Part shown: one piece after another, positions 1-64,000 of the stretch
Layout of the letters: each line of letters opens with the position of its first letter
How positions within the stretch are numbered: the first letter of the stretch is position 1
DNA from: Nonomuraea sp. SYSU D8015
Lineage (GTDB): Bacteria; Actinomycetota; Actinomycetes; Streptosporangiales; Streptosporangiaceae
DNA length: 64,000 nucleotides
Reading direction: 5' to 3'
NCBI RefSeq assembly: GCF_008065375.1
Contig: NZ_MU084033.1
Location: forward strand, 62,471-126,470
Notes under the pieces: model-generated
The model's database searches: none
What the model saw: the letters and a program-made list of their open reading frames with translations, nothing else
What the model was told of the DNA's origin: nothing
Program-made: the position numbers and the translations under genes

Positions 1-546
1 CGCGGTGCCAAGGAACCCTCCCCGTACCCGGTAGACGAATACGAACCCGATACGGGGGCGAACGCGACGCGGAAGGACATGATCGTCCGTAACGCGCTCA
101 TCATCGGCGGAACCTGGTTCGAACGCTCCCGTGTATGTGACCTTGGTGGCCTGCGGCGCCAAGCCAGACCGGCTGCTTTCGGTGAAAGCAGTCAACCACG
201 TTCCAAGGCTCTCGAATCGCCGGCGATGGGCTCGTGTTGCCTGCCCGGCAGCCGGTCGGCGGAGGGTCACACCCTCAAGCGCTGCTAACCGGCTCCACTC
301 GGCAGCTGCATCCCCGTGATCTTCGACTTCCAGCACGCCGAACGCTCCAGCTACAGGTTCCTGCTACCCCCTCACAGTGGCGTGCCATCTACTCACCTCT
401 TCGCCCTGGCCGTCCCCATCCTGACCGGGCATCCGGACCATCGGGCTCGCGCCGGGCCTGGACGGGCTCCCCTGCCAGTTCCGCTCAACAGGACGGGGCT
501 GCGAGACCCGCCGACTTCAGCCGCTCCGGGTTCAACCCTGGGGCGC
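1..546. other. Left-edge stretch without a recognisable gene
   Basis: The first plus-strand frame is open from the window edge to about 288 but shows no domain I recognise. A short alternative frame around 131-200 is also open, with no start context. The stretch may hold the 3' end of a gene that begins outside the window, or remnants. I support no gene here. The 3' end of the minus-strand DUF3040 gene begins at 547. Confidence 0.3.
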
Positions 547-798
547 CTAACCAGAGGTAGTGAGCAGGAGGCCCAGGACGATGAGGGATACGGAGACGAA
601 CAGGAGGACCGCTATCCGCCACACCTGCCCAGGCACAGTGTGGACTGTGTGGACCTTTCGGCATGCCTCGCCGAAGAGCACCGTGCTGGTTTCGTCGTGA
701 TGCGGCCTGGCGAGCAAGGCGTCGAGATCGGGATCTTCGAAGGCGAGTCGCTCCTCGATCTCTTCGAGGGCTCGCTGCTCCTGTCTGGAAAGACTCAT
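547..798 (-). CDS. DUF3040 domain membrane protein
   Basis: This small protein of 83 residues begins MSLSRQEQRALEEIEERLA, the signature opening of the actinobacterial DUF3040 family. A charged middle segment follows, then a C-terminal hydrophobic helix (roughly residues 59-79) that should anchor it in the membrane. I start it at the ATG ending at 798 because a GAGGTGAT ribosome binding site lies just upstream; an upstream in-frame ATG at 858 lacks one. The family is small, has no known enzymatic role and is common in actinomycetes. The gene lies downstream of the slipin gene on the same strand with a 122 bp gap, so co-transcription is possible. Confidence 0.85.
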   Translation of the reverse strand: MSLSRQEQRALEEIEERLAFEDPDLDALLARPHHDETSTVLFGEACRKVHTVHTVPGQVWRIAVLLFVSVSLIVLGLLLTTSG

Positions 799-920
799 CG
801 CGATCACCTCGTGTCCGTGTCGATGGGGCAGCCTCAGGGTCGGTGCGAGACGATCCATCCGGCTGAAGGGCAGGCGACCGATGTGCTAGTGGCTGAGGTA
901 GCCGGTGTTGCCAAGGACGG

Positions 921-1775
921 TCATCCGGCGGTCCGTCCGGATGGCGGTGCACCTGTGGGCTCGCTCGCCGTCTGGATGCGGTTGTCGTCGGGTGGATTCC
1001 GGTCGCCGCCGTCTGCCGCGCTCTGGCGGAGGGTGTCGACGAGCCGGAACAGTTCGATGGGCAGCGGGAAGATCAGGGTGGAGGTTCGTTCGGTGGAGAC
1101 CTCTGCCATCGTGGACAGCACCCGCAGTTGCATCGCGGCCGGATGCTGCTCCAGTACGGTCCCGGCCCGTCCCAGGGTCTCGGCGGCCTCGAACTCGCCG
1201 TGCGCGTGGATGACCTTGGCTCGCCGGTCGCGTTCGGCCTCGGCCTGGCGGGCCATCGCCCGGCGCATGGTTTCGGGAAGTTCGACATGCTTGATCTCGA
1301 CGAGTGTGACCTTCACACCCCACGGGTTGGTGACATCGTCGATGATCTGCTGGAGCCGCTGGTTGATCTCCTCACGTTTGACGAGCAGTTCGTCGAGGTC
1401 GACCTGGCCGAGGATGGACCGCAGCGTGGTCTGGGCGATCTGCGAGGTGCCGGCGACGTGGTCCTCGATCGCCACGATCGAGCGGGTGGGGTCGACGACG
1501 TTGAAATACGTGACGGCGTTGACACGTACGGTGACGTTGTCCTTGGTGATGACATCCTGTGGCGGGATGTCCATGGTGATGGTCCGCAGGGACACCTTCA
1601 CCATGCGGTCCACGATCGGGATGATGAAGAACAGCCCCGGCCCTTTGGCGCCGATCACCCGGCCCAACCGGAAGATCACTCCTCGCTCGTACTCGCGCAC
1701 GATCCTGATGGCCGCGAACAGAATCAGCAGCAGCACGCCGACCGCGGCGAGTATGCCGGTCATTGTCGGGCTCAT
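921..1775 (-). CDS. Slipin/stomatin-type SPFH domain membrane protein
   Basis: The product has about 284 residues: an N-terminal transmembrane helix (about residues 5-24), then the slipin signature ([20 protein letters not shown]) and a complete SPFH/Band 7 domain, with the conserved [11 protein letters not shown] and [15 protein letters not shown] segments. A charged helix of the flotillin/stomatin type follows, then a variable polar tail. Proteins of this family oligomerise into membrane microdomain scaffolds, and the bacterial ones are usually paired with an NfeD protein. That is the case here: the ATG at 1775 overlaps the nfeD stop in an ATGA, showing translational coupling. I chose this start for that reason and reject a longer reading to 1880. 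Confidence 0.93.
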
Positions 1776-3061
1776 GGCTTCTCCTCCATGGGTTCGACGA
1801 TCACGGTGAGGCCTTCGACGGCCACCACCCGCACGGTCTGACCGTCCTCCAAGGGCTCCTGCCTGCTGTGAGCGGTCCACCAGGCGCCGTCGAGGAACAC
1901 CTGCGGAGCCGAGCCATCGGTGCGGCGCACGGCCACCTCCTGCCCCACGAGGGTGTGCACGCCGCTGACAGGGGTGGCGCGCTGGGCCCGCGTGGCCAGA
2001 CGGCCGGCGACCACGACTGCACCTGCGACCACCACCGTGGTGGGCAGCAGCACGGCCGGGCTGACCGCGACCTGGCCCTCGAACAGGAACAGCCCCGCCA
2101 GCAGGAGCGCGATCGCGCCGCCGCCGGCGAACACGCCGATCCCCGGAGCGAACACCTCGGCGATGAACAGCGCGGCGGCCAGCGCCAGCAGCGCGAGGCC
2201 GGCGGCGTTGACCGGCAGCACGCTGAGCGAGAACAGGCCGAGCACCAGCAGGACGGCCCCGATCACTCCGCCCAGCCCCATCCCGGGACTGGCCAGCTCG
2301 TAGATCACGGCAAGCGTGCCGATGGAGATGAACAGGAACGCCAGATTCGGATCGGCGAGAAGCCCCAGCAGGTCCCGTGTCCAGGACTGCTCATGTTCGA
2401 CGACCACGGCTCCGGCGGTCCGCAACGTCACCGTCTGGCCCTCCACGATGCGGATCTGGCGGCCGTCCAAGTCCTGGAGGAGTTTCGCCCTTGAGGGGGC
2501 GATCAGGTCGATCGCCTTGAGTTTCAACGCGTCCGCGGCGGTGACGGAACGGCCTTGGCGGACCGTGGCCTCGGCGAAGTCCACGTTTCGTCCACGAATG
2601 GCGGCGACGGTGCGGGCGTATGCGGCCGCGTCGTTGATAACCTTGTCGCTGGCCTTTTCTCCCGTCTGCGCATTGACCGGGGTGGCGGCGCCGATCGTCG
2701 TACCCGGGGACATGGCGGCGATGTGCGCGGCGAAGGTTATGATCGCTCCTGCGGATGCGGCCCGGGCGCCCTGCGGGCTGACGTACACGACGACGGGCAC
2801 ATCAGCGCGCAGGAATGCCTGCACGATGTCGCGCATCGAGGTGTCCAGCCCGCCGGGGGTGTCCAACTCGACCAGGAACAGTTGGTGCCCGTCCCGCTCG
2901 GCCACGCGCAGCCCGTCGATCACGTGCTCGGCGACAACCGGGGTGATGGCGCCGTCGACACGCGTGGTCAGGATGCTGTCTTGTGCGGCGCCACCCGGGA
3001 TCGTCCCGGACAGGGCGAACCAGGTCAGCAGCACCAACACGATGTGCCGGGCGGCGTACAT
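1772..3061 (-). CDS. nfeD: NfeD family protein with ClpP-class serine protease domain
   Basis: The 429-residue product starts with a signal peptide. A ClpP/crotonase-fold serine protease domain follows (about residues 30-220), with the LDTPGG segment and an ASAGAII stretch that should carry the catalytic Ser. Next come four or more transmembrane helices (about 225-335) and a C-terminal OB-fold NfeD domain ([15 protein letters not shown] to EGLTVIVEP). This is the long NfeD type (1510-N-like), whose archaeal homologue cleaves stomatin C-termini, and the stomatin-like gene follows directly and overlaps it. The start at 3061 is supported by GGAGGAGG upstream. A 17 bp palindrome shared with other genes of the window begins 34 bp upstream of this start, so repression or co-regulation there is likely. 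Confidence 0.93.
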
Positions 3062-3094
3062 GGATGATTCGCCTCCTCCCTCCGATGGGCGCCC

Positions 3095-3111
3095 TTGCCC
3101 GCAATCGGCAA
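3095..3111. promoter_or_regulatory. Palindromic operator candidate, site 1 (upstream of nfeD)
   Basis: TTGCC-CGCAATC-GGCAA has perfect 5 bp arms, extended to 6 bp by flanking C and G. It lies 34 bp upstream of the nfeD ATG. The same arm-spacer-arm architecture recurs at five other intergenic sites in the first 10.1 kb. Confidence 0.6.
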
Positions 3112-3223
3112 GCTCATACCGGCGGGCACGCCCTGGCACTGTGACGGGAAAGGACGTCGATGCTGGTAACTCGTTGATCGTGGTGACCGCCCTTCGTGCC
3201 GCTTCATGCTGTGTCACTGTTGA

Positions 3224-3240
3224 TTGCCGGTCATCGGCAA
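3224..3240. promoter_or_regulatory. Palindromic operator candidate, site 2 (nfeD upstream region)
   Basis: TTGCC-GGTCATC-GGCAA has perfect arms (TTGCCG/CGGCAA, six pairs). It lies 163 bp upstream of the nfeD start and 129 bp from site 1. A second copy in one intergenic region fits cooperative binding. Confidence 0.6.
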
Positions 3241-3308
3241 CTTGACGGTCTCGGAGTTACCGGGATCGCGTCTTGCCTCCAGCGCAGGGACCACGGGAGC
3301 GTGGAGGC

Positions 3309-3353
3309 ACGTGCATCTTCGTGGTTGGCCCCGGAAACCGTGGAGATGCACGT
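3309..3353. repeat. Strong stem-loop in the nfeD/hydrolase intergenic region
   Basis: ACGTGCATCT at 3309-3318 is the exact reverse complement of AGATGCACGT at 3344-3353. Inside the 25-base loop, GGTT and AACC can pair as a second short helix. No gene covers the stretch 3062-3603, so this is a free-standing hairpin. It could be an RNA regulatory element of the hydrolase transcript, a bidirectional element between the divergent genes, or the remnant of a small mobile element. It is not followed by a T run, so an intrinsic terminator is unlikely. Confidence 0.45.
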
Positions 3354-3603
3354 CCATCGTCGGCCGAGGGGCATGGAACTGGCGGCCATCTGCCGGTTGA
3401 TCGTCGCCGTTGATCGTCTGGTTCGTGGGCGTTATCTCGAGTGCCCGGGGAGAGCTGTGGACTCCATGTCGATGACGTCGCGCCAGCCGGGGAGAAGGCT
3501 CCTTTGACTCTTTCGCTCAAGGGTTCAGGTCTCTGCAGGTATGGGCCCGGCACTTGGGAGCAAGAGGAGATGCGGCCCGACAATCCGGTTGTGAGGTGAT
3601 CTG

Positions 3604-4617
3604 ATGGCCGCCCTGCTTTCGTCTCTGCGCTTGGCAGCCAACGGCCCGCGCGAGGTTCTGCGCGCTGCGACGCTTGTGGCTGCCTGGTTGCCCAATGTGA
3701 TCCAAGCGAGACAGCCGCTGGCATCCCTTGCCTCGCCCAGCGCCGAACACATGCCGGTAACTGCGGCGCGTTTCGTGGACGCCCGGGCGGCCGGTCTGGC
3801 GCCGATCACCATGGCGTATGAGCGGCATGGGACCGGTGAGCCGGTGGTCCTGCTGCACGGCATCGGTCACCATCGGCGTGCGTGGGACGCGGTGGTGCCG
3901 CACTTGATCGCCGAGCGCGAGACGATCGCGGTGGATCTGCCCGGCTTCGGGCAATCTCCGGACCTGCCCGCCTCTGTGCCCCGTGATCTTCCGGCCGCGG
4001 TCGCCGCGCTCGGTGCGGTGTTCACCGCGCTGAGGCTCGATCGGCCACACGTGGTGGGGCATTCGCTCGGCGGGCTGATCGCGCTGCGGCTGGGGCAGGC
4101 GGGTCTGGCCCGCAGCGTGACCGCGCTGGCCCCCGCAGGCTTCTGGACTCCAGCCGAACGGCGGCAGGCCTTCGGGATGCTGGCCGCGGCCTGGTGCGGC
4201 ACAAGGATGCTGCCGGACGGTGCTCTGGAGCGGCTGTCGCGGACCGCCGCCGGGCACGCCGTGTTGACCGGCACCCTGTACGGACAGAGCGGGTTGTGCC
4301 CGCCGGAGACGGTTCTGGCGGGACTGCGAGCGCTGCGGGAGGCTCGGGGGTTCACTGCGACGTTGCGGGCCGGGCGGGCATCTGACCTGTTCAGCGGCGA
4401 CATGCCGGACATTCCGGTGACGATCGCGTGGGGCACGTGCGACCGCATCCTGCCCGCCCACCAGGCGGAACGGGCACTGGCGAGGATCCCGCGAGCGCGG
4501 CTGGTGTGGTTGCCCGGCTGCGGCCATGTGCCCATGAACGACGCGCCCGAGCCGGTCGCCGACCTGATCCTCACCACCAGCCGATCGGACGTGGCCGGTG
4601 CGGGGAAGCCACGGTGA
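3604..4617 (+). CDS. Alpha/beta-fold hydrolase
   Basis: This 337-residue alpha/beta hydrolase has the oxyanion-hole segment LLHGIGHHRRAW, the nucleophile elbow GHSLGG with Ser154, an acid residue in WGTCDRILP (Asp280) and the catalytic His in GCGHVPM (His308). All triad positions are present in the expected order. The first 60 residues are an extra amphipathic N-terminal segment upstream of the usual fold start (AYERHGTGEPVVLL). The ATG at 3604 is preceded by a GAGGTGAT-like ribosome binding site. Substrate is unknown; the family includes esterases, lipases and haloalkane or epoxide hydrolases. In SigB-type modules, RsbQ-like hydrolases work with stress phosphatases. The neighbouring STAS gene makes such a link thinkable, but this is inference only. 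Confidence 0.88.
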   Translation: MAALLSSLRLAANGPREVLRAATLVAAWLPNVIQARQPLASLASPSAEHMPVTAARFVDARAAGLAPITMAYERHGTGEPVVLLHGIGHHRRAWDAVVPHLIAERETIAVDLPGFGQSPDLPASVPRDLPAAVAALGAVFTALRLDRPHVVGHSLGGLIALRLGQAGLARSVTALAPAGFWTPAERRQAFGMLAAAWCGTRMLPDGALERLSRTAAGHAVLTGTLYGQSGLCPPETVLAGLRALREARGFTATLRAGRASDLFSGDMPDIPVTIAWGTCDRILPAHQAERALARIPRARLVWLPGCGHVPMNDAPEPVADLILTTSRSDVAGAGKPR

Positions 4618-4905
4618 CCGCACTAGGTTCCCGCACCCATGCCGAGCAGGCGAGAAGAAGACATGATCAAAGAGCTGGCGGTGGGAAGAGTCGAGTCCGC
4701 CTGTGGGCGCCGGGCCCGCCAGCCGGTGCCGTCCATGTCCGCTGCGGCGGACGTGTTTCCACGCCAGCAGGCTGCAGTCCCCGCTGACCGCCCTGAACGG
4801 CGTGCCGCCCCTTGCGCTGAGGGCTGGCACGCCCCCAGCAGTGGTCGAGGTAGAGGCACTCCGGTCCCTTTGGATTCGTCGAGTGGATTCGTCGAGGAGA
4901 TCGCT

Positions 4906-5241
4906 ATGGACCAGCTGGACGTCAACGTAGACGTCACCGACCAGTGCGCCGTGGTGCGCGTGCGCGGCGAGATCGATTCAGCGACCGCCGGGCTGCTCAG
5001 CAGCATGCTGGAAAGCATTCGGCGCCCCGGCGGTTGCCACGTTGAGATGGATCTCCACCAGGTGTCGTTCATGGACTGTTCCGGGCTGAGCGAGCTGCTC
5101 CGCGCCAAGCAGCACCTCCGGCGCCAGGGCGGGACCCTCAAGCTCGTCAACTGTTCACCCCAAGTCGACCAGCTGCTGGAGATGGCCGGTCTCGACCACC
5201 GGCTGGACGCGCCGTGGTATCGGCGGCACGATCGCGCCTAG
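4906..5241 (+). CDS. STAS domain anti-sigma-factor antagonist
   Basis: This 111-residue single STAS domain protein is of the SpoIIAA/RsbV type: a beta start (QCAVVRVRGEIDSATAG), then the phosphorylation loop MDCSGLSELL with a Ser followed by Gly-Leu as in the family, then KLVNCSPQVDQLLEMAGLD. Such proteins bind serine-kinase anti-sigma factors and release a SigB/SigF-type sigma factor when unphosphorylated. The start at 4906 has GAGGAG upstream; a longer reading from 4639 adds a non-homologous, low-complexity extension and is rejected. About 240 bp downstream lies a decayed SigB-type region-4 remnant, so this was probably once part of a partner-switching module. No RsbW-like kinase is visible in the window. 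Confidence 0.9.
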   Translation: MDQLDVNVDVTDQCAVVRVRGEIDSATAGLLSSMLESIRRPGGCHVEMDLHQVSFMDCSGLSELLRAKQHLRRQGGTLKLVNCSPQVDQLLEMAGLDHRLDAPWYRRHDRA

Positions 5242-5335
5242 CCAAGCCGGGTCCTCAGAGCGCGAAGGCGCTGCGGCGCGCCGATCAGCGCAAGGGCGAC
5301 CAGCGCTCAATGCCAGGAGGTGCAGGCCGCCGATA

Positions 5336-5352
5336 TTGCCGTTCTCCGGCAA
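5336..5352. promoter_or_regulatory. Palindromic operator candidate, site 3
   Basis: TTGCC-GTTCTCC-GGCAA is extended by ATA/TAT on both sides to an 8-bp-arm palindrome at 5333-5355. It is the most symmetrical copy of the family. It lies between the STAS gene and the sigma-factor remnant that precedes nhaA. Confidence 0.6.
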
Positions 5353-5479
5353 TATATCGCCCTTCGAGGCTGCGACCTGCGGCCCTAGTGGTATACCGCG
5401 CTCTCCCGGCAGGCTCATAGGGGACAACAGCCGGGAGGTGAGACTGTGCTGGCAGCAGCCGACGTTCGATGCCCTTGGA

Positions 5480-5694
5480 GGACTGGTGATTGGGAGCGGG
5501 AGTCGCTGTGGCCGCTGTTGGGGGCGGCTTGCCGACCGAATGGCACGGTGGTGTTGTTGCGGCTTTACGGCAACAAAGACGCTGTCGCAGATCACGCAGC
5601 TGTTCGGCCTCCCCAGGTGCATGTGTCCCGACTGAAGGAGACAACCTGCTCTCACCTGTGTGAACAGTTGCAGGCGCCGCGTGAGCCGATGTGA
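5480..5694 (+). pseudogene. Remnant of a SigB/SigF-type sigma factor, region 4
   Basis: The frame ending at 5694 reads VVLLRLYGN, then QVHVSRL and SHLCEQL, which align with the SigB/SigF region 4 pattern LLRFYGN...QMHVSRLL...LREQL. Between them the homologous helix KTLSQITQLFGLP is found only in the next frame. One inserted base near AACAAAGACG and one lost base near CTCCCCAG would restore a continuous region 4 with its helix-turn-helix. Regions 2 and 3 are absent upstream. This is a truncated, doubly frameshifted sigma gene next to a STAS antagonist, so the remnant of a stress sigma locus. It should make no functional sigma factor. Confidence 0.7.
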
Positions 5695-5802
5695 CGCCGA
5701 CACCGAGCTGGAGCACTTGCGGCGACGGGCCGAAGTGGCCGGAGTTCTCGGGTCCGGTCGCAGGAGGACGAAGGGCCGCCTGCCGTACAACTTGGAGTGT
5801 TC

Positions 5803-7227
5803 ATGACTGGCCCCGCGAGTAGCGCACCCCGCCTGTTCGGGCGGCGCTCTTGGGCTGAGGCTCGGCGCATCGCCGACATTCTCCGCAAGGAGACCATCGG
5901 CGGTGCCCTGCTGCTGGTGGGCGCGGCACTGGCCATGGCGTGGGCCAACTCTCCATGGTCAGCGGCCTACGAGCAGATGCGCTCCTACACGGTCGGCCCT
6001 GCCTGGTTGCACTTGAACCTGGATCTGGCCACCTGGGCCGCCGACGGGCTGCTGGCCATCTTCTTCTTCGTGGCCGGCCTGGAACTCAAACGCGAGTTCG
6101 TCGCCGGGGATCTCCGCCAGCCGCGGCGCGCCGCGGTGCCGATCGCCGCCGCCCTCGGCGGTGTGATCGTCCCGGCCGCGCTGTACCTGCTGATCACCCG
6201 GAACATCCAGGGCGCCGCCGCGGGATGGGCGATCCCCACCGCCACCGACATCGCCTTCGCGCTGGCGGTGCTCGCGGTGATCGGCCGGTTCCTGCCCGCG
6301 GCGCTGCGCACGTTCCTGCTGACCCTGGCCGTGGTCGACGACCTGCTGGCGATCGTCATCATCGCCCTCTTCTACACCAGCGACCTCGCGCCGATCCCGT
6401 TGCTGGCCGCGCTAGTGCCGTTGGCGATCTTCACCGTGCTGGTGCAGCGCCGGATACGGTCCTGGTGGCTGCTGCTGCCGCTGGCGGTGACGGTCTGGGC
6501 CCTGGTGCACGCCTCGGGCGTGCACGCCACCGTCGCCGGCGTGCTGCTGGGCTTCGCCGTGCCCGTCATGCGCAGCCGGCGCGCCGGCGGTCCGGAAGCC
6601 GGGCCAGGGTTGGCCGAGCACTTCGAGCACCTTTTCCGGCCGCTCTCGGCCGGCGTGGCGGTACCCCTGTTCGCGTTCCTGTCGGCGGGCGTGCACCTGG
6701 GCGGGCTGAACGGCGCCGTCACCGCCCTGAGCGACCCGCTCGCCGTCGGCATCGTCGTCGGCCTGGTCGTCGGCAAACCCATCGGGATCATGGCCGCGAC
6801 CTGGCTGGTGGCGCGCTTCACCCGCGCCCACCTCGACGAGGGTTTGAACTGGGTCGACGTGCTCGGCCTGTCGATCCTGGCCGGCATCGGCTTCACCGTG
6901 TCGCTGCTCATCGGCGAGCTGGCCTTCGGCACCGGAGGCGAGCGCGGCGACTACGTCAAGATGGCCGTGCTCAGCGGCTCTGTCACGGCGGCGCTGCTCG
7001 CGTCGGTGATCCTGCGTCTGCGTAATCGCGCGTATCGGCGCCTGCACGAGGCCGAGACCGCGGACCAGGACCGTGACAGCATTCCGGATGTGTATCAGGA
7101 CCGGGACCGTGCCCGGCCTGCCGATGACTCTGTCGGCGACCGTACCGACGATCGAGACCGTATCCAGCGTGCCGCCCACACCCGGGTAGACCGGGCACGG
7201 CAGAGGCGGCGCGACAGGCCTGCGTGA
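5803..7227 (+). CDS. nhaA: Na+/H+ antiporter NhaA
   Basis: This 474-residue NhaA-type antiporter has about 11-12 transmembrane helices. It shows the paired acidic residues in VVDDLLAI (the ion-binding Asp-Asp of NhaA), the [14 protein letters not shown] segment that forms the antiparallel crossing helices, and conserved blocks [13 protein letters not shown] and [10 protein letters not shown]. It exchanges external H+ for internal Na+ at alkaline pH or high salt. The start at 5803 has GGAG five bases upstream. The last 60 residues are a polar, Asp/Arg-rich tail rich in RDR-like repeats, longer than in E. coli NhaA and likely cytoplasmic. The gene converges with the potassium channel gene, with two bases between the stop codons. 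Confidence 0.95.
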
Positions 7228-7229
7228 CC

Positions 7230-8120
7230 TCAGCCCTTGACCAGCGCGTGGCCATGATCGGCGGCATAGGCGTGGAAGATCTCCAGCGTTGTCCCGCCGC
7301 CATGGAGAAATCGTTGATCGAGGATGACGGCGAGGTCGTCCAGCGCGTGCTCCAGGGTCGTGGCGGTGAGGCGGACATCCTCCCGCGGCGACCCCTGCCC
7401 GCATTCGGCCAGGTCGACGGCATAACTGATCATCGCCGCCAGGGAGATCTGGTCATCGCCGTCATGAAAGTAGTAGCTCTCGGCGTACTGGACGAGGTCG
7501 ACACGCGTTTGCACCACTTTGGCGGCCACGTCATACAGCAGGCCGGCGCCGAAGGCGAACTCCGGCTGGAGCAGCCGGCTCGTGGCGCGGCTGCGGCGCA
7601 GGACGGCCAGCTCGATCGCCAGGCACCGTCTGCGGTTCAGCGCCGGGTAGATCTGCAGCACCCACGAAACAGTCGCCGTCAGGAGGGCGAAGCCGACCAT
7701 GGCCTGTACCGGTGCCGCGACGCGCAGCCAGCCTGCTTGCGGCACGATGTCCCCGAAGCCCAGTGTGGCCACGTTGACCAGCGACAGGTAGAGGGCGTCC
7801 AGCAGATCCATCCGCCGAGCTGGATCCAGTCCGGGCGCGAAGAGGAACCCCTCGGGAATGTGCGGCCAGTAGACGAGGGTCCAGCCCGCAACGGCCATCG
7901 AGATCCACATGCAGACCACCGTCACCATGGCCAGCGGTCCGGCAAGGGCCGCCGCCGTTCCCCGCCTTCGACGGATGAAGTGCTGGAACATGCGCCAGAC
8001 GCCTCTCATGACGAGACGGCTCAGGCTGCCGCGGCCCACTGGGTGCCAGAGGGTGTGGAAGATGTCACGCAAAGCGGTCATGACCAGGCCGGCGCCCACC
8101 GCCGAAACCAACCACTCCAT
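7230..8120 (-). CDS. Two-transmembrane potassium channel family protein
   Basis: The 296-residue protein carries an N-terminal membrane segment, a further hydrophobic helix (about 62-85) and a pore loop with the selectivity filter VATLGFGDIV (TLGFGD, a variant of TVGYGD), followed by the inner helix (about 137-160). The C-terminal 130 residues are a soluble helical domain without a recognisable RCK/TrkA-N fold. It should form a tetrameric K+ (or non-selective cation) channel. The start at 8120 has a GGAGAGGTG site. The shared palindrome (site 4) begins 36 bp upstream, nearly the same spacing as for nfeD, so these two genes are probably controlled alike. Together with NhaA it suggests an ion-homeostasis island. 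Confidence 0.88.
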   Translation of the reverse strand: MEWLVSAVGAGLVMTALRDIFHTLWHPVGRGSLSRLVMRGVWRMFQHFIRRRRGTAAALAGPLAMVTVVCMWISMAVAGWTLVYWPHIPEGFLFAPGLDPARRMDLLDALYLSLVNVATLGFGDIVPQAGWLRVAAPVQAMVGFALLTATVSWVLQIYPALNRRRCLAIELAVLRRSRATSRLLQPEFAFGAGLLYDVAAKVVQTRVDLVQYAESYYFHDGDDQISLAAMISYAVDLAECGQGSPREDVRLTATTLEHALDDLAVILDQRFLHGGGTTLEIFHAYAADHGHALVKG

Positions 8121-8155
8121 GACACCTCTCCGTAGCGCCGAGCACTGCCCCTGAG

Positions 8156-8172
8156 TTGCCCGCCATCGGCAA
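8156..8172. promoter_or_regulatory. Palindromic operator candidate, site 4
   Basis: TTGCC-CGCCATC-GGCAA has perfect arms. It lies between the divergent potassium channel (36 bp from its ATG) and the PucR-type regulator (74 bp from its ATG), so one site could control both genes. Confidence 0.62.
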
Positions 8173-8245
8173 TCGAAAATCGGCTTACCTGCGCATATTC
8201 GTCCCCATCTTGCCGGACCACACCCTTACGGGTGACCCTGGAACC

Positions 8246-9466
8246 ATGACCGATCACCGGGACACGGAACATCCCCACGCAAGCGACGGGCACACAGGCC
8301 CTCTGCCTTTGGCGGAGATAGCCGCCCGGGCCAGCGCTGACGCCGGAGGTGTTCCTGCCCAGTGGCTGAAGGACTATCTGCCGCTGCTGGCCGAGGTCAG
8401 CCAGACCGGGCGACGCCCCGACGCGGCCGCGCTGTCGCGCATGCGGGAGTGCGGTGAGTCGGCAGCCCGGGACGGCCTTCCCCTGCGCGCGATCATCGAT
8501 GTGCACTTGAGCGCAACCTGGCTGGCATGGCCCGTCCTGCCCGGAATCATCCGCAGCAGGCGGGCAGAGGATCTCCGGGCCGCCGGGGAGGCGGTCTTCA
8601 AGGCCGCGGACCGGTCGATCGCGGCGCTGGTGGAGGGCTATGAGACGGCCCAGCGTCTGGTGATCCGCCGCGAGGAGGCGCTACGCCGGGAGTTCATCGA
8701 CGACCTCCTCCACGGACGCCGCGACGTCGGCACCCTGGCCGAACGGGCAGAGCGTTTCGGGCTGCGCCTGGCCGGCGCTCACACCGTCGCCATCGCCGAG
8801 GCCAAGCGGCCCTTCTTCGATGGCGGCCCGGTCTCACGGCACGTCGAAGCGTCGCTGCTGTCCCGATTCGGCCTGCGCGACATCCTGGTCGCCACCAAAG
8901 AAGGCCTGCTGGTCTGCGTGTCCTCCGGCTACATGAAAGGCGTGAGCGAAGCCTTCGGCTCGGCGGTGCAGGAAATGATGGACGGCGACCCCTCGCTGCG
9001 GATCTGCGTGGGCCGAGCCCACCACGGCCCCGGTGGGGTGGTGCGCTCCTTCGAGGAAGCCCGCAGCGTGGTGTCGTTCGCGCACCGTCTCGACCTCCCC
9101 GAGCGGATGCTCTACGCATCCGATCTGCTCGTTCTGCAGGTGCTGGTGAGGGACAACGCGGCGATCAGCGAATTGGTCGAGACCGTGCTGGGCCCCTTGC
9201 GGGCCGCTCGAGGAGGGCCCGATGCGCTGCTGGAAACACTGTTCGCCTACTTCGCCACCGGCGGTGTCGCAACGCTGACGGCACGCCGGTTGCACGTCGG
9301 CGTGCGTACGGTGACCTATCGCCTGGAGCGAGTCCGCGAGCTCACCGGCTACGGCCTCAACAACCCGATCCAGCGGCATGCCCTCGAGACGGCGACCCTC
9401 GGCGCGCGCCTCCTGGGCTGGCCGCAGGAGACCGTCACGAGCCACACTCGGCCTCCAGCCCCCTGA
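8246..9466 (+). CDS. PucR/CdaR-type helix-turn-helix transcriptional regulator
   Basis: The 406-residue protein has an N-terminal helical RsbRD-like segment (about residues 20-140), a middle GGDEF-like region (about 180-280) and a C-terminal PucR-type helix-turn-helix. The last reads TLTARRLHVGVRTVTYRLER and GLNNPIQRHALETATLGARL, close to the family end NPxxRxxLxxAL. PucR family proteins activate or repress nearby metabolic or stress genes. I use the ATG at 8246; a TTG at 8156 would extend the protein into the palindromic site 4 and is rejected. Divergence from the potassium channel across that operator makes this protein a candidate, unproven, for the factor that binds the repeated palindrome. 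Its 3' end overlaps the converging CBS gene by 32 bp. Confidence 0.88.
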   Translation: MTDHRDTEHPHASDGHTGPLPLAEIAARASADAGGVPAQWLKDYLPLLAEVSQTGRRPDAAALSRMRECGESAARDGLPLRAIIDVHLSATWLAWPVLPGIIRSRRAEDLRAAGEAVFKAADRSIAALVEGYETAQRLVIRREEALRREFIDDLLHGRRDVGTLAERAERFGLRLAGAHTVAIAEAKRPFFDGGPVSRHVEASLLSRFGLRDILVATKEGLLVCVSSGYMKGVSEAFGSAVQEMMDGDPSLRICVGRAHHGPGGVVRSFEEARSVVSFAHRLDLPERMLYASDLLVLQVLVRDNAAISELVETVLGPLRAARGGPDALLETLFAYFATGGVATLTARRLHVGVRTVTYRLERVRELTGYGLNNPIQRHALETATLGARLLGWPQETVTSHTRPPAP

Positions 9467-9923
9467 ATCCCTCGTCGCGGGCGTGCATCAGGCGCGCGAG
9501 CAGGCGATGAGCACAGATCACGTTCGCTCCGGCACGAGCGTCGAAGACCGTGGCCAGCGGGCTACGCTGTCGCGCCATCGCGACGACAACCTCCAAGGCC
9601 GTGGCCTGGCCGTCAACACAGCAGTGCCCCACAAGGGGCAGCGCGGACAGCAGGTCGCCGATCGGGCGTTGGAGCCCCTCGGTCAAGATGCGGTCCCCGG
9701 TCTCCTCCGGAAAGACCCTGGCCAGGCTCGGGCTCTCCCGAAACGGCCATGGCAGCAACAAATCCAGCACGTCGGGCAGCGAGAGTGTTGCCTGCGGACG
9801 CCCGAAAGAGTCCAGGATCACGACTCCGGGGAGATTCCCGCGGACCATGACCGCCAGCACGTCCGTCAACTTCGCGTCGCACCGCACAGCCGGAAAGCCG
9901 TGCGCCAGATCGCGCGCGATCAT
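9435..9923 (-). CDS. CBS domain pair protein
   Basis: This 162-residue protein consists essentially of two CBS motifs. The first is AVRCDAKLTDVLAVMVRGNLP followed by GVVILDSFGRPQATLSLPDVLDLLLP; the second is the weaker VDGQATALEVVVAMARQRSPLATVFD. CBS pairs bind adenine nucleotides or other ligands and act as energy or ionic sensors. I prefer the ATG at 9923 because GAGAGG lies at a proper distance; a GTG at 9932 is possible. Two copies of the shared palindrome lie 111 and 151 bp upstream of this start, supporting membership in the same regulon as nfeD and the channel gene. It converges on, and overlaps, the PucR gene. Confidence 0.82.
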   Translation of the reverse strand: MIARDLAHGFPAVRCDAKLTDVLAVMVRGNLPGVVILDSFGRPQATLSLPDVLDLLLPWPFRESPSLARVFPEETGDRILTEGLQRPIGDLLSALPLVGHCCVDGQATALEVVVAMARQRSPLATVFDARAGANVICAHRLLARLMHARDEGFRGLEAECGS

Positions 9924-10033
9924 CTGACTCACCCTCTCAGCGCATGAAGCTGCATGAAGCGCTCAATGCCGATGCTGGCAAGCTTTGCGGCGGGACCACA
10001 ATGTGCGTGCGGACCCGTATGGGTCATCGTTTC

Positions 10034-10050
10034 TTGCCGTCGACCGGCAA
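10034..10050. promoter_or_regulatory. Palindromic operator candidate, site 5
   Basis: TTGCC-GTCGACC-GGCAA has perfect arms and lies upstream of the CBS gene. Confidence 0.6.
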
Positions 10051-10073
10051 ATCCTCAGACGTCTTGGTGACGG

Positions 10074-10090
10074 TTGCCCGTTCTCAGCAA
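10074..10090. promoter_or_regulatory. Palindromic operator candidate, site 6 (one mismatch)
   Basis: TTGCC-CGTTCTC-AGCAA has one arm mismatch (A for G) and lies 40 bp from site 5, centre to centre. Paired sites occur here as they do upstream of nfeD. Confidence 0.5.
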
Positions 10091-10225
10091 GAAGCCCTCC
10101 ACGAAACTACCGCGCGGCCATAGTGACCATTCACCGGGTAAATCCGTCTTGAGAAACATGGTTTCATCTGCGGCATTGGTCGAGCAGATCACGCAGTTCG
10201 CCTCTAGCGACTGGCTGAGGCGTCT

Positions 10226-10516
10226 ATGCTGCCCATGACTACTGTGGCGACGTCGAGGAATGCTGAGATCACCGTTGCTGCCCGCCAGGACCGGTGGCCT
10301 ACTGCTGAGCCCGCTCCCGCTCCTTCGGTCCCAAATGAGAAAACGACCTATGAGTTCGTTGAGCGGTTGGGTGTCGCCATAGCTGCAGGACCTTGGCTTC
10401 CTCTTGGGATCCTCGGTTCTTCCGAGATTGATGAGATCTCAGAGATTCGGAAGCGTCCGTTTATGAGAACCGCATACCGCCGGGGCCGGTCGGCAACCCA
10501 GATCAGCGCAATTTGA
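10226..10516 (+). CDS. Hypothetical short ORF
   Basis: A 96-residue open frame with no recognised domain and no clear ribosome binding site. It lies in a stretch with lower GC than its surroundings. It has no transmembrane segment and a basic C-terminus. It may be a chance frame in the 657 bp gap between the CBS gene and lnt. I see nothing else in that gap apart from operator sites 5 and 6. Confidence 0.2.
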   Translation: MLPMTTVATSRNAEITVAARQDRWPTAEPAPAPSVPNEKTTYEFVERLGVAIAAGPWLPLGILGSSEIDEISEIRKRPFMRTAYRRGRSATQISAI

Positions 10517-10580
10517 GCGGTTCCTGGCCTGGACAGCGGCCGGCGCGGTGACGGGCCGCCGGGCGGGGTAGCGGAGCGGT

Positions 10581-12094
10581 GTGCCGACCTCGTCCGTCAC
10601 CGCCCCGGCCGAACGCGCCGGCCTGGCGCGCCGCTGGGGTCCGCGCCTGCTGGCCGCCGTGACGGGCGCGTGCCTGGCCCTGGCCTTCCCCGCGGTGAAC
10701 GCCTGGTGGTGGGCGTGGTTCGGCCTCGTGCCGTTCCTGCTCCTGATGGCCGGCGGGGGGACGCTGCGTGAGGCGGGATGGCGGAGCTGGTGGGCGTCGG
10801 CGGGCTTCTTCGGGACGCTGCACCACTGGGTACTGCCGTTCCTGGGCGCGTTCTGGCCGCTGGCGGTGCTGGTCCTCGGGCTGGTGTGGGTGCCGTTCGG
10901 GCTGGTCGCCTACGGGCTGCTGCGGCGCGTCTCCCCGGCCGGGGCTGGGGTGGCGCTGCTGGTGCTGCCCTCGGTGTGGGTGGCCGTCGAGGCGCTGCGT
11001 TCGTGGCAGCACCTGGGCGGGACGTGGGGGCTGCTCGGGTCGAGTCAGTGGCAGGTGCGGCCGGTGCTGGGGCTGGCCGCGCTCGGCGGGGTGTGGCTGC
11101 TCAGCTTCACCTTGGTCGCGGTCAACGCCGGGCTCGCGATCGCGGTGCTGCCGCACGCGGGCCGGCGGGCCCGGCTGGTCGGCGGGGGAGTCGCCGTCGT
11201 GCTGGCCGCGCTCGCGGCGTGCTCCGGGCTGGTACGGCCTGAGCCCGTTGTGACGGGTGTCATGCGCGTGGCGGGGGTGCAGCCGGGCCCCGTGCCCGGT
11301 CCGGAGCGGCGCGTGGCCGCGCATCTCCGGCTGACCGGCGAGCTCGCCGGCCATGACCCTGACGTGGTGGTTGGGGCCAGAGCAGCGTCGCCCTCAACCT
11401 CGCCCGGCGCCCGGATGTGGACCGCCTGCTGCGCAGGGCAGCCGCCGAGGTGGGCGCCGACGTGCTGGTGAACGTGGACGCCGCGGATTCCTCCGGCCAG
11501 ATCACCAGGTCGGCCTACCAGTACACGCCGGACGGGGTCGCAGACACCTACGTCACGCAGCGACTGGTCCCCTTCGGCGAGTACATCCCGCTGCGGCCGG
11601 TGCTCGGCTGGATCGCGGGGCATACCGAGGCGGCCGAGCAAGACCGGATCGCCGGTGCCGGGCCGGCCGTGTTCGAGGTGGCAGGTCGCCGGGTGGGACC
11701 GCTGATCTCGTACGAATCGACCTTTCCGGACCTGCGGCGCGGCCTGGCCCGCAGGGGCGTGGACGTGACGATCACCCAGGGGTCGCTCACGACGTTCCAT
11801 GGGAGCTGGGCGCACGCGCAGCAGGCGAGCTTGGAGGCGCTGCGGGCGGTCGAGTCCGGCCGGCCGGCGGTGCTGGTCGAGGTGGACGGCACCTCGGCGG
11901 CGTTCGACGCGCGTGGCGCCCGGCTGGCCTGGTTCCCGCCCGAGTACCGCGGCGCGTTCGTGGTGGACGTGCCGCTGTCGGTTGAGGAGACGCGGTACGT
12001 GCGGCTGGGCGACTGGGTGCCCGCCCTGGCGGGCGGGATCACGCTCGCTGCCGGGGCCGCGGCAGCCGCCCGACGGATGACCGGCATCGACTGA
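10581..12094 (+). pseudogene. lnt: Frameshifted apolipoprotein N-acyltransferase (Lnt)
   Basis: The 5' part (10581 to about 11370) codes for the polytopic Lnt membrane domain, including the block LRSWQHLGGTWGLLGSSQW. The nitrilase-like part (about 11372-12094) continues in another frame (LVPFGEYIPL, GPLISYESTFPDL). A shift at about 11370 separates them, in the catalytic-Glu segment. By eye, the three positions equivalent to the E. coli triad Glu267, Lys335 and Cys387 read Gln (11378), Thr (11555) and Ser (11708). Lnt transfers the third acyl chain to lipoprotein N-termini. This copy appears inactivated by frameshift and possibly by active-site loss. A sequencing error could explain the shift but not three substitutions. 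The start is GTG at 10581. Confidence 0.75.
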
Positions 12095-12225
12095 TCGAAG
12101 CTTGTGACGCCACCACGACTCACATCGACAAACTCGGCGCGGCGGGCTTCAGCTTCCCCCGGCTGCTGGTGATGCTGCTGATTCCGGTGGCAATGTGCCG
12201 GATCGGCAGGGGCTCGGCATTCTCG

Positions 12226-12405
12226 TCAGCTGCGCTTTCCCGGCCAATCTGGGCGGTCCTCGACAGGCAGCGTACGGGAGGCGGCGCGGCGGCGGACGGC
12301 GGCATGGGACCGCCGCGGTGGAACCCACAGCGCAGCGGCACTGATGACCGCGGACAAGATCAGCAGAATGCCCGCCAGGATCTCCAGCAGCACAGTGATC
12401 GACAT
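12226..12405 (-). CDS. Small membrane protein, hypothetical
   Basis: A 59-residue protein with one N-terminal transmembrane helix (MSITVLLEILAGILLILSAV, continuing to about residue 25) and an Arg-rich cytoplasmic tail. The ATG at 12405 is preceded by a GGGGGAG ribosome binding site. I do not recognise the family. It lies alone between the broken lnt and terC. Confidence 0.45.
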   Translation of the reverse strand: MSITVLLEILAGILLILSAVISAAALWVPPRRSHAAVRRRAASRTLPVEDRPDWPGKRS

Positions 12406-12819
12406 GAGGACTCCCCCTCGGCCTCGCCTGAAGGTACGGCCATAAGGACGAAGGTCTTCCCGCACCCTCCGCCTCGGCAGCCGTGCCAGCAGAGGCCGCG
12501 GCCGGAGGGCCATCCCGCCGGGCCTGTCCAGGCGTGGAGACCGTGATGACGGCCGGGATGTCCGACGGCGGGTACTCCCCTAACGTGCTCCTTCCACTAT
12601 CGGCCCAGCTCATGGAGCCGGTCAAACGCTTGGCGATCGCCCTCAAGGGAGCCGCCGAAGTGGAGCTGACCAGGAGGTTCGCCTAGCCTGGAAGGGCGAG
12701 GGGAGTACTTCCCAAGAGCCGGCCCGGTCAGTACGGGCGTGACCTCGTCCCCGGGCGGCCGCCCGCACGGTGGTGGGTGAAGGAGACCTCGAACGGCCCG
12801 TCCGGTTCGAGGAGGTTCC

Positions 12820-13851
12820 ATGCCCGCCCCAACGACTCTGATGATGGCTGCCCCGCTGGAGACGATCGCCTCGCCGCTGCTGTGGGCGATCACCGTTGGC
12901 TGCCTGGCGCTGCTGCTGGGCGCGGATTTCATCGTGACGCGCCGCCCGCACGAGGTGCGGATGCGGGAGGCGGTGGGCTGGTCGGTCTTCTACCTGGCGC
13001 TTCCCCTGCTGTTCGGCCTCTACGTGTGGCGTGCGTTCGGGTCGCAGGCGTCGGTGGAGTTCTACACCGGTTACGTGGTGGAGAAGTCGTTGTCGGTGGA
13101 CAACCTCTTCGTGTTCATGCTGCTGCTGGCGGCCTTCGCGGTGCCCCGCGAGCTGGCCCAGCGGGTGCTGCTGTACGGCATCATCGGGGCACTAGCGCTG
13201 CGCGCGGTCTTCATCGCCCTGGGCGCGGCCGCACTGCAGAGCGGCACCTGGGCGTTCCTGCTGTTCGGCGCCATCCTGATCGTCACCGCGGGGAAGATCC
13301 TCGCCGATGCGCTGAGCGGCAAGGAACAGGAGGTGGACATCTCCTCCATGCGCTCGGTCCGCCTGCTGCGGCGCTTCATGCCGGTCACCGGCGACTACCG
13401 CGGCTCCCGCCTGATGGTCCGCGAGCACGGCCGGCGCGCCCTGACCCCGCTGGCGCTGGCCATCGTGGCCGTCTTCGCCACCGACATCGTCTTCGCCGTC
13501 GATTCGGTGCCCGCGGTGTACGGCGTGACCGACGACCCCTTCCTCGTCTTCGCCACCAACGCCTTCGCCCTGCTAGGCCTGCGGGCGCTGTACTTCGTGC
13601 TGCTGGGCGTGCTGGAGAAGCTGCGTCACCTCAACCACGGGCTCGGCGTCATCTTGGGGTTCATCGGGCTCAAACTCCTCCTGCACTGGGCGCACGGCAT
13701 CTGGCCCGCCGTCCCGGAGATCCCCACCTTGGTCTCGCTCGGGGTCATCATCGTGGTCTTGACGACCGTCACGATCACGAGCGTGCACGCCAACCGCCGC
13801 GATGCCCGCCGCGATGCCCGACGTGCCACCGTCCCGCCCTCGGACGGTTGA
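12820..13851 (+). CDS. TerC/Alx family integral membrane protein
   Basis: The 343-residue protein has about nine transmembrane helices and the TerC signatures: EKSLSVDNLFVFMLLL near residue 88 and FATDIVFAVDSVPAVYG near 220, each with the conserved acidic Asp pair, plus NAFALLGLRALYF. Family members act in metal efflux (Mn2+ in several bacteria), tellurite resistance and membrane protein folding under metal stress. The start at 12820 has GGAGG at good spacing. The C-terminus is a short Arg/Asp-rich tail. It appears to be a single-gene unit and intact, in contrast to its neighbours on both sides. Confidence 0.93.
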   Translation: MPAPTTLMMAAPLETIASPLLWAITVGCLALLLGADFIVTRRPHEVRMREAVGWSVFYLALPLLFGLYVWRAFGSQASVEFYTGYVVEKSLSVDNLFVFMLLLAAFAVPRELAQRVLLYGIIGALALRAVFIALGAAALQSGTWAFLLFGAILIVTAGKILADALSGKEQEVDISSMRSVRLLRRFMPVTGDYRGSRLMVREHGRRALTPLALAIVAVFATDIVFAVDSVPAVYGVTDDPFLVFATNAFALLGLRALYFVLLGVLEKLRHLNHGLGVILGFIGLKLLLHWAHGIWPAVPEIPTLVSLGVIIVVLTTVTITSVHANRRDARRDARRATVPPSDG

Positions 13852-14034
13852 TCCGCGCGGCGCCCGGTTTCGGATTCGAAGCCATTTCAAGATCGGCTCA
13901 CGGCCTGTGTGCTGGGCCTGCGCGACGGTCTGCGCCAAGCCCTCTCACGTCACCCGAGCTTGCGCAGTCACACGCCCCCGCCCGCCGCCTCTTTCTGACA
14001 TACACGGCTACCGCACCACTCAGGCATACCGGTA

Positions 14035-14660
14035 GGGAGCCGATCACCACCATCAACATGGAGGTCCGCTGCGGAAGGCGATGTCCCCCACGACCAGGTT
14101 CAGCGCGTCCAGGCTGTTGCCTCCGATGACCGCCGCGATGGCCAGCGTCATCGCGCCGTACGGCGCCTGGCTGGCCATGGATGAGTTTCAGCCCGCCGGC
14201 GTACAAGGCGACCATGACCACGGACGCCCGATGCATGCCGAACACGGTGACCTGCGGGCTGAAGGAAGCCGGCAACGCGACGCTGAGCAGCATGATAAGT
14301 AGGCAGCCGACAGCAGGTTCTGTACCGAGGCTGCGGCATGCTCCAGAGCGGCGCGCCGATAGGCGACATCTGCGGCCACGATCGCCACCGTCTGGGCCGC
14401 GATTCCGCCCACCGCGTTGTCTAGGCCAGCTGCGGCTGCCCGTCGGCCGCGCTCACGCCCGTCATGACGATGCCGGACAGGGAGGTGGCGGCGGCGAAGA
14501 CCACCGCCCCGAACAATGCCTCGCCCCAGCCGGCAGATCCGCCAGCGCGTCACCAAGACCGACCAACCGCACGCTGCACGCCATGGTGAGGACCGCGGCC
14601 AGCAGGAAGATCGCGACCGCCCAGGCCAACGGCCACGTCTGCCCCGTCACTGGCAACCCT
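14035..14660 (-). pseudogene. Decayed CaCA-type Na+/Ca2+ (cation) exchanger
   Basis: Minus-strand pieces in different frames reconstruct parts of a CaCA-family antiporter. They are [18 protein letters not shown] and [16 protein letters not shown] (5' end near 14660); [35 protein letters not shown] followed by [19 protein letters not shown]; and, after an apparent deletion, GAMTLAIAAVIGGNSLDALN followed by LVVGDIAFR. The last block is the alpha-2 repeat core with GGNxxD. Most of the sequence between the two alpha repeats is missing, and at least two frame changes are needed. The gene should be non-functional. Confidence 0.65.
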
Positions 14661-15026
14661 CAACATCCACAGGCATGCTCGCGCAGTTGGTGCTCACCGA
14701 ACTGGCCACCCTTGTGCACCGGCCGTTCACGATGGAGCGGCGCCCCACGAGCCGCCTGCCGGGAGCGTCCCAGGGCGCGAAACCCGCCCGTCCTACGCCG
14801 GGTTTCGGCGGAACTCGTAGGGTACGGATTCGGCGCCGCCGGGCGGCTCGGCGCTGGCCGCCCGCTTTGGCACGCCACCTTGCCGACCGGCGTGGCCGCT
14901 ATCGCAGGGCAGCCGGCTCCATCGCGGTCGCCTTAGATCGTCGCTGTCTCTGGAGCCAGGAGGAAAGAGTGTGCAGTGTTGTGCCTGGAGCCGCGGCCCA
15001 CAGCCGTCGGGCAAGCACCAATGAGC
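14661..15026. other. Intergenic stretch without a supported gene
   Basis: Between the 5' end of the exchanger pseudogene and the 3' end of the GH15 gene. Open frames exist on both strands but are low-complexity and show no family signature, start context or hairpin with a T run. Confidence 0.4.
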
Positions 15027-16883
15027 TCATCGGATCTTCTTGGCAGACCGCCGGGCGGCGAGGCGTCGGGTCAGGTTGATGCCGGAGGAGATGACCCCGA
15101 TGTGGCTGAACGCCTGCGGGTAGTTGCCGAGAAAAGCGCCGCTGCCGGGATCGATCTCCTCGGGAAGCAGGCCCAGATTTCCGGCGCGGGCGCACAGTGA
15201 CTCGTACAGGTCCATCGCCGCATCCAGCCTTCCTTGTGCGGCGAGGTTGTCGACCAGCCAGAAGCTGCACAGCAGGAAGGCTCCTTCGTGTCCGGGCAGC
15301 CCGTCGGGTGAGTGTTCGGGCAGGTAGCGGTAGAGGAGCCCGTGGCCAGCACCGAGATGCTCGCTCACGGCACGCGTGGTGGCGATCATGCGTGGGTGGT
15401 CGGCGGGTATGACGCGCCGCAGCGGCAGGGCCAGCAGGCTGGCGTCCAGCCCGCCGCCGCCGAGCCGTTCGGTGAGGGTGCCGATCTCGTCGTCCCAGGC
15501 GTCGGTCACTATCTCCTCGCGCAGCTGATCCGCGTGAGCGGCCCAGCCCGTGGCGTCGCCCGGCAGCCCGCGCCGGCGGGCCAGCCGGGCGGCGCGGTCG
15601 AGGGCTACCTGGCACATCGCGACAGAGTAGGTGAATCGCCGGCCGGGGCTGCGGACCTCCCAGATGCCGTGGTCGGGCTCGTGTGCCTTCGTCCATGCGG
15701 TGTCGGCGAGGGTGGCGAGCTGGGACCACAGGTGCGGGTCGAGGTTCCCGCCGCCGGCGGACCATTGGTAGGCGCAGTCCAAGATCTCTCCGTAGACATC
15801 GTGCTGCGACTGGCCAGCGGCTGCGTTTCCCCACCGCACCGGCGCCGATCCGCGATAACCCTCCAGATCGGGATCAACGCGTTCGGGCGGCGGCTTTCTG
15901 CCGTCGAGGTCGTAGACCACGCGGGCTCGGCCTTCACGCTCAACGGCGTCAAGCACCCAGCCGAGGAACCGTTCGGCCTCATACGGCAGGCCGATACGGC
16001 GCAGTGCGTACACGGTGAAGGCGGCGTCGCGGACCCAGGTGTAGCGGTAGTCCCAGTTGCGCTCGCCGCCGATCTCCTCCGGCAGGCTGGAGGTGGGTGC
16101 GGCGACGATCGCGCCGTTGGGCAGCTGGTCGAGAAGCTTGAGCGTCAGCGCTGATCGGCGCACCATCTCCCGTTGTGGGCCGTCATAGTCGATCAGCCCG
16201 GCCCAGCGCCGCCATGCCGTGGTGGTCGCCGCCAGCATCCGTTGCCGCTCCGGCCGTTCCTGGCGGGCCGAACCCGGCCCCCACCGCAGCACCATGTCGG
16301 CCTGCTGCCCGGCCTCCAAGACGACCGCAGCCTCCAGGAGAAGCGGAGGGTCGGCCACCAGGTACAGCTCGACGTCGCCTTGGGTGTGCGGGCGTAGCAG
16401 CCACCCGCCCCCGGAAACGGTCACCCGCTCCCCGCCCCGCAGGTGGACCCGCGGATGCACGGCCACGTGCCCGGAGGCCACGGCGAGGTGACGCAGCAAC
16501 TCCCCGCGACCGGGCGCTGCTTCCTCCTCCAGCCGGGCATGGGGGTGCAGGACGAAGGCGTCGGTCACTGTCACGACACCGGTCGCGGTCCGGGCAGTGG
16601 TCACGACCACGCCGGAGTCGGGCAGGTAGGACTGCTCGGCCTCGACAACCGGGTCCCTCAGCAGTTGGATAGCGCCACCCCGGCCGGAATCCAGCAGGCC
16701 ACAGACCAGCGGCGGAGAGTCGAACCGCGGCACGCACAGCCATCGGATGGCCGTGTCCCGCCCTACCAGCGCGCACCCTTGCCCGTCGCCGATCAGAGCA
16801 TGATCGGCGATCGGCAGGTAGCCGTCGACGCTCTGCAAGGGACGCAGAACCGGCCAGGAGGTCTGCCTGGGAGTCTCACGCAT
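15027..16883 (-). CDS. Glycoside hydrolase family 15 protein (glucoamylase/trehalase-like)
   Basis: This 618-residue cytoplasmic GH15 protein has an N-terminal beta-sandwich (about residues 15-215) beginning with the actinobacterial GH15 pattern YLPIADHALIGDG and RDTAIRWLCVPRFDSPP. An (alpha/alpha)6 barrel follows. The putative catalytic Glu residues lie in SLPEEIGGERNWDYRYTWVR and LLPEEIDPGSGAFLGNYPQA, both conserved. Members are glucoamylases or, in mycobacteria, trehalases. There is no signal peptide, so an internal substrate (glycogen, maltodextrin or trehalose) is likely. The ATG at 16883 has AGGAAGG upstream. The length is normal for the family. Confidence 0.92.
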   Translation of the reverse strand: MRETPRQTSWPVLRPLQSVDGYLPIADHALIGDGQGCALVGRDTAIRWLCVPRFDSPPLVCGLLDSGRGGAIQLLRDPVVEAEQSYLPDSGVVVTTARTATGVVTVTDAFVLHPHARLEEEAAPGRGELLRHLAVASGHVAVHPRVHLRGGERVTVSGGGWLLRPHTQGDVELYLVADPPLLLEAAVVLEAGQQADMVLRWGPGSARQERPERQRMLAATTTAWRRWAGLIDYDGPQREMVRRSALTLKLLDQLPNGAIVAAPTSSLPEEIGGERNWDYRYTWVRDAAFTVYALRRIGLPYEAERFLGWVLDAVEREGRARVVYDLDGRKPPPERVDPDLEGYRGSAPVRWGNAAAGQSQHDVYGEILDCAYQWSAGGGNLDPHLWSQLATLADTAWTKAHEPDHGIWEVRSPGRRFTYSVAMCQVALDRAARLARRRGLPGDATGWAAHADQLREEIVTDAWDDEIGTLTERLGGGGLDASLLALPLRRVIPADHPRMIATTRAVSEHLGAGHGLLYRYLPEHSPDGLPGHEGAFLLCSFWLVDNLAAQGRLDAAMDLYESLCARAGNLGLLPEEIDPGSGAFLGNYPQAFSHIGVISSGINLTRRLAARRSAKKIR

Positions 16884-16939
16884 CCGCTGCCTTCCTGTGG
16901 CTCAGTCGGCCGATCGGCGACCGGCGTGGGCGCACCGAG

Positions 16940-17347
16940 CTAGGCTCCCTGCTGCGGAGCGCTTTGGCTGGGCGCCTCTGGCGCTTCGGATGATGGCTGA
17001 AGGCCGGGCAGCAAGGCAGTGACTGCCTGTTCTGTGTCCCGGCAGGCTGCATGCAGATGCGGCAGTGCTCGCGGCTGTCGCGATGCTCGGCACAGGAGTC
17101 GCCGCAGGTCTTCGTCGCCTCGATCGTGGCCTCAGCCTGCGCCCGGGTCAGGTGGGCGTCGTAGCCGGTGTGCCGGGACAGGAGGGCCGCCGTGGTTGTG
17201 CAGATGGCGGCGCAGTCCAGGTTGTCGCGAATGCGGTAGCTGATCGGAGCTTTCCGATAGGCAGGCGTCCGCGCACGCGGTGCAGGCCTGCGCGCACGCG
17301 GTAAGGCTGTCGATCACCGAGGCCACACACCCTCCACTGCGTCGCAT
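16940..17347 (-). pseudogene. Frameshifted four-helix bundle copper-binding protein
   Basis: The start at 17347 gives SLTACAQACTACADACLSE, the Cys-rich first helix of the four-helix copper-binding (Csp/DUF326) family. A frame change near 17236 is needed to continue with RIRDNLDCAAICTTTAALLS, RHTGYDAHLTR and CGDSCAEHR...EHCRICMQ. A second change near 17045 restores ACRDTEQAVTALL to the stop at 16940. With both shifts repaired the protein would be of usual length with the expected spaced Cys and His residues that store Cu(I). As read it ends early, so it is probably dead. Confidence 0.72.
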
Positions 17348-17380
17348 GCCCCTTACCCCTCTGTCCGGCCCTATACCTAC

Positions 17381-17495
17381 GGGAAGCCCTTGCCGGGCTT
17401 ACGCCCGGATGCCCAGCGTCCCCTCCTTGACGGGGGAGCCCGGCGGCCAGTTCTACCCAGCCTGTGCTGGTTCGCCAGACAGGCAAGGGCTTCCC
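17381..17495. repeat. Perfect 14-bp inverted repeat upstream of the BON gene
   Basis: GGGAAGCCCTTGCC at 17381-17394 is the exact reverse complement of GGCAAGGGCTTCCC at 17482-17495, with 87 bases between. The left arm also begins a compact local hairpin, AAGCCC-TTGCC-GGGCTT. It lies between the copper-protein remnant and the BON gene. It could be the two ends of a very small excised or nonautonomous element, or two binding sites; no transposase is present. Confidence 0.5.
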
Positions 17496-17580
17496 AGCTC
17501 AGGTGCCCGGGCGGATGTATGGGGTCGCGCGATTCGGGCAAGCGAGGCCGCGAATGGACACCAACACTCAAGGAGCGACC

Positions 17581-17886
17581 ATGTATCCACTCGGTCGCCG
17601 CAGCTACCCTGACGAACGCTACTACTACGGCTGGTGGGGCGCACCTGTGGCCATAGAGCCCACTGATGGCGAGATCAAGTCCCGTATCGTCCACCGGCTA
17701 CGCCAGAATCCGCACACCAAGGACAGCGACCTCAAAGTCGACGTCAAACAGCGTGTGGTGATCTTGGGCGGTGAGGTCCCATCCTGGCTGGCCAAGCGGG
17801 CGGCCGGGGACGATGCTTGGGATACCGATGGTGTCGTCGACGTCAGCAACCAGATACAGATCCGGCCGGGCCCACAGACCACCTAA
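17581..17886 (+). CDS. BON domain protein
   Basis: The 101-residue protein has a Tyr/Trp-rich N-terminus (RRSYPDERYYYGWWGAP) and a BON-type domain: DGEIKSRIVHRLRQNP, then LKVDVKQRVVILGGEVPSWL, then AWDTDGVVDVSNQIQI. BON domains bind membranes or ligands and occur in osmotic-shock and stress proteins. It has no signal peptide. The ATG at 17581 is preceded by AAGGAG; an in-frame ATG at 17554 is less well placed. The 14-bp inverted repeat lies upstream and may matter for its transcription. Confidence 0.82.
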   Translation: MYPLGRRSYPDERYYYGWWGAPVAIEPTDGEIKSRIVHRLRQNPHTKDSDLKVDVKQRVVILGGEVPSWLAKRAAGDDAWDTDGVVDVSNQIQIRPGPQTT

Positions 17887-17999
17887 TGGGCAGCGCGACA
17901 GCGTCAAACTCTTCCCGGTCGGCACCAAGCCTCCCGCTGCCACCGGGTGCCGCGGGCTCGGCTGCGTACCCCGGAAATGAAGGGGAGCGGAGGTGCGTC

Positions 18000-18563
18000 A
18001 TGGCGCACCGTCACCACTTCCACCTCGAACTGGACGGGTATTCCGTCACTGTTGATGCCGACCGGCACCCGGGAGAGACTGAACTGTTGGTCAACGGCAA
18101 GGTCGTCGGATATGAGCGTCTGCACGGCAGACAGCACAGGTCCAAGACGATGCTCGCCGCAGAACTGCCCGGTGATCCACCCCAGCCGTTCAGCATCAGC
18201 CTCAACCGCCGGTACGTCATCTTCGCGTGCACGGTCTCCGGCCTGGTGACCGGCTTCGCGGGGATCCTGCTGGCCGCCCAGCAGCAGATCGGCAACCCGA
18301 GCGTCGGGCTCGACCACCTGCTGCCGGCGTTCGTCGCCGCCCTGCTCGGCTCCACCACGATCAAACCGGGGCGGGCCAACCCGTGGGGCACCCTCGTCGC
18401 CATCGCGGTGCTGGCCATCGGACTGTCGGGAATCAGCCAGCTCGGGGCGGAGTTCTGGGTGACACCCCTGTTCAACGGGATTACGCCGCTCATCGCGGTC
18501 GGCCTGGCCGGCTACTCCGCGCGCCGCTGGACCCGCGCCGCACCCGCCCGGCGCAGATCATGA
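18000..18563 (+). CDS. Chimeric ORF: small HHF-type protein fused to an ABC sugar permease C-terminal fragment
   Basis: Residues 1 to about 63 (MAHRHHFHLELDGYSVTVDA to AELPGDPPQP) look like the start of a small soluble protein that I cannot assign to a named family. From about residue 66 on the ORF reads as the C-terminal part of an RbsC-type permease: VSGLVTGFAGILLAAQQQIG, LLPAFVAALLGSTTIKPG, NPWGTLVAIAVLAIGLSGI. The first half of the permease is absent. The junction near 18190 is abrupt and in frame. This looks like a deletion that fused two genes and left a permease unable to form a channel by itself. A GGAG stretch lies upstream of the ATG. The stop overlaps the next start (ATGA). Confidence 0.75.
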   Translation: MAHRHHFHLELDGYSVTVDADRHPGETELLVNGKVVGYERLHGRQHRSKTMLAAELPGDPPQPFSISLNRRYVIFACTVSGLVTGFAGILLAAQQQIGNPSVGLDHLLPAFVAALLGSTTIKPGRANPWGTLVAIAVLAIGLSGISQLGAEFWVTPLFNGITPLIAVGLAGYSARRWTRAAPARRRS

Positions 18564-19690
18564 TCCGCACCCGCCTGCTGCGCGGTGCGGCGGCGCTGGC
18601 ACTGGCCGCCGCGGTCGCCGCCGGCTGCACGCGCGGGCCCGCGCCGGACCGCCCTCCCCGGACCGCGGGTTGCCCGGGCGTGGTGCACACGGCCAGGAGG
18701 GCAGTCGCCCGGGCCGAGGCGGTAAACACCGCGTGGAACGGTCCCACGAGCGGGCCGCGCGCCGTTCCCGGCAAGAGCATCGTCTTCGTGGCGTCGACCA
18801 TGACCAACCCCGGCGTGGCCGGCACCGCCAAGGGGGTCCAGGAGGCCGCGCGGTCCATCGGATGGCGGGTCCGCGTCATCGACGGCCAGGGCACGCCCGA
18901 CGGCATCCGCGGGGCCTTCGGCCAGGCGATCGCCCTGCGGCCGTCCGGGATCGTCATCGGCGGGTTCGACCCGGACGCCGCGGCCCAGCAGGTCAAGCAG
19001 GCTCACGCCGCCGACATCCCGCTCGTGGGCTGGCACGCGACCAGGACGCCGGGGCCGAGCGCGCACCCCCCGCTCTTCACCAACGTCACGAGCCGGGTCG
19101 AGGACGTGGCGAGGATCAGCGCGTACTGGATCATCGCCACGTCGGGCGGCCGCGCCGGCGCCGTGATCTTCACCGACTCCTCGATCCCGTTCGCCGAGAC
19201 CAAGTCCCAGCTGATCAGGCAGACCCTGGCGAGCTGCTCCGGCGTCGAGCTGCTCTCGTACGAGAACATCCCGCTGCCGGACACCGGGATCCGCACGCCG
19301 GTGGTGGTCTCCTCCCTGCTGTCACGCTTCGGCGAGCGATGGACGCATTCAGCCGCCATCAACGACGTCTACTTCGCCGACGCCGCCCCGGCACTGCGCG
19401 CCGCCGGCAGGAGGGGCGCCGGCCCGCCCTACAATGTCGGCGCCGGGGACGGCGATCCCTCGGCGTTCGAGCGCATCCGCGACCACCGGTTCCAGCAGGC
19501 CACCGTTCCCGAGCCGTTGAACGCCCAGGGAAGCCAGATCGTCGACGAGCTCAACCGCGCGTTCGCCGGCCGCCCGCCGAGCGGATACGTGGCGCCGGTA
19601 CACCTGACCACGACCGCGAACGTCGGCAATGCCACCTCGTGGGAGCCGAGCGGCTACCGCGAGGCCTACCGGCGCATCTGGCAGGGCTAA
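18560..19690 (+). CDS. Sugar-type ABC transporter substrate-binding lipoprotein
   Basis: The 376-residue protein has a lipoprotein signal peptide with lipobox VAAGC (Cys about residue 23). A periplasmic-binding-protein type 1 fold follows (SIVFVASTMTNPGVAGTAKG, RPSGIVIGGFDP, IPLVGWHAT, NDVYFADAAPAL). Such proteins deliver sugars or autoinducer-like ligands to RbsC-type permeases. It is translationally coupled by ATGA overlap to the permease fragment upstream. No ATP-binding gene is present, and the permease is truncated. The binding protein itself reads intact, so it may be an orphan or serve another transporter. Confidence 0.85.
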   Translation: MIRTRLLRGAAALALAAAVAAGCTRGPAPDRPPRTAGCPGVVHTARRAVARAEAVNTAWNGPTSGPRAVPGKSIVFVASTMTNPGVAGTAKGVQEAARSIGWRVRVIDGQGTPDGIRGAFGQAIALRPSGIVIGGFDPDAAAQQVKQAHAADIPLVGWHATRTPGPSAHPPLFTNVTSRVEDVARISAYWIIATSGGRAGAVIFTDSSIPFAETKSQLIRQTLASCSGVELLSYENIPLPDTGIRTPVVVSSLLSRFGERWTHSAAINDVYFADAAPALRAAGRRGAGPPYNVGAGDGDPSAFERIRDHRFQQATVPEPLNAQGSQIVDELNRAFAGRPPSGYVAPVHLTTTANVGNATSWEPSGYREAYRRIWQG

Positions 19691-19739
19691 AGGGCCCTCA
19701 CCCTGGACGACGGCGCGGCGGGCGCCTTCGGGCGGCCGA

Positions 19740-19882
19740 CGCGCGCCACGTGCAGCAACGAGCCGGTCGCTGGTGACCGGTTCGCCGGCGTTCGCGACCA
19801 GCGTCGCCAGGAGGACGCCCGGCTTCGGCGCGGTCAGACGTACGCCGGCGACCTCGACGGCTCCAAGCACCGAGACCAGCAT
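19740..19882 (-). pseudogene. N-terminal fragment of a SARP-type regulator
   Basis: The ATG at 19882 starts MLVSVLGAVEVAGVRL, followed by VLLATLVANAGEPVTSDRLV. This matches the start of the winged-helix DNA-binding domain of AfsR/SARP regulators (LGPLEV...LLALLLLHANRVVSVDRLV). After about 45 residues the homology stops and the frame continues only as antisense of the binding-protein gene. The rest of the regulator has been deleted. Confidence 0.5.
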
Positions 19883-19934
19883 CACTCGGCTATACGGAGG
19901 CATATACGGACTCCACAACCCTGGGGAGCGCACG

Positions 19935-20600
19935 ATGTGGCCCATGCGACGTGCACTCACTTTCGCCGCCCTCGCGGCGTTCCCCATCGCCCCCATCGCC
20001 CAGCGCCCCCACCGCCCCGCGGCGGCGGCCACCGCCGTCCCCTCTCCGAAGCAGCTCAAGCAGGCGCTCATCACCCGCTGGCTGGGTGAGAAGCTGGCCT
20101 GGTGCGGTCGGGCACGGCGCGGTCGGTCATCAGGGGCAGCGCAGCTGGGCCCGCAGCCGCCTTCCTGCCCGCTGCAGGCCGCCGCGACCGCGGGCCTGCT
20201 CTTCTCCTCCCGCGTCGCGGGCGACCGCCCGGCTGCCATGTCCACGATCGCCACGAAGGGGTCGTTCTTCACGGAGACGCTCGTCTCCGTGTCCGCCGGT
20301 ACGGGCGGGAAGGCGTTCAAACAGGTCGTGCCCCCGGGGTGCGCGAAGGTGAAGGTGAGGCACGGCGGCAAGAACGTCACCGTGCGCATCATCAAGGTAC
20401 GCGATCTACCCGCCATCCCCGGCGCCACCGTGACCGCCGTCAAGACGACCCTCTCCCCCAGCCCGTGGGGCCATCTCCCCAGGCCCGAGTTGATGATCAC
20501 GGTGGTGCGGTCGGGCTCCCTGGTCATGGAGAGACGTTCACCGACTCCGGGGACGGCGACGTGGTTATCAGGCATCTCGGCAAGAGGAATCCTAAGGGTC
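19935..20600 (+). pseudogene. Frameshifted secreted protein with sensor/LpqN-like pattern
   Basis: The frame begins with a signal-peptide-like segment (MRRALTFAALAAFPIAPIAQ) and PSPKQLKQALIT, then runs into low-complexity Arg-rich sequence. A recognisable body follows: KGSFFTETLVSVSAGTGGKA, KNVTVRIIKVRDLPAIPG and MITVVRSGSLVM. The expected C-terminal block TFTDSGDGDVVIRHLGKRN continues in another frame after about 20528. At least one and probably two frame changes are needed, so this secreted sensor-type lipoprotein-like protein is probably broken. The assignment rests on pattern only. Confidence 0.45.
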
Positions 20601-20690
20601 AGCGCTGCCGAATCCCCTCCTTCTACTCGGCGTCGCTTTTCGGTTGTAGCACTCAACGACGACCGGTTCGGGACCGATCATTCGCCATAG

Positions 20691-20915
20691 GTTGTTCAAC
20701 AGACAGGCGCTGTCGTCAAGACGCATTCCAACGGAGACACGCGCTACGCAAAACTCTGGGTCCGCCTGTCTGACCTCGGTGTCGGTGACGTATTTGCTCT
20801 TGAGCATGCGGCTGCGATGCCCCGCGACGTCGACCGGGAGCTGGCTGCCATGGTCGACCAGACGGCGCTGGCACGTGCCGTACTGCAGCAACTCGTGCGC
20901 GAGTGCGCAAGCTGA
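20691..20915 (+). pseudogene. 5'-truncated coding remnant
   Basis: An open frame follows a stop at 20688 and codes for a plausible protein segment (RYAKLWVRLSDLGVGDVFAL, then DRELAAMVDQTALARAVLQQ) but has no start codon until an ATG at 20817, which leaves 32 residues. Its stop overlaps the GTG of the next gene by 13 bases, as in an operon. It is either a truncated gene or a short protein from 20817. Confidence 0.3.
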
Positions 20916-21568
20916 CCGGCCGTACCCTGCGTCTCTCAGATCTCGATGAGGCGTTCGAGCAAGCCGTTGACGTGTTGAAGGAAGCAGAAGCAACGTGCCG
21001 ACTGCTAAATGACGGGACGGTGCCGCGGCCACCTGGTCACGAGAACACGGTGCCGTCGCCGCGGCAGGTGCGGTTGTGGCAAGACGGCGGCATCAACGAT
21101 CGGCTACGGGAGGCAGCCAGGGAGCGTGACCGGTGCGCCGCACGAGTCCAGCAACAAGCGCTGGCGCCAGCGCGGTGGGGCATCAGCCGCTACTTACGCA
21201 ATGGCGTCTTCGAAGCACACAAGGACGCCGAGGACGACGCTTCAGGGCCTGGCTGCTGCTGCTGGGCGCCGACACCGGAAGCCGTCCCGGAAGTTCTCCG
21301 CCAGTGGAGCGTCCCAGCGGGCCGTCCGCTGGAGGTGGTGTGGGAGTGCGACCCCCATGAGCCGACGTGGCTGCTGCCGGTCGGTGGCTACGCTCCAGGC
21401 CACCGCGGCAACGACGGCGACAACCGTGAAGATGCCGCAGTGGACGCCGTTGAAGCGTGGGAGCACGCCAGGGCAGCCAACCGGGCCCACTTCGCAGCGT
21501 TGATGAAGCGGACGCGCCGCTACTGGTCAGGCGGCGCATCCGTTGAGGCGCACCTTTGCGACTGTTAG
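20903..21568 (+). CDS. Hypothetical protein
   Basis: This 221-residue protein has no recognised domain. It is acidic to neutral and helical in the first 110 residues (LRLSDLDEAFEQAVDVLKEA, DRLREAARERDRCAARVQQQ). A Trp/Cys/Pro-containing second half (CCCWAPTPEAVPEVLRQW, VVWECDPHEPTWLLPVGGY) ends in VEAHLCDC. The GTG at 20903 overlaps the upstream remnant's stop, suggesting coupling. The clustered Cys residues might bind metal, but no known motif is evident. Confidence 0.5.
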   Translation: MRKLTGRTLRLSDLDEAFEQAVDVLKEAEATCRLLNDGTVPRPPGHENTVPSPRQVRLWQDGGINDRLREAARERDRCAARVQQQALAPARWGISRYLRNGVFEAHKDAEDDASGPGCCCWAPTPEAVPEVLRQWSVPAGRPLEVVWECDPHEPTWLLPVGGYAPGHRGNDGDNREDAAVDAVEAWEHARAANRAHFAALMKRTRRYWSGGASVEAHLCDC

Positions 21569-21592
21569 ATCTCTTGGCCGTATCATGACCGC

Positions 21593-22096
21593 TCAGCGGA
21601 ATCGGCGGCCGTAGGGGGAAACCGGGAGAAGGCCCGCAGGAGAAGGTGGTGCTGTAGAGCGTGTTTGCCTGGGGGCCTTTCGAACCGTGCTCAGCGATGC
21701 CGCCAGCTCCCGGCACTCCTCAACGGACATCTGGGCGCTTGCAGATGTTGCGACCATGGACAGCAGGAGCACGGGCTGTCCCTCCTTGGTGATCCCGGGA
21801 AGGAGCTGGATCACTCCGGGGATACCTGGTAGCCGGGCGAACCCGTGCCAGAGCCCTGCGAGCATCTCGTTCACCGCGGCCTCGTTGTCCAGGGCTAGGG
21901 CGCGTTCCCGCATGACCTCGGCGAGTTCCGCCATCTCCAGGAGTTCCCTGGCCAGCATGTCGCAGTTGAACGCCGAGACAGGTGTGGAGGAGTCCCCCAC
22001 GTGAAGAAGGGCCCGGGGTAGCCCTTCTGGCCGCACCTCGACCCAGGCGCGCGCCAGCTCATCCCGCGCCGAGCCCGGCTGGTCACTCATGGTCAT
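21593..22096 (-). CDS. Hypothetical protein
   Basis: This 167-residue protein is probably soluble. It contains helical and beta segments (RDELARAWVEVRPEGLPRAL, MLARELLEMAELAEVMRERA, GVIQLLPGITKEGQPVLLLS) and a Pro/Arg-rich tail. I do not recognise the family. The start may be the ATG at 22096 or the one at 22090; neither has a strong ribosome binding site. It converges with the preceding plus-strand hypothetical gene. Confidence 0.55.
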   Translation of the reverse strand: MTMSDQPGSARDELARAWVEVRPEGLPRALLHVGDSSTPVSAFNCDMLARELLEMAELAEVMRERALALDNEAAVNEMLAGLWHGFARLPGIPGVIQLLPGITKEGQPVLLLSMVATSASAQMSVEECRELAASLSTVRKAPRQTRSTAPPSPAGLLPVSPYGRRFR

Positions 22097-22960
22097 TCGC
22101 TCACACTGGCAGAGACCATCCGTCTCCCTTCAGCGCAACTCACTAGGTGATCAGAACCTGGGGAAAGTCTTCGAAAACGGTTGGGGAACGGGTAAGGGAG
22201 AAGGCCGAGGGCTGCCTCTGATAACCGCCTCTCCTACCGGCGGGCCCCGGCTTCACATGGAGCTGCGGTCGCGATCTAGGGACGGGCTAGGGCTAGAAAG
22301 TGATCAAGTGGTAGCCGTCCCGAACGAGGCCGAGAATGCTGCGGCGCCCCTCATAATCCTGCAACAGCTCAACTTTCCCGTCGGGCTCGACGTGACCACT
22401 TGAGGGCATGGTCCGTCGCGGGCCTTGGCGTTCAGGAACAACCTGCGCACCACCGCAGCGTCGAGGTGGGAGCCAGGACCACTTCGGACTGTCCTTGATC
22501 GATTGACGCAATGAGGCGCTGTTGTGGCGATGGCATCAACAGACGGAGCTGGAGGACTCCTCAGTCTCCGATCGCTCTCCCTGAGATAACGAGTTTTCTG
22601 TATGGTTACCCGTCAGTAACATACTGGTATGGCGCCCTCTGCGGCCAAAGGTTCTGCACAGCAGCAACCCAACCCAGCAGAACACCACAAACTCGACGTC
22701 AGGAAAACGTGAAGCTGTCTCCCGTCATCACGGCGCACTCACCTTTACGCTCGACCTGGATCTTCGATGCGAGGCCGGGGGTTATCGACCAGGTCCCCAC
22801 GCATCTTTGCCCTCTGCCGTCACCCCACCCGTACCGAGGAACGGAATTCTGACAATCCCTGGCAGGGCCGATCTCTACCGGCTACCGTGAGCGGCAGCCA
22901 CATCGGGCGGCGACCTATTCGGAGGGTCGGCCACACCGCCCCGTCCTATGAGGAGGGACC
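22097..22960. other. 860-bp stretch without a complete gene
   Basis: On the minus strand, 22293-22400 codes for a short plausible segment (GHVEPDGKVELLQDYEGRRS followed by ILGLVRDGYHLITF) that may be the 3' remnant of a small gene. The segment 22590-22640 is AT-richer than its surroundings and may hold a promoter. I see no other supported feature. Confidence 0.35.
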
Positions 22961-23296
22961 ATGGCGCTGCGACGCCTTGCCCGCGAGTTCGCTGCGGAGA
23001 TCGCCAACCATGACTGGAGCGACGCCACCGAGCGCCTCGACCGCGCCGGCCACCGGCGGGAGTACGACTCAAAGGTGAGCGGCGAGCCGCCTCTCACCCC
23101 GCAGGAAGCACTCCGCATCAAGGTCAACGTCATGTGGGTGACCGCACAAGTGCTTGCCCACGAAGACCCCAACTTCGACATCCATGAGTTCGCCCGCCTG
23201 TGCGGCGTGACAGGACTGTCTCGGGCGTCCCTGGAGAACGGTCTGCGCCGCGGCGCCGACGGCAAGCTCCTGCAGGCGCCACCGGTACACGCCTGA
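22961..23296 (+). CDS. Hypothetical small helical protein
   Basis: The 111-residue protein is mostly helical (MALRRLAREFAAEIANHDWS, LTPQEALRIKVNVMWVTAQV). It ends with a segment that could form a helix-turn-helix (FARLCGVTGLSRASLENGLR). The ATG at 22961 has GAGGAGG upstream, a very strong site. It has no membrane segment. I do not recognise the family. Confidence 0.65.
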   Translation: MALRRLAREFAAEIANHDWSDATERLDRAGHRREYDSKVSGEPPLTPQEALRIKVNVMWVTAQVLAHEDPNFDIHEFARLCGVTGLSRASLENGLRRGADGKLLQAPPVHA

Positions 23297-23480
23297 CCGC
23301 TTCGACGTGCGGCGGCCCCATGCCTATCGGGTGAGGGGCCGCCGTTCGGGAAGTCACCCGACGCTCCATGATGGCAGCGGCCGGGCATGCGTCCCGCGAC
23401 CGCTGAGCTCGCTGTCCCTGAGCCGCCACCGCTGGCCGATCAGCTGGTCAACGCATAGTCGGCAGAGGCGCCAGCTCGCA

Positions 23481-24794
23481 CTACCAGCCAGGCAAACCCC
23501 TCCCCGCAAAACCATCAGTGTCGATGATCCGCTTGTCCACGTAGGCGGCGGCCCGGTCCCACCAGCTGCCATGCGAATCAGCGCCGAGCGCCAGACGCAG
23601 CACACCTTCGGGCGGGTCCTGTGGAGTCCTCGGGAGCTCGATCACCTGGTAGGCGGCGACGCTGTTGGCGTTGAGGGACCGCAGCCGGCGTAGCGCCTCT
23701 ACGCGCCACGGTTCGGCGTCCTCGTCGCAAGGCTGCGGCGACAACAGGTGCGGCTCGATGTGCGGCCTAAACACGTCATGAACGATAGGCAGCGCAACCC
23801 GCGCGATGTTGTCGAGGTCCTTGCCTTGCTCGGGCGGTATCACGAGGAAGGTCACCGTAACCGGGACCACCAGCGACGTGAAGAGCGGCCGCCGGTGCCG
23901 GAAATCTTCGAGCTGCTCGCGGAGTCCATGGACGAACGTGCTGGCGTCGCCTGCGGAGCGTGGCAACCCTGGTAGTGGCGCCGTCAGCGGGTTGGAAAGC
24001 AGCAGGTGCCGGCTCATCCGGTACGAGTCATGGAGCACAGCTTCGAATGCTTCGCGCCACTGTCCGGGTCGCCGCGGCGATGAGTCAGCGAGGTTGTCGA
24101 GGTAGCTACACAGGCCCGTGAGGAGAACTGCGTCCGTGCGCGCTAGAACGGAGGTCTGCCTCCGCATCCGGTCGAAGTAGACGCTGAACTGCTCGGCCCA
24201 GGACCACAAAGCAGGGTCGCCGCTGGGACGCTCACGGTCCCGGTCGACGTCGTCCGGTAAGTCCGGTGACCAGAAAGGGCTGGCGTCATCCTCCTGGGTG
24301 GGCCAGTCGTTGCTACACAGCAGGTGCGCGAGTCGGAGGTCCGCAGTAACGTCACGGACTGGCCGGGCGACGATGCCGGTCCACCCTGCGCTTGCGTCAT
24401 GCGCGGCATCCGGGCTCCACGTTTGGCGCAGTCCCACGTACAAGAACTTGACCTGGCGGTCGTCTCGGTAGAGCACGCTGCGCCGGCCCCGCTGCGTCGC
24501 CGGGTCAGTTGCGCCTAGTAGATCAAGGACGTGCTTGGCGAGCTGGTAAATTGCCGGCGGGTTCCTCCGTGCCGTGTGAAACGCTAGGTCAAGCGCCACT
24601 GGCCCGGTGAAAGGACGGCGCCGCAGGGCCGCCATCCGGTCCAGCACCTGCCGCTGGAATGTGACGGCTGAGCGTTTCCCCCTTGCGCCCTTACGTTCCG
24701 GCTCGCCGTCAACGAAGAGGCGAAGCGTGCGCGCCCAGCGAGCCCGCTGCTGGATCACCCAAAAGTCGTCGGGCACGTTCCATAAGTGCTTCAT
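23481..24794 (-). CDS. RusA-like protein with two half-signatures
   Basis: The 437-residue protein contains two separate stretches resembling RusA-type Holliday junction endonucleases. One lies near residues 50-135 (PVALDLAFHTARRN, YQLAKHVLDLLG, then YRDDRQVKFLYVGLRQ). The other lies near 315-345 (VTVTFLVIPPEQGKDLDNIA, RVALPIVHDVF). RusA proteins have a D-x-D-N motif and a downstream DDRQV; here LDNIA is in the second half and DDRQV in the first, so the order is permuted or duplicated. A helical insert of about 160 residues separates them. The ATG at 24794 follows GGAGG. RusA homologues usually come from phages or mobile elements, which fits this accessory region. Nuclease activity is unproven. 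Confidence 0.55.
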   Translation of the reverse strand: MKHLWNVPDDFWVIQQRARWARTLRLFVDGEPERKGARGKRSAVTFQRQVLDRMAALRRRPFTGPVALDLAFHTARRNPPAIYQLAKHVLDLLGATDPATQRGRRSVLYRDDRQVKFLYVGLRQTWSPDAAHDASAGWTGIVARPVRDVTADLRLAHLLCSNDWPTQEDDASPFWSPDLPDDVDRDRERPSGDPALWSWAEQFSVYFDRMRRQTSVLARTDAVLLTGLCSYLDNLADSSPRRPGQWREAFEAVLHDSYRMSRHLLLSNPLTAPLPGLPRSAGDASTFVHGLREQLEDFRHRRPLFTSLVVPVTVTFLVIPPEQGKDLDNIARVALPIVHDVFRPHIEPHLLSPQPCDEDAEPWRVEALRRLRSLNANSVAAYQVIELPRTPQDPPEGVLRLALGADSHGSWWDRAAAYVDKRIIDTDGFAGRGLPGW

Positions 24795-25045
24795 GACCAC
24801 CTCCACGCCAGGCGATCTGACCACAGTCATGCGCGTGTGCGCCATACGATTCACACTCGCGCGAGCCGCCAGATCTGGAAATGCGGGCAACCTTCGGCAG
24901 CCAGGCCGTGGCGACACACCGGCTGACGTTGACGTCCCAGCAGGTGGCAGGCCGCTATCACCGCGGCGCCACTGCCCGGGCCGCACACGGGCGACTACGT
25001 TCTGCAATCAGACGCAACGATGCGTAGTAACCGCTGGAGATGCTC

Positions 25046-25723
25046 ATGCTCTTCCCCCCACGGCGGCCGCTTCTGGCTGCGGCCGCCGCCGCGATCGTCG
25101 TCTGCAGCTCCCCTGTCCTGTCCGCCTCCGCCGCCAGCAGTGCGGCTTCCGCCGACACGGTGATGCTGTGGGACGCGGTCGCAGCCCTGCCGTCGGCCGG
25201 CGAGTACCGGGACGGCTACACCCGCACGTCGTTTCGCCACTGGATCGACAGCGACCGCGACGGCTGCACCACCCGCCAGGAGGTGCTGATCGCCGAGGCC
25301 GTCCAGCCGCCGCAGGTTGGCGCGGGCTGCACGATGAGCGGCGGCGTCTGGCATTCCTACTACGACGACGTGATCGTCACGGACGCCACCCGGCTGGACA
25401 TCGACCACATGGTGCCGCTGGCCGAAGCATGGGACTCGGGCGCGCACGCCTGGGCCGCCAACCAGCGCGAAGCGTACGCCAACGACCTGGACGAGCCGCG
25501 GGCCCTGGTGGCCGTGACCGCACGCACTAACAGGAGCAAGTCCGACCAAGACCCGGCCGAGTGGCTGCCGCCTGATCAGGCGGCTCACTGCCGGTACGTG
25601 GCCGACTGGCTCACGGTCAAACTGCGCTGGCGGCTCGCGGCCGACGCCGCTGAGAAGGACACCCTGGCCAGCCTCTCCACCGCGTGCCCCAACGAGCCGC
25701 TTACGGTGCCGGCCATGCCTTAG
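25046..25723 (+). CDS. Secreted HNH nuclease (DUF1524 family)
   Basis: The 225-residue protein begins with a Sec signal peptide (LLAAAAAAIVVCSSPVLSAS). Its body has the DUF1524/HNH pattern of actinobacterial secreted nucleases: YTRTSFRHWIDSDRDGCTTR, DIDHMVPLAEAWDSGAHAW with the catalytic DIDH, and TNRSKSDQDPAEWLPP. These proteins degrade extracellular DNA, perhaps for nutrient gain, as an antibacterial agent, or to limit entry of foreign DNA. I prefer the second ATG (25046) because GGAG lies six bases upstream; an ATG at 25040 overlaps that site. The protein looks intact. Confidence 0.85.
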   Translation: MLFPPRRPLLAAAAAAIVVCSSPVLSASAASSAASADTVMLWDAVAALPSAGEYRDGYTRTSFRHWIDSDRDGCTTRQEVLIAEAVQPPQVGAGCTMSGGVWHSYYDDVIVTDATRLDIDHMVPLAEAWDSGAHAWAANQREAYANDLDEPRALVAVTARTNRSKSDQDPAEWLPPDQAAHCRYVADWLTVKLRWRLAADAAEKDTLASLSTACPNEPLTVPAMP

Positions 25724-25950
25724 TACGTCGCGCGTTCCATCATGCGGGCCTGCCCACGGATCAGTGGGATGAGCCTGTATCGGTCCGCGCGCCGATGAGA
25801 GGCGGCGCGGGAGGTTCCTCCAGCCCGGCCCCCGGGCTTGCGACGACTGCAAAGACGATGATGGAAGATTTCGAGAGAGCGAGATGGGCATCTGATATCG
25901 CTCGGGCGATAAACGGACCCTCACCGGGAAGCATGGAGAGCGGTTACCGG

Positions 25951-26358
25951 TCAGGAGTCCAAACTCCAATCGGTCTTCGCCCGCTCCAACACCTCCTCCA
26001 GCGGGTCGACCTCGGCCAGGACGTCGATGGCGGTCTCGCAGGCGCGAGCGGCCCACGCCGCGCCGACACCGGTCCCGGTGTCGGCGCGGGAGTTCGGGGT
26101 TACGACCGCTTGCGAAAGCAGGCGGAGGGTGGCCTCGCTCGGGTTGCCGAATGCGATGAGGACCATCTCAGCCAGGGTGCGGGGGGCGCCTTCGGGCCAC
26201 ATCTTGGCGGTGTCGCCGACCCATCCGTGGATCGACATGACGGTGGGGAGATCTCCGCAATCGTCGGCCGCGCTGTTCCACAGCGGCTCGCGAGGGTCGG
26301 ATGGGAGCAGCAGCATGAGCCGAACAAGTCGTTCCGCGGCGGGGAGCATCTTCTGCAC
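25951..26358 (-). CDS. Hypothetical protein
   Basis: This 135-residue protein has no recognised domain (LPAAERLVRLMLLLPSDPRE, MSIHGWVGDTAKMWPEGAPR, ACETAIDVLAEVDPLEEVLE). It appears soluble and mixed alpha/beta. The GTG at 26358 has GGAGG seven bases upstream, better than the internal ATG at 26349 or the longer frame to 26478. Confidence 0.55.
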   Translation of the reverse strand: MQKMLPAAERLVRLMLLLPSDPREPLWNSAADDCGDLPTVMSIHGWVGDTAKMWPEGAPRTLAEMVLIAFGNPSEATLRLLSQAVVTPNSRADTGTGVGAAWAARACETAIDVLAEVDPLEEVLERAKTDWSLDS

Positions 26359-26593
26359 GCGCGTTCCTCCAGAGAGGCGAGATGTAGGCCTCCAGGAGAA
26401 CACGGGTGTCATGGCCTGTCGCGGACCCCGACCCAGAAAACGTGTCGCTCGACAGTCAGATCTTCCGAGCGTATGCAATGCGACACGGAATGATCTTGGT
26501 AGTGAAGACCGGCGGGGGCGGGAGCTGTTTGACGGTCAGGAAGGCGGCCGTACATGCAATATAAGGGTGTCGCTAACTCAAGGTGACGGACGA

Positions 26594-27300
26594 TCATCCA
26601 AGGTCATCCCATGTCCACGCAGCACTGGGGCTTCCGTCCCATTCACACCCGAACCTGAACCGCTCTCGATGATCATCGATGTTTCGGAACTCATCGAACC
26701 AACCCGCCGCAGGCATTCGCTCGGCTAGCGTGCTGAATTGCTCATGCGCCCCCGCCTCCCGCAACCTGTCCAGCAGGAATGCCGCAGTAAGCGGGTCGAG
26801 GGGGGCCTCGGTGGCTGCGCGGTTGGCCAGCGTGATCACCTGGTCGTCCGCGCCCAGCCGACGCAGGCTGCTCACCAGGCTGCCCACGGCGTAGAGGTTG
26901 TCGAGGGGGACAGCGGCAGCCGGGTTCCGCCCCAGCAAGGCACGGACCTGGTCATCCGCGCCCGCTTTCCGCAACGCTCTGAGCAGATCACACACAAGGA
27001 GGGGGTTGCTGAAGGGAGCCTCGGCAGCCGCGCGACCGGCCAGCCGGACGACCTGATCATCTGCGCCGATCCAGCGCAGTTTGTCCAGCAGCCAACTCAC
27101 GGCGTAGAGGTCGTCGAGGGATACTGCGGCGGCGGGGTCACGTCCGAGCAAGGCACGGATCTGGTCACCCGCGCCAACCCAGCGCGGCCAGCATACGGCG
27201 CTGGGGTTGTCGAGCGGAGCCTCGGCGACAGCTCGGCTGGCCAGCACGGTGAATGGGTCTTGCGGCCCCGCCTTCCGCAGGCTGTCCACACGTCGCGGAG
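26594..27300 (-). pseudogene. Fragment of a 35-residue-repeat protein
   Basis: The minus-strand frame codes for about six tandem units of 34-36 residues of the pattern LRxxGAdDQvxxLxxRxAaeaPLdnpxAVxxLLd. The C-terminal end (FRFGCEWDGSPSAAWTWDDL) is like that of actinobacterial repeat proteins often attached to a larger N-terminal part. Upstream of about 27300 the frame reads into non-homologous sequence that overlaps the start of the protease gene, so the natural N-terminus appears missing. The repeats probably form a TPR-like solenoid for protein interaction. Confidence 0.5.
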
Positions 27301-27517
27301 CTTTGGGGCTCAGGTCACGTTCGGGAGAACACCCCCCCGGGGATTCAGCTGACGAACTCTGTCGGCTGATCTCCGCACGCGTTTCTTCGTTCACTTCCAA
27401 GACATGAAGCCTGACCCGCAAGGCCCGGGAGCACTCTCCCGCACGGTAAAAGGACGCGGAAGGCGAGGCAGGCACCTGCTGTGATGTCCCCCGTTTGCCG
27501 AATTTCATGGGGGAACC

Positions 27518-28813
27518 ATGCAGAAGAAGATCCAATTACGCCTGACGGCCCTGGCCGCGTGCGTGCTCCTGCCCTTTCTGGGGACGGGAGCCGCAGTCGC
27601 GCAGTCCGCAGACGATCCGGTGCGGAAAGGGCCGTCCATCGACGAACCCCGCAAGCCGCCGGTCACGGACGCGACCGGCCCGCGGGAGCCGGTGCCCGGC
27701 GGGTTCGCCGACTGGGGCGCCCTGTTCACCGAGCAGGCCAGGCTGAACACGGTGGCCGATCGCATCCTCGACTCCGCCGAGACCGCCGAGGGGTACGCCG
27801 GGATGATCGTCGCCCCCGAAAACCACGAGGTCCGCCTGTACTGGAAGGGCGAGGTGCCGTCGGCCGTCCAGACCGTGGTCGAGGAGGGCAGGCTCAAGGC
27901 TCCTGTGCGGGTGTTCCCTGCCGCGTACAGCCACGCCCTGCTCCAGCGAGAGGCTGAGCATTGGGCCGAGTCCGCGCAGGTGACGGGGGCGGCGCCGCAG
28001 CCGGACGGCAGCGGCGTGCAGGTCTCGGTCGCAGGGGAGAACGTCAGCCCGGACGAGCTGCACCGACCCGGCGGGGCGATGGCGCCCATCACGCTGGAAC
28101 GGGGCGAGGAGCTCAGCCCTGCCAGCGACCGGCAGAACACCGTTCCCTCCTACAACCGGCAGAACGACACCCCCGCCTACTACGCGGGCGGCCGGACGTT
28201 GAACTACAACGCCGGCGGCTGCAGCTCCGGCTTCGCGGTCTACGACAAGCACGGTGACCGGGGCTTCCTCACCGCCGCGCACTGCGGCAAGCTGTGGGAC
28301 CCGTTCTACGACGGCGGCGGCTTCGCCGATTCGAACTACATGGGCGACTATTCCTGGTACATCACGAACCGGGACGCCGCGATCGTCATGGCCAACGCCA
28401 CCGCCAGAGCCTTCAAGGGCAGCCCCACCTCCAGTACCAGCGCGAAGGTGGTGGCGTTGTGGAAGGCACACGTGGGCAACTGGGTGTGCAACTCCGGAGC
28501 GAGCCTGGGTGAGGTCTGCCAGATCAAGGTGACCGAGGTCGGCTGGAGCGGCACGTACACCAACGGGCAGAAGGTCAAGCACATGGTGCGCGCCCAGCAC
28601 GCCGGCGGCGGCTGCGCCATGGCCGCCGGTGACAGCGGCGGCCCGATCTTCGCCTACCCCAGCGCGGCGTGGGACCAGGTCGCCGCCCAGGGCATCGCCT
28701 CTGCCTGGGGCAAGAAGGTGTCCTGCGGCGGCCACGACGGCGGGCGGAGAGTCACCTTCGCGCGCGTCTGGGACGTGGTCCTGGCTTTCGACGCGAAGCT
28801 CATGGTGTGGTGA
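27518..28813 (+). CDS. Secreted trypsin-like serine protease (S1 family)
   Basis: The 431-residue protein has a Sec signal peptide (about residues 1-29) and a pro-region of about 190 residues, as in alpha-lytic-type proteases. A chymotrypsin-fold protease domain follows. The catalytic triad is visible: His255 in FLTAAHCGK, Asp286 in NRDAAIVMAN and Ser373 in GDSGGPIFAY. Conserved Cys residues can form the usual disulfides. The ATG at 27518 follows GGGGGA. It is probably secreted and self-processed, with a nutritional or developmental role. The next gene also codes for an exported protein, but the two are not tightly linked. Confidence 0.92.
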   Translation: MQKKIQLRLTALAACVLLPFLGTGAAVAQSADDPVRKGPSIDEPRKPPVTDATGPREPVPGGFADWGALFTEQARLNTVADRILDSAETAEGYAGMIVAPENHEVRLYWKGEVPSAVQTVVEEGRLKAPVRVFPAAYSHALLQREAEHWAESAQVTGAAPQPDGSGVQVSVAGENVSPDELHRPGGAMAPITLERGEELSPASDRQNTVPSYNRQNDTPAYYAGGRTLNYNAGGCSSGFAVYDKHGDRGFLTAAHCGKLWDPFYDGGGFADSNYMGDYSWYITNRDAAIVMANATARAFKGSPTSSTSAKVVALWKAHVGNWVCNSGASLGEVCQIKVTEVGWSGTYTNGQKVKHMVRAQHAGGGCAMAAGDSGGPIFAYPSAAWDQVAAQGIASAWGKKVSCGGHDGGRRVTFARVWDVVLAFDAKLMVW

Positions 28814-28990
28814 ATCCCTCAAGGCCGGGCCGCGGGCAAACCACCCGCTCGTGGCCCGGCACGGTCTACGACGACACCAGGCTCTCGGACTCCAGCTCGC
28901 GCCGAACTACCGATGAGCAACCGCCCGTACGGCGGTGTCCCCGCGGGTTTGCCGATGATGCACCCGCGCATGTCCTTCTAAGGAGCAACC

Positions 28991-29892
28991 ATGAGTTTTG
29001 CCCTCCCACGCCTTAGCCACGCCACGCTCACAGCAGCCCGGCTACTGGCCGTCACCTGCGCTTTATCCGGCGCCTGGTCGCCCTGGGCACGACCCCACGC
29101 GCCCATGCCGTCGGCCACGCCACCCATCCCGGAACCAACGGACGAATCGTGTTCATGACGCGCGTGATGGACAACGGCGAACTTCACGACCAGATCTATT
29201 CCATGAATGCCGACAGCAGCAACCAGCGCCAGGTCACCACCGGGGCCAACACCCACTGGGCCAAGCTGTCCCCAGACGGCATGAAGATCGCCTACCAGGG
29301 CTACGTGGACCACAACTACGAGATCTTCGTCGTCAACACCGACGGCACCGGCCTGCGGCGCCTGACCAACAACCCCGGCTACGACCAAGCCCCGCAGTGG
29401 TCTCCGGACGGAACGAAGATCCTCTACATGAGCGACAAGGGACACGACCGGGAGCACTACGACATCTTCACCATCAAGCCCGACGGCACTGCGGAGACCC
29501 GGCTCACCAACGACGCCAGACACGACCAAGTGCCCATGTGGTCCCCGGACGGCAAGAAGATCACCTTCGAAAGCGTCCGCAGCAACCAGCGTCAGATCGT
29601 CGTGGTCAACCCGGACGGCACCGGCCAGGTCCAGCTCACCAGCGCCACCACCGCCAGCACCGACCCAACCTGGTCCCGCGACAGCACAAAGATCAGCTAC
29701 CGCAACAGCCCCAGCCCTAACGACAACGACGAGGTATGGGTGATGAACGCCGACGGGACCGGCAAGACCCCCAGGCGCTGCGCCTTGGCGATGGCCTGGG
29801 GGACCGGCAACGCCGCGAGGCCCGGAGTGCGTGCACCGCTTCTGCGAGCTCCACGCGAGCGGCCTTCACCGACGCGCTCTGAGAGGTCCTAG
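28991..29892 (+). pseudogene. Broken TolB-like beta-propeller protein
   Basis: ATG 28991 (after AAGGAG) starts a signal peptide (MSFALPRLSHATLTAARLLA) but this frame ends early. The mature protein continues in another frame (GTNGRIVFMTRV from about 29140) after a shift near 29070. It has several PD40/TolB-type blades: YSMNADSSNQRQVTTGANTH, WSPDGTKILYMSDKG, FTIKPDGTAETRLTND, WSPDGKKITFESVRSNQ and VMNADGTGKT. After the last one the sequence turns into Arg-rich non-homologous residues, so the C-terminus is also lost. It resembles secreted beta-propeller proteins of actinomycetes; function unknown. Confidence 0.6.
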
Positions 29893-30169
29893 TGCCGGAA
29901 ATTCCCCACAGGCACTGACAGAAGCCCTGACTCGCTGTTAGTCTACTTGACAACCTTCGTGGGGTGGATGTGACTCAGCCCCCCGATTGTTAACGCCTTG
30001 GAAGAGTCAAGAGGAAAGGGTGCGTCCTCTCGCCTCCTTCCAGAGCGTTTCGCGCAGTTATTCGGACGGGCGCGCGAAAGAAGCGCAATATCGTAGTCGC
30101 GTCGTCCCGATTTCGCATGCTGCACGTGAATCCAGGAGACCGTCAACATCGTGGAAGGGATGCTGCACC

Positions 30170-30601
30170 ATGGTTCGGTTGATGAGTCGCCCCCTTGTGG
30201 GCGCTGTTTCCGTCGCCGCGTTAGCGGCGGTCGCTATCCCCGCAGGACTACCCAGCGCTGCCCAGGCCCGCCCTGCCACTATCACGTTGGGGGCGCCTCT
30301 ATGCGCGGACCGTGGCGCATGGTCAGATTGCCACGAGCCCGTAGGCGAAGCAGTAGTCGCGCAAGGCCTCCGGAGCGTCGAGGTATGCGATTTCAATGCG
30401 GGCGACGGTATGCAGGTGGGCCTGAAATATGCCACCAGCTTCCTGCTCAGCGGCGTTATCGAACTACAGGCGCCACAAGGAGGATGCGAGAGCGACAGCA
30501 TCTTCTTCGGCCGCATCACACACGCTCGCTTCTGCACGGGCGTGTCGTGGGGTTCCAGCTTCCCCGGCCAGTGCAACGCAGCGGCCACATTCCGCCCCTA
30601 G
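30170..30601 (+). CDS. Small secreted protein, hypothetical
   Basis: The 143-residue protein has a clear Sec signal peptide (PLVGAVSVAALAAVAIPAGL, cleavage near AQA-RPA). The mature part is about 105 residues with four Cys residues (LCADRGAWSDCHE, VEVCDFNAGDG, PQGGCESDSIFF, ARFCTGVSWG) that probably form disulfides. It looks like a compact exported domain; I do not recognise the family. The start has GAAGGGA upstream. Confidence 0.65.
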   Translation: MVRLMSRPLVGAVSVAALAAVAIPAGLPSAAQARPATITLGAPLCADRGAWSDCHEPVGEAVVAQGLRSVEVCDFNAGDGMQVGLKYATSFLLSGVIELQAPQGGCESDSIFFGRITHARFCTGVSWGSSFPGQCNAAATFRP

Positions 30602-30900
30602 CGTGGCAATCCGTGATGGTGTCGACCAACATGGACGAGCGCGCCCCAGCACCGATCGCATCCTCGTGCCGGACGCGTAGCCGGCCACCTGCCGCTCTTC
30701 CATCGATCTTGGTATTCCCGAATCGGTAAACCCGCAGGCGCCGCTGCACGCCTTGTACGAGAGGCCGTCGGCGTGCTGCCAAGCAGGAGGCGGCCCAGCG
30801 GCGGCGGCGCCCACCTGCCAATGCGAGCGGAACTGGCCGCGAGGGACGCGGCCTGCCGTGGACAGACGCCATCTGTCGCCTCAGCCGCCTCCGGCGCGCG
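30602..30900. other. Intergenic stretch between convergent genes
   Basis: Between the secreted protein gene and the 3' end of the minus-strand hypothetical gene. Only chance open frames; no hairpin with a T run found by eye. Confidence 0.35.
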
Positions 30901-31335
30901 TCAGCCCTTGACCGGCCGCTGGCCTACGGCGCTGATGATCGACAATGGGATGGGGGCGCCGCTAGTTTCAGGGAGAGCGCGGACGACCATCTTTCGTTTG
31001 CCGTCCCAGCGCAGTAGGTCGCGATTGGCCATCCAGCGCAGAGCTTCTACCAGCTCCGCGATTGTGACTCCAGCCTGTTCTGCCATCTCGGCCAGCGTCA
31101 CAAGATTGTCTTCGCTGTCAAGGCAGAAAGGTAAATGCGCACCGACCGCTGAGATCTCGTCCGAATGTTCGCCGGGCAGACTTGCGCTCATTGCGTTGAA
31201 CAGGTTCCACGGTGGAATCATCAGCATGTATGCGTGCCCCGGCTCGATGTCGTCCGCGGTACGCTGTCGGCATTGCTCGATCCGCTGTTGCAGTCGCGCA
31301 CGTCGTTTCGGTCGTCTCGGTCTCTTCTTGCTCAC
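30901..31335 (-). CDS. Hypothetical protein with a winged-helix-like region
   Basis: The 144-residue protein begins with a very basic stretch (SKKRPRRPKRRARLQQRIEQ). A region near residues 75-120 could be a winged helix (LVTLAEMAEQAGVTIAELVE, ALRWMANRDLLRWDGKRKMV). The fold prediction is by eye. It starts at GTG 31335 with GGGAG upstream. It is divergent from the membrane-anchored gene at 31567, and could be a regulator; not recognised as a named family. Confidence 0.55.
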   Translation of the reverse strand: MSKKRPRRPKRRARLQQRIEQCRQRTADDIEPGHAYMLMIPPWNLFNAMSASLPGEHSDEISAVGAHLPFCLDSEDNLVTLAEMAEQAGVTIAELVEALRWMANRDLLRWDGKRKMVVRALPETSGAPIPLSIISAVGQRPVKG

Positions 31336-31566
31336 GGCAGTACGGCTCCCATGCGTTCATAGGACTTGATGGTGAAGACGCGGGTAGTTCCTGCAGCTCA
31401 TTGCGGGGTGATTCGGATCTGGAGATGAGCTGACACCATTTTGACTGATGACTTATCTTATTGATAGGGCGAGCTTGACAACAGGGGCTGATTTCGTCAG
31501 CCTGTAACGGCCGAGGCTCTGATCATGAGATGAGTGCCGGAGCGGCCGGCCGAACGGAGGCTAACC

Positions 31567-32250
31567 ATGCCCAGCCAGCATGATCGTTCCGGGCCCGTTG
31601 ACCTGTTGCAACTAGCCGATGCCGGTGTCACGGTGACATCCCAGGATGCGCAGAGCGCTTCGCCAGCGGCCGGAAACGCATCCGCCGAGGGCGGGGCGGA
31701 CAACTCGCCAGCGCCGGGTACGTCCGACGAGATCGCGGCGGAGGAAGGACCGGACAGAGAATTCTGGGGCGACGCCCTCGATGATGAGGCCGGCGTGGCC
31801 CTCCGCTCCCGGGTGCGAGTGCTCGTTGCGGTAGGAGTCGGTATCGCCGCGGTGATCGTGGTCATCATCGTTCTCTTTCGCGGAAGCGCGAGCTCTGATC
31901 CCCGCACCGCGAACACCCCTCCGGCCCTCCCACCGTCGGCCGAGGCGGTTCCTGGTCAGCTCGAATCCCTGCCCCCGCCGCCCACCGTCAGTAGTGACCG
32001 GGAAACATCGCCTGCGCCGACCCCCAAGCGCCGTTCCACCACACGCCCTCCCGCCACCCGCAAGCCCTCGGCCAGGCCCAGCCGGTCGCCGGCGGGGGTA
32101 AGCAGGCGCCCCAGCGCCCGGGCAACGCCACGTTCTCCGGCTCCCGCGGTTCCGCGGGTGACGTCCGGGCCGACGGAGCAGCCGCCTCCACCAGAGGCCG
32201 AGAGCCCTTCCGGGCCGACAGAAGCGCCTCCGGTGCCGAGCTCGTCATAA
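31567..32250 (+). CDS. Membrane-anchored Pro/Ser-rich protein
   Basis: This 227-residue protein has an N-terminal cytoplasmic acidic segment (about 75 residues), one transmembrane helix (VRVLVAVGVGIAAVIVVIIV) and an extracytoplasmic Pro/Ser/Thr/Arg-rich tail of about 120 residues with no folded domain. The topology is type II-like. The ATG at 31567 has GGAGG upstream. The tail may span the cell wall. It is the last gene before the giant ORF, but the gap is 560 bp, so co-transcription is doubtful. Confidence 0.65.
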   Translation: MPSQHDRSGPVDLLQLADAGVTVTSQDAQSASPAAGNASAEGGADNSPAPGTSDEIAAEEGPDREFWGDALDDEAGVALRSRVRVLVAVGVGIAAVIVVIIVLFRGSASSDPRTANTPPALPPSAEAVPGQLESLPPPPTVSSDRETSPAPTPKRRSTTRPPATRKPSARPSRSPAGVSRRPSARATPRSPAPAVPRVTSGPTEQPPPPEAESPSGPTEAPPVPSSS

Positions 32251-32810
32251 ACGAGTCCAGAGACGGCGCGAGCTCATGCGGTGAGGCTTCCATATGAGGC
32301 CGGACTAGAGCTCACTGGGCAGGGGCGACAGGGAGCGCAGCGGCGAGCTTGGCCAACTGGGCGTGTCACGTGCGCTGTGAACTCCCGCGAACTCGATTAT
32401 TGACATCATGATCTGACTATTCGTTAATATCTTTGTGTTGTATGGGCCGAGGTGGGGGCACCGAAGGCTGCGCGCCTGTCAGCGCTCAGCGGATGGGAGC
32501 CCTCATGGCTGGAGAACCCGGCCCCTGCTCGCGCGGTAGACGAAGCCCAGATGACCTGTGGGGCGGTCCGCGCCCAGGTGCGGACCAGTACGCCCGCTTT
32601 CCATCGGTGATCGTGACGACACAAGCCCCTGCCCAGCTGGCGTAGCCAGTTGCTGGATCTCCGCATCTCAACGCTGCAGCACCCTGGCATGAGGTATTAG
32701 GCGCGGGTCCCTCCTATCGGATGGTCACCTTTGCCCAGCGGTCATGCGCGCGTGCGGCGCGTCCCCCGGATTCTGCGAGATGCGGCGATGCCGCCGTCGA
32801 TCGGAGTGGA
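32251..32810. other. Leader region of the giant ORF
   Basis: The 560 bp contain an AT-rich island around 32390-32440 with a promoter-like pair, then about 370 bases of ordinary GC content with only chance open frames. A long untranslated leader is possible. No terminator or repeat was seen. Confidence 0.4.
32400..32430 (+). promoter_or_regulatory. Promoter candidate for the giant ORF
   Basis: TTGACA at 32400-32405 and TAATAT at 32425-32430 are separated by 19 bases, inside the only AT-rich island of the region. The spacer is 1-2 bases longer than ideal. It points toward the ATG at 32811. Confidence 0.4.
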
Positions 32811-35800
32811 ATGCCGACTACCGCGTCTGGAAAAAGATCCCTCCTCAGCCGCGTGCGTGCCGCCATTACCCGCGGCCGTCGTCGAGGAGAGCACATCGCC
32901 GCTCAGCGAGCTCAGCAAGCCTACCGAGCCCGGGCAGGCGGTGATTTCGCGCTGCGCCGCATGTCCCACCAGCTCCAAGCCCAGATCACGTTGGCGCAGC
33001 CTGCCATCGGCGAGGTCTACAACGAGACCTGGTGGCAAGCAGCCACGCCTGAATGGATCGGCGGCGCCTGGCAGATCATTGTGTCCTGGGCCGCGATTGG
33101 CGAACCCACCGCCAGCGCCGCACTCGAGCACCTGCGCGAGCAGACCCACGCGCGCTACGGCGTGCGTATCACCCACGTCCGCATGCAACCGCGCGACGTG
33201 GTCGCGTTGCTCGCCCGCGCCTGGCCGACCCCTCCCATGCAGTCCGGTCAGCCCCAGGCCGCCGCAGAGCGTGCTGTCTACAGCTATGTGATTCGGGACC
33301 TGTGGCAGCGCACCATCGCCACGCAGGTCATCGGGACCAGCCCACGCGACGGCCTCGCGCCGCGGGAATTCGCCGCTGAGCGCATGGTTGCCTTCCACGA
33401 CCGGTTAAGCGAGCTGGCCGGCCCCCTTCCACCCGATCAACGCCTGCGCTACGTCATCGAAGTGCACCATGGTGACGATGTCACCGGCAGCCCCATACTT
33501 CGGCTGACCGATGGCCAGGCACGCAACCTTCACCACGCCGCCCAGACGCGCCGCGAGCAGATCCTCCAGGGCGCAGCCGCCTCAGCCGAGGAACGACGCG
33601 ACGCCCTCCTCGTCCAGCGCGGCACTCTCCGCGACCACATCGCGGCCCGCGAACACGGTGCTGCCGAACAGATCGGCACTCCCGACAGCGCCGACAAGGG
33701 CGACCTCACTCCGACCAAGGAGCGCCTGGACTATGTTGAGTTGCAGCTCGCGGCCGTAGAAGCCGAGCTTCGGGGCGAAGATCCCCAGCCCGTGTTCGTA
33801 GCGTCTCAACTCCTGCACACGCTCACTGACCAGTGGTGGCAGCAGGCACGCCCCGAACAGATCGGTGCCCTGTGGCAGCACGTGCAATCCTGGAGCCCGG
33901 GACAGGCCCGTGAGCGAATGCTGGAGTACCTGGCCAGCCAGGTACATGAGCACTACGGCGTCACCATCACGCCCACGATGCCCGGCCAGAACGTCACCGC
34001 CGCTCTGCGTACCGCCGGCCAAGCATCGGACGACGAGGGAGCCTCCGACGCCGCCCCTGCGGGCGTCAGTGCACCGGATCCCGACCAGCCGGCCACCCTC
34101 GACCAACGTCCGGCCACGACCCCACCCGACCCCGCCACGGCACAGCAGAGCGCAGCCGTGCCCGCCCCAAATGACCTTGACGAGCACCTGCTCCACACCG
34201 AAGGTCCAGTACAGGCCGATGGCGCGACACCCGCACCCGCCAGCGCCACAACCCCAGCACCGGCAGCGCCCTCGCCCCCCGCCCCTTCGCCGTCGCCGCC
34301 AACCCGAGACGCCGCTCTCGACGCAGCCAAGCGCCTCACAACCGTGCCCGGCCCCGAAACCGAGGTCCTCCCCGCAGACACGGCAATGTCCACGGCAGCG
34401 GCACCGCCACTCCTGGACCAGAAGCCGACGCCCGAGGCGCCCTCCGCCCCGCAACCTCCCCCAGCGCCCACCACCAGCCCGGAGGAACGCCCCACGGCGT
34501 CGTCGCCTCCCTCGATGCCAGCGACGCCTCCCCAGCCCGCCACACCTCCATCCCCTGAGAAGCCACGGCCCGCCCAGCCACAGCCGGCCCCTGCGCGCCC
34601 CTCCACACCGTTGGAGGCCCAGCGAACAGACACTCTGGACACCGAAGCTCCGCCATCCACCGCCGCCGTCCCGGCTTCCCCCTCGCCCAGATTGCGCAGC
34701 GATCCGTTCGAGAGCGTGGCCGCATGCCGCAACGCGCGGATCGCCCTAGCCCACCACATGCAGGCATGGCTGTTCACCACCACCAGCGAACAACTCGAAG
34801 AAGAAGAACAGGAACTGCGAGCGGCCACCGGACACGCGGTCACCAACGAGGGAGCCCGGATCAACCTGGCTTGGACCAGCAGCCAGGAACTTCCCCTGGA
34901 ATACAAGCAGGACGTGCGCGCGGCTCTCCACGCCTACACCGAACTCGCCGAAGCCGTGGCATCGGCTCGGCAACTGCTGGCCGCACGTCAAGCCTTCGCC
35001 CACGCTGATGACGAACTGACCCTGCACGTCGTGGCCAATCGAGCCACCGAATTCATTCAGCGCCTGCGCGCGACGGCCGCCTCCTTCTCCGGACCAGAAC
35101 AGCCGACAGACCCGCGTCGCGTCACCCGGCAAGAGTCGCAGACCACTCATATCGCCGCCCCGGATTCCGTGAACGTGCCACGGGCGTCATCACCGACGGC
35201 ATCCACCGCCCCACCCCAGCGAACTACCCCACCACCCGACCACGCGACCACCACCCCAACGCCTGCACCGCCAGCTCGGCCCCGATCTCACCCTGGCCCC
35301 ACACCCACCTCATCCACGCCCGCTTCTCCCGCCCGGACGCCTCCGGCGCAGCCCGCGCCCAAGCAGAGCCGACCGCACCCGGCACCCGAGCCGGGCCCCG
35401 CGGCACCGGAACGGCGCGCAGCCTCCGGCGGCCCGACCTCTCCCGCACCCGGCGCCCGGCAAACTACGGCATCCCCCACAACTCCGCCGAGCAGGTCGCC
35501 CGGCACCGGAGCCCCGGCCACGCCGCCCGCCACCGCCCCCGAGCGGCCGACGCCGGCCAGCCCAGCGCCCAGCGCTGCACAGCGACACGAAGCCCCCGAA
35601 CGACCAGCACCGGAAAAGCCCTCGCGGCCTTTCGCCGAGCCGGGGCCATCCACGCCCGCTTCTCCCGCCCGGACGCCCCCGGCGCAGCCCGCGCCCAAGC
35701 AGAGCCGACCGCACCCGGCACCCGAGCCGGGCCCCGCGGCACCGGAACGGCGCGCAGCCTCCGGCGGCCCGACCTCCCCTGCTTCCACTACGCCTGGCCC

Positions 35801-38800
35801 CACAGCGGCCCCGCCGCGCCTTCCGGCTGACCCACCCCGTGCCGTCCCTCCCACCGCGCCCCCTGTACCCTCGCCCGACGAGGCAGTCCCTACCAGTACA
35901 CCGCCCACCGCAGCCCCACAGGACGGCCGCTCCGCCCCCTCAGCATCACCAGATGTGGTCCGGCCACCCGCAACGGGTCCGGCCGTCGCGATACGGCCAC
36001 CAGAATCAGCGCCACCATCGTCGTCGTCGCCGTCACACTCCCCCGCCGCTGACCCTGCGGGAGGAGTTCCGGAGGCGGCCACCAGCTCCGGCGACACTCC
36101 CGCGGTGGTGCCGCACGCGCCGACCGAGCCCGCACCCCAGGCCGAGGTCGACTACGCTCCCCTCAACACGCAGGACATCCCACGCGTGCTGAGTGAGCTG
36201 GACGCCGCCGCGCTGGCTACCTTGGTGCGGTCGCTGGGCAACCCCCGCCATCTGGATGATCTGCGCGCGCGTGGCCGACGGCGCGACACACGGACGCAAC
36301 CTCCTGCCCCCAGGGGCACCCCCGAAGTGGTGGTCACGGGGCTACGCGTGCAGCTGCCCGACGGGGAACACGGGCCCGTCGAGGGCGCCTGGAGCGACCT
36401 GGTGAACTGGCTCCATGTCATCTATGACACGCCGGTCAGTGAACTGCTGCTCCACGCCTTTGACACGCTGGATGCCTATCGCAGTGGCCGCGAGGTCCTC
36501 AGGCTGACCGGGCAAGCCGATCGCGGCCTGCTGATCGAACAGGAACTGGCGGCGATCGCCCGGCAGGCGGCCCGCGAGCTCATGGACGAGGCCGTCGACC
36601 GGTATGCCCATCCGCGCCGCTATCTCCACGCGGCAGCCGACGACGGCAGCAGCGAACAGGACGACGGCCTGTTCACCTTGAACGACGTGCCCACCTCTGC
36701 CGCCTCGGCCAAGGCCCGCATTCAGCAAGGACTGGGCCGGCCGAAACAGCTTGCCGAGGCCGCGCAGGCTCGCATCCAACAGAGTTTGCTGAGAGTAAAA
36801 CGACTCGCCGAGGCAGCGCCCCCGCGTGACGGAAGCGGACACCGCCACCCGGCCACCGCCCTGCGTCCGGGCTGGCTCATCAGTGATGTCCAGCAGAACC
36901 CATCTCGCCTGGTGCTCACCCGTGAGGCACACACTGGCCCGCAGGGGCTCGTCCTGACCGGCGTGAATCCTGACGCCAACACCGACGACGCCCAGCAATG
37001 GATCTATCCCGACGGTCGCGGTCGCCCGCCGGCCTTCTGGGTCTTGCGCCGCCCCCAGGCGCTGGCCGACCTCGCCGTCTCCGCGCCTGCACCCTCGCCC
37101 GATCTGCCTGCGCTGCAGCCGGACGAGCCCACCGCTGACCGGGCCGGCTTCACCGATCTTGCGGCCGTGCTGGCCTACCTGACCGCCTATCCTCCGGAGA
37201 CCTTCCCACCGCCGCGTGAACAGGAGAGCGCCGACGCCTACCAGCGGCGCGCGCTGCAGCGGCGCGCCTTCATCGACCAGGTCATCAGCGCCCACGATCT
37301 GGGCCTGAGCCGTGACGGTCACCTGCTGGTCTTCAGCAGTGAGGGGCAGTACCACATCGCGCTGGCCCGGACCCTGGTGCTGATCGAGGACCAGCTGGTG
37401 GATGGCCACGATGGTCAGCAGGCGCGTGACTTGGCCGACTGGATCGAACGCCACTGCCTCGATCCCCAAGGGCGCCCCTTTCCCTGGCAATCTCCCCATG
37501 CCCGCGAACACAGCCTGCAGTGGTGTTCGGCCGAGGGACGCAGCCTTCGGGAAGAGATCCAGCACCAGATCACGGTGTTCGACCGCGCGTACGGCATCAA
37601 CAGCCTCGCCGTCCGTCTCGACGACCAAAACCGGGTGGATGAACACCACCTGCGCCATGCCCGTCCGCGTGGCCGCATCACCGTTGATCGCATCGTCACC
37701 GGTGACACCATCCGCGTCGTGGAACGCGATGGCATCCATCAGGGCAAGGCCGTCGGACCCGTCACTCCGCGCCCCGGCCAGCCAGGCGAATACGAGCTCC
37801 ATCTGCGGGTCGGCGACGAGGTCAAACCCATCCCCATCGATCCCTCCTCCGCCACGCTCTATCGCCTGGCCGACGACCTGCACTCCGGCGATACCCCGAC
37901 AGCATCCCCGGACAGCGGCGAACGCGACCCCCACCCCGCCGACGCCGACGCTCCCACCACCGCCGGTGCACCTACGCCCCCCGGCCCACCGCCCGGCACC
38001 GCAGACCGTCTCCCGGCCCTCCAACCGCTGCCGAACGACGATGCCCTCACCGCGCTCCCCGGTGTGGAACTGCCCAGCACGCCTCCCCCCGAGGTCGCGC
38101 CGCACACCACCGCGCCCACGGGCGGCACGCCCGCATCCTCACCTTCGAGCGAGACGCTCAATCGCGCCCCCCTGCCCCTCGCAGCGAGCCCTGCCACGGC
38201 GGCGCAACCGGGGCCGCCGACGGCCGTCGACGAACCGCAGGAGGCCTCGCACACCACGCCTACTGAAGCGTCCGAGGTCACGCTGCGCTCCCTGGGCTTC
38301 GACGAGCTGGGCAACCCGCTGGCCTGGACCCCGCACGGACTTGCCCATCCCCGGCCCTTGGCCGAGCTGGCCGGACAGTATGTCCGCATCAATGTCGGCG
38401 GCGGACTGACCCTTGCAGGCCTGCTGATCCAGCGAGACGACGGCTGGCAGGTCATGGGTGAGCGCTCGGACGGCAAGGCCGACCTGCACCACCTCGACAC
38501 CGACGACGCACGGCACGCCGTGGCCGAAGCATGCCCGCAGCCGCAGCGCGCCGACCCTGTCCAGGAGGAGCCACCCTCGCCGCCCGGACTCACCCGGCAT
38601 CGCCGAGACGTCCTGATCGCGTTCATGCACGCGCGTGTGGCCGACTTCGCCGACACCCACGACCCCGCCGACCACATTGCCGAGCTCCTGCAGGCCACCG
38701 ATGTGGAATGGGAATGGCTGGGCGCCTATCTCGATCTGCATCCCGAGCTGCTGACCCTCGGCGAGGACGAACGGCAGGCCTACACCCGGCGCTGGGAGCA

Positions 38801-41800
38801 ACTGGCCGCCCGGGCCGCGCACACAGGCAGCCAGCCCGCCCTGCCGGCCGAGCCGGCACAGCACACCACCGCTCCCTCCACGCAGCAGCCACCCCCGGCC
38901 GCTGCGGTGGGCGAGCCTGCTCAGTCCCAAACCGCCGAGCCGCCCTTTGCGGCCGTCACCCCCGAAGACGTCGTCTTCGCGCTGCAAGGATTGGCACCCA
39001 GCTTCTTCCCGGCGCTCGTGGCCGCCCTCGATGACGCCGACGCCATGACCGAGCTCACCAAGCAGCCACGCGGCTTTTGTGACCCGCACAACGAAGGCGC
39101 CACCTGGGTCGAGGTCACCGTCCACGGACTGTCCATCGACCGGCACACCCCGCAAGGCCGTCGCGCGGGCTTGGTCTCCTGGCAGGACGTCCGCCGCCAT
39201 GCGATCCGGCTCACCCCCGTAGAACGAAACCTGCTGGCCGACGCCCGCACGCTGCATGAGCGCTACCACGAGCGCCAGACGATGCTCGCCTTCGAAACCG
39301 TCGGCCGCCGGCATCTGTGGTGTCATGCGCTGAGCGAGCTGGACGCCATCATGGCCGCCGCGCGCGATGAGGTGCTGTATCCCTTCCCCGCCGCACCAGC
39401 CGGGGCGACCAACGACCCAAACCAGCCACGCCGTCCCCCCTTCACATGGAATGACCTGCAGGTTCGGCTGTCGCTACTCTCTGCGGCGTTGCCCGCCGAA
39501 ATGATCGTCATCAAGGGAGCGGACGACCTTCAGCCGGGTGATGCGCTGTCGCTCAACTCCCAGGCACCTGAGGTGTTCGTCCTGCAGGAACCGCCCAGAA
39601 AGGGGCCCAAGAACCTCCGGATCACCGGTCGGCTCTTGCAGGAAGGCATCCTGGGCGAGCCCACCACGACGAAGATCCGTGTCGACCCCAACGATCACTA
39701 CCGGGTCGCGCAGTTGCCGATCGAACCGGACGAGCGCATCGCGGACTCCCCCGTCCACCTCACCCCCCTGCCCGACACCGACACCGCGACCACCACCGCC
39801 CTCGAGCCGACCGGCCCGCGCTTCGTCACCCGCCAAGACGCGGTGGACCATCTACGGCGCGGCGGCGACAAGCACGACACGCACCCCTACAGCGGCCCAC
39901 ATGACATGGGCGCACGCGATGACTGGCATCTGGCCGCGGGCGGCTCCTTCATCATCGCGCCCAGTCCGGCCGGCAAGCGGGACTCCTGGTGCATTGCCGA
40001 CACCAGCCGCGGAGAGTTCTACTACGGCCTGGCCGTGCCCAGCGCGGCTTCGGCCGAAGCTTTCGCCTGGCGGCTCAAAGCACTGGAGAACAGCACCGCG
40101 CTCGGCTTTGCCTGGGACGATCCCCACCGCCCCGACCTGCCGAACGGCCTGCTGCGCGACGTCCACCGCGAGGTGCTGGCCTCCCTCGACACCGCCGGAC
40201 CGCTTTCGGCGCAGCCCTCCGAAGCGGCGCCGCCAGCCGCCGCCACCCCCAACCGCGCACCCACCGACCCGGCCCCGACACACAGCACGGCTCCCACGGC
40301 GCCGACGCCACCCCCTTCCGGCGAACCGGCGGCAGGCGAGACCACGCCCACCGCCCTCTCCGACCCAGCGCAAAAACAAGCATCCGCCCCACCTGCCACG
40401 GCCCCGCCGCGTGCGCGGGTGGACTGGATTCAGTACGAGTGGGACGAACGGCGAACTGGGCTGCGCGCGGTGCGCACCTCACTGCCTGACACCCGCGGCT
40501 GGGACCACCATCTGACCCCCTGGCTGGACCCAGGCAACCGGCCCGGCGTCAGCGTATGCCGACTCTACGTCGAAGGACGCGTCGTCGTGCTGGCACGTCA
40601 GCGTTCGGAGGATGCCGACAGCAGACGGAATCTGCGCGTCATGGCCTATCTCGGCGGCGCCGTGCCGGCGGCACAGCCAACCGGACGAGTAGCGCTGGCG
40701 CAAGCGGCGGCCTGGGCCGCGAACCCGCCGACGAGCGCCGATCCCGTTGAGTGGCCCGAGCTGATGACCGGCTTCGTCGACCAGTTGGAAGCACTGGAAC
40801 AGCGGGCCCGTACCGGCGCTCCCCAACTGGCGGCCCTCGTCGCTGCCGCGCTGCATCACCCCAATACCGAACTGGCCGTGATCTCCCAGGACGACCCGAT
40901 CCCCCTGCTGTGGGGGCTGCAGGACATCCTCGGCTGGGTACTGGGACACGCGCCGCAGACCTTCTCAACCTACGAGAGCGACGATCACCAGCGAGGCCCC
41001 GAGATCGTCTTCCTCCGGCAGAGGCCCCCCCTGTCCTCACGCGCACCCCGACGTCAGCGCGTGGACCTTCACGCGCCCGGGCCCGCCGCGCCGTACGACG
41101 AGCTCGCCGCGCTCATCGTGGATGCGTACGCGCGCGGATCACTGCCCGAGGTGATCAGACGCCTCGAGCTCAACGACGACATGCCAGCGGGCACGCGCCT
41201 CGACCTGCTCCAGACGGTGCTGTCGGCGCCAGCACCGCCGGCACCAGCCCCCGCCGCAACGCCACAACCCCGGCGGTCGAAGCCGCCCGCAGCGGAGCCA
41301 CCCGCCCCAACCACCCACGAACTCGGCCAGGACCCGGCCGAGCCGACTGCGGCGCCCACGACCTCACACGAGCCGAGCCAGCGCCCACCCGACGGCGAGG
41401 GCCACCACGACATCCCGACACCAGGCCACCGCGATCCCGGCACTCCGGCACAACGCACCAAGACCGAACAGAACAACCAGCCGAGCGTCGAATCGCCGCC
41501 GCAAACAGCGGCACGTCCACCCGCACGCCCCACTCCCACAAGTCCGGCCGAGCAAACTAAAGACGAGCCGCCCGAACGCGCACCCGCCACGCTTCCCCCC
41601 TCGCCCACGCTGCCGGGTGGTGAAGCCGCGGCCGCCGTCATCGCAGCCGTCCACCCCGACCACACCGGCGCCGCCACGGCGCAGGACCTCCAGGCTCTGA
41701 CCGCACTGGTCGCCGAGGCCCTGACCGACGCGTCCCTGCACCGGGCCGCCGCCGAACTCGACAAAGCCGACTTCACCTGGCGCATTGTGTCGGCATGGCT

Positions 41801-44800
41801 GGTGCGGCACATGCGCCACGACACCAACCTGTCCGAAAAGGTGCGCGACCTCTACTTCGGACGCTTGCAGGGCCCGCTGGCCCAGACCTTGGCCACCGCC
41901 CTGCGCGCGTCCGCCACCGATCCCAGCGCTGCCTCGGCACAGCCGGCCGACGAGGAGGCCCTGGCTTCGCTCCCGCAGCCCCGCGATGCGCACGAGGCAC
42001 GGCAAGACCTCATCCTGCGTGAGCTGCACGCCAAAGGCGTCACCTTCGAGGTGCACTACCGGCGGCAGGGCCACACCACGCTGGACAAACTCAGCTACCG
42101 GGGCCAGGACAACATCCCACTCGCTCTGGACGAAGCAGCGGCCCGCTATCTGCCCCAGCTGCGCATCCGTCCCCGCCCGCTCACCGACGACGATGTCCTC
42201 TCCGCCCTGCGCGGTCTCGACGCCACCTTCTTCGCCGCGCTGGCCTGCAACATCGACAACTCGACTGCCCTGCGCAAGCTGACCAAAGGACCGCACGCCA
42301 CTACCACGAGCACCCCGGACGACCACATCAAAGTGGACGTCACCAGCAAGGGCCTGAGCATCGACATCCACACCTTCGCCGGCACCCGCACCGGCACGAT
42401 CGCGTGGGACAAACTCGGCGAGCGCTGGATCAAGCCCGCCCTCACCGACGACCACCGGGCCTTGCTGGCCGACGCGGCTCGGGCCAAAGCACTGCTCGGC
42501 GATCGATTCGGCATGCTCGCTTTCGACGTCATCGGCAAACGCGGCCACTGGCACCAGGCTCACAACGAGCTCGACGCCACGATCGAAGCCGTCCGTGACG
42601 ATCTCCTACAAGCGGGCGCCCAGTCCTCGCCCCTGGGCAACGCCACACTCACCCAGCCCGGCGACACCCTCTTCGATGTCGAGCCCGCATCGCCGGTCTC
42701 CAGCCTCGATCTTGGGGCGCTTCACGCCCGCGTACGCCAGTTGGCTCAGGTCCTGCCCGCCGAGTGGATGCAGACGAAGACGGCCGAAGCTCTGCGAGCG
42801 GGCGATGCCCTGGGCAACCTCAAGATCCGGCCTGTGGTGTTCGTCCTGGCACAGCCGCCCCAAGCTTTGGTCGGTGAACTACGCATCCACGGGCGCGAGC
42901 TGACCAACGGTGTTCTGGGCGAACCGGTCACCCGCGCCATCCCGCGCCACGCCAAGAACACCTACCTTGTCGTCCAGCTGCCGATCGACCCCGACCAGCA
43001 CATCGGGCCCGTCACCGAGGCCCCGTCAGATGAGCAAGCCGCCAGCGCGCCCGATCACACACCGGACGAGGGCCAGGCGGCGCCCGACACCGCACCCGAC
43101 ACCGCTCTCGCCCGCTTGCCCGGTGACGCTGCTGCGCCCGCGACCGCCCTCGACACGCCCGCTGCGCCCCAGCCCCCGCCTTTCCCGGCCGCGCACACAA
43201 CCGCCGCGTCTCCGACCCCGGCCGCGCCGACGGCGGCCACCCGCCCCACACCAGCTACCACGGCGGGCCAACCGACCACCGACCTCGGCGAAAGCACCAT
43301 CCAAAGGCCCCGCTTCACCACCGAGGACCAGGTACGCAACCACCTGCGCAGCGGCGGAGACCTGATCACTGTGCCCGAACAGCAGGCGGCGGCCGCCCTG
43401 GCCGAGCGCGACGACTGGCACCTCGTCGCCGGCGGCTCCTTCCTCATTGTCCCCGCAGCCTCCTCCGGCTGGTGGATCGCCCACCCGGGCAGCGGCTTCA
43501 TCTGGCGGGCCTTCACCCTGCCCGACCAGGACGCCGCCGAAGCGCTCGCCTGGCAGCTGACCCGTGCCCGTATGGGGGGCCAGGTCATCGACTGGGACGA
43601 CCCCGCCCTCTCCGCGCGCATCACCGCCGTGCACCCCCACGTCCACGAGGCATATCAAACCGTCCGCGCCCTCGCCGGCCAAGACAGCACCCCCCAGCCC
43701 GCCCCCGCCTCACCGGCATCCATGACCGGCGCCAGCGCGGCCCCATCCGATCACCCCACAGCCCCACCCGCCGACTCGCACGACGGGCAGGACGCCGACC
43801 CGCCTCACGCCGAACTAGGACCGGCGCCTCCGTCCACTCCCGCCGATGACGCGGCCGCGCAGCCCCGCCCCGTGGAGCCGCCACCGGACACCACCGACCT
43901 GCTGCCCCAGCCGGACATCTTCCCCGAGCCCATCGCCGAGCAGATCCTCAGCGCCGCCGCTGCCTACGAGCAGGCGCTGAGAGGCGACGATGAGATGACC
44001 ATGCTCACCAGCTGGGCGGCCTACCGCGATCTCCTGGACGAGCACCAACGCGCCGCTGAGATCGGCGGACCTATCGACACCGAAACGAAACGGCTCACCC
44101 GAATCGGATCACGCCTGCGCGACGCCTGGGACCACGACCATGCCGACATTCGACGGCAGAACCAGGCCCGGCGCGACCGCATCAGCCAAGCCCGAGCACA
44201 AGCCACCCGCCTCGTCGACGACGGCGATCTCCAGGCCGGGCTGGCGCTCATCGATGAAGCCGAGCAGCAGGACCCCGACGCCCGCGACTGGGACGCGCTG
44301 CGCGCCGAGCTACGCGAACTCTGGATCGACCCGACCCCGCTGCCCACCACCGACGACGGCACCCCGCCATCACCCGAAGGGATGAGCCCGGCACAGCGCG
44401 CCCGACTGGTCGCCGCGATCGAGCAGACGGCCGCCCGCTACACCGTCACCGGCGACCCCGGCCGGTACATCGCCGAGGTCCACGGCCAGCACGGCTACCA
44501 AGGCGAGGCGGGCCAAATCGAAAAGGACTGGATCGACAGCTATCTGGCAGCACACCCCGAAGTGCTCGCCTTCACCCCCAAAGACCTCAAACGCCGCGTA
44601 CGCCAGGCCGCACGCGAACAACAGGCTCGCACGCAGACCGCACGAGAGCTGGTGACCGAGGCCAAACGCCAGTACGACGCGGGAGCCTTCGATCAGGCAC
44701 GTCAGCTGATCGATCAGGCTGAGCAGGCCGACCCCTTGATCGAGGACTGGGCGCACATCCGCCAGACCATCGCCAACGGCGAGGCGGCGAGCGCACCGGC

Positions 44801-47800
44801 GTCCGATAGCAGCCCCAGCGACGCCGGCGCATCGGTGCTGCCCGGCGCCGTATCCCCGACAGGCACGGCCACGCCCGTGCCGGAATCCGGTGCGGCCAGC
44901 GCCACGCAAGCCCCGCAACAGCCTGAACCGCCTGAGCCGCCCGAGCCGCCTACGCCCGCCGAGGACGGACAGGACACGGCGATTGCGCCGGCCACGCTGG
45001 CCACGCCCGCATCACTCGACGGTCAAGCTCACGATCCAGCTGCGGCCCGGCCGCGGCAACCGCTGCCTCCCAGCCCCAGCTACATGGATGACATCGGCCC
45101 GGCCCCGCGGCCAGAGGCGGACCCGCTTCCCGCCGATGCAGGGCGCTGGAGCCAGAAAATCCGCATCCGGGAGGCGGACGGGTTGCTGACCGTGTCCGGC
45201 ACCAGCCAAGACGATCCACCGGTGATCCGGCGCACCCTGCACGACAACCAGTTCACGTTCCGGAAAGGCGAACGCGGCAAGCGACGCGGACACTGGGAGT
45301 ACATCGGATCCCGGCACCGGCGGCAAACCTCCCTCGAAGCCGTGCGCAGCGTCCTCATCGACCTGGATCGCGAGGAAGCGGCCCGTTTCCAGCCCACCGA
45401 GCAACAGCTGAAGATCGCCGAAGCCGTCGACACGGGCGACGATGTCGTCGTCCAGGCTTTGGCCGGCACTGGCAAGACCTCCACCTTGCGCTGGCTGGCT
45501 CGCCGGATGACGGGCAAAGCCATCCTCTACACCGCCTTCAACAAATCCGTCATCAAAGAGGCCATTCGCGACAACGTCTTCGGCCCGCACGTCAGCTGCC
45601 TGACCTTCCACGGCATGGCCTACCGCTCGCTGCTCGGTGGCCGCTACAGCGCCAAGGTGCAAAAGGCCACCAACTGGGACGGAGCCTTCTACAACAACCA
45701 GATCGCCGCTGAACTGCGCATCACGCGGCCCTTCAAACTCCGCGACCGCGACATCTCGCCCGAACAGTTGGCCGGCTACGCGATGGCGGCCGTGAAAAAG
45801 TTCCGGGAAAGCGCCGACCCCGCCATCACCCAGGCTCACCTCCCGGACGAGGCGTTCGCCCACCCCAAACTGGCCGAACGCATCCTGAGCTACGCCCAAG
45901 CCGCCTGGGAGAACATCTGCGACCCCGAAGGGCGCGTGAAGTTCACGCCCGACGACTACGTCAAGATCTGGGCCTTGGGCCACCCCCGCCTGCACTTCGA
46001 CGTGATCTTCTTTGACGAAGCGCAAGACATCAGCCCGGTCATGGCCAAGGTCATCCGTGACCAGCAAGCCCAGATAGTCGTCGTCGGCGACTCCAACCAG
46101 GCCATCAACGAGTTCCGCGGCGCCGTCGACGCGCTGATCGATTGGCCCAGTCCCCACGTTCGTCCGCTGACGCTGTCCTTCCGTTTCGGGCCGGCCGTGG
46201 CCGAGGCCGGCAACCAGATCCTGGCGCTACTGGGCTCGCCACACCGCCTGATCGGCAATCCCGCCCTCGACACCCAGCTGTGTGACATCGACGAACCCGA
46301 CGCCATCGTGTGCCGCACCAACGCTGGCGCAGTGGCCGCCGTCTTCGACGCCCTGGGCAAGGGCAAACGCGTCGCCATGGTCGGCGGCGGAGACGAGATC
46401 AAAGACATCGCCCAAGCCGCCGAAGATCTGCTGGAAGGCCGCCGCACCAAGCACCCCGAGCTCGCCGCCTTCCGCGACTGGGATGAAGTCCGCGAATACG
46501 CCGAGAAGCCCGAAGCGCGCAACCTGCAGATGTTCGTCCGGCTCGTCGAGAAGTTCGGTCCCGCCAGCTTGAGCGAGATGGTCGACAAGCTCGTCGATGA
46601 GGAGGAACGCAACCCCGCCCGCAAGGCGCAGGTGTTCGTCATGACCGCCCACAAATCCAAGGGCGGCCAATGGCCCAAGGTCGTCATCTGGGGCGACTTC
46701 ACCGCCAAACCCAAGATCGACGAGAAGACCGGCAAGGAAGTCCTCCCCGACGCCCAGGAAATGCGCCTGGCCTACGTCGCGCTCACCCGCGCCCAGCAGC
46801 AACTCTCCGTCGGCTCCCTCGGCTGGTATCTCACCTACCAACCGCCCCCCGGCGATGAACTCGCCCCCACCGCCAAAACGGGAACCCAGATCGCGCCGAC
46901 GCCTGCCGACGCGCACATTCACGGAGCCGCCACAACCGTTCCGCAAGAGGCAGGGCAGGACGACTTCGAACTAACCCATCCACGACCGGGCGTGCTGCCC
47001 GCCGAAAAGGAGCGCGAGGTCGTCCAGGCCCTCGACACCTACACCACGGCGGTGCAGCAAGGAGACGACAGCGCGGCCGCCAACGCGCTGGGACACCTGA
47101 CACGCCAGCTGATCGGCTTCGAGGTCGATCCGGACGATGAGACGAGCCTGCTCCAAGCCGCTGAGCTCAACCGCCTGCTGACCGCCGTCTACCTGCGCGA
47201 GCCCGCACAGGCCGCGAAGATCGCGGTGGAGACCGCCACGGCGCTCCGCTTGCCCGGCGATGTCGTGGACGCGCTGCGGATACTGGAGCGCAACGGCATC
47301 GGCGTTGATGAGCGGGCCCTGTATGCCGGATTGTGCCAGGTGGACAGGCTCGACTACGCCGGACTGGACCAGGCGGGCTGGCGCATGCTGGCCAGGGCAG
47401 ACGCAGGCGAACGCACCCCAGATGTCGCGGTGGTCGTACTCGGTCTCGGATGGCGCCGCCGCGGCCGCATTCAGCCATGGAGCAACAGCTGGCCCGGCAT
47501 CGAGCTCGCTCGATCTCTGCCCGAGAACCCGCAGCGCGCACATGAAGCGTGGCACCTGGACCCGCAAGCACTCGATGCCGCCATCGCCTACACCGACGGC
47601 AGAGCGAACGCACCCGATGCCTTCTCGCGCACGGACACCATGTCGTGGCTGGAGGCCTTGGACGCGCTGTGCCGCATCCAAGAGCGCCGCGCCTACACCG
47701 TCACCGCCGACACCGTCACCCAGGCCATGAACGCGCTGGACATCGTCTACGCACCGCTCATGCGCGAACCTCTGGCAGGCATGAGCGACGACAACCTGAT

Positions 47801-50800
47801 CACCCTGACCCACACCGCGGCCGCCCACGGCCAGCAATACGACGAACTGGCCGATGAACGCCTGCATCAAGAGGCGGCCCGCCTGCACGCCAAAGCGCAC
47901 CACCTGTTCAGCCTCGAGCACACCCCCGAGGGCAAAGCCGCCGGCATCCGCGAACTCGCCTTCCTGACCGTGGCCTGGGATAGTGCCGCAGCCAAAATCG
48001 CCGCCACCCAACCCGACCGCGCCCCGCGCCCGGATGCGGAATACCTCGAAGGCATCAACCTGGGCTGGCGTCTCGGCATCACGGACACCATCGACGCCAG
48101 CCACACCGATCTGTCCGCCCTATCCGCGACCGCCCTGCGCGGCCTGTTCGACTACGCCAAGGCCCGCGTCGACCTCGGCCCGCCCTACCCCACCAACACC
48201 GACCGCCTCGACCTCCAGCAGCGCCGGTGGGGGCACCTGGTGTCCTACCGGGCGCAGCTCGACGACGGCGGCCAACCCCTCTCGGCGCAAGCCCTGGCCG
48301 ACCTTCTCGCCAGCACCGCCGACGACCATCCGGGCGGGCAGCACCCCTCCAGCCCGTCGTCCGCACCCGCCAGCACCGCAGGGCAAACCACACCGGCGGC
48401 CGCCCCGGCTTCAGAGGAGGCGGACCCGCTCCCGGCCGACGTCGATGAGATGCTCCGCCACTGGGGCGACGTGGCCGACGACGAGTCCCGCCCCATGCCC
48501 CCAGGCATGCGACAGGTGCTGAAGGGGCTCGCTGAGCACGCCGACGAAGAGCGCGGCAACTACACCCTCTCCCCCGGCCGCATCCTGGCCGTACAACGCT
48601 CCGGCGACAAGGGCCGCTACACCTACCTCCTCGTCGTCGCCGCCCACGGCTTCGTCGTTCCCGAAGCCTTCCAACCCCAGCACGGCGGCCGCAAGGGCGC
48701 CCTGTCGCTGGCCGCCGCCTACGAACACCTGCGCGACGCCACCGGCGCCCCCTACCCGTGGTCACGCGATCCGAGCTTCAACCAGGCCTGGCGCTCCGAT
48801 CGCGGCGAGCCCCTCAATGAGGCGCTGATGCGCGTCAAGGGCGAACACGACCTCCAGCACGGCTACAACACCGCAGAAGCCGCGTGGTTCACCCAACGTG
48901 ACGACGACACGCGCATCGACCCCGACCGGCTCCCGCCCGGGCCGGCGCACGCCTACGCCGACCAAGTCGCCGTCGGCGACCGCGTCACCGTGACCCTCGG
49001 CAGCGACCACCGCGAGATCACCGATGAGGTCGTCGCGGTCACCGAGCCCCGGCCGGGACACTTCCACCTCCACCTGCAGGGTGGCGTCACCGCCGAGGTC
49101 TTCCGCAACACGCTCCTGCCCCGCGACCCCGACGAGTCCGCCGTACGCGACCGGCACGGCGCCCGCTACGGCGAACGCGTCAAGAATTGGCAGCTCAACG
49201 CCGGTGACAGCGTCGAATTCGTGGAACACGACCAGCGCATCCGCACCGCCGCCGGCATCGAGGGCGGCGCTAAACTCCTGGTCCGGGCACGCATCAGCGG
49301 AGAACGGTTCGACCCCGTGCAAGGCGTCCCGCTGCAGGACATCACCTTCCACCGCGACCCCGCCTTCCACGCCTCCGACGGCCACGAAGTGCAGGTGGAC
49401 GACGCCTACCGCGGCCTGTACCGGCGCTGGGTGCCCACCGAGACCGTCACCCGCCTGGACCAGCCGCAGCCCGCCCGCCCCACGCTGCCGCCCGCCCCCT
49501 CCTTCACCGACAACCCCCTCCCAGAAGGATGGGCCCACGACGCCGACGCCGTCGCCCACCACCTCCTGGAAGGCGACGAAATCTCCGTCATCGTCGACGC
49601 CTCCACCGTCGACAACCCCGAGGCATTCGAAGGCTCCGACGCGCCCATCCGCGAACCGGTCCGGGTCACCGGACGCATCGCCCCGGGCAGCCGGATCCAG
49701 CAAGGCGCCGAGACCTGCGAGCTGGAACTACTGGCCGCGCGCTGGCAGGCACTCGACACCCTCGGCCAGCCGATGGGCTCCCACCTCCCACTCGGCAGCA
49801 CTCACCACGACGCCATCGGACGGCCCCTGACCCACCTGCGCATCCCCTCCAACGCGCGACTGGTCGGCCGACGGCCCTTCGCGACGCCACCATCCGAGCT
49901 GCCCAGCCTGGGCGTGCGCGTGGAGCCCGGCGACAAACGGATCTTCCGCGTCTACCGAAAAGACGATCTGGTGGGCAAGCTGCGCGAGTCGCACGCGGGC
50001 TGGCAGTACCGGCTCGAAGGACGCGCGGCGTCCGAGGCCAGCTTCGGCAGCTGGCGCGATGCCCTGGCCTACCTGCTGGCCGACGCAGCAGACCCGGTCG
50101 CAGAGAACGGTCGGACAGCCCCGGCCCGCGGGCCCCGCTTCGGCGATCTAGGCACGGCGTTGGCCCATCTGCACGCCGGCGGCGACCGGCAGGCTCAAGC
50201 CGACCGCGAGGCGGCGCAGCAACTGGCCCGGCACGCGGACGTGCGCCTGGTCGGCAACGGATCTTTCCTGCTGCTGCCTACCGCGGACCAGTCCTGGGCG
50301 CTCGCCCACACCGGCACCGGCCTGATCCTGCGGCCGTACCACTTCGACACGGCCGCGTACGCCGCTGGGTTCGCCGCCGACCTCACCCAGCTGCGCGGGC
50401 CCGACGGTGAAACCTTCCTCTGGGACCTGCCCGATGCAGCCGACCGGATCCCGCTGATCGGCGCGGACATCGCGCAGGCGTACCTGCGCGCATGCGAGGC
50501 GATGGCGATCGACGGAACCACGCCGGAGAGCTGGGAAGGCCTGATCGCTGCCATCCGCGGAGCGTTCGTGCTCGACAACGAACTACCCGCCTTGCACCGC
50601 TACGACCCGCGCCTGCTCGCCCCCGCAGACCTCCCCGGCGAGTCCGGCCCCACCCCGGTCCGCCCCACCAGCACGCTCGCGGCCGACGACCGGCACGCAC
50701 GCCCCTCGCGAGCGCCCGACCCGGACGAATCGACCGACCCTCCGGCCGCCATGGCGAAAACCACCAGCGACCGTCACACAGCCGGCGCGAGCAGCGGTGC

Positions 50801-53800
50801 CCCCGCCCACACCCCGGACGAAGCGCCGCGGCCAGCGATGCAGCAGCGGCCAACACCAGTCCCTCCCCCTTCCCCGTTGGTGCTGGACGAACTCGCCGAC
50901 AAGGCATACCCCAGCGTGGCCGACATGCGTGCCCACCTGCGTCAGCACGCCGATGCCATCGCACGCGCCGGTGTTGGCCCTGACGGCGGCCAGGTGAACG
51001 TGATCCGCGACCGCCTCCTGGACCTCGCCAACGAGACCACCCTGTCGATGGCAGCCTCCGGCAATCTCCTCTGGTACAACGAGCAGGGCGCACGCTGGCA
51101 GATCTGCGCCGTCGGATCCGGCATGCCGCTGCTGCCGGACAAGCTGCTCATCTCCAGGAAGCACGTCACCATGCTGGCGCGGTACCTGGAAAAGAACCTC
51201 ATCGGAGCTGACGGCGAGCCGCTGGCCTGGCGCGCCGCTAACCTGCCCCAGATCGCTCACACATGGCGATCAGACAAGGGCCTCACCCTGGCCGACACGA
51301 TCGTGACGCTGCGCGCTGACTTCGACCGCCAAAGCGGCCTGACCACCTCGCCCGCGATCAAGGCGCACAACGAGCTGCTGACCCGGCTGTCGCAGCAGGC
51401 AGACGAGGAGCAGCAGGCAGTCGTCCAGCAGGTTCACGCCGCGGAAACCGGCCGCCTCATCGTCACCAGCGCCGACCTCATCACCGGCGATGAGATCGAA
51501 TTCACCACCCCTTTGACCGCAGCCGACCGCAAGCGTTTGGCCGGCGAAGACATCCCGCGCCGCGGCGACCACGTGACCATCACCGGCACGCTGCTCACTC
51601 GTCCTAGCACCGAATTTCCCTCCGAGCTCATCTTCGCCGACGACACCGGGCGCTGGCGGCACGACGACGGACGGCACGGCTCGCTCAAGCACACCCTCAC
51701 CTCCTGGCCCGACGAACGCCGACAGCCCTGGGAGGCACCCCGCGGCCCGGTCCTGGTCCGACGCGATCCGTATCTGCAGCAACTGACCCTCACTCAGATA
51801 CGGGCCGGGACGCTGGAACACGCCGACGCGATCGGCATCAGCGCGCCCGTCCGCGACGCCATCACCACGTGCCTCGATGGCCTCCACGGTGAGGCGGCAG
51901 TCTCGGCCACGCTGCTGTTGCGTGACCACGCCGCGCGGTTCCGCCATCTGAACGATCTCGACCTGGACGCCGTCAATGCGAGCGTGCGAGCGGCCGCCGA
52001 CGCAGCCGACACCTACGGTCACCTCGATTCCGGCCAGCACACCGAGCGCATCACTCACCTGACCATCGTCCTAGCGAGCCTTGCGAGCGAATGTCGCCGC
52101 CGTGGCGGCCCGCCGGTGCCGACCCCCGCTTACCGCAATGGCTGGCAGATGGCCCTTCAGATGATCGCCACCGGCGACGTCCCCGACCTGGAGGAGGAGC
52201 TCAGCTTCGACACCTACCGCGGGGCCCGCGACTACACGATCGGCCGTGACGACGCCCTCAACCAGCCGGACCCGACCGTACGGGAAGTCGATGAGGAACG
52301 GCTCAGCTGGCGCGAACTGCTGGAAGCCTTCCTCGACGCCGAAGACAGAGCCCCCTACCGCGCCTCGACCCTGCCTCGCGCCATCGCCTCCCTCCACGAC
52401 CGTCCAGAGGCGCGCGAGGCAGCTAGCCGCGACATGACTCACCTGCTGATGGCCCTCGACAGGGCCGACGCCGGCGCGGTCGCCGACCTCTGGGCCAACA
52501 TCTCCGACTACCTCACCGACGCCACCGAGCGTGGCATCGACTACGCCGCCCACCTCCATGACGAGATCGCCGGGCTGCTGCGCACATCCGGCTACCAAGC
52601 CCCCTCCCCGCAGCTACGGCAGCAACGCGCCAGCTGGCAAACCATGTCCGGCCAAGAGCTCGCGACGGCACTGCGCGACCTGCCATCCGGCGACCACCAG
52701 GCGCGGCGCGAGCTCGAACAGATCCTGGAGACGAGCGGCTGGCAGAGCTCTGGCCTGCCACGCGCCGGCACCGCCCACCTCCTCGACCAACCGCAGCAGC
52801 CCACCGCCGACCTCATCGGCCGCCGGGTGGCCTACAACGCCGAGTACGGGCAAGTGCTGGGCATCCTGCAGCGAGACAACGACGGCGACTACAGGATCGT
52901 CTTCAAAGAGGGACAGGGCGAATCCACCCTCTACCTGGACAGTGGCGAAAAGATCGGCATCGTCGCGCCCGACGACCCCCGGCTGCGCGAACTCGACCCA
53001 GAGGACCTGCTCACCGACGAGCTCGACGCCATCATCGACGGCCTGGCCGTCCAAGCCGGGCAGCACTGGAAGCACGAACACCGCTTCGGAGACCCAGGCT
53101 TCGAGGACCTCCTGCGGCAGCATCGCCGCTATCTGCTGGTGTGGCAAGAGCGGCCCGACCGGACCGAACCATCCGTGCAGGCTCTCGGCCCTATGTTGCC
53201 CTGGCACCCTGGCGAACCCCTTGAACCCCGCTTCACCAGCGCTGATCAGGTGCGCCAGCACCTACTCCACGGCGGCGACTCCCCGCTTCTGCCTGATCGA
53301 AAGGCCGCGCGCGAGCTGGCGGCAGCCCAATGGCGGCTGACCGCCGATGGCAGTTTCCTGCTCGTTCCCGACGTCGACGACGGCGTGTGGTGGGTGGCCC
53401 ACACGGGCAGCGGCCAGATTCTGCACTTCCCGCAGCCGAACGAGGCCACGGCCGAAGAATTCGCCTGGGAGCTCAAGCACCTGCATGACGGCCACCAGCT
53501 CATCGACTGGGATCAACCCCAAGCCGCGCTGCGCCTGCAAAAGCTCAGCACGAGCCGAACCCTGTTCGGCGCTAACAATCGCGCCACCTTCCATGCCGCC
53601 ACACCGACCGAGCCGAGCACCAGGCAGAACACGCCCGGCACGGCCCAGGTCGGCTCATCACTCCTGGCCGACCACCCGGTCACCTTCCCTCCCCGGCAGG
53701 CACCACAGGAGACCCCGGACACCACGATCGCACCGGACGCCCTCGGCCGTGCTCCTGGCGATGACGGCCAGGACCTGATGCTGTGGCCACAGCGGCACCA

Positions 53801-56800
53801 GGGACCGGACATACTGGTGCCAGACGGCAGCGGAGGTGTCGATGATGGCGATGAACCAGTACGGAGCACAGGCCAAGGCGCACTGGGAGAAGCACCTGCC
53901 GGAGCTCCTAGCGACACTGCCCGATCCGCAGGAGTTCTTCACGGACCTGGGCGAGAAAGCGGAGCAGGAGGAACAGGACCGTCTGGAGGAGATGCGGGCG
54001 AACCGGGCGACGACCAGCAGCTTCATGACCAACCTGGGCCTGGCCAACAACGACCGGATGACGGTGCGCGACGACATCATCCGGTCGATGATCTTGGTGG
54101 ACCCGCAGGACTCGGAAGCGATCCAGGCGCTGCTGAGCTAGTCACCTTCCGCCCCACCGGCCAGGACGACCTCGCGCCGGCGGGACCGAGGGCCAAGCTC
54201 CAGGCCAACCTGGAGGCCTTGACCGTGCTGAACCGGCTGGAGGCCGAGCAGCGGCCAGCCACGCCCGAGGAACAGCAGATCCTGGCGCGCTGGTCAGGAT
54301 TCGGCTCCCTGGCGGAGAAGGTGTTCAAGGACCGCGACCAGGCATATGCCGCCGCCCGTGAACAACTGCAGGACCTGCTCGGCGATCGTGACGATCGCGC
54401 GTTGCGGCGCAGCACCCAGAACACGCACTACACCGACGCCGCTCTGGTGCAGCAGATCTGGCGCGCCGTCCAAGCGATGGGCTTCGAGGGCGGACTGGTC
54501 CTCGAACCCGGCTGCGGCAGCGGCAACTTCATCGGCTTCGCCCATCCCGAGGCGCAGGTGGTCGGCATCGAGCGCGAGCCATTCGCCGCGGCGATCGCCT
54601 CCCACCTGTATCCCGACGCGGTCATCCGCACCGAAAGCTTCGCCGACACCCGGATGCCTGACGACAGCTTCGACCTGGCCATCGGCAACGTACCCTTCGG
54701 CAAAGCGGCCCCCACCGACCCACTGCACAACAGCCAACGCCACGCCATCCACAACTACTTCATCATCAAAGCCCTCCACCTGGTGCGACCGGGCGGCCTG
54801 CTCGCCTTCATCACCAGCCGCTACACGATGGACGGCACCGAGCAAGGACCCATGGCCCGCCAGGAAATCGCCGAGCAGGCCGACCTCGTCGGCGCCATCC
54901 GACTCCCCAACGGCGCCCATGAGCGAGCCGCAGGCACCGACGTCGTCACCGACCTGATCATCCTGCGGCGGCGCGAACCCGACCGCGAACCCCACCACCT
55001 CCTCTGGCAAGAGGCCCGCAAAGTCGAACTCGACGGCCACGAGGAACACGTCAACGAATACTTCCTGCACCACCCCGAAATGGTGCTCGGCACCCTCGGC
55101 ACCGGCCAAGGCCCCAACCGCGACGGGCAACTCGTGGTCCGGCCCCCGCAGGACCTGCACGCCGAACTGGCACGCGCCCTGGACGAGGTGGCCGAACACG
55201 CCCGGCGCTACGACCTCACCCACACCCCGCGCGAGGCCAATGACCAGCCCGCCCTGGACACTTTCCGCATCAACCCGCATGAGCAGAACTTCGAAGGCTT
55301 CATCACCGCCACCCCCGAAGGCGGGTTCACCCGCATCGTCAACGGCTTCGCAGAGCCCTACGACATCCCCAAGACCCAGATCCGCGAGATCCGCGACCTG
55401 CTCAAGCTCCGTGACGTGCTGCTGTCCCTCCTGACGGCCGAGTCCTCCTCCGCAGAAGACAGCCCAGCCCTGGAACGGCTACGCCAGGAACTCAACCGCC
55501 GCTACGACGCCTACCTGCGCACCTACGGACCACTCAACCGCCACAACATCGGCAAACGCAAGAACAAAAAGGGCGAAGAGCGCGAATACAAGATCCGCCC
55601 ACCCGTGATCAGGAGGTTCCTGCAAGACCCGTTCGGCATCACCGTCCAAGCACTGGAGCACTACGACCCCGACAGCGAGCAGGTCTCCAAGACCGACATC
55701 TTCACCCAGCGCGTCGTCAAACCCCGCTCCCGGCCCGAGCACGCTGAAACGCCCGAAGACGCGCTCGCGCTATGCCTCGACGCCCACGCCGAGGTGCGAC
55801 TGAGCGAGATCGCCGACCTACTCGGCCTGAGCAGCCCCGAACAAGCCCGCCAAGCGCTCGGCAACCTGGTCTATGAGGACCCGATCGAAGACCGGCTCGT
55901 GCCAGCGGGCGAATACCTGGCCGGCAACGTCCGCGTCAAACTGCAGCAGGCCCAATCGGCCGCCGAGATCGACCCCACCTACCAGGCCAACGTCGAGGCC
56001 TTGACCGCCGTACAACCGGAGGACCTCGGCGCCGCCGAAATCGAAGCCCGCCTCGGCGCGATCTTCGTCGCCCCCGAGTACGTGCAGCAGTTCCTGCGCG
56101 AAACCCTGCAAGACGACTCCATCAAAGTCACCCGTGACCGCGGCGTGTGGAAGGTCAAGGGCAGCGACCGCAACAGCGTCCTGGCCACCGAGGTCTACGG
56201 CACCCCCCGCGTCAACGCCCTGGACCTCGCCCGCAAGCTCCTCAACCTGCGCACCATCGAGGTACGCGACGAACGGGACGAGTCCGACGGCGGCGGCACC
56301 GTGGTCAACTTCGAGCAGACCGAAGCAGCCCAGGCCAAAGCTGAGGAACTCAACGCCCGCTTCGGCGAGTGGGTATGGGAGGACACCGAGCGCGCCGACG
56401 AAATCGCGCGACTGTACAACTGGCACCACAACGCCATCGTGCTGCGCAGCTACGACGACGTCACACTCAGCACCCCCGGTCTCAACGAAGCGATCACCCT
56501 GCATCCGCACCAGCACGCGGCCGTGGCCCGCATGATCTACGAGCCGGCCGCCGGCCTGTTCCACGACATGGGCGCCGGGAAAACGCTAGAAGAAATCGTC
56601 GGTGTCATGGAACTCAAACGGCTCGGACTCGTCAACAAGCCGGTCATCGTCGTCAAAAACCACCTCCTCGACCAATTCGCCAAAGAATTCCTTTGGGCCT
56701 ATCCGCAGGCCAAAATCCTCTGCGGAGACAACGACGACCTCTCCGACCGAGGCGGCGTCAAAGGCGAACGCCAGCGAGAGTGGATCAGCAGATGCGCCAC

Positions 56801-59800
56801 CGGCAACTGGGACTGCGTCATCCTGACGCAAAATGCCTTCAAACGCATCGCCATGACCGAAGACGCACGCACCGACTACCTGTCCTGGGTGCGTGAAATG
56901 TTCAACGCCGCCATCGAAGAATGGGAAGGCGTCGAAGAATACAAGGTCAAGGAAGCCGAGCAAGTCCTCGAACGCTTCGAGGAAAAGATCAAAGATCAGA
57001 CCAGTGACTCCAAACATCGCGGATTGACCTGGGAGAACACCGGCCTCGACTACATCGTGATCGACGAATCGCAAGACTACAACAACCTCTGGACACCATC
57101 CAACGTGGATGGCATGTCGATCGATGGATCCGATCGCGCTGCCGATCTGGAAATGAAGCTCCGATACACCCGAGCACACCATGGGAAACGAGTCGGCACC
57201 TTCGCGACCGGCACCGACGTCACCAATAAGATCACCCAGATCTATGTCATCCACCGATATCTGCGCCCCGACCTACTGGAAGCGCAAGGCTTCGACACCG
57301 CCGACTCGTGGTTGGCCACCTACGCCGCCCCGCAGGTCCGTTTCGAACTCAAGGCGAACGGCTCTTACCAGCCCAAGGTCCGGGTAACGCAACTGGTCAA
57401 TGTCCCTGAACTGCTGCTCACTTACCACAGCTTCGCCGACATCAAAAGTTACGACGACCTGGGACTCTGGCGTCCAGCCATCGTGGGCGGCAAACCGCAA
57501 ATCATCCTCGTCCCGCGGTCGGCCGAACTCGCCGACTTCCAGGACGTCCTCGCCGAGCGCTATGAAGCCGCCAAACAAGGGCGGCGGGAAAAGGGCATGG
57601 ACACGGTTGTGGCGGTCATTGGCGACGGCATCAACGCCGCCCAGGACGTGCGCCTCGTGGGCCTGTCCACTGACGAACAACAGAAAGTCGATTACGCCGC
57701 CGATGAAATCTACAAGGACTGGCTGGCGCACAAAGACGACGTCTACCTCGATGACAATGGAGAACCCGACCCCGTCAAGGGCAGCCTGTTTCTAGTATTC
57801 TGCAACATCGGCGTCCCGAACAGCACCGGCAAATTCAGCATCTATGAGGAGCTGCGCACACTTCTCATCCAGCGAGGTATAGATCCGACTCTCATTCGTT
57901 TCATCCACGAAGCGACGGATCGCCGCAAAAAGAGCGAGATGTTCGCCGCCTGCAATGCCGGTCACGTGCATATCCTGATCGGGAGTACTGAACGGATGGG
58001 CGTCGGCACTAACGTCCAAAAGAGAGTCGCTGGGCTCTACAAATTCCACGGACACTGGCGCCCCGACTATCACGACCAAGAGGACGCCCGCGGCCGCCGT
58101 CAGGGCAACCAAAACGAGGAGATCTTCATCAAGGTCTTCCGCACCCAGAAGTCGTACGAGCCTTTCCGTGACCAAGCATGTGAACGGAAGGCGAACTTCC
58201 TGCGCATGCTGAAGAAGCGCGACCCCCGGGTGCGAATTTTGGAGATCCCAGACGATGACACGCTGCGCTTCGCTGCGTTCGCCTCAGCCGGCGCCGACGA
58301 CCCCCGACTGATGGAAAAAGCGGAACTCGAGGCGACCGTCGCGCAGCTCAAGCGTCGCCGTGGCCAGCATTCCCGCAAGCTGAACGATCTCAAGCTCACC
58401 ATCCGCCGGCGCGAACGGGACATCCAGGACACAGTCGATGATATTTCCAGGCTGGACGCCGCACTGGAGCTGTGGACTCCCACCAGAGGCGACGCCTTCG
58501 CCATGGTGGTGGACGGCCATACGCACACCAAGAGAACCGACGCCGCCGATCATCTGCGTGCCTTTATCGCCACTACCCTCAAGCGCATCCCCCGCGGCGA
58601 CAACCTCGAGCACGTCCCAGTCGGAGAGCTCGGTGGGTTCCGCCTCACGGCGAACTTCTATCCGACATATCAAAAATCGATCTGGTTCAGCTTCCCGGAC
58701 GCTGTGGGCGTGAAGACAGTTTCGGTGGATCATCGTGACCTCGGCGACGGGATCGGCCTCGTCCGCACGCTCGAAAATCACTTAGCTGCCATGCCTGAGC
58801 TGCGCAACGACTGGCAACAAGACATCGAACGGGCCCGCCGAGACATCGAGCAAGCCACTGCCCTGCTCGACAAGCCGTTCCGGGAAGCGGACTTGCTGAA
58901 CGACCTGGAACAGCGCATCAAGGAGATCAACGACGAACTGAAAAGAGACAACCCGGGTACCCCCCCGGCTACGGCCTCGGCACCCAGCGGGTCTGGCGGG
59001 TCCCGAGAAGGCCGCGACCTGGCCCGGCAGCAGGCACAGATTACCGCGCTAGGCTTCAACGCCCCCGACGCCGACGCCTTCGCCGACTGGTACAGCCAGA
59101 CCTACGGCGGTAAGCCCGCGACCGCCCAACCTTTGATCAGTCAGACCTATTACGAGGAATGGCTTCCGCAGCAGGGCCCCCACCACCCGCTGCGCACCAG
59201 CGTGCCGAGCACCTTCCCGCCCATCGCCTTGACCGCACCAGGCCAAAGCCCACCCGGCCAGGCCGCTCCCCCTTCAGCAGGCACGTCCGCCGCGGCCGCA
59301 GCGCAGCCAGCCGAGACCGAAACGACGCCACCGAGCCTGCCCGGGCCCATTCTCGACGATGTGCGGGCGCGGCTCCTGGCCCTGTCCTTGGCCTCTGCCG
59401 ATGTCGCGGCCTGGGCCCATGCCAACCATGAGGACAACTTCGCCTGGGCCTTCCGCGGATGGCTCACCGAACAGGCAGCTGAGCTGGCCGCCTCCCTCCA
59501 GGACGCGGGAGCCTTCACCGATCAGGACCGCACGCTCATCGACGAACTACTCAGCGCGCGATCGGCGACGATGACGCGGCTGCTGGACCAGTTGACCCCT
59601 CAAATGTTCCGCGCGCACCGCGCCGGCCAGGACATCCAGGCCGCTCACGGCGAGCCGACGTGGCTGGTGTACCGGCTGACCAACCTGTCCGACGGCACGC
59701 CGGTACAGGACCTGGCCGGCGATGAGCTGTTCAGCATGCTGCACGAAGCGATCGCGGCGAAGAACGAGCTCATCCATGTCCGCGACGATGGCGCCATCGA

Positions 59801-62800
59801 GATGGTCTCGATCAGATCCGGTCACGACCTCGACGGGGGTGACTACCTGGCCACGCCCATGACACCCGAGGACTCCTGGCAGTGGCTGACACAGCACCCG
59901 CAGGATCTCGCCGGTCTCGCCCAGAACCGCTCCTGGCAAACCACTCAAGTCAGGGGCCAGCAACAGCTCGTCAAGGACGCGATCGCCCACACGCTGGCCC
60001 ACGAGGAAAGCCGCGTACCCGATTCCCGGGCGCAGCTTGAGAACTGGCTGACCTGGCAAGCCAGCGTGGGCAATCCCGAGGTGCACGAGGAGGTTCGGCA
60101 GCAGCGCGAGTCCTACGAGGCCTTCCGCGACAACTTCGACGCGCTCGCCGCCGTCCAGATCCATCACGCCCTGACCCGCGGTGTTGAGCCATCCGTCCTT
60201 CGGGTCACCACCCATGAGACCTTCGCCGCGGCATGCCAGGCCGCCACCACCGCGGCCGGTGAACTTGACCAACGGCAGTACGTGTGGCGCGCGGGAGACG
60301 TCTACGTGGCAGCCGACATGCTGCCCGCCGCCAACCACGTCTCCGTCACATCATCTGGCGAATGGGCCCAACACCTGGACGGCGTTACCGTAGTCCTGCC
60401 CGAGCCACCCCGCACCGAACCAGGGCGGCCAGCCGTGGAAAGCCCATGGCCGGCCTTCAGCGGCCTCACCGGCTATCTGAGCGCCGACCACCGGCCCGAA
60501 TCCATCGCCCACGCCCAACAACAGTTGGCCCAGGCGTACGTGGCCTTCATCGCCGCCTGCCTGGATGCCGGCCTCGACCACCATCCCAACAGCGCCGAGC
60601 TCCACCCGCTGACCGTACAGATCCGGCTCCACATCTACGCCCTCACCCAGACCGACAACGAGCCTGCCACCGCCGCCCAACACCTGATGCACGTTCACCA
60701 GGCCGCCACCGACGTAGGTGACCTGGCCGACAGCGACCTGCGCACCGCCGCCTACCTGCTGATGGCCGCCGCCGAGACCCACGGCGCCCGACTCCAGCCT
60801 GCAGCCACCGGTGAGCCTGCTCCGAGCGTCACACCCTTGGACCTGGAGGCGGCACAAGCCGCACTGTCGAACCCGAGCCCGTTCCTGACCGGCACTGAAC
60901 ATCAGCAGGTCCAGGCACAACTGCTGGAGTCGATCAGGTCCTCATGGCCGATCGTCGGCCGGACCGGGTCCAACAATCTCACGACACAGCTCGTCCGGCG
61001 CCTGCACGCCGTGCTGACCACCGAAGAAGTGGCCGAAGCGCGTCCGGTCGAGCGCATGATCGGGCAGTGGAACCGGATCGTAGCCGACACCCTGATGGCG
61101 GCCCGCCATTGCGATGACCCAGAACAACGGTTCGCACTGACAGCCGTAGCGGGAGAAGCGGTCGCCTATCACCGGCGGCTGCGAGCCTACGCCCAGGCTG
61201 CGGAGCGTCGTGCCACTCCCTACACCGATGCTGCCGCCTGGCAAGCAGGGCTACGGCGCCTGGAGCACGCCTGGGAAACGTGGCGGTCCCACAGCCGAGA
61301 TGAGAACACCACACGTCACCGGCAGGTCGAGGGCGAGCATCATCAGCCCATGCGGGACTTCGCCGATGCCGCTCGCCGGGCCGCGTCGAGCGCCTGGGAC
61401 CGTCTGCGCCACGACAGCCACAGCGTCGAGGCGGCCTACGCCTTCGCCAGCACGACCTACGATCTGGCCTTAACCCTCGAGACCGAGGCGAGCGGCAACA
61501 CCGACGACGTCGCGGCCGAGGTCGTCGGCGATCTGATTGTTCTTGCACATCTCCACCACGCCCGCATCGTGGCCACCACACCCGAGTCGGCCCCAGACAG
61601 CCCGCTCTTCTCGCCACCTGCGGCCTCGCGTGCCCTCACAGCGACCACATCGCCCGGCCCCACCGGCATCCCTCCCGGTGACGCAGAACCGTACGCCTCC
61701 CTGACGGACATGACCGAGGCGGTGCAGGCGCTGCGGCAGGCATTCCTGGACGCCCTCCCACCGGCCAACCAATGGAGCGACGCCATCGCGCACGCCTCGA
61801 CGGCGCTGCACGACATGACCGTCGTCCCGGACCACGAACGCGGACTTTACGAGGCCACCGGGAAATGGAGCGCGCTGGCCGAAAGCGTCACCAAGGCGCA
61901 ACAAGGCGCAGGCGCGGAGGACCGAGCGCGGCTGGAAACGCTCGCCCGCGACGCGACCCGGCACGCGAGCCGGCTCAACGCGTGGTACGCGCGAGCCGAG
62001 CACCAAGTCGCGCCCTACACCTCCGTGCAACAGATCCTCCAGGACGACCTGGAGCTGTTGCGCCTGTACCGCGCCTGGACGACCACCCCCACAGCCCAGC
62101 AGGACCACGACGACCTCACCCGCATGGTCAGTCGCCAGCGCCAGGGAGCGGTTTCCCGGCGCCGAGACGACGGACGCGGCCTTAGCGACAGGCAGCGACG
62201 GATAATCGCGCTGGCGGATGCCTCACAAGCGCTGATCATGATGCTCGGCAGCGCGGACTACCGCAGCAGCGCCGACCGCGAGGCGCTCGGGCAACTCGCC
62301 GACGCCGCCGCCCGGCACGTCGCTCGCCTGGCGGCCTCGGCGGGCGATGAGTCCCTCTCGACGCGCCTCCAAGAAGCCGTGCAGGCCGACCCCCACTATC
62401 ACGACCGCCTGCGGGCAGAACGCGTCGCAGCCGCACGAGGCCAGGACATCCCCCACACCGACGCCGAGCCCTCGCGGCACGGCGCGCGCGCCGCCTTGGC
62501 CGAGACCATGTTCGCGATCCGGGCCCCCAACGCAACGGACGATCCGCAGCTGGCGACGCACCTGTTCGACCAGCTGTACGACGACGTCGCCACCGGCACG
62601 CTCACCCACCTCACCCTGGCCGCCGACGGAACGATCACCTACACCGCAGGCACGGACGCCGGCGCCTCGCCGATCGTCCTGAGGCCGCTCTCCCTTGAGC
62701 AAGCCCGCGCGTGGGCCGCCAGCCACCCCGTCGCGGCCCCGCCCCAGCCGCGCCATCCGGACCTTGTGGCCTGCTGCAACCAGATCGTCGACCACGCTTG

Positions 62801-64000
62801 CACCGACGACCGCTTCCGCCAATACATCCAAGACAACCACCACTTGCCGCTGCACGAGCTCAATCCGTTGCAGCGCTGGCTCAACGAGCAATCCCTGCTC
62901 GACGATCGAGACGTGCCCCCCGGCTTCCGGGAGCGGCACAACACCGACGAACCCTTCCGCCACATCATCGATCAAGTCCTCGGCCTGCACATCTATCTGG
63001 CGTGTGTGGCCACACGGGAGCCGGACTACGAAAGAACTGAACACGCTTCACTGGCCGAAGCCTGCCAGTGGGCCTACGAACACCGCGGCAACGCCCGCAA
63101 CGACTACTACGTGTGGCAGCTGCCCGACCACTTCAGCGTCTGCAACTACGCGCCGCATGTCCCCTACTTCGCCCTCGACCAGAGCGGCGCCTGGCGGTGG
63201 TTCGACGGCGAAACCACCACTCTCCTGGAGCGCGGGCCCGTACTGGCCTCCATCACCGACCGGCTAGCCATCCGGCCCTACACCGGCCGCAGCAGCATGC
63301 GCCAGGCACGCGAGGACCTCCTGCGCTGGGCCCACCAATGGGTGCGTCAGCACGAGCCCAACCCGCGCGACGCAGAGCTCCGCCGGCTCACCGACGCCGT
63401 GGCGACCGTCAGCACCGGCCTGGAAACACGCGACCTGCAGGCCGCCCTCGCGGCGTGGACCGCCCTCGCCCACGCCGCCGAGCGAGTAGCCGCCACCACA
63501 ACCAACCGTCCGCAACGCGACCTGCTCCAGCGACTGAAGGACGGTGCCGACCAGCACCACGCGCGGCTGACGGCCCATCACTTCGACGGTACAGCACCGA
63601 AGACCTACGTCGACGCCGAACAACTCAGCGAGGGCGCCCGCCTCGTCTCCTACGCCCTCAAGCTGTGGAAGACCAGCGCAACCGGACGTGCACTGATGCC
63701 CGGCAGGGCCTCCACCCCTTCGACACCCGACGGCGTGATGGACGCCGCCACAGCGGCCGCGACGCTGAGAACCGCGCTCGACGAGGCAGCCTTGGGCGAC
63801 GCACCGAGCGCCGCGCCCGGCGGCACGCTCACGGCGGCAGCCACGCAGAGCGCGCCCGAGCACGGGCTGCGCGCCCTGCGCGTGGCCGACGCGGCGCACC
63901 AACTGGCCCTGACCCTCGACCCCGCCGACTTCCACGCCGAGGGAGATTGGGAACTCCTCCACCGCTTCATCTACGTCAGCTACCGGCACGCCGAGCACGC
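32811..64000 (+). CDS. Giant ORF (at least 10,396 codons): SF1 helicase, DarB-like N6-adenine methyltransferase and SNF2 helicase; 3' end outside window
   Basis: One frame has no stop from ATG 32811 (GGAG four bases upstream; MPTTASGKRSLLSRVRAAIT, very basic) to the right edge. In order: a 70-residue module twice (residues about 67-139 and 330-405); Pro/Ala linkers; helical segments; a large unit twice (38958-40190 and 42180-43674); TPR-like helices; a UvrD/FBH1-like helicase (Walker A AGTGKT 4218-4223, DEAQD 4402-4406, YVALTRA 4655-4661); beta-rich modules; a methyltransferase (LEPGCGSGNF 7231-7240, GNVPF 7292-7296); a SNF2 helicase (DMGAGKT 7919-7925, DESQD 8085-8089, GRRQGNQN 8428-8435); coiled coils and a long helical tail. 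The second half resembles DarB-like methylase-helicases of phages and conjugative elements. There are no NRPS or PKS domains. Between 53750 and 54141 the third-position GC bias leaves this frame, so a split into two proteins cannot be excluded, although no stop separates them. Confidence 0.85.
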   Translation, partial: MPTTASGKRSLLSRVRAAITRGRRRGEHIAAQRAQQAYRARAGGDFALRRMSHQLQAQITLAQPAIGEVYNETWWQAATPEWIGGAWQIIVSWAAIGEPTASAALEHLREQTHARYGVRITHVRMQPRDVVALLARAWPTPPMQSGQPQAAAERAVYSYVIRDLWQRTIATQVIGTSPRDGLAPREFAAERMVAFHDRLSELAGPLPPDQRLRYVIEVHHGDDVTGSPILRLTDGQARNLHHAAQTRREQILQGAAASAEERRDALLVQRGTLRDHIAAREHGAAEQIGTPDSADKGDLTPTKERLDYVELQLAAVEAELRGEDPQPVFVASQLLHTLTDQWWQQARPEQIGALWQHVQSWSPGQARERMLEYLASQVHEHYGVTITPTMPGQNVTAALRTAGQASDDEGASDAAPAGVSAPDPDQPATLDQRPATTPPDPATAQQSAAVPAPNDLDEHLLHTEGPVQADGATPAPASATTPAPAAPSPPAPSPSPPTRDAALDAAKRLTTVPGPETEVLPADTAMSTAAAPPLLDQKPTPEAPSAPQPPPAPTTSPEERPTASSPPSMPATPPQPATPPSPEKPRPAQPQPAPARPSTPLEAQRTDTLDTEAPPSTAAVPASPSPRLRSDPFESVAACRNARIALAHHMQAWLFTTTSEQLEEEEQELRAATGHAVTNEGARINLAWTSSQELPLEYKQDVRAALHAYTELAEAVASARQLLAARQAFAHADDELTLHVVANRATEFIQRLRATAASFSGPEQPTDPRRVTRQESQTTHIAAPDSVNVPRASSPTASTAPPQRTTPPPDHATTTPTPAPPARPRSHPGPTPTSSTPASPARTPPAQPAPKQSRPHPAPEPGPAAPERRAASGGPTSPAPGARQTTASPTTPPSRSPGTGAPATPPATAPERPTPASPAPSAAQRHEAPERPAPEKPSRPFAEPGPSTPASPARTPPAQPAPKQSRPHPAPEPGPAAPERRAASGGPTSPASTTPGPTAAPPRLPADPPRAVPPTAPPVPSPDEAVPTSTPPTAAPQDGRSAPSASPDVVRPPATGPAVAIRPPESAPPSSSSPSHSPAADPAGGVPEAATSSGDTPAVVPHAPTEPAPQAEVDYAPLNTQDIPRVLSELDAAALATLVRSLGNPRHLDDLRARGRRRDTRTQPPAPRGTPEVVVTGLRVQLPDGEHGPVEGAWSDLVNWLHVIYDTPVSELLLHAFDTLDAYRSGREVLRLTGQADRGLLIEQELAAIARQAARELMDEAVDRYAHPRRYLHAAADDGSSEQDDGLFTLNDVPTSAASAKARIQQGLGRPKQLAEAAQARIQQSLLRVKRLAEAAPPRDGSGHRHPATALRPGWLISDVQQNPSRLVLTREAHTGPQGLVLTGVNPDANTDDAQQWIYPDGRGRPPAFWVLRRPQALADLAVSAPAPSPDLPALQPDEPTADRAGFTDLAAVLAYLTAYPPETFPPPREQESADAYQRRALQRRAFIDQVISAHDLGLSRDGHLLVFSSEGQYHIALARTLVLIEDQLVDGHDGQQARDLADWIERHCLDPQGRPFPWQSPHAREHSLQWCSAEGRSLREEIQHQITVFDRAYGINSLAVRLDDQNRVDEHHLRHARPRGRITVDRIVTGDTIRVVERDGIHQGKAVGPVTPRPGQPGEYELHLRVGDEVKPIPIDPSSATLYRLADDLHSGDTPTASPDSGERDPHPADADAPTTAGAPTPPGPPPGTADRLPALQPLPNDDALTALPGVELPSTPPPEVAPHTTAPTGGTPASSPSSETLNRAPLPLAASPATAAQPGPPTAVDEPQEASHTTPTEASEVTLRSLGFDELGNPLAWTPHGLAHPRPLAELAGQYVRINVGGGLTLAGLLIQRDDGWQVMGERSDGKADLHHLDTDDARHAVAEACPQPQRADPVQEEPPSPPGLTRHRRDVLIAFMHARVADFADTHDPADHIAELLQATDVEWEWLGAYLDLHPELLTLGEDERQAYTRRWEQLAARAAHTGSQPALPAEPAQHTTAPSTQQPPPAAAVGEPAQSQTAEPPFAAVTPEDVVFALQGLAPSFFPALVAALDDADAMTELTKQPRGFCDPHNEGATWVEVTVHGLSIDRHTPQGRRAGLVSWQDVRRHAIRLTPVERNLLADARTLHERYHERQTMLAFETVGRRHLWCHALSELDAIMAAARDEVLYPFPAAPAGATNDPNQPRRPPFTWNDLQVRLSLLSAALPAEMIVIKGADDLQPGDALSLNSQAPEVFVLQEPPRKGPKNLRITGRLLQEGILGEPTTTKIRVDPNDHYRVAQLPIEPDERIADSPVHLTPLPDTDTATTTALEPTGPRFVTRQDAVDHLRRGGDKHDTHPYSGPHDMGARDDWHLAAGGSFIIAPSPAGKRDSWCIADTSRGEFYYGLAVPSAASAEAFAWRLKALENSTALGFAWDDPHRPDLPNGLLRDVHREVLASLDTAGPLSAQPSEAAPPAAATPNRAPTDPAPTHSTAPTAPTPPPSGEPAAGETTPTALSDPAQKQASAPPATAPPRARVDWIQYEWDERRTGLRAVRTSLPDTRGWDHHLTPWLDPGNRPGVSVCRLYVEGRVVVLARQRSEDADSRRNLRVMAYLGGAVPAAQPTGRVALAQAAAWAANPPTSADPVEWPELMTGFVDQLEALEQRARTGAPQLAALVAAALHHPNTELAVISQDDPIPLLWGLQDILGWVLGHAPQTFSTYESDDHQRGPEIVFLRQRPPLSSRAPRRQRVDLHAPGPAAPYDELAALIVDAYARGSLPEVIRRLELNDDMPAGTRLDLLQTVLSAPAPPAPAPAATPQPRRSKPPAAEPPAPTTHELGQDPAEPTAAPTTSHEPSQRPPDGEGHHDIPTPGHRDPGTPAQRTKTEQNNQPSVESPPQTAARPPARPTPTSPAEQTKDEPPERAPATLPPSPTLPGGEAAAAVIAAVHPDHTGAATAQDLQALTALVAEALTDASLHRAAAELDKADFTWRIVSAWLVRHMRHDTNLSEKVRDLYFGRLQGPLAQTLATALRASATDPSAASAQPADEEALASLPQPRDAHEARQDLILRELHAKGVTFEVHYRRQGHTTLDKLSYRGQDNIPLALDEAAARYLPQLRIRPRPLTDDDVLSALRGLDATFFAALACNIDNSTALRKLTKGPHATTTSTPDDHIKVDVTSKGLSIDIHTFAGTRTGTIAWDKLGERWIKPALTDDHRALLADAARAKALLGDRFGMLAFDVIGKRGHWHQAHNELDATIEAVRDDLLQAGAQSSPLGNATLTQPGDTLFDVEPASPVSSLDLGALHARVRQLAQVLPAEWMQTKTAEALRAGDALGNLKIRPVVFVLAQPPQALVGELRIHGRELTNGVLGEPVTRAIPRHAKNTYLVVQLPIDPDQHIGPVTEAPSDEQAASAPDHTPDEGQAAPDTAPDTALARLPGDAAAPATALDTPAAPQPPPFPAAHTTAASPTPAAPTAATRPTPATTAGQPTTDLGESTIQRPRFTTEDQVRNHLRSGGDLITVPEQQAAAALAERDDWHLVAGGSFLIVPAASSGWWIAHPGSGFIWRAFTLPDQDAAEALAWQLTRARMGGQVIDWDDPALSARITAVHPHVHEAYQTVRALAGQDSTPQPAPASPASMTGASAAPSDHPTAPPADSHDGQDADPPHAELGPAPPSTPADDAAAQPRPVEPPPDTTDLLPQPDIFPEPIAEQILSAAAAYEQALRGDDEMTMLTSWAAYRDLLDEHQRAAEIGGPIDTETKRLTRIGSRLRDAWDHDHADIRRQNQARRDRISQARAQATRLVDDGDLQAGLALIDEAEQQDPDARDWDALRAELRELWIDPTPLPTTDDGTPPSPEGMSPAQRARLVAAIEQTAARYTVTGDPGRYIAEVHGQHGYQGEAGQIEKDWIDSYLAAHPEVLAFTPKDLKRRVRQAAREQQARTQTARELVTEAKRQYDAGAFDQARQLIDQAEQADPLIEDWAHIRQTIANGEAASAPASDSSPSDAGASVLPGAVSPTGTATPVPESGAASATQAPQQPEPPEPPEPPTPAEDGQDTAIAPATLATPASLDGQAHDPAAARPRQPLPPSPSYMDDIGPAPRPEADPLPADAGRWSQKIRIREADGLLTVSGTSQDDPPVIRRTLHDNQFTFRKGERGKRRGHWEYIGSRHRRQTSLEAVRSVLIDLDREEAARFQPTEQQLKIAEAVDTGDDVVVQALAGTGKTSTLRWLARRMTGKAILYTAFNKSVIKEAIRDNVFGPHVSCLTFHGMAYRSLLGGRYSAKVQKATNWDGAFYNNQIAAELRITRPFKLRDRDISPEQLAGYAMAAVKKFRESADPAITQAHLPDEAFAHPKLAERILSYAQAAWENICDPEGRVKFTPDDYVKIWALGHPRLHFDVIFFDEAQDISPVMAKVIRDQQAQIVVVGDSNQAINEFRGAVDALIDWPSPHVRPLTLSFRFGPAVAEAGNQILALLGSPHRLIGNPALDTQLCDIDEPDAIVCRTNAGAVAAVFDALGKGKRVAMVGGGDEIKDIAQAAEDLLEGRRTKHPELAAFRDWDEVREYAEKPEARNLQMFVRLVEKFGPASLSEMVDKLVDEEERNPARKAQVFVMTAHKSKGGQWPKVVIWGDFTAKPKIDEKTGKEVLPDAQEMRLAYVALTRAQQQLSVGSLGWYLTYQPPPGDELAPTAKTGTQIAPTPADAHIHGAATTVPQEAGQDDFELTHPRPGVLPAEKEREVVQALDTYTTAVQQGDDSAAANALGHLTRQLIGFEVDPDDETSLLQAAELNRLLTAVYLREPAQAAKIAVETATALRLPGDVVDALRILERNGIGVDERALYAGLCQVDRLDYAGLDQAGWRMLARADAGERTPDVAVVVLGLGWRRRGRIQPWSNSWPGIELARSLPENPQRAHEAWHLDPQALDAAIAYTDGRANAPDAFSRTDTMSWLEALDALCRIQERRAYTVTADTVTQAMNALDIVYAPLMREPLAGMSDDNLITLTHTAAAHGQQYDELADERLHQEAARLHAKAHHLFSLEHTPEGKAAGIRELAFLTVAWDSAAAKIAATQPDRAPRPDAEYLEGINLGWRLGITDTIDASHTDLSALSATALRGLFDYAKARVDLGPPYPTNTDRLDLQQRRWGHLVSYRAQLDDGGQPLSAQALADLLASTADDHPGGQHPSSPSSAPASTAGQTTPAAAPASEEADPLPADVDEMLRHWGDVADDESRPMPPGMRQVLKGLAEHADEERGNYTLSPGRILAVQRSGDKGRYTYLLVVAAHGFVVPEAFQPQHGGRKGALSLAAAYEHLRDATGAPYPWSRDPSFNQAWRSDRGEPLNEALMRVKGEHDLQHGYNTAEAAWFTQRDDDTRIDPDRLPPGPAHAYADQVAVGDRVTVTLGSDHREITDEVVAVTEPRPGHFHLHLQGGVTAEVFRNTLLPRDPDESAVRDRHGARYGERVKNWQLNAGDSVEFVEHDQRIRTAAGIEGGAKLLVRARISGERFDPVQGVPLQDITFHRDPAFHASDGHEVQVDDAYRGLYRRWVPTETVTRLDQPQPARPTLPPAPSFTDNPLPEGWAHDADAVAHHLLEGDEISVIVDASTVDNPEAFEGSDAPIREPVRVTGRIAPGSRIQQGAETCELELLAARWQALDTLGQPMGSHLPLGSTHHDAIGRPLTHLRIPSNARLVGRRPFATPPSELPSLGVRVEPGDKRIFRVYRKDDLVGKLRESHAGWQYRLEGRAASEASFGSWRDALAYLLADAADPVAENGRTAPARGPRFGDLGTALAHLHAGGDRQAQADREAAQQLARHADVRLVGNGSFLLLPTADQSWALAHTGTGLILRPYHFDTAAYAAGFAADLTQLRGPDGETFLWDLPDAADRIPLIGADIAQAYLRACEAMAIDGTTPESWEGLIAAIRGAFVLDNELPALHRYDPRLLAPADLPGESGPTPVRPTSTLAADDRHARPSRAPDPDESTDPPAAMAKTTSDRHTAGASSGAPAHTPDEAPRPAMQQRPTPVPPPSPLVLDELADKAYPSVADMRAHLRQHADAIARAGVGPDGGQVNVIRDRLLDLANETTLSMAASGNLLWYNEQGARWQICAVGSGMPLLPDKLLISRKHVTMLARYLEKNLIGADGEPLAWRAANLPQIAHTWRSDKGLTLADTIVTLRADFDRQSGLTTSPAIKAHNELLTRLSQQADEEQQAVVQQVHAAETGRLIVTSADLITGDEIEFTTPLTAADRKRLAGEDIPRRGDHVTITGTLLTRPSTEFPSELIFADDTGRWRHDDGRHGSLKHTLTSWPDERRQPWEAPRGPVLVRRDPYLQQLTLTQIRAGTLEHADAIGISAPVRDAITTCLDGLHGEAAVSATLLLRDHAARFRHLNDLDLDAVNASVRAAADAADTYGHLDSGQHTERITHLTIVLASLASECRRRGGPPVPTPAYRNGWQMALQMIATGDVPDLEEELSFDTYRGARDYTIGRDDALNQPDPTVREVDEERLSWRELLEAFLDAEDRAPYRASTLPRAIASLHDRPEAREAASRDMTHLLMALDRADAGAVADLWANISDYLTDATERGIDYAAHLHDEIAGLLRTSGYQAPSPQLRQQRASWQTMSGQELATALRDLPSGDHQARRELEQILETSGWQSSGLPRAGTAHLLDQPQQPTADLIGRRVAYNAEYGQVLGILQRDNDGDYRIVFKEGQGESTLYLDSGEKIGIVAPDDPRLRELDPEDLLTDELDAIIDGLAVQAGQHWKHEHRFGDPGFEDLLRQHRRYLLVWQERPDRTEPSVQALGPMLPWHPGEPLEPRFTSADQVRQHLLHGGDSPLLPDRKAARELAAAQWRLTADGSFLLVPDVDDGVWWVAHTGSGQILHFPQPNEATAEEFAWELKHLHDGHQLIDWDQPQAALRLQKLSTSRTLFGANNRATFHAATPTEPSTRQNTPGTAQVGSSLLADHPVTFPPRQAPQETPDTTIAPDALGRAPGDDGQDLMLWPQRHQGPDILVPDGSGGVDDGDEPVRSTGQGALGEAPAGAPSDTARSAGVLHGPGRESGAGGTGPSGGDAGEPGDDQQLHDQPGPGQQRPDDGARRHHPVDDLGGPAGLGSDPGAAELVTFRPTGQDDLAPAGPRAKLQANLEALTVLNRLEAEQRPATPEEQQILARWSGFGSLAEKVFKDRDQAYAAAREQLQDLLGDRDDRALRRSTQNTHYTDAALVQQIWRAVQAMGFEGGLVLEPGCGSGNFIGFAHPEAQVVGIEREPFAAAIASHLYPDAVIRTESFADTRMPDDSFDLAIGNVPFGKAAPTDPLHNSQRHAIHNYFIIKALHLVRPGGLLAFITSRYTMDGTEQGPMARQEIAEQADLVGAIRLPNGAHERAAGTDVVTDLIILRRREPDREPHHLLWQEARKVELDGHEEHVNEYFLHHPEMVLGTLGTGQGPNRDGQLVVRPPQDLHAELARALDEVAEHARRYDLTHTPREANDQPALDTFRINPHEQNFEGFITATPEGGFTRIVNGFAEPYDIPKTQIREIRDLLKLRDVLLSLLTAESSSAEDSPALERLRQELNRRYDAYLRTYGPLNRHNIGKRKNKKGEEREYKIRPPVIRRFLQDPFGITVQALEHYDPDSEQVSKTDIFTQRVVKPRSRPEHAETPEDALALCLDAHAEVRLSEIADLLGLSSPEQARQALGNLVYEDPIEDRLVPAGEYLAGNVRVKLQQAQSAAEIDPTYQANVEALTAVQPEDLGAAEIEARLGAIFVAPEYVQQFLRETLQDDSIKVTRDRGVWKVKGSDRNSVLATEVYGTPRVNALDLARKLLNLRTIEVRDERDESDGGGTVVNFEQTEAAQAKAEELNARFGEWVWEDTERADEIARLYNWHHNAIVLRSYDDVTLSTPGLNEAITLHPHQHAAVARMIYEPAAGLFHDMGAGKTLEEIVGVMELKRLGLVNKPVIVVKNHLLDQFAKEFLWAYPQAKILCGDNDDLSDRGGVKGERQREWISRCATGNWDCVILTQNAFKRIAMTEDARTDYLSWVREMFNAAIEEWEGVEEYKVKEAEQVLERFEEKIKDQTSDSKHRGLTWENTGLDYIVIDESQDYNNLWTPSNVDGMSIDGSDRAADLEMKLRYTRAHHGKRVGTFATGTDVTNKITQIYVIHRYLRPDLLEAQGFDTADSWLATYAAPQVRFELKANGSYQPKVRVTQLVNVPELLLTYHSFADIKSYDDLGLWRPAIVGGKPQIILVPRSAELADFQDVLAERYEAAKQGRREKGMDTVVAVIGDGINAAQDVRLVGLSTDEQQKVDYAADEIYKDWLAHKDDVYLDDNGEPDPVKGSLFLVFCNIGVPNSTGKFSIYEELRTLLIQRGIDPTLIRFIHEATDRRKKSEMFAACNAGHVHILIGSTERMGVGTNVQKRVAGLYKFHGHWRPDYHDQEDARGRRQGNQNEEIFIKVFRTQKSYEPFRDQACERKANFLRMLKKRDPRVRILEIPDDDTLRFAAFASAGADDPRLMEKAELEATVAQLKRRRGQHSRKLNDLKLTIRRRERDIQDTVDDISRLDAALELWTPTRGDAFAMVVDGHTHTKRTDAADHLRAFIATTLKRIPRGDNLEHVPVGELGGFRLTANFYPTYQKSIWFSFPDAVGVKTVSVDHRDLGDGIGLVRTLENHLAAMPELRNDWQQDIERARRDIEQATALLDKPFREADLLNDLEQRIKEINDELKRDNPGTPPATASAPSGSGGSREGRDLARQQAQITALGFNAPDADAFADWYSQTYGGKPATAQPLISQTYYEEWLPQQGPHHPLRTSVPSTFPPIALTAPGQSPPGQAAPPSAGTSAAAAAQPAETETTPPSLPGPILDDVRARLLALSLASADVAAWAHANHEDNFAWAFRGWLTEQAAELAASLQDAGAFTDQDRTLIDELLSARSATMTRLLDQLTPQMFRAHRAGQDIQAAHGEPTWLVYRLTNLSDGTPVQDLAGDELFSMLHEAIAAKNELIHVRDDGAIEMVSIRSGHDLDGGDYLATPMTPEDSWQWLTQHPQDLAGLAQNRSWQTTQVRGQQQLVKDAIAHTLAHEESRVPDSRAQLENWLTWQASVGNPEVHEEVRQQRESYEAFRDNFDALAAVQIHHALTRGVEPSVLRVTTHETFAAACQAATTAAGELDQRQYVWRAGDVYVAADMLPAANHVSVTSSGEWAQHLDGVTVVLPEPPRTEPGRPAVESPWPAFSGLTGYLSADHRPESIAHAQQQLAQAYVAFIAACLDAGLDHHPNSAELHPLTVQIRLHIYALTQTDNEPATAAQHLMHVHQAATDVGDLADSDLRTAAYLLMAAAETHGARLQPAATGEPAPSVTPLDLEAAQAALSNPSPFLTGTEHQQVQAQLLESIRSSWPIVGRTGSNNLTTQLVRRLHAVLTTEEVAEARPVERMIGQWNRIVADTLMAARHCDDPEQRFALTAVAGEAVAYHRRLRAYAQAAERRATPYTDAAAWQAGLRRLEHAWETWRSHSRDENTTRHRQVEGEHHQPMRDFADAARRAASSAWDRLRHDSHSVEAAYAFASTTYDLALTLETEASGNTDDVAAEVVGDLIVLAHLHHARIVATTPESAPDSPLFSPPAASRALTATTSPGPTGIPPGDAEPYASLTDMTEAVQALRQAFLDALPPANQWSDAIAHASTALHDMTVVPDHERGLYEATGKWSALAESVTKAQQGAGAEDRARLETLARDATRHASRLNAWYARAEHQVAPYTSVQQILQDDLELLRLYRAWTTTPTAQQDHDDLTRMVSRQRQGAVSRRRDDGRGLSDRQRRIIALADASQALIMMLGSADYRSSADREALGQLADAAARHVARLAASAGDESLSTRLQEAVQADPHYHDRLRAERVAAARGQDIPHTDAEPSRHGARAALAETMFAIRAPNATDDPQLATHLFDQLYDDVATGTLTHLTLAADGTITYTAGTDAGASPIVLRPLSLEQARAWAASHPVAAPPQPRHPDLVACCNQIVDHACTDDRFRQYIQDNHHLPLHELNPLQRWLNEQSLLDDRDVPPGFRERHNTDEPFRHIIDQVLGLHIYLACVATREPDYERTEHASLAEACQWAYEHRGNARNDYYVWQLPDHFSVCNYAPHVPYFALDQSGAWRWFDGETTTLLERGPVLASITDRLAIRPYTGRSSMRQAREDLLRWAHQWVRQHEPNPRDAELRRLTDAVATVSTGLETRDLQAALAAWTALAHAAERVAATTTNRPQRDLLQRLKDGADQHHARLTAHHFDGTAPKTYVDAEQLSEGARLVSYALKLWKTSATGRALMPGRASTPSTPDGVMDAATAAATLRTALDEAALGDAPSAAPGGTLTAAATQSAPEHGLRALRVADAAHQLALTLDPADFHAEGDWELLHRFIYVSYRHAEH
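33009..33225 (+). repeat. N-terminal WW-module, copy 1 (within giant ORF)
   Basis: About 72 residues, from GEVYNETWWQAATPEWIGGA to the VVALLARAW segment. Shared landmarks with copy 2: a Trp-Trp-Gln, P-E-(W/Q)-I-G-(G)-A-W-Q, helical LE.L..Q.H..YGV.IT. The similarity is at protein level only. Confidence 0.6.
33798..34023 (+). repeat. N-terminal WW-module, copy 2 (within giant ORF)
   Basis: Matches copy 1 with QWWQQARPEQIGALWQHVQS and MLEYLASQVHEHYGVTITPT. A diverged duplication near the N-terminus, followed by the first Pro-rich linker. Confidence 0.6.
35311..35440 (+). repeat. 130-bp direct repeat, copy 1 (Pro-rich linker)
   Basis: Nearly identical to 35647-35776 (one difference seen, T at 35342 versus C at 35678). 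It codes for STPASPARTPPAQPAPKQSR and onward to ASGGPTS. Confidence 0.8.
35647..35776 (+). repeat. 130-bp direct repeat, copy 2 (Pro-rich linker)
   Basis: Second copy at an offset of 336 bp, exactly 112 codons, so the reading frame is kept. The near identity points to a recent duplication inside the giant ORF. Confidence 0.8.
38958..40190 (+). repeat. Large duplicated unit, copy 1 (ends with GSF-module copy a)
   Basis: Begins TPEDVVFALQGLAPSFFPAL, continues with VHGLSIDRHTPQGRRAGLVS and ALPAEMIVIKGADDLQPGDA, and ends with a GSF module (39813-40190: RFVTRQDAVDHLRRGGD, DDWHLAAGGSFIIAP). Every block has an equivalent in the same order in copy 2. Confidence 0.7.
42180..43674 (+). repeat. Large duplicated unit, copy 2 (ends with GSF-module copy b)
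   Basis: Begins LTDDDVLSALRGLDATFFAA, continues with SKGLSIDIHTFAGTRTGTIA and VLPAEWMQTKTAEALRAGDA, and ends with a GSF module (43305-43674: RFTTEDQVRNHLRSGGD, DDWHLVAGGSFLIVP, WWIAHPGSGFIWR). Confidence 0.7.
44130..44770 (+). repeat. Pair of TPR-like helical hairpins (within giant ORF)
   Basis: Two similar segments, ARAQATRLVDDGDLQAGLAL followed by IDEAEQQDPDARDWDALRAE, and ARELVTEAKRQYDAGAFDQA followed by RQLIDQAEQADPLIEDWAHI. Each reads as one TPR-like hairpin. They precede the SF1 helicase domain. Confidence 0.5.
45135..46860 (+). other. UvrD/FBH1-like SF1 helicase domain (within giant ORF)
   Basis: All expected SF1 motifs appear in order: Q motif (FQPTEQQLKIAEA), motif I ALAGTGKTSTLRWLARR, motif Ia region TAFNKSVIKEA and CLTFHGMAYRSL, motif II DVIFFDEAQDISP, motif III VVVGDSNQAINEFRGA, motif IV SFRFGPAVAEA, motif V VMTAHKSKGGQWPKVV and motif VI AYVALTRAQQQLSVG. 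The compact length and the N-K-S-V and F-H-G-M-A-Y segments recall FBH1-type 3'-5' DNA helicases more than full UvrD. It appears catalytically complete. It sits near residues 4110-4680 of the giant protein. Confidence 0.85.
50130..50460 (+). repeat. GSF module, copy c (within giant ORF)
   Basis: Third copy: RFGDLGTALAHLHAGGD, then VRLVGNGSFLLLP and WALAHTGTGLILRPY. It is more diverged than copies a, b and d. Confidence 0.6.
53223..53550 (+). repeat. GSF module, copy d (within giant ORF)
   Basis: Fourth copy: RFTSADQVRQHLLHGGD, AAQWRLTADGSFLLVP, WWVAHTGSGQILHFP, HQLIDWDQPQ. It lies just before the linker that carries the nested gene. Confidence 0.68.
53842..54141 (+). CDS. Nested gene in an alternative frame inside the giant ORF; small helical protein
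   Basis: This 99-residue protein is read in a frame different from the giant ORF. It begins at ATG 53842 (or 53845/53851) with GGAGG at 53832-53836, and ends in TAG at 54139-54141. It is compact and helical (MNQYGAQAKAHWEKHLPELL, DPQEFFTDLGEKAEQEEQDR, DRMTVRDDIIRSMILVDPQD). By eye about nine in ten of its codons end in G or C, while the giant frame over the same bases has well under half and reads as Gly/Pro/Asp/His-rich low complexity. So this frame carries the coding signal here. I do not recognise a named family. It may act with the methylase-helicase that begins right after it, as an inhibitor, assembly factor or coupling element. Confidence 0.75.
   Translation: MMAMNQYGAQAKAHWEKHLPELLATLPDPQEFFTDLGEKAEQEEQDRLEEMRANRATTSSFMTNLGLANNDRMTVRDDIIRSMILVDPQDSEAIQALLS
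54142..55130 (+). other. N6-adenine methyltransferase domain, DarB-like (within giant ORF)
   Basis: The domain opens with TFRPTGQDDLAPAGPRAKLQ and PATPEEQQILARWSGFGSLA, then HYTDAALVQQIW. Motif I is LVLEPGCGSGNFIGFA and motif IV is LAIGNVPFG, an NPPF variant (Asn-Val-Pro-Phe) seen in methylase-helicases of conjugative elements. HNYFIIKALHLVRPGGLLAF with ITSRYTMD follows. It should bind S-adenosylmethionine. No start codon exists in the giant frame between 53842 and 54218, so this domain has no own start and depends on translation from upstream. Confidence 0.8.
56500..58240 (+). other. SNF2-type SF2 helicase domain (within giant ORF)
   Basis: LHPHQHAAVARMIYEPAAGL, then motif I FHDMGAGKTLEEI, motif Ia PVIVVKNHLLDQFAKEF, a Trp/Glu-rich insert with coiled coil, motif II YIVIDESQDYNNLW and motif III GTFATGTDVTN. 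The C-terminal lobe has VAVIGDGINAAQDVRLVG, ILIGSTERMGVGTNVQKR and the arginine-finger motif QEDARGRRQGNQN. The order and spacing match the SNF2-related half of DarB-type proteins. It should be an ATP-driven DNA translocase. Confidence 0.85.

Follow-up and report, generated by a model that had tools for sequence, protein, structure and literature searches.

Does a reading frame that runs without a stop to the edge of a 64,000-base stretch of actinomycete DNA (the window, in what follows) encode one very large protein, and what is to be made of the odd-looking interval at 53.75-54.14 kb, where such a protein might seem to fall into two? The window corresponds to positions 62471-126470 of a 207,808-base contig of Nonomuraea sp. 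SYSU D8015, whose genome measures 12.43 Mb. A first-pass annotation, made from the letters alone, had proposed a single gene of at least 10,396 codons starting at ATG 32811, with a helicase/methylase product above 1 MDa that would be exceptional for its size. Judged by its sequence, the giant gene is real and of an already known kind; what looks new is a nested gene at the seam, rather than the size of the giant or its set of domains. Taken as a whole, the locus is read here, with some confidence, as an 11,342-codon gene for a predicted UvrD/DarB-like methylase/SNF2 protein, likely concerned with protection of a conjugative element, together with a nested TnpV-like gene that is predicted to be translated as well.

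The giant frame and its parts

Between ATG 32811 and the end of the window there are no in-frame stops and no N, so the proposed frame is borne out. Read beyond the window along the contig, it closes at a stop ending at window coordinate 66,839, which corresponds to a protein of ~1.24 MDa (the computed mass, 1,237,711 Da, is for the 11,372 aa counted from an alternative ATG at 32721). Of the two candidate starts, ATG 32811 is better supported because a GGAG lies upstream, as the first-pass annotation had held, and because it agrees with the start of a relative, the predicted protein P0083. The preference for G/C-ending codons over most of the length also stands: position-3 GC is 0.82 on either side of the seam. 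There are two exceptions, namely a weak frame signal at ~34.2-36.5 kb, in Pro/Ala/Thr-rich linkers, and the interval 53.85-54.14 kb, which is Gly/Asp-rich in the giant frame and has a GC content by codon position of 0.91/0.64/0.36. Pfam and NCBIfam searches returned no polyketide synthase (PKS) or non-ribosomal peptide synthetase (NRPS) domain, as had been expected. The motifs placed earlier at about 45.5, 46.0, 54.5, 56.6 and 58.1 kb were all recovered in the same frame. The parts of the gene are as follows.

32811-64000 in the window and onward to a stop ending at 66,839, forward strand: giant open frame of 11,342 codons
32940-33971, forward strand: N-terminal domain (aa 44-387), common to G120, G182 and P0083
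37146-53519, forward strand: stretch that holds the seven R2 repeat modules (aa 1446-1562, 2337-2438, 3501-3598, 5209-5320, 5776-5874, 6032-6142 and 6807-6903)
45120-46904, forward strand: UvrD-like helicase with intact Walker A and DEAQD motifs (aa 4104-4698)
54147-55010, forward strand: adenine-methylase region (aa 7113-7400) with EPGCGSG and NVPF; Pfam match below cut-off, tblastn homology to DarB-like proteins
56448-59180, forward strand: SNF2-type ATPase region (aa 7880-8790) with GAGKT and DESQD; Pfam match below cut-off

Pfam recognizes the UvrD helicase above its cut-off (aa 4197-4667), with the Walker A motif at aa 4216 (45.46 kb) and DEAQD at aa 4402 (46.01 kb). The methylase (~aa 7230-7358) and SNF2 (~aa 7916-7968) matches fall below cut-off, and their motifs lie in frame: EPGCGSG at aa 7232 (54.5 kb) and NVPF for the former, GAGKT at aa 7921 (56.57 kb) and DESQD at aa 8085 (57.1 kb) for the latter, with a GVGTN stretch at ~58.0 kb in the same register. 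This composition is that of the polyvalent proteins of phages and conjugative elements described by Iyer et al. (2017; PMC5512222): several unrelated activities are predicted for one polypeptide (UvrD above cut-off, methylase and SNF2 by in-frame motifs), and the methylase-SNF2 dyad is recognized by homology and motifs, the window's own Pfam scores for it lying below cut-off. By its published description, the prototype OJH72069.1, encoded on a Streptomyces viridifaciens plasmid, has 12,242 aa and contains both UvrD and SNF2 helicases. Neither exceptional size, as claimed earlier, nor a size record, which we considered and rejected, therefore applies to the giant protein. The two share UvrD, SNF2 and adenine-methylase parts within one huge actinomycete protein that has many modules of unknown role. 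Unlike the prototype as published, the giant has its UvrD part before the methylase, an N-terminal domain of its own and a nested, out-of-frame TnpV-like gene.

Much of the remaining length is modular, with three copies of a repeat R1 and seven of R2. The R2 module (window 43311-43604 and six more copies) is ~100 aa long, ends in DW..P and was counted 180 times in 72 of the 131 large proteins compared. Its AlphaFold model has a pLDDT of 95.6; a structure search of the PDB gave a best match at E 0.84 and a sequence search gave none, and on this basis R2 looks like an undescribed domain. For aa 797-4117 of the giant, no protein was found at E 0.001 in the length range searched. A module at window 40419-41219 (aa 2537-2803) shares 50% identity with a portion of a 932-codon frame that Nonomuraea gerenzanensis (L013) carries on its main replicon; among the other giant proteins compared it has no match. 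Its sequence would fit a recently captured host domain, which we regard as possible.

A nested gene at the seam and its conservation

The odd look of 53.75-54.14 kb, for which the first-pass annotation had found no reason, is explained by a second gene, which lies there in the +1 frame.

53832-53836, forward strand: GGAGG, which likely serves the nested gene as its ribosome-binding site
53842-54141, forward strand: TnpV-like gene nested in the giant gene and shifted to the +1 frame; three candidate ATG starts (53842, 53845 and 53851), TAG stop

Counted from ATG 53851 the gene has 96 codons and its product begins MNQYG, while the GGAGG stands five bases before the in-frame ATG 53842. GC by codon position in the nested frame is 0.64/0.36/0.91. 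Should both products be made, what had looked like a seam in the giant becomes an explained feature. An overlap between the stop of the small gene and a GTG start for the methylase was considered and rejected, since the sequence reads TAGTC. A homologous small frame occupies the corresponding place in Sphaerisporangium, G182, Amycolatopsis, Micromonospora and Pseudonocardia, and the window protein is 52% identical to the Sphaerisporangium copy over its length. The small protein is modelled as five helices (pLDDT 91); a fold search gave a best PDB match at E 4.5, and a sequence search of the PDB gave no match. It has no match at E 1 to Pfam TnpV (PF14198; curated cut-off 27 bits), hence the name TnpV-like. 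A PF14198 search of the organism's own genome likewise gave no hit at E 1, which agrees with the window copy lying outside that model.

The arrangement was compared across 87 loci, namely the best 80 of 353 from a methylase-profile search of a genome collection plus seven others; they are mostly actinobacterial, and many are related, so that counts over them are not independent. All 87 carry a small gene of the TnpV-like family ahead of the methylase core (by 1-2 kb in a few), and 84 carry it in the same relative frame. The methylase frame stays open through the small gene, that is, the small gene is nested, in 79; the eight loci without nesting are KIT, STR, L049, L065, L093, L099, L106 and L108. 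The arrangement in G052 is tandem. PF14198 is matched at E 0.1 or better by 27 of 62 aligned small proteins (best 1.2e-5). In many loci the methylase frame already has a start of the form MARRR..GQLSL..LW before it reaches the small gene (65/87 by a loose pattern); this conserved start is in the same frame, and the long frame therefore appears to be coding to either side of the overlap.

GC-rich genes have few stops in their -1 frame, so its openness was tested against chance, using 33 clusters of small genes with less than 55% identity between clusters. Of these, 30 lack any stop in the -1 frame, where 11.4 would be expected if their own synonymous codons are permuted, 7.2 from methylase codon usage and 9.8 from equal-length windows of methylase genes (an earlier, less complete count gave 43/44 open against 9.6 expected). 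In total there are 9 stops against 40.5 and 62.3 expected, all nine of them in STR, KIT and L093, loci without nesting; a control frame shows no depletion (159 observed, 143.5 expected). The 33 clusters include L049 and L108, in which the -1 frame is not the methylase frame, and 28/31 are open without both. The corresponding tail probabilities (2e-16 and 1e-22) count related clusters as though they were independent; we do not use them as p-values. Openness of both frames, with the host frame kept clear of stops beyond chance, is what an overlapping gene pair would show. Moreover, Shine-Dalgarno (SD)-like 4-mers precede 77 of the 87 nested starts and SD-like 5-mers 52, compared with 12.9% and 2.6% of 1,294 same-frame control starts inside the methylase-helicase, a comparison that somewhat favours the nested gene because only there was an alternative upstream start permitted.

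Nesting extends to plasmids of low GC content. Helicase genes of Enterococcus faecalis (36% GC; 2,266 codons) and Listeria welshimeri (38%; 2,016 codons) contain +1 nested frames that score 29.6 and 28.7 bits against Pfam TnpV, above its cut-off of 27. These frames are absent from the gene table, which is incomplete by its own description. We rejected the length of a nested frame as evidence by itself, frames as long occurring in 51 and 65 of 1,000 synonymous shuffles; in the low-GC plasmids it is thus the family match that counts. Across 26 plasmid records the nested protein of Enterococcus is conserved at 98-100%. Nesting is also seen in five gut-derived fragments that are filed as phage (L126, L127, L133, L134 and L135; 41-53% GC), where the methylase lies in the spanning frame; in two more (L132, L139) the long frame that spans the small gene has no methylase match at that place. 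On the other hand, the family has stand-alone members: in the TnpV genes L136, L137 and L138 the -1 frame is only 13-28 codons long. Scans of viral contigs, one locus each, yielded two stand-alone genes and one that lies under a 1,231-codon frame in which no methylase was matched. The window gene thus resembles TnpV (PF14198) through its low-GC counterparts, which pass the cut-off, and differs in that the window copy has no match and that TnpV genes can stand alone. The beta- and alphaproteobacterial relatives examined (L129, L130) had no nested TnpV-like frame, and a nested +1 frame of 198 codons in Gordonia (L124) had no match to the TnpV-like models. A helicase gene on a Campylobacter jejuni plasmid (L128; 29% GC) contains a 166-codon +1 frame at 4243-4740 that neither TnpV-like model matches.

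The nearest precedent found is a phage methylase gene containing an out-of-frame HNH endonuclease (ShiLan domain; PMC11855218). By its published description, there too the second gene sits out of frame within a methylase gene and the host frame stays open; in contrast to that phage homing insertion, the nested protein here is TnpV-like, lies upstream of the methylase core and occurs in Actinomycetota and Bacillota. The words TnpV and overlap are absent from the main text of PMC5512222, and searches of the open-access literature of PubMed Central showed no report of a TnpV-like/methylase overlap. TnpV-like nesting is likely an overlooked, widely conserved overlapping gene pair, and likely one that crosses phyla, translation of both frames being predicted from sequence.

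Relatives of the giant gene and alternative readings

The methylase-SNF2 module is matched in 2,016 of 72,556 plasmid records, in 110 of 50,697 phage records (some annotated DarB-like) and in 24 of 297 genomes of the order, our organism included. A protein search over a range of roughly 5,500-17,500 aa matched 507 proteins, the best 120 of which have 5,546-7,994 aa, and actinobacterial plasmids carry related annotated single genes of 5,177 to 8,819 codons. Frames above 10,000 codons were found in two other genomes, G120 (10,600) and G182 (10,402). Both match the window at the N-terminal domain, the methylase-SNF2 module and the C-terminal part, their middle modules being repeated or rearranged. 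UvrD precedes the methylase in G182 and P0083, as in the window; a UvrD match was not found in G120. The N-terminal domain occurs in 6/341 genomes of the family, again counting our organism. In G284 it is in pieces, in a stretch that also holds 98 N; this same-genus copy (L036; G284:C13, ~15.9-24.1 kb) has the domain near the methylase, split over several frames. Two streptomycete plasmids, L012 (6209-19081) and L015 (26209-37542), carry a second giant gene, annotated as toprim domain-containing, beside the UvrD-methylase giant.

These relatives bear on whether the window holds one giant gene or two adjacent ones, the first running to ~53.75 kb and the second from ~54.1 kb, with the frame between them open by chance. 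Over one such small gene the chance of an open -1 frame is about 0.2-0.6, and in some relatives the protein does begin at the methylase. The N-terminal domain, moreover, is a separate upstream frame in G052, whose parts form tandem frames, and in part in the same-genus G675. It is nevertheless fused in G120, G182 and P0083, so the parts are not always separate genes, and a check on whether they are gives a divided answer. Against two genes, no stop closes the upstream part in the window, G120 or G182, where its frame also agrees with that of the methylase, and P0083, predicted as one protein, has its parts in the same order. We therefore regard two adjacent genes as unlikely. The first-pass proposal of one gene for one very large helicase/methylase protein has support at the sequence level, since the N-terminal domain, middle modules and methylase share one frame in two further genomes and in P0083.

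The small frame might, alternatively, be the relic of a gene that is no longer translated, and the weak family match of the window copy would suit this. Such a relic should hardly have kept an intact frame with a position-3 GC of 0.91 and a GGAGG upstream, nor its identity to the Sphaerisporangium copy and its presence across the 87 loci, and we think a relic improbable. Ribosomal frameshifting, which would join the small frame to the large protein, could draw on two frames that are open and overlapping; the SD-like sequences before most nested starts speak against it, and the long frame alone links the upstream part to the methylase with no shift, which makes frameshifting very improbable. 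That the long frame is an artefact of assembly can scarcely be credited, for although the genome is a draft of 71 contigs, there is no N in the window or the two following pieces, the coding signal is consistent, and related frames of more than 10,000 codons stand in two other assemblies.

Proposed role, history and significance

The mobile-element setting proposed for the giant gene draws on relatives that lie on plasmids and on a TrwC relaxase gene found 0.8 kb downstream of it on the other strand. No type IV secretion gene was seen among the ten downstream proteins scanned; the ends of the element were not found, and the stretches scanned for tRNA contained none. At 67,660-103,000 (extended window coordinates; L002, L003) lies a gene cluster, mostly on the minus strand, whose products include the TrwC relaxase, a DUF4007 protein and two methylases, one N6 and one C5. 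On the upstream side, about 7 kb away from the giant gene, window 25040-25720 encodes a protein with a GmrSD C-terminal (HNH-type) domain.

DarB is a component of the particle and protects DNA in cis. The methylase-SNF2 part of the giant aligns with DarB-like phage proteins at ~30-33% identity over 86-95% of 1,624 aa; the giant protein is far larger than these. For polyvalent proteins, Iyer et al. propose that the methylase-SNF2 dyad marks or protects entering DNA and that UvrD acts on transferred single strands (PMC5512222). Applied to the window, the giant would be made as one chain, SNF2 would move the methylase along double-stranded DNA, marking it against restriction, and UvrD would work on the transferred single strand; the protein would then likely shield the DNA of the conjugative element on entry into a new cell. 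From the same message, internal initiation after the GGAGG at 53832 would yield the small helical protein, probably a partner or regulator of the methylase-helicase, as suggested by the small gene staying beside the methylase-helicase gene. Double use would cost the large protein little, since the shared stretch reads as a Gly/Asp-rich linker in the giant.

A history in three steps is likely. Genes for the N-terminal domain, the tnpV-like protein and the methylase-helicase would have stood in tandem, the state in G052; the tnpV-like gene would then have come to lie inside the methylase frame, as in G675; and finally the upstream gene would have been fused through it, as in the window, G120 and G182.

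Long overlaps between genes on the same strand are considered rare in bacteria, and annotation readily loses them. The gene tables examined follow one of two courses: the small gene is retained and the helicase begins only behind it, as on an Arthrobacter plasmid with the small gene labelled TnpV, or the helicase is given in full and the small gene is lacking. We also lean, on balance, towards the view that this overlap is among the most widely kept in bacteria, that it spans Actinomycetota and Bacillota, perhaps also Campylobacterota, and that a single message yields the two proteins as a fixed working pair, which has here been swallowed into a giant gene. If both products are made, many methylase-helicase records would start at the wrong codon and some TnpV genes would be missing, and the pair would offer a cross-phylum test case for dual coding.
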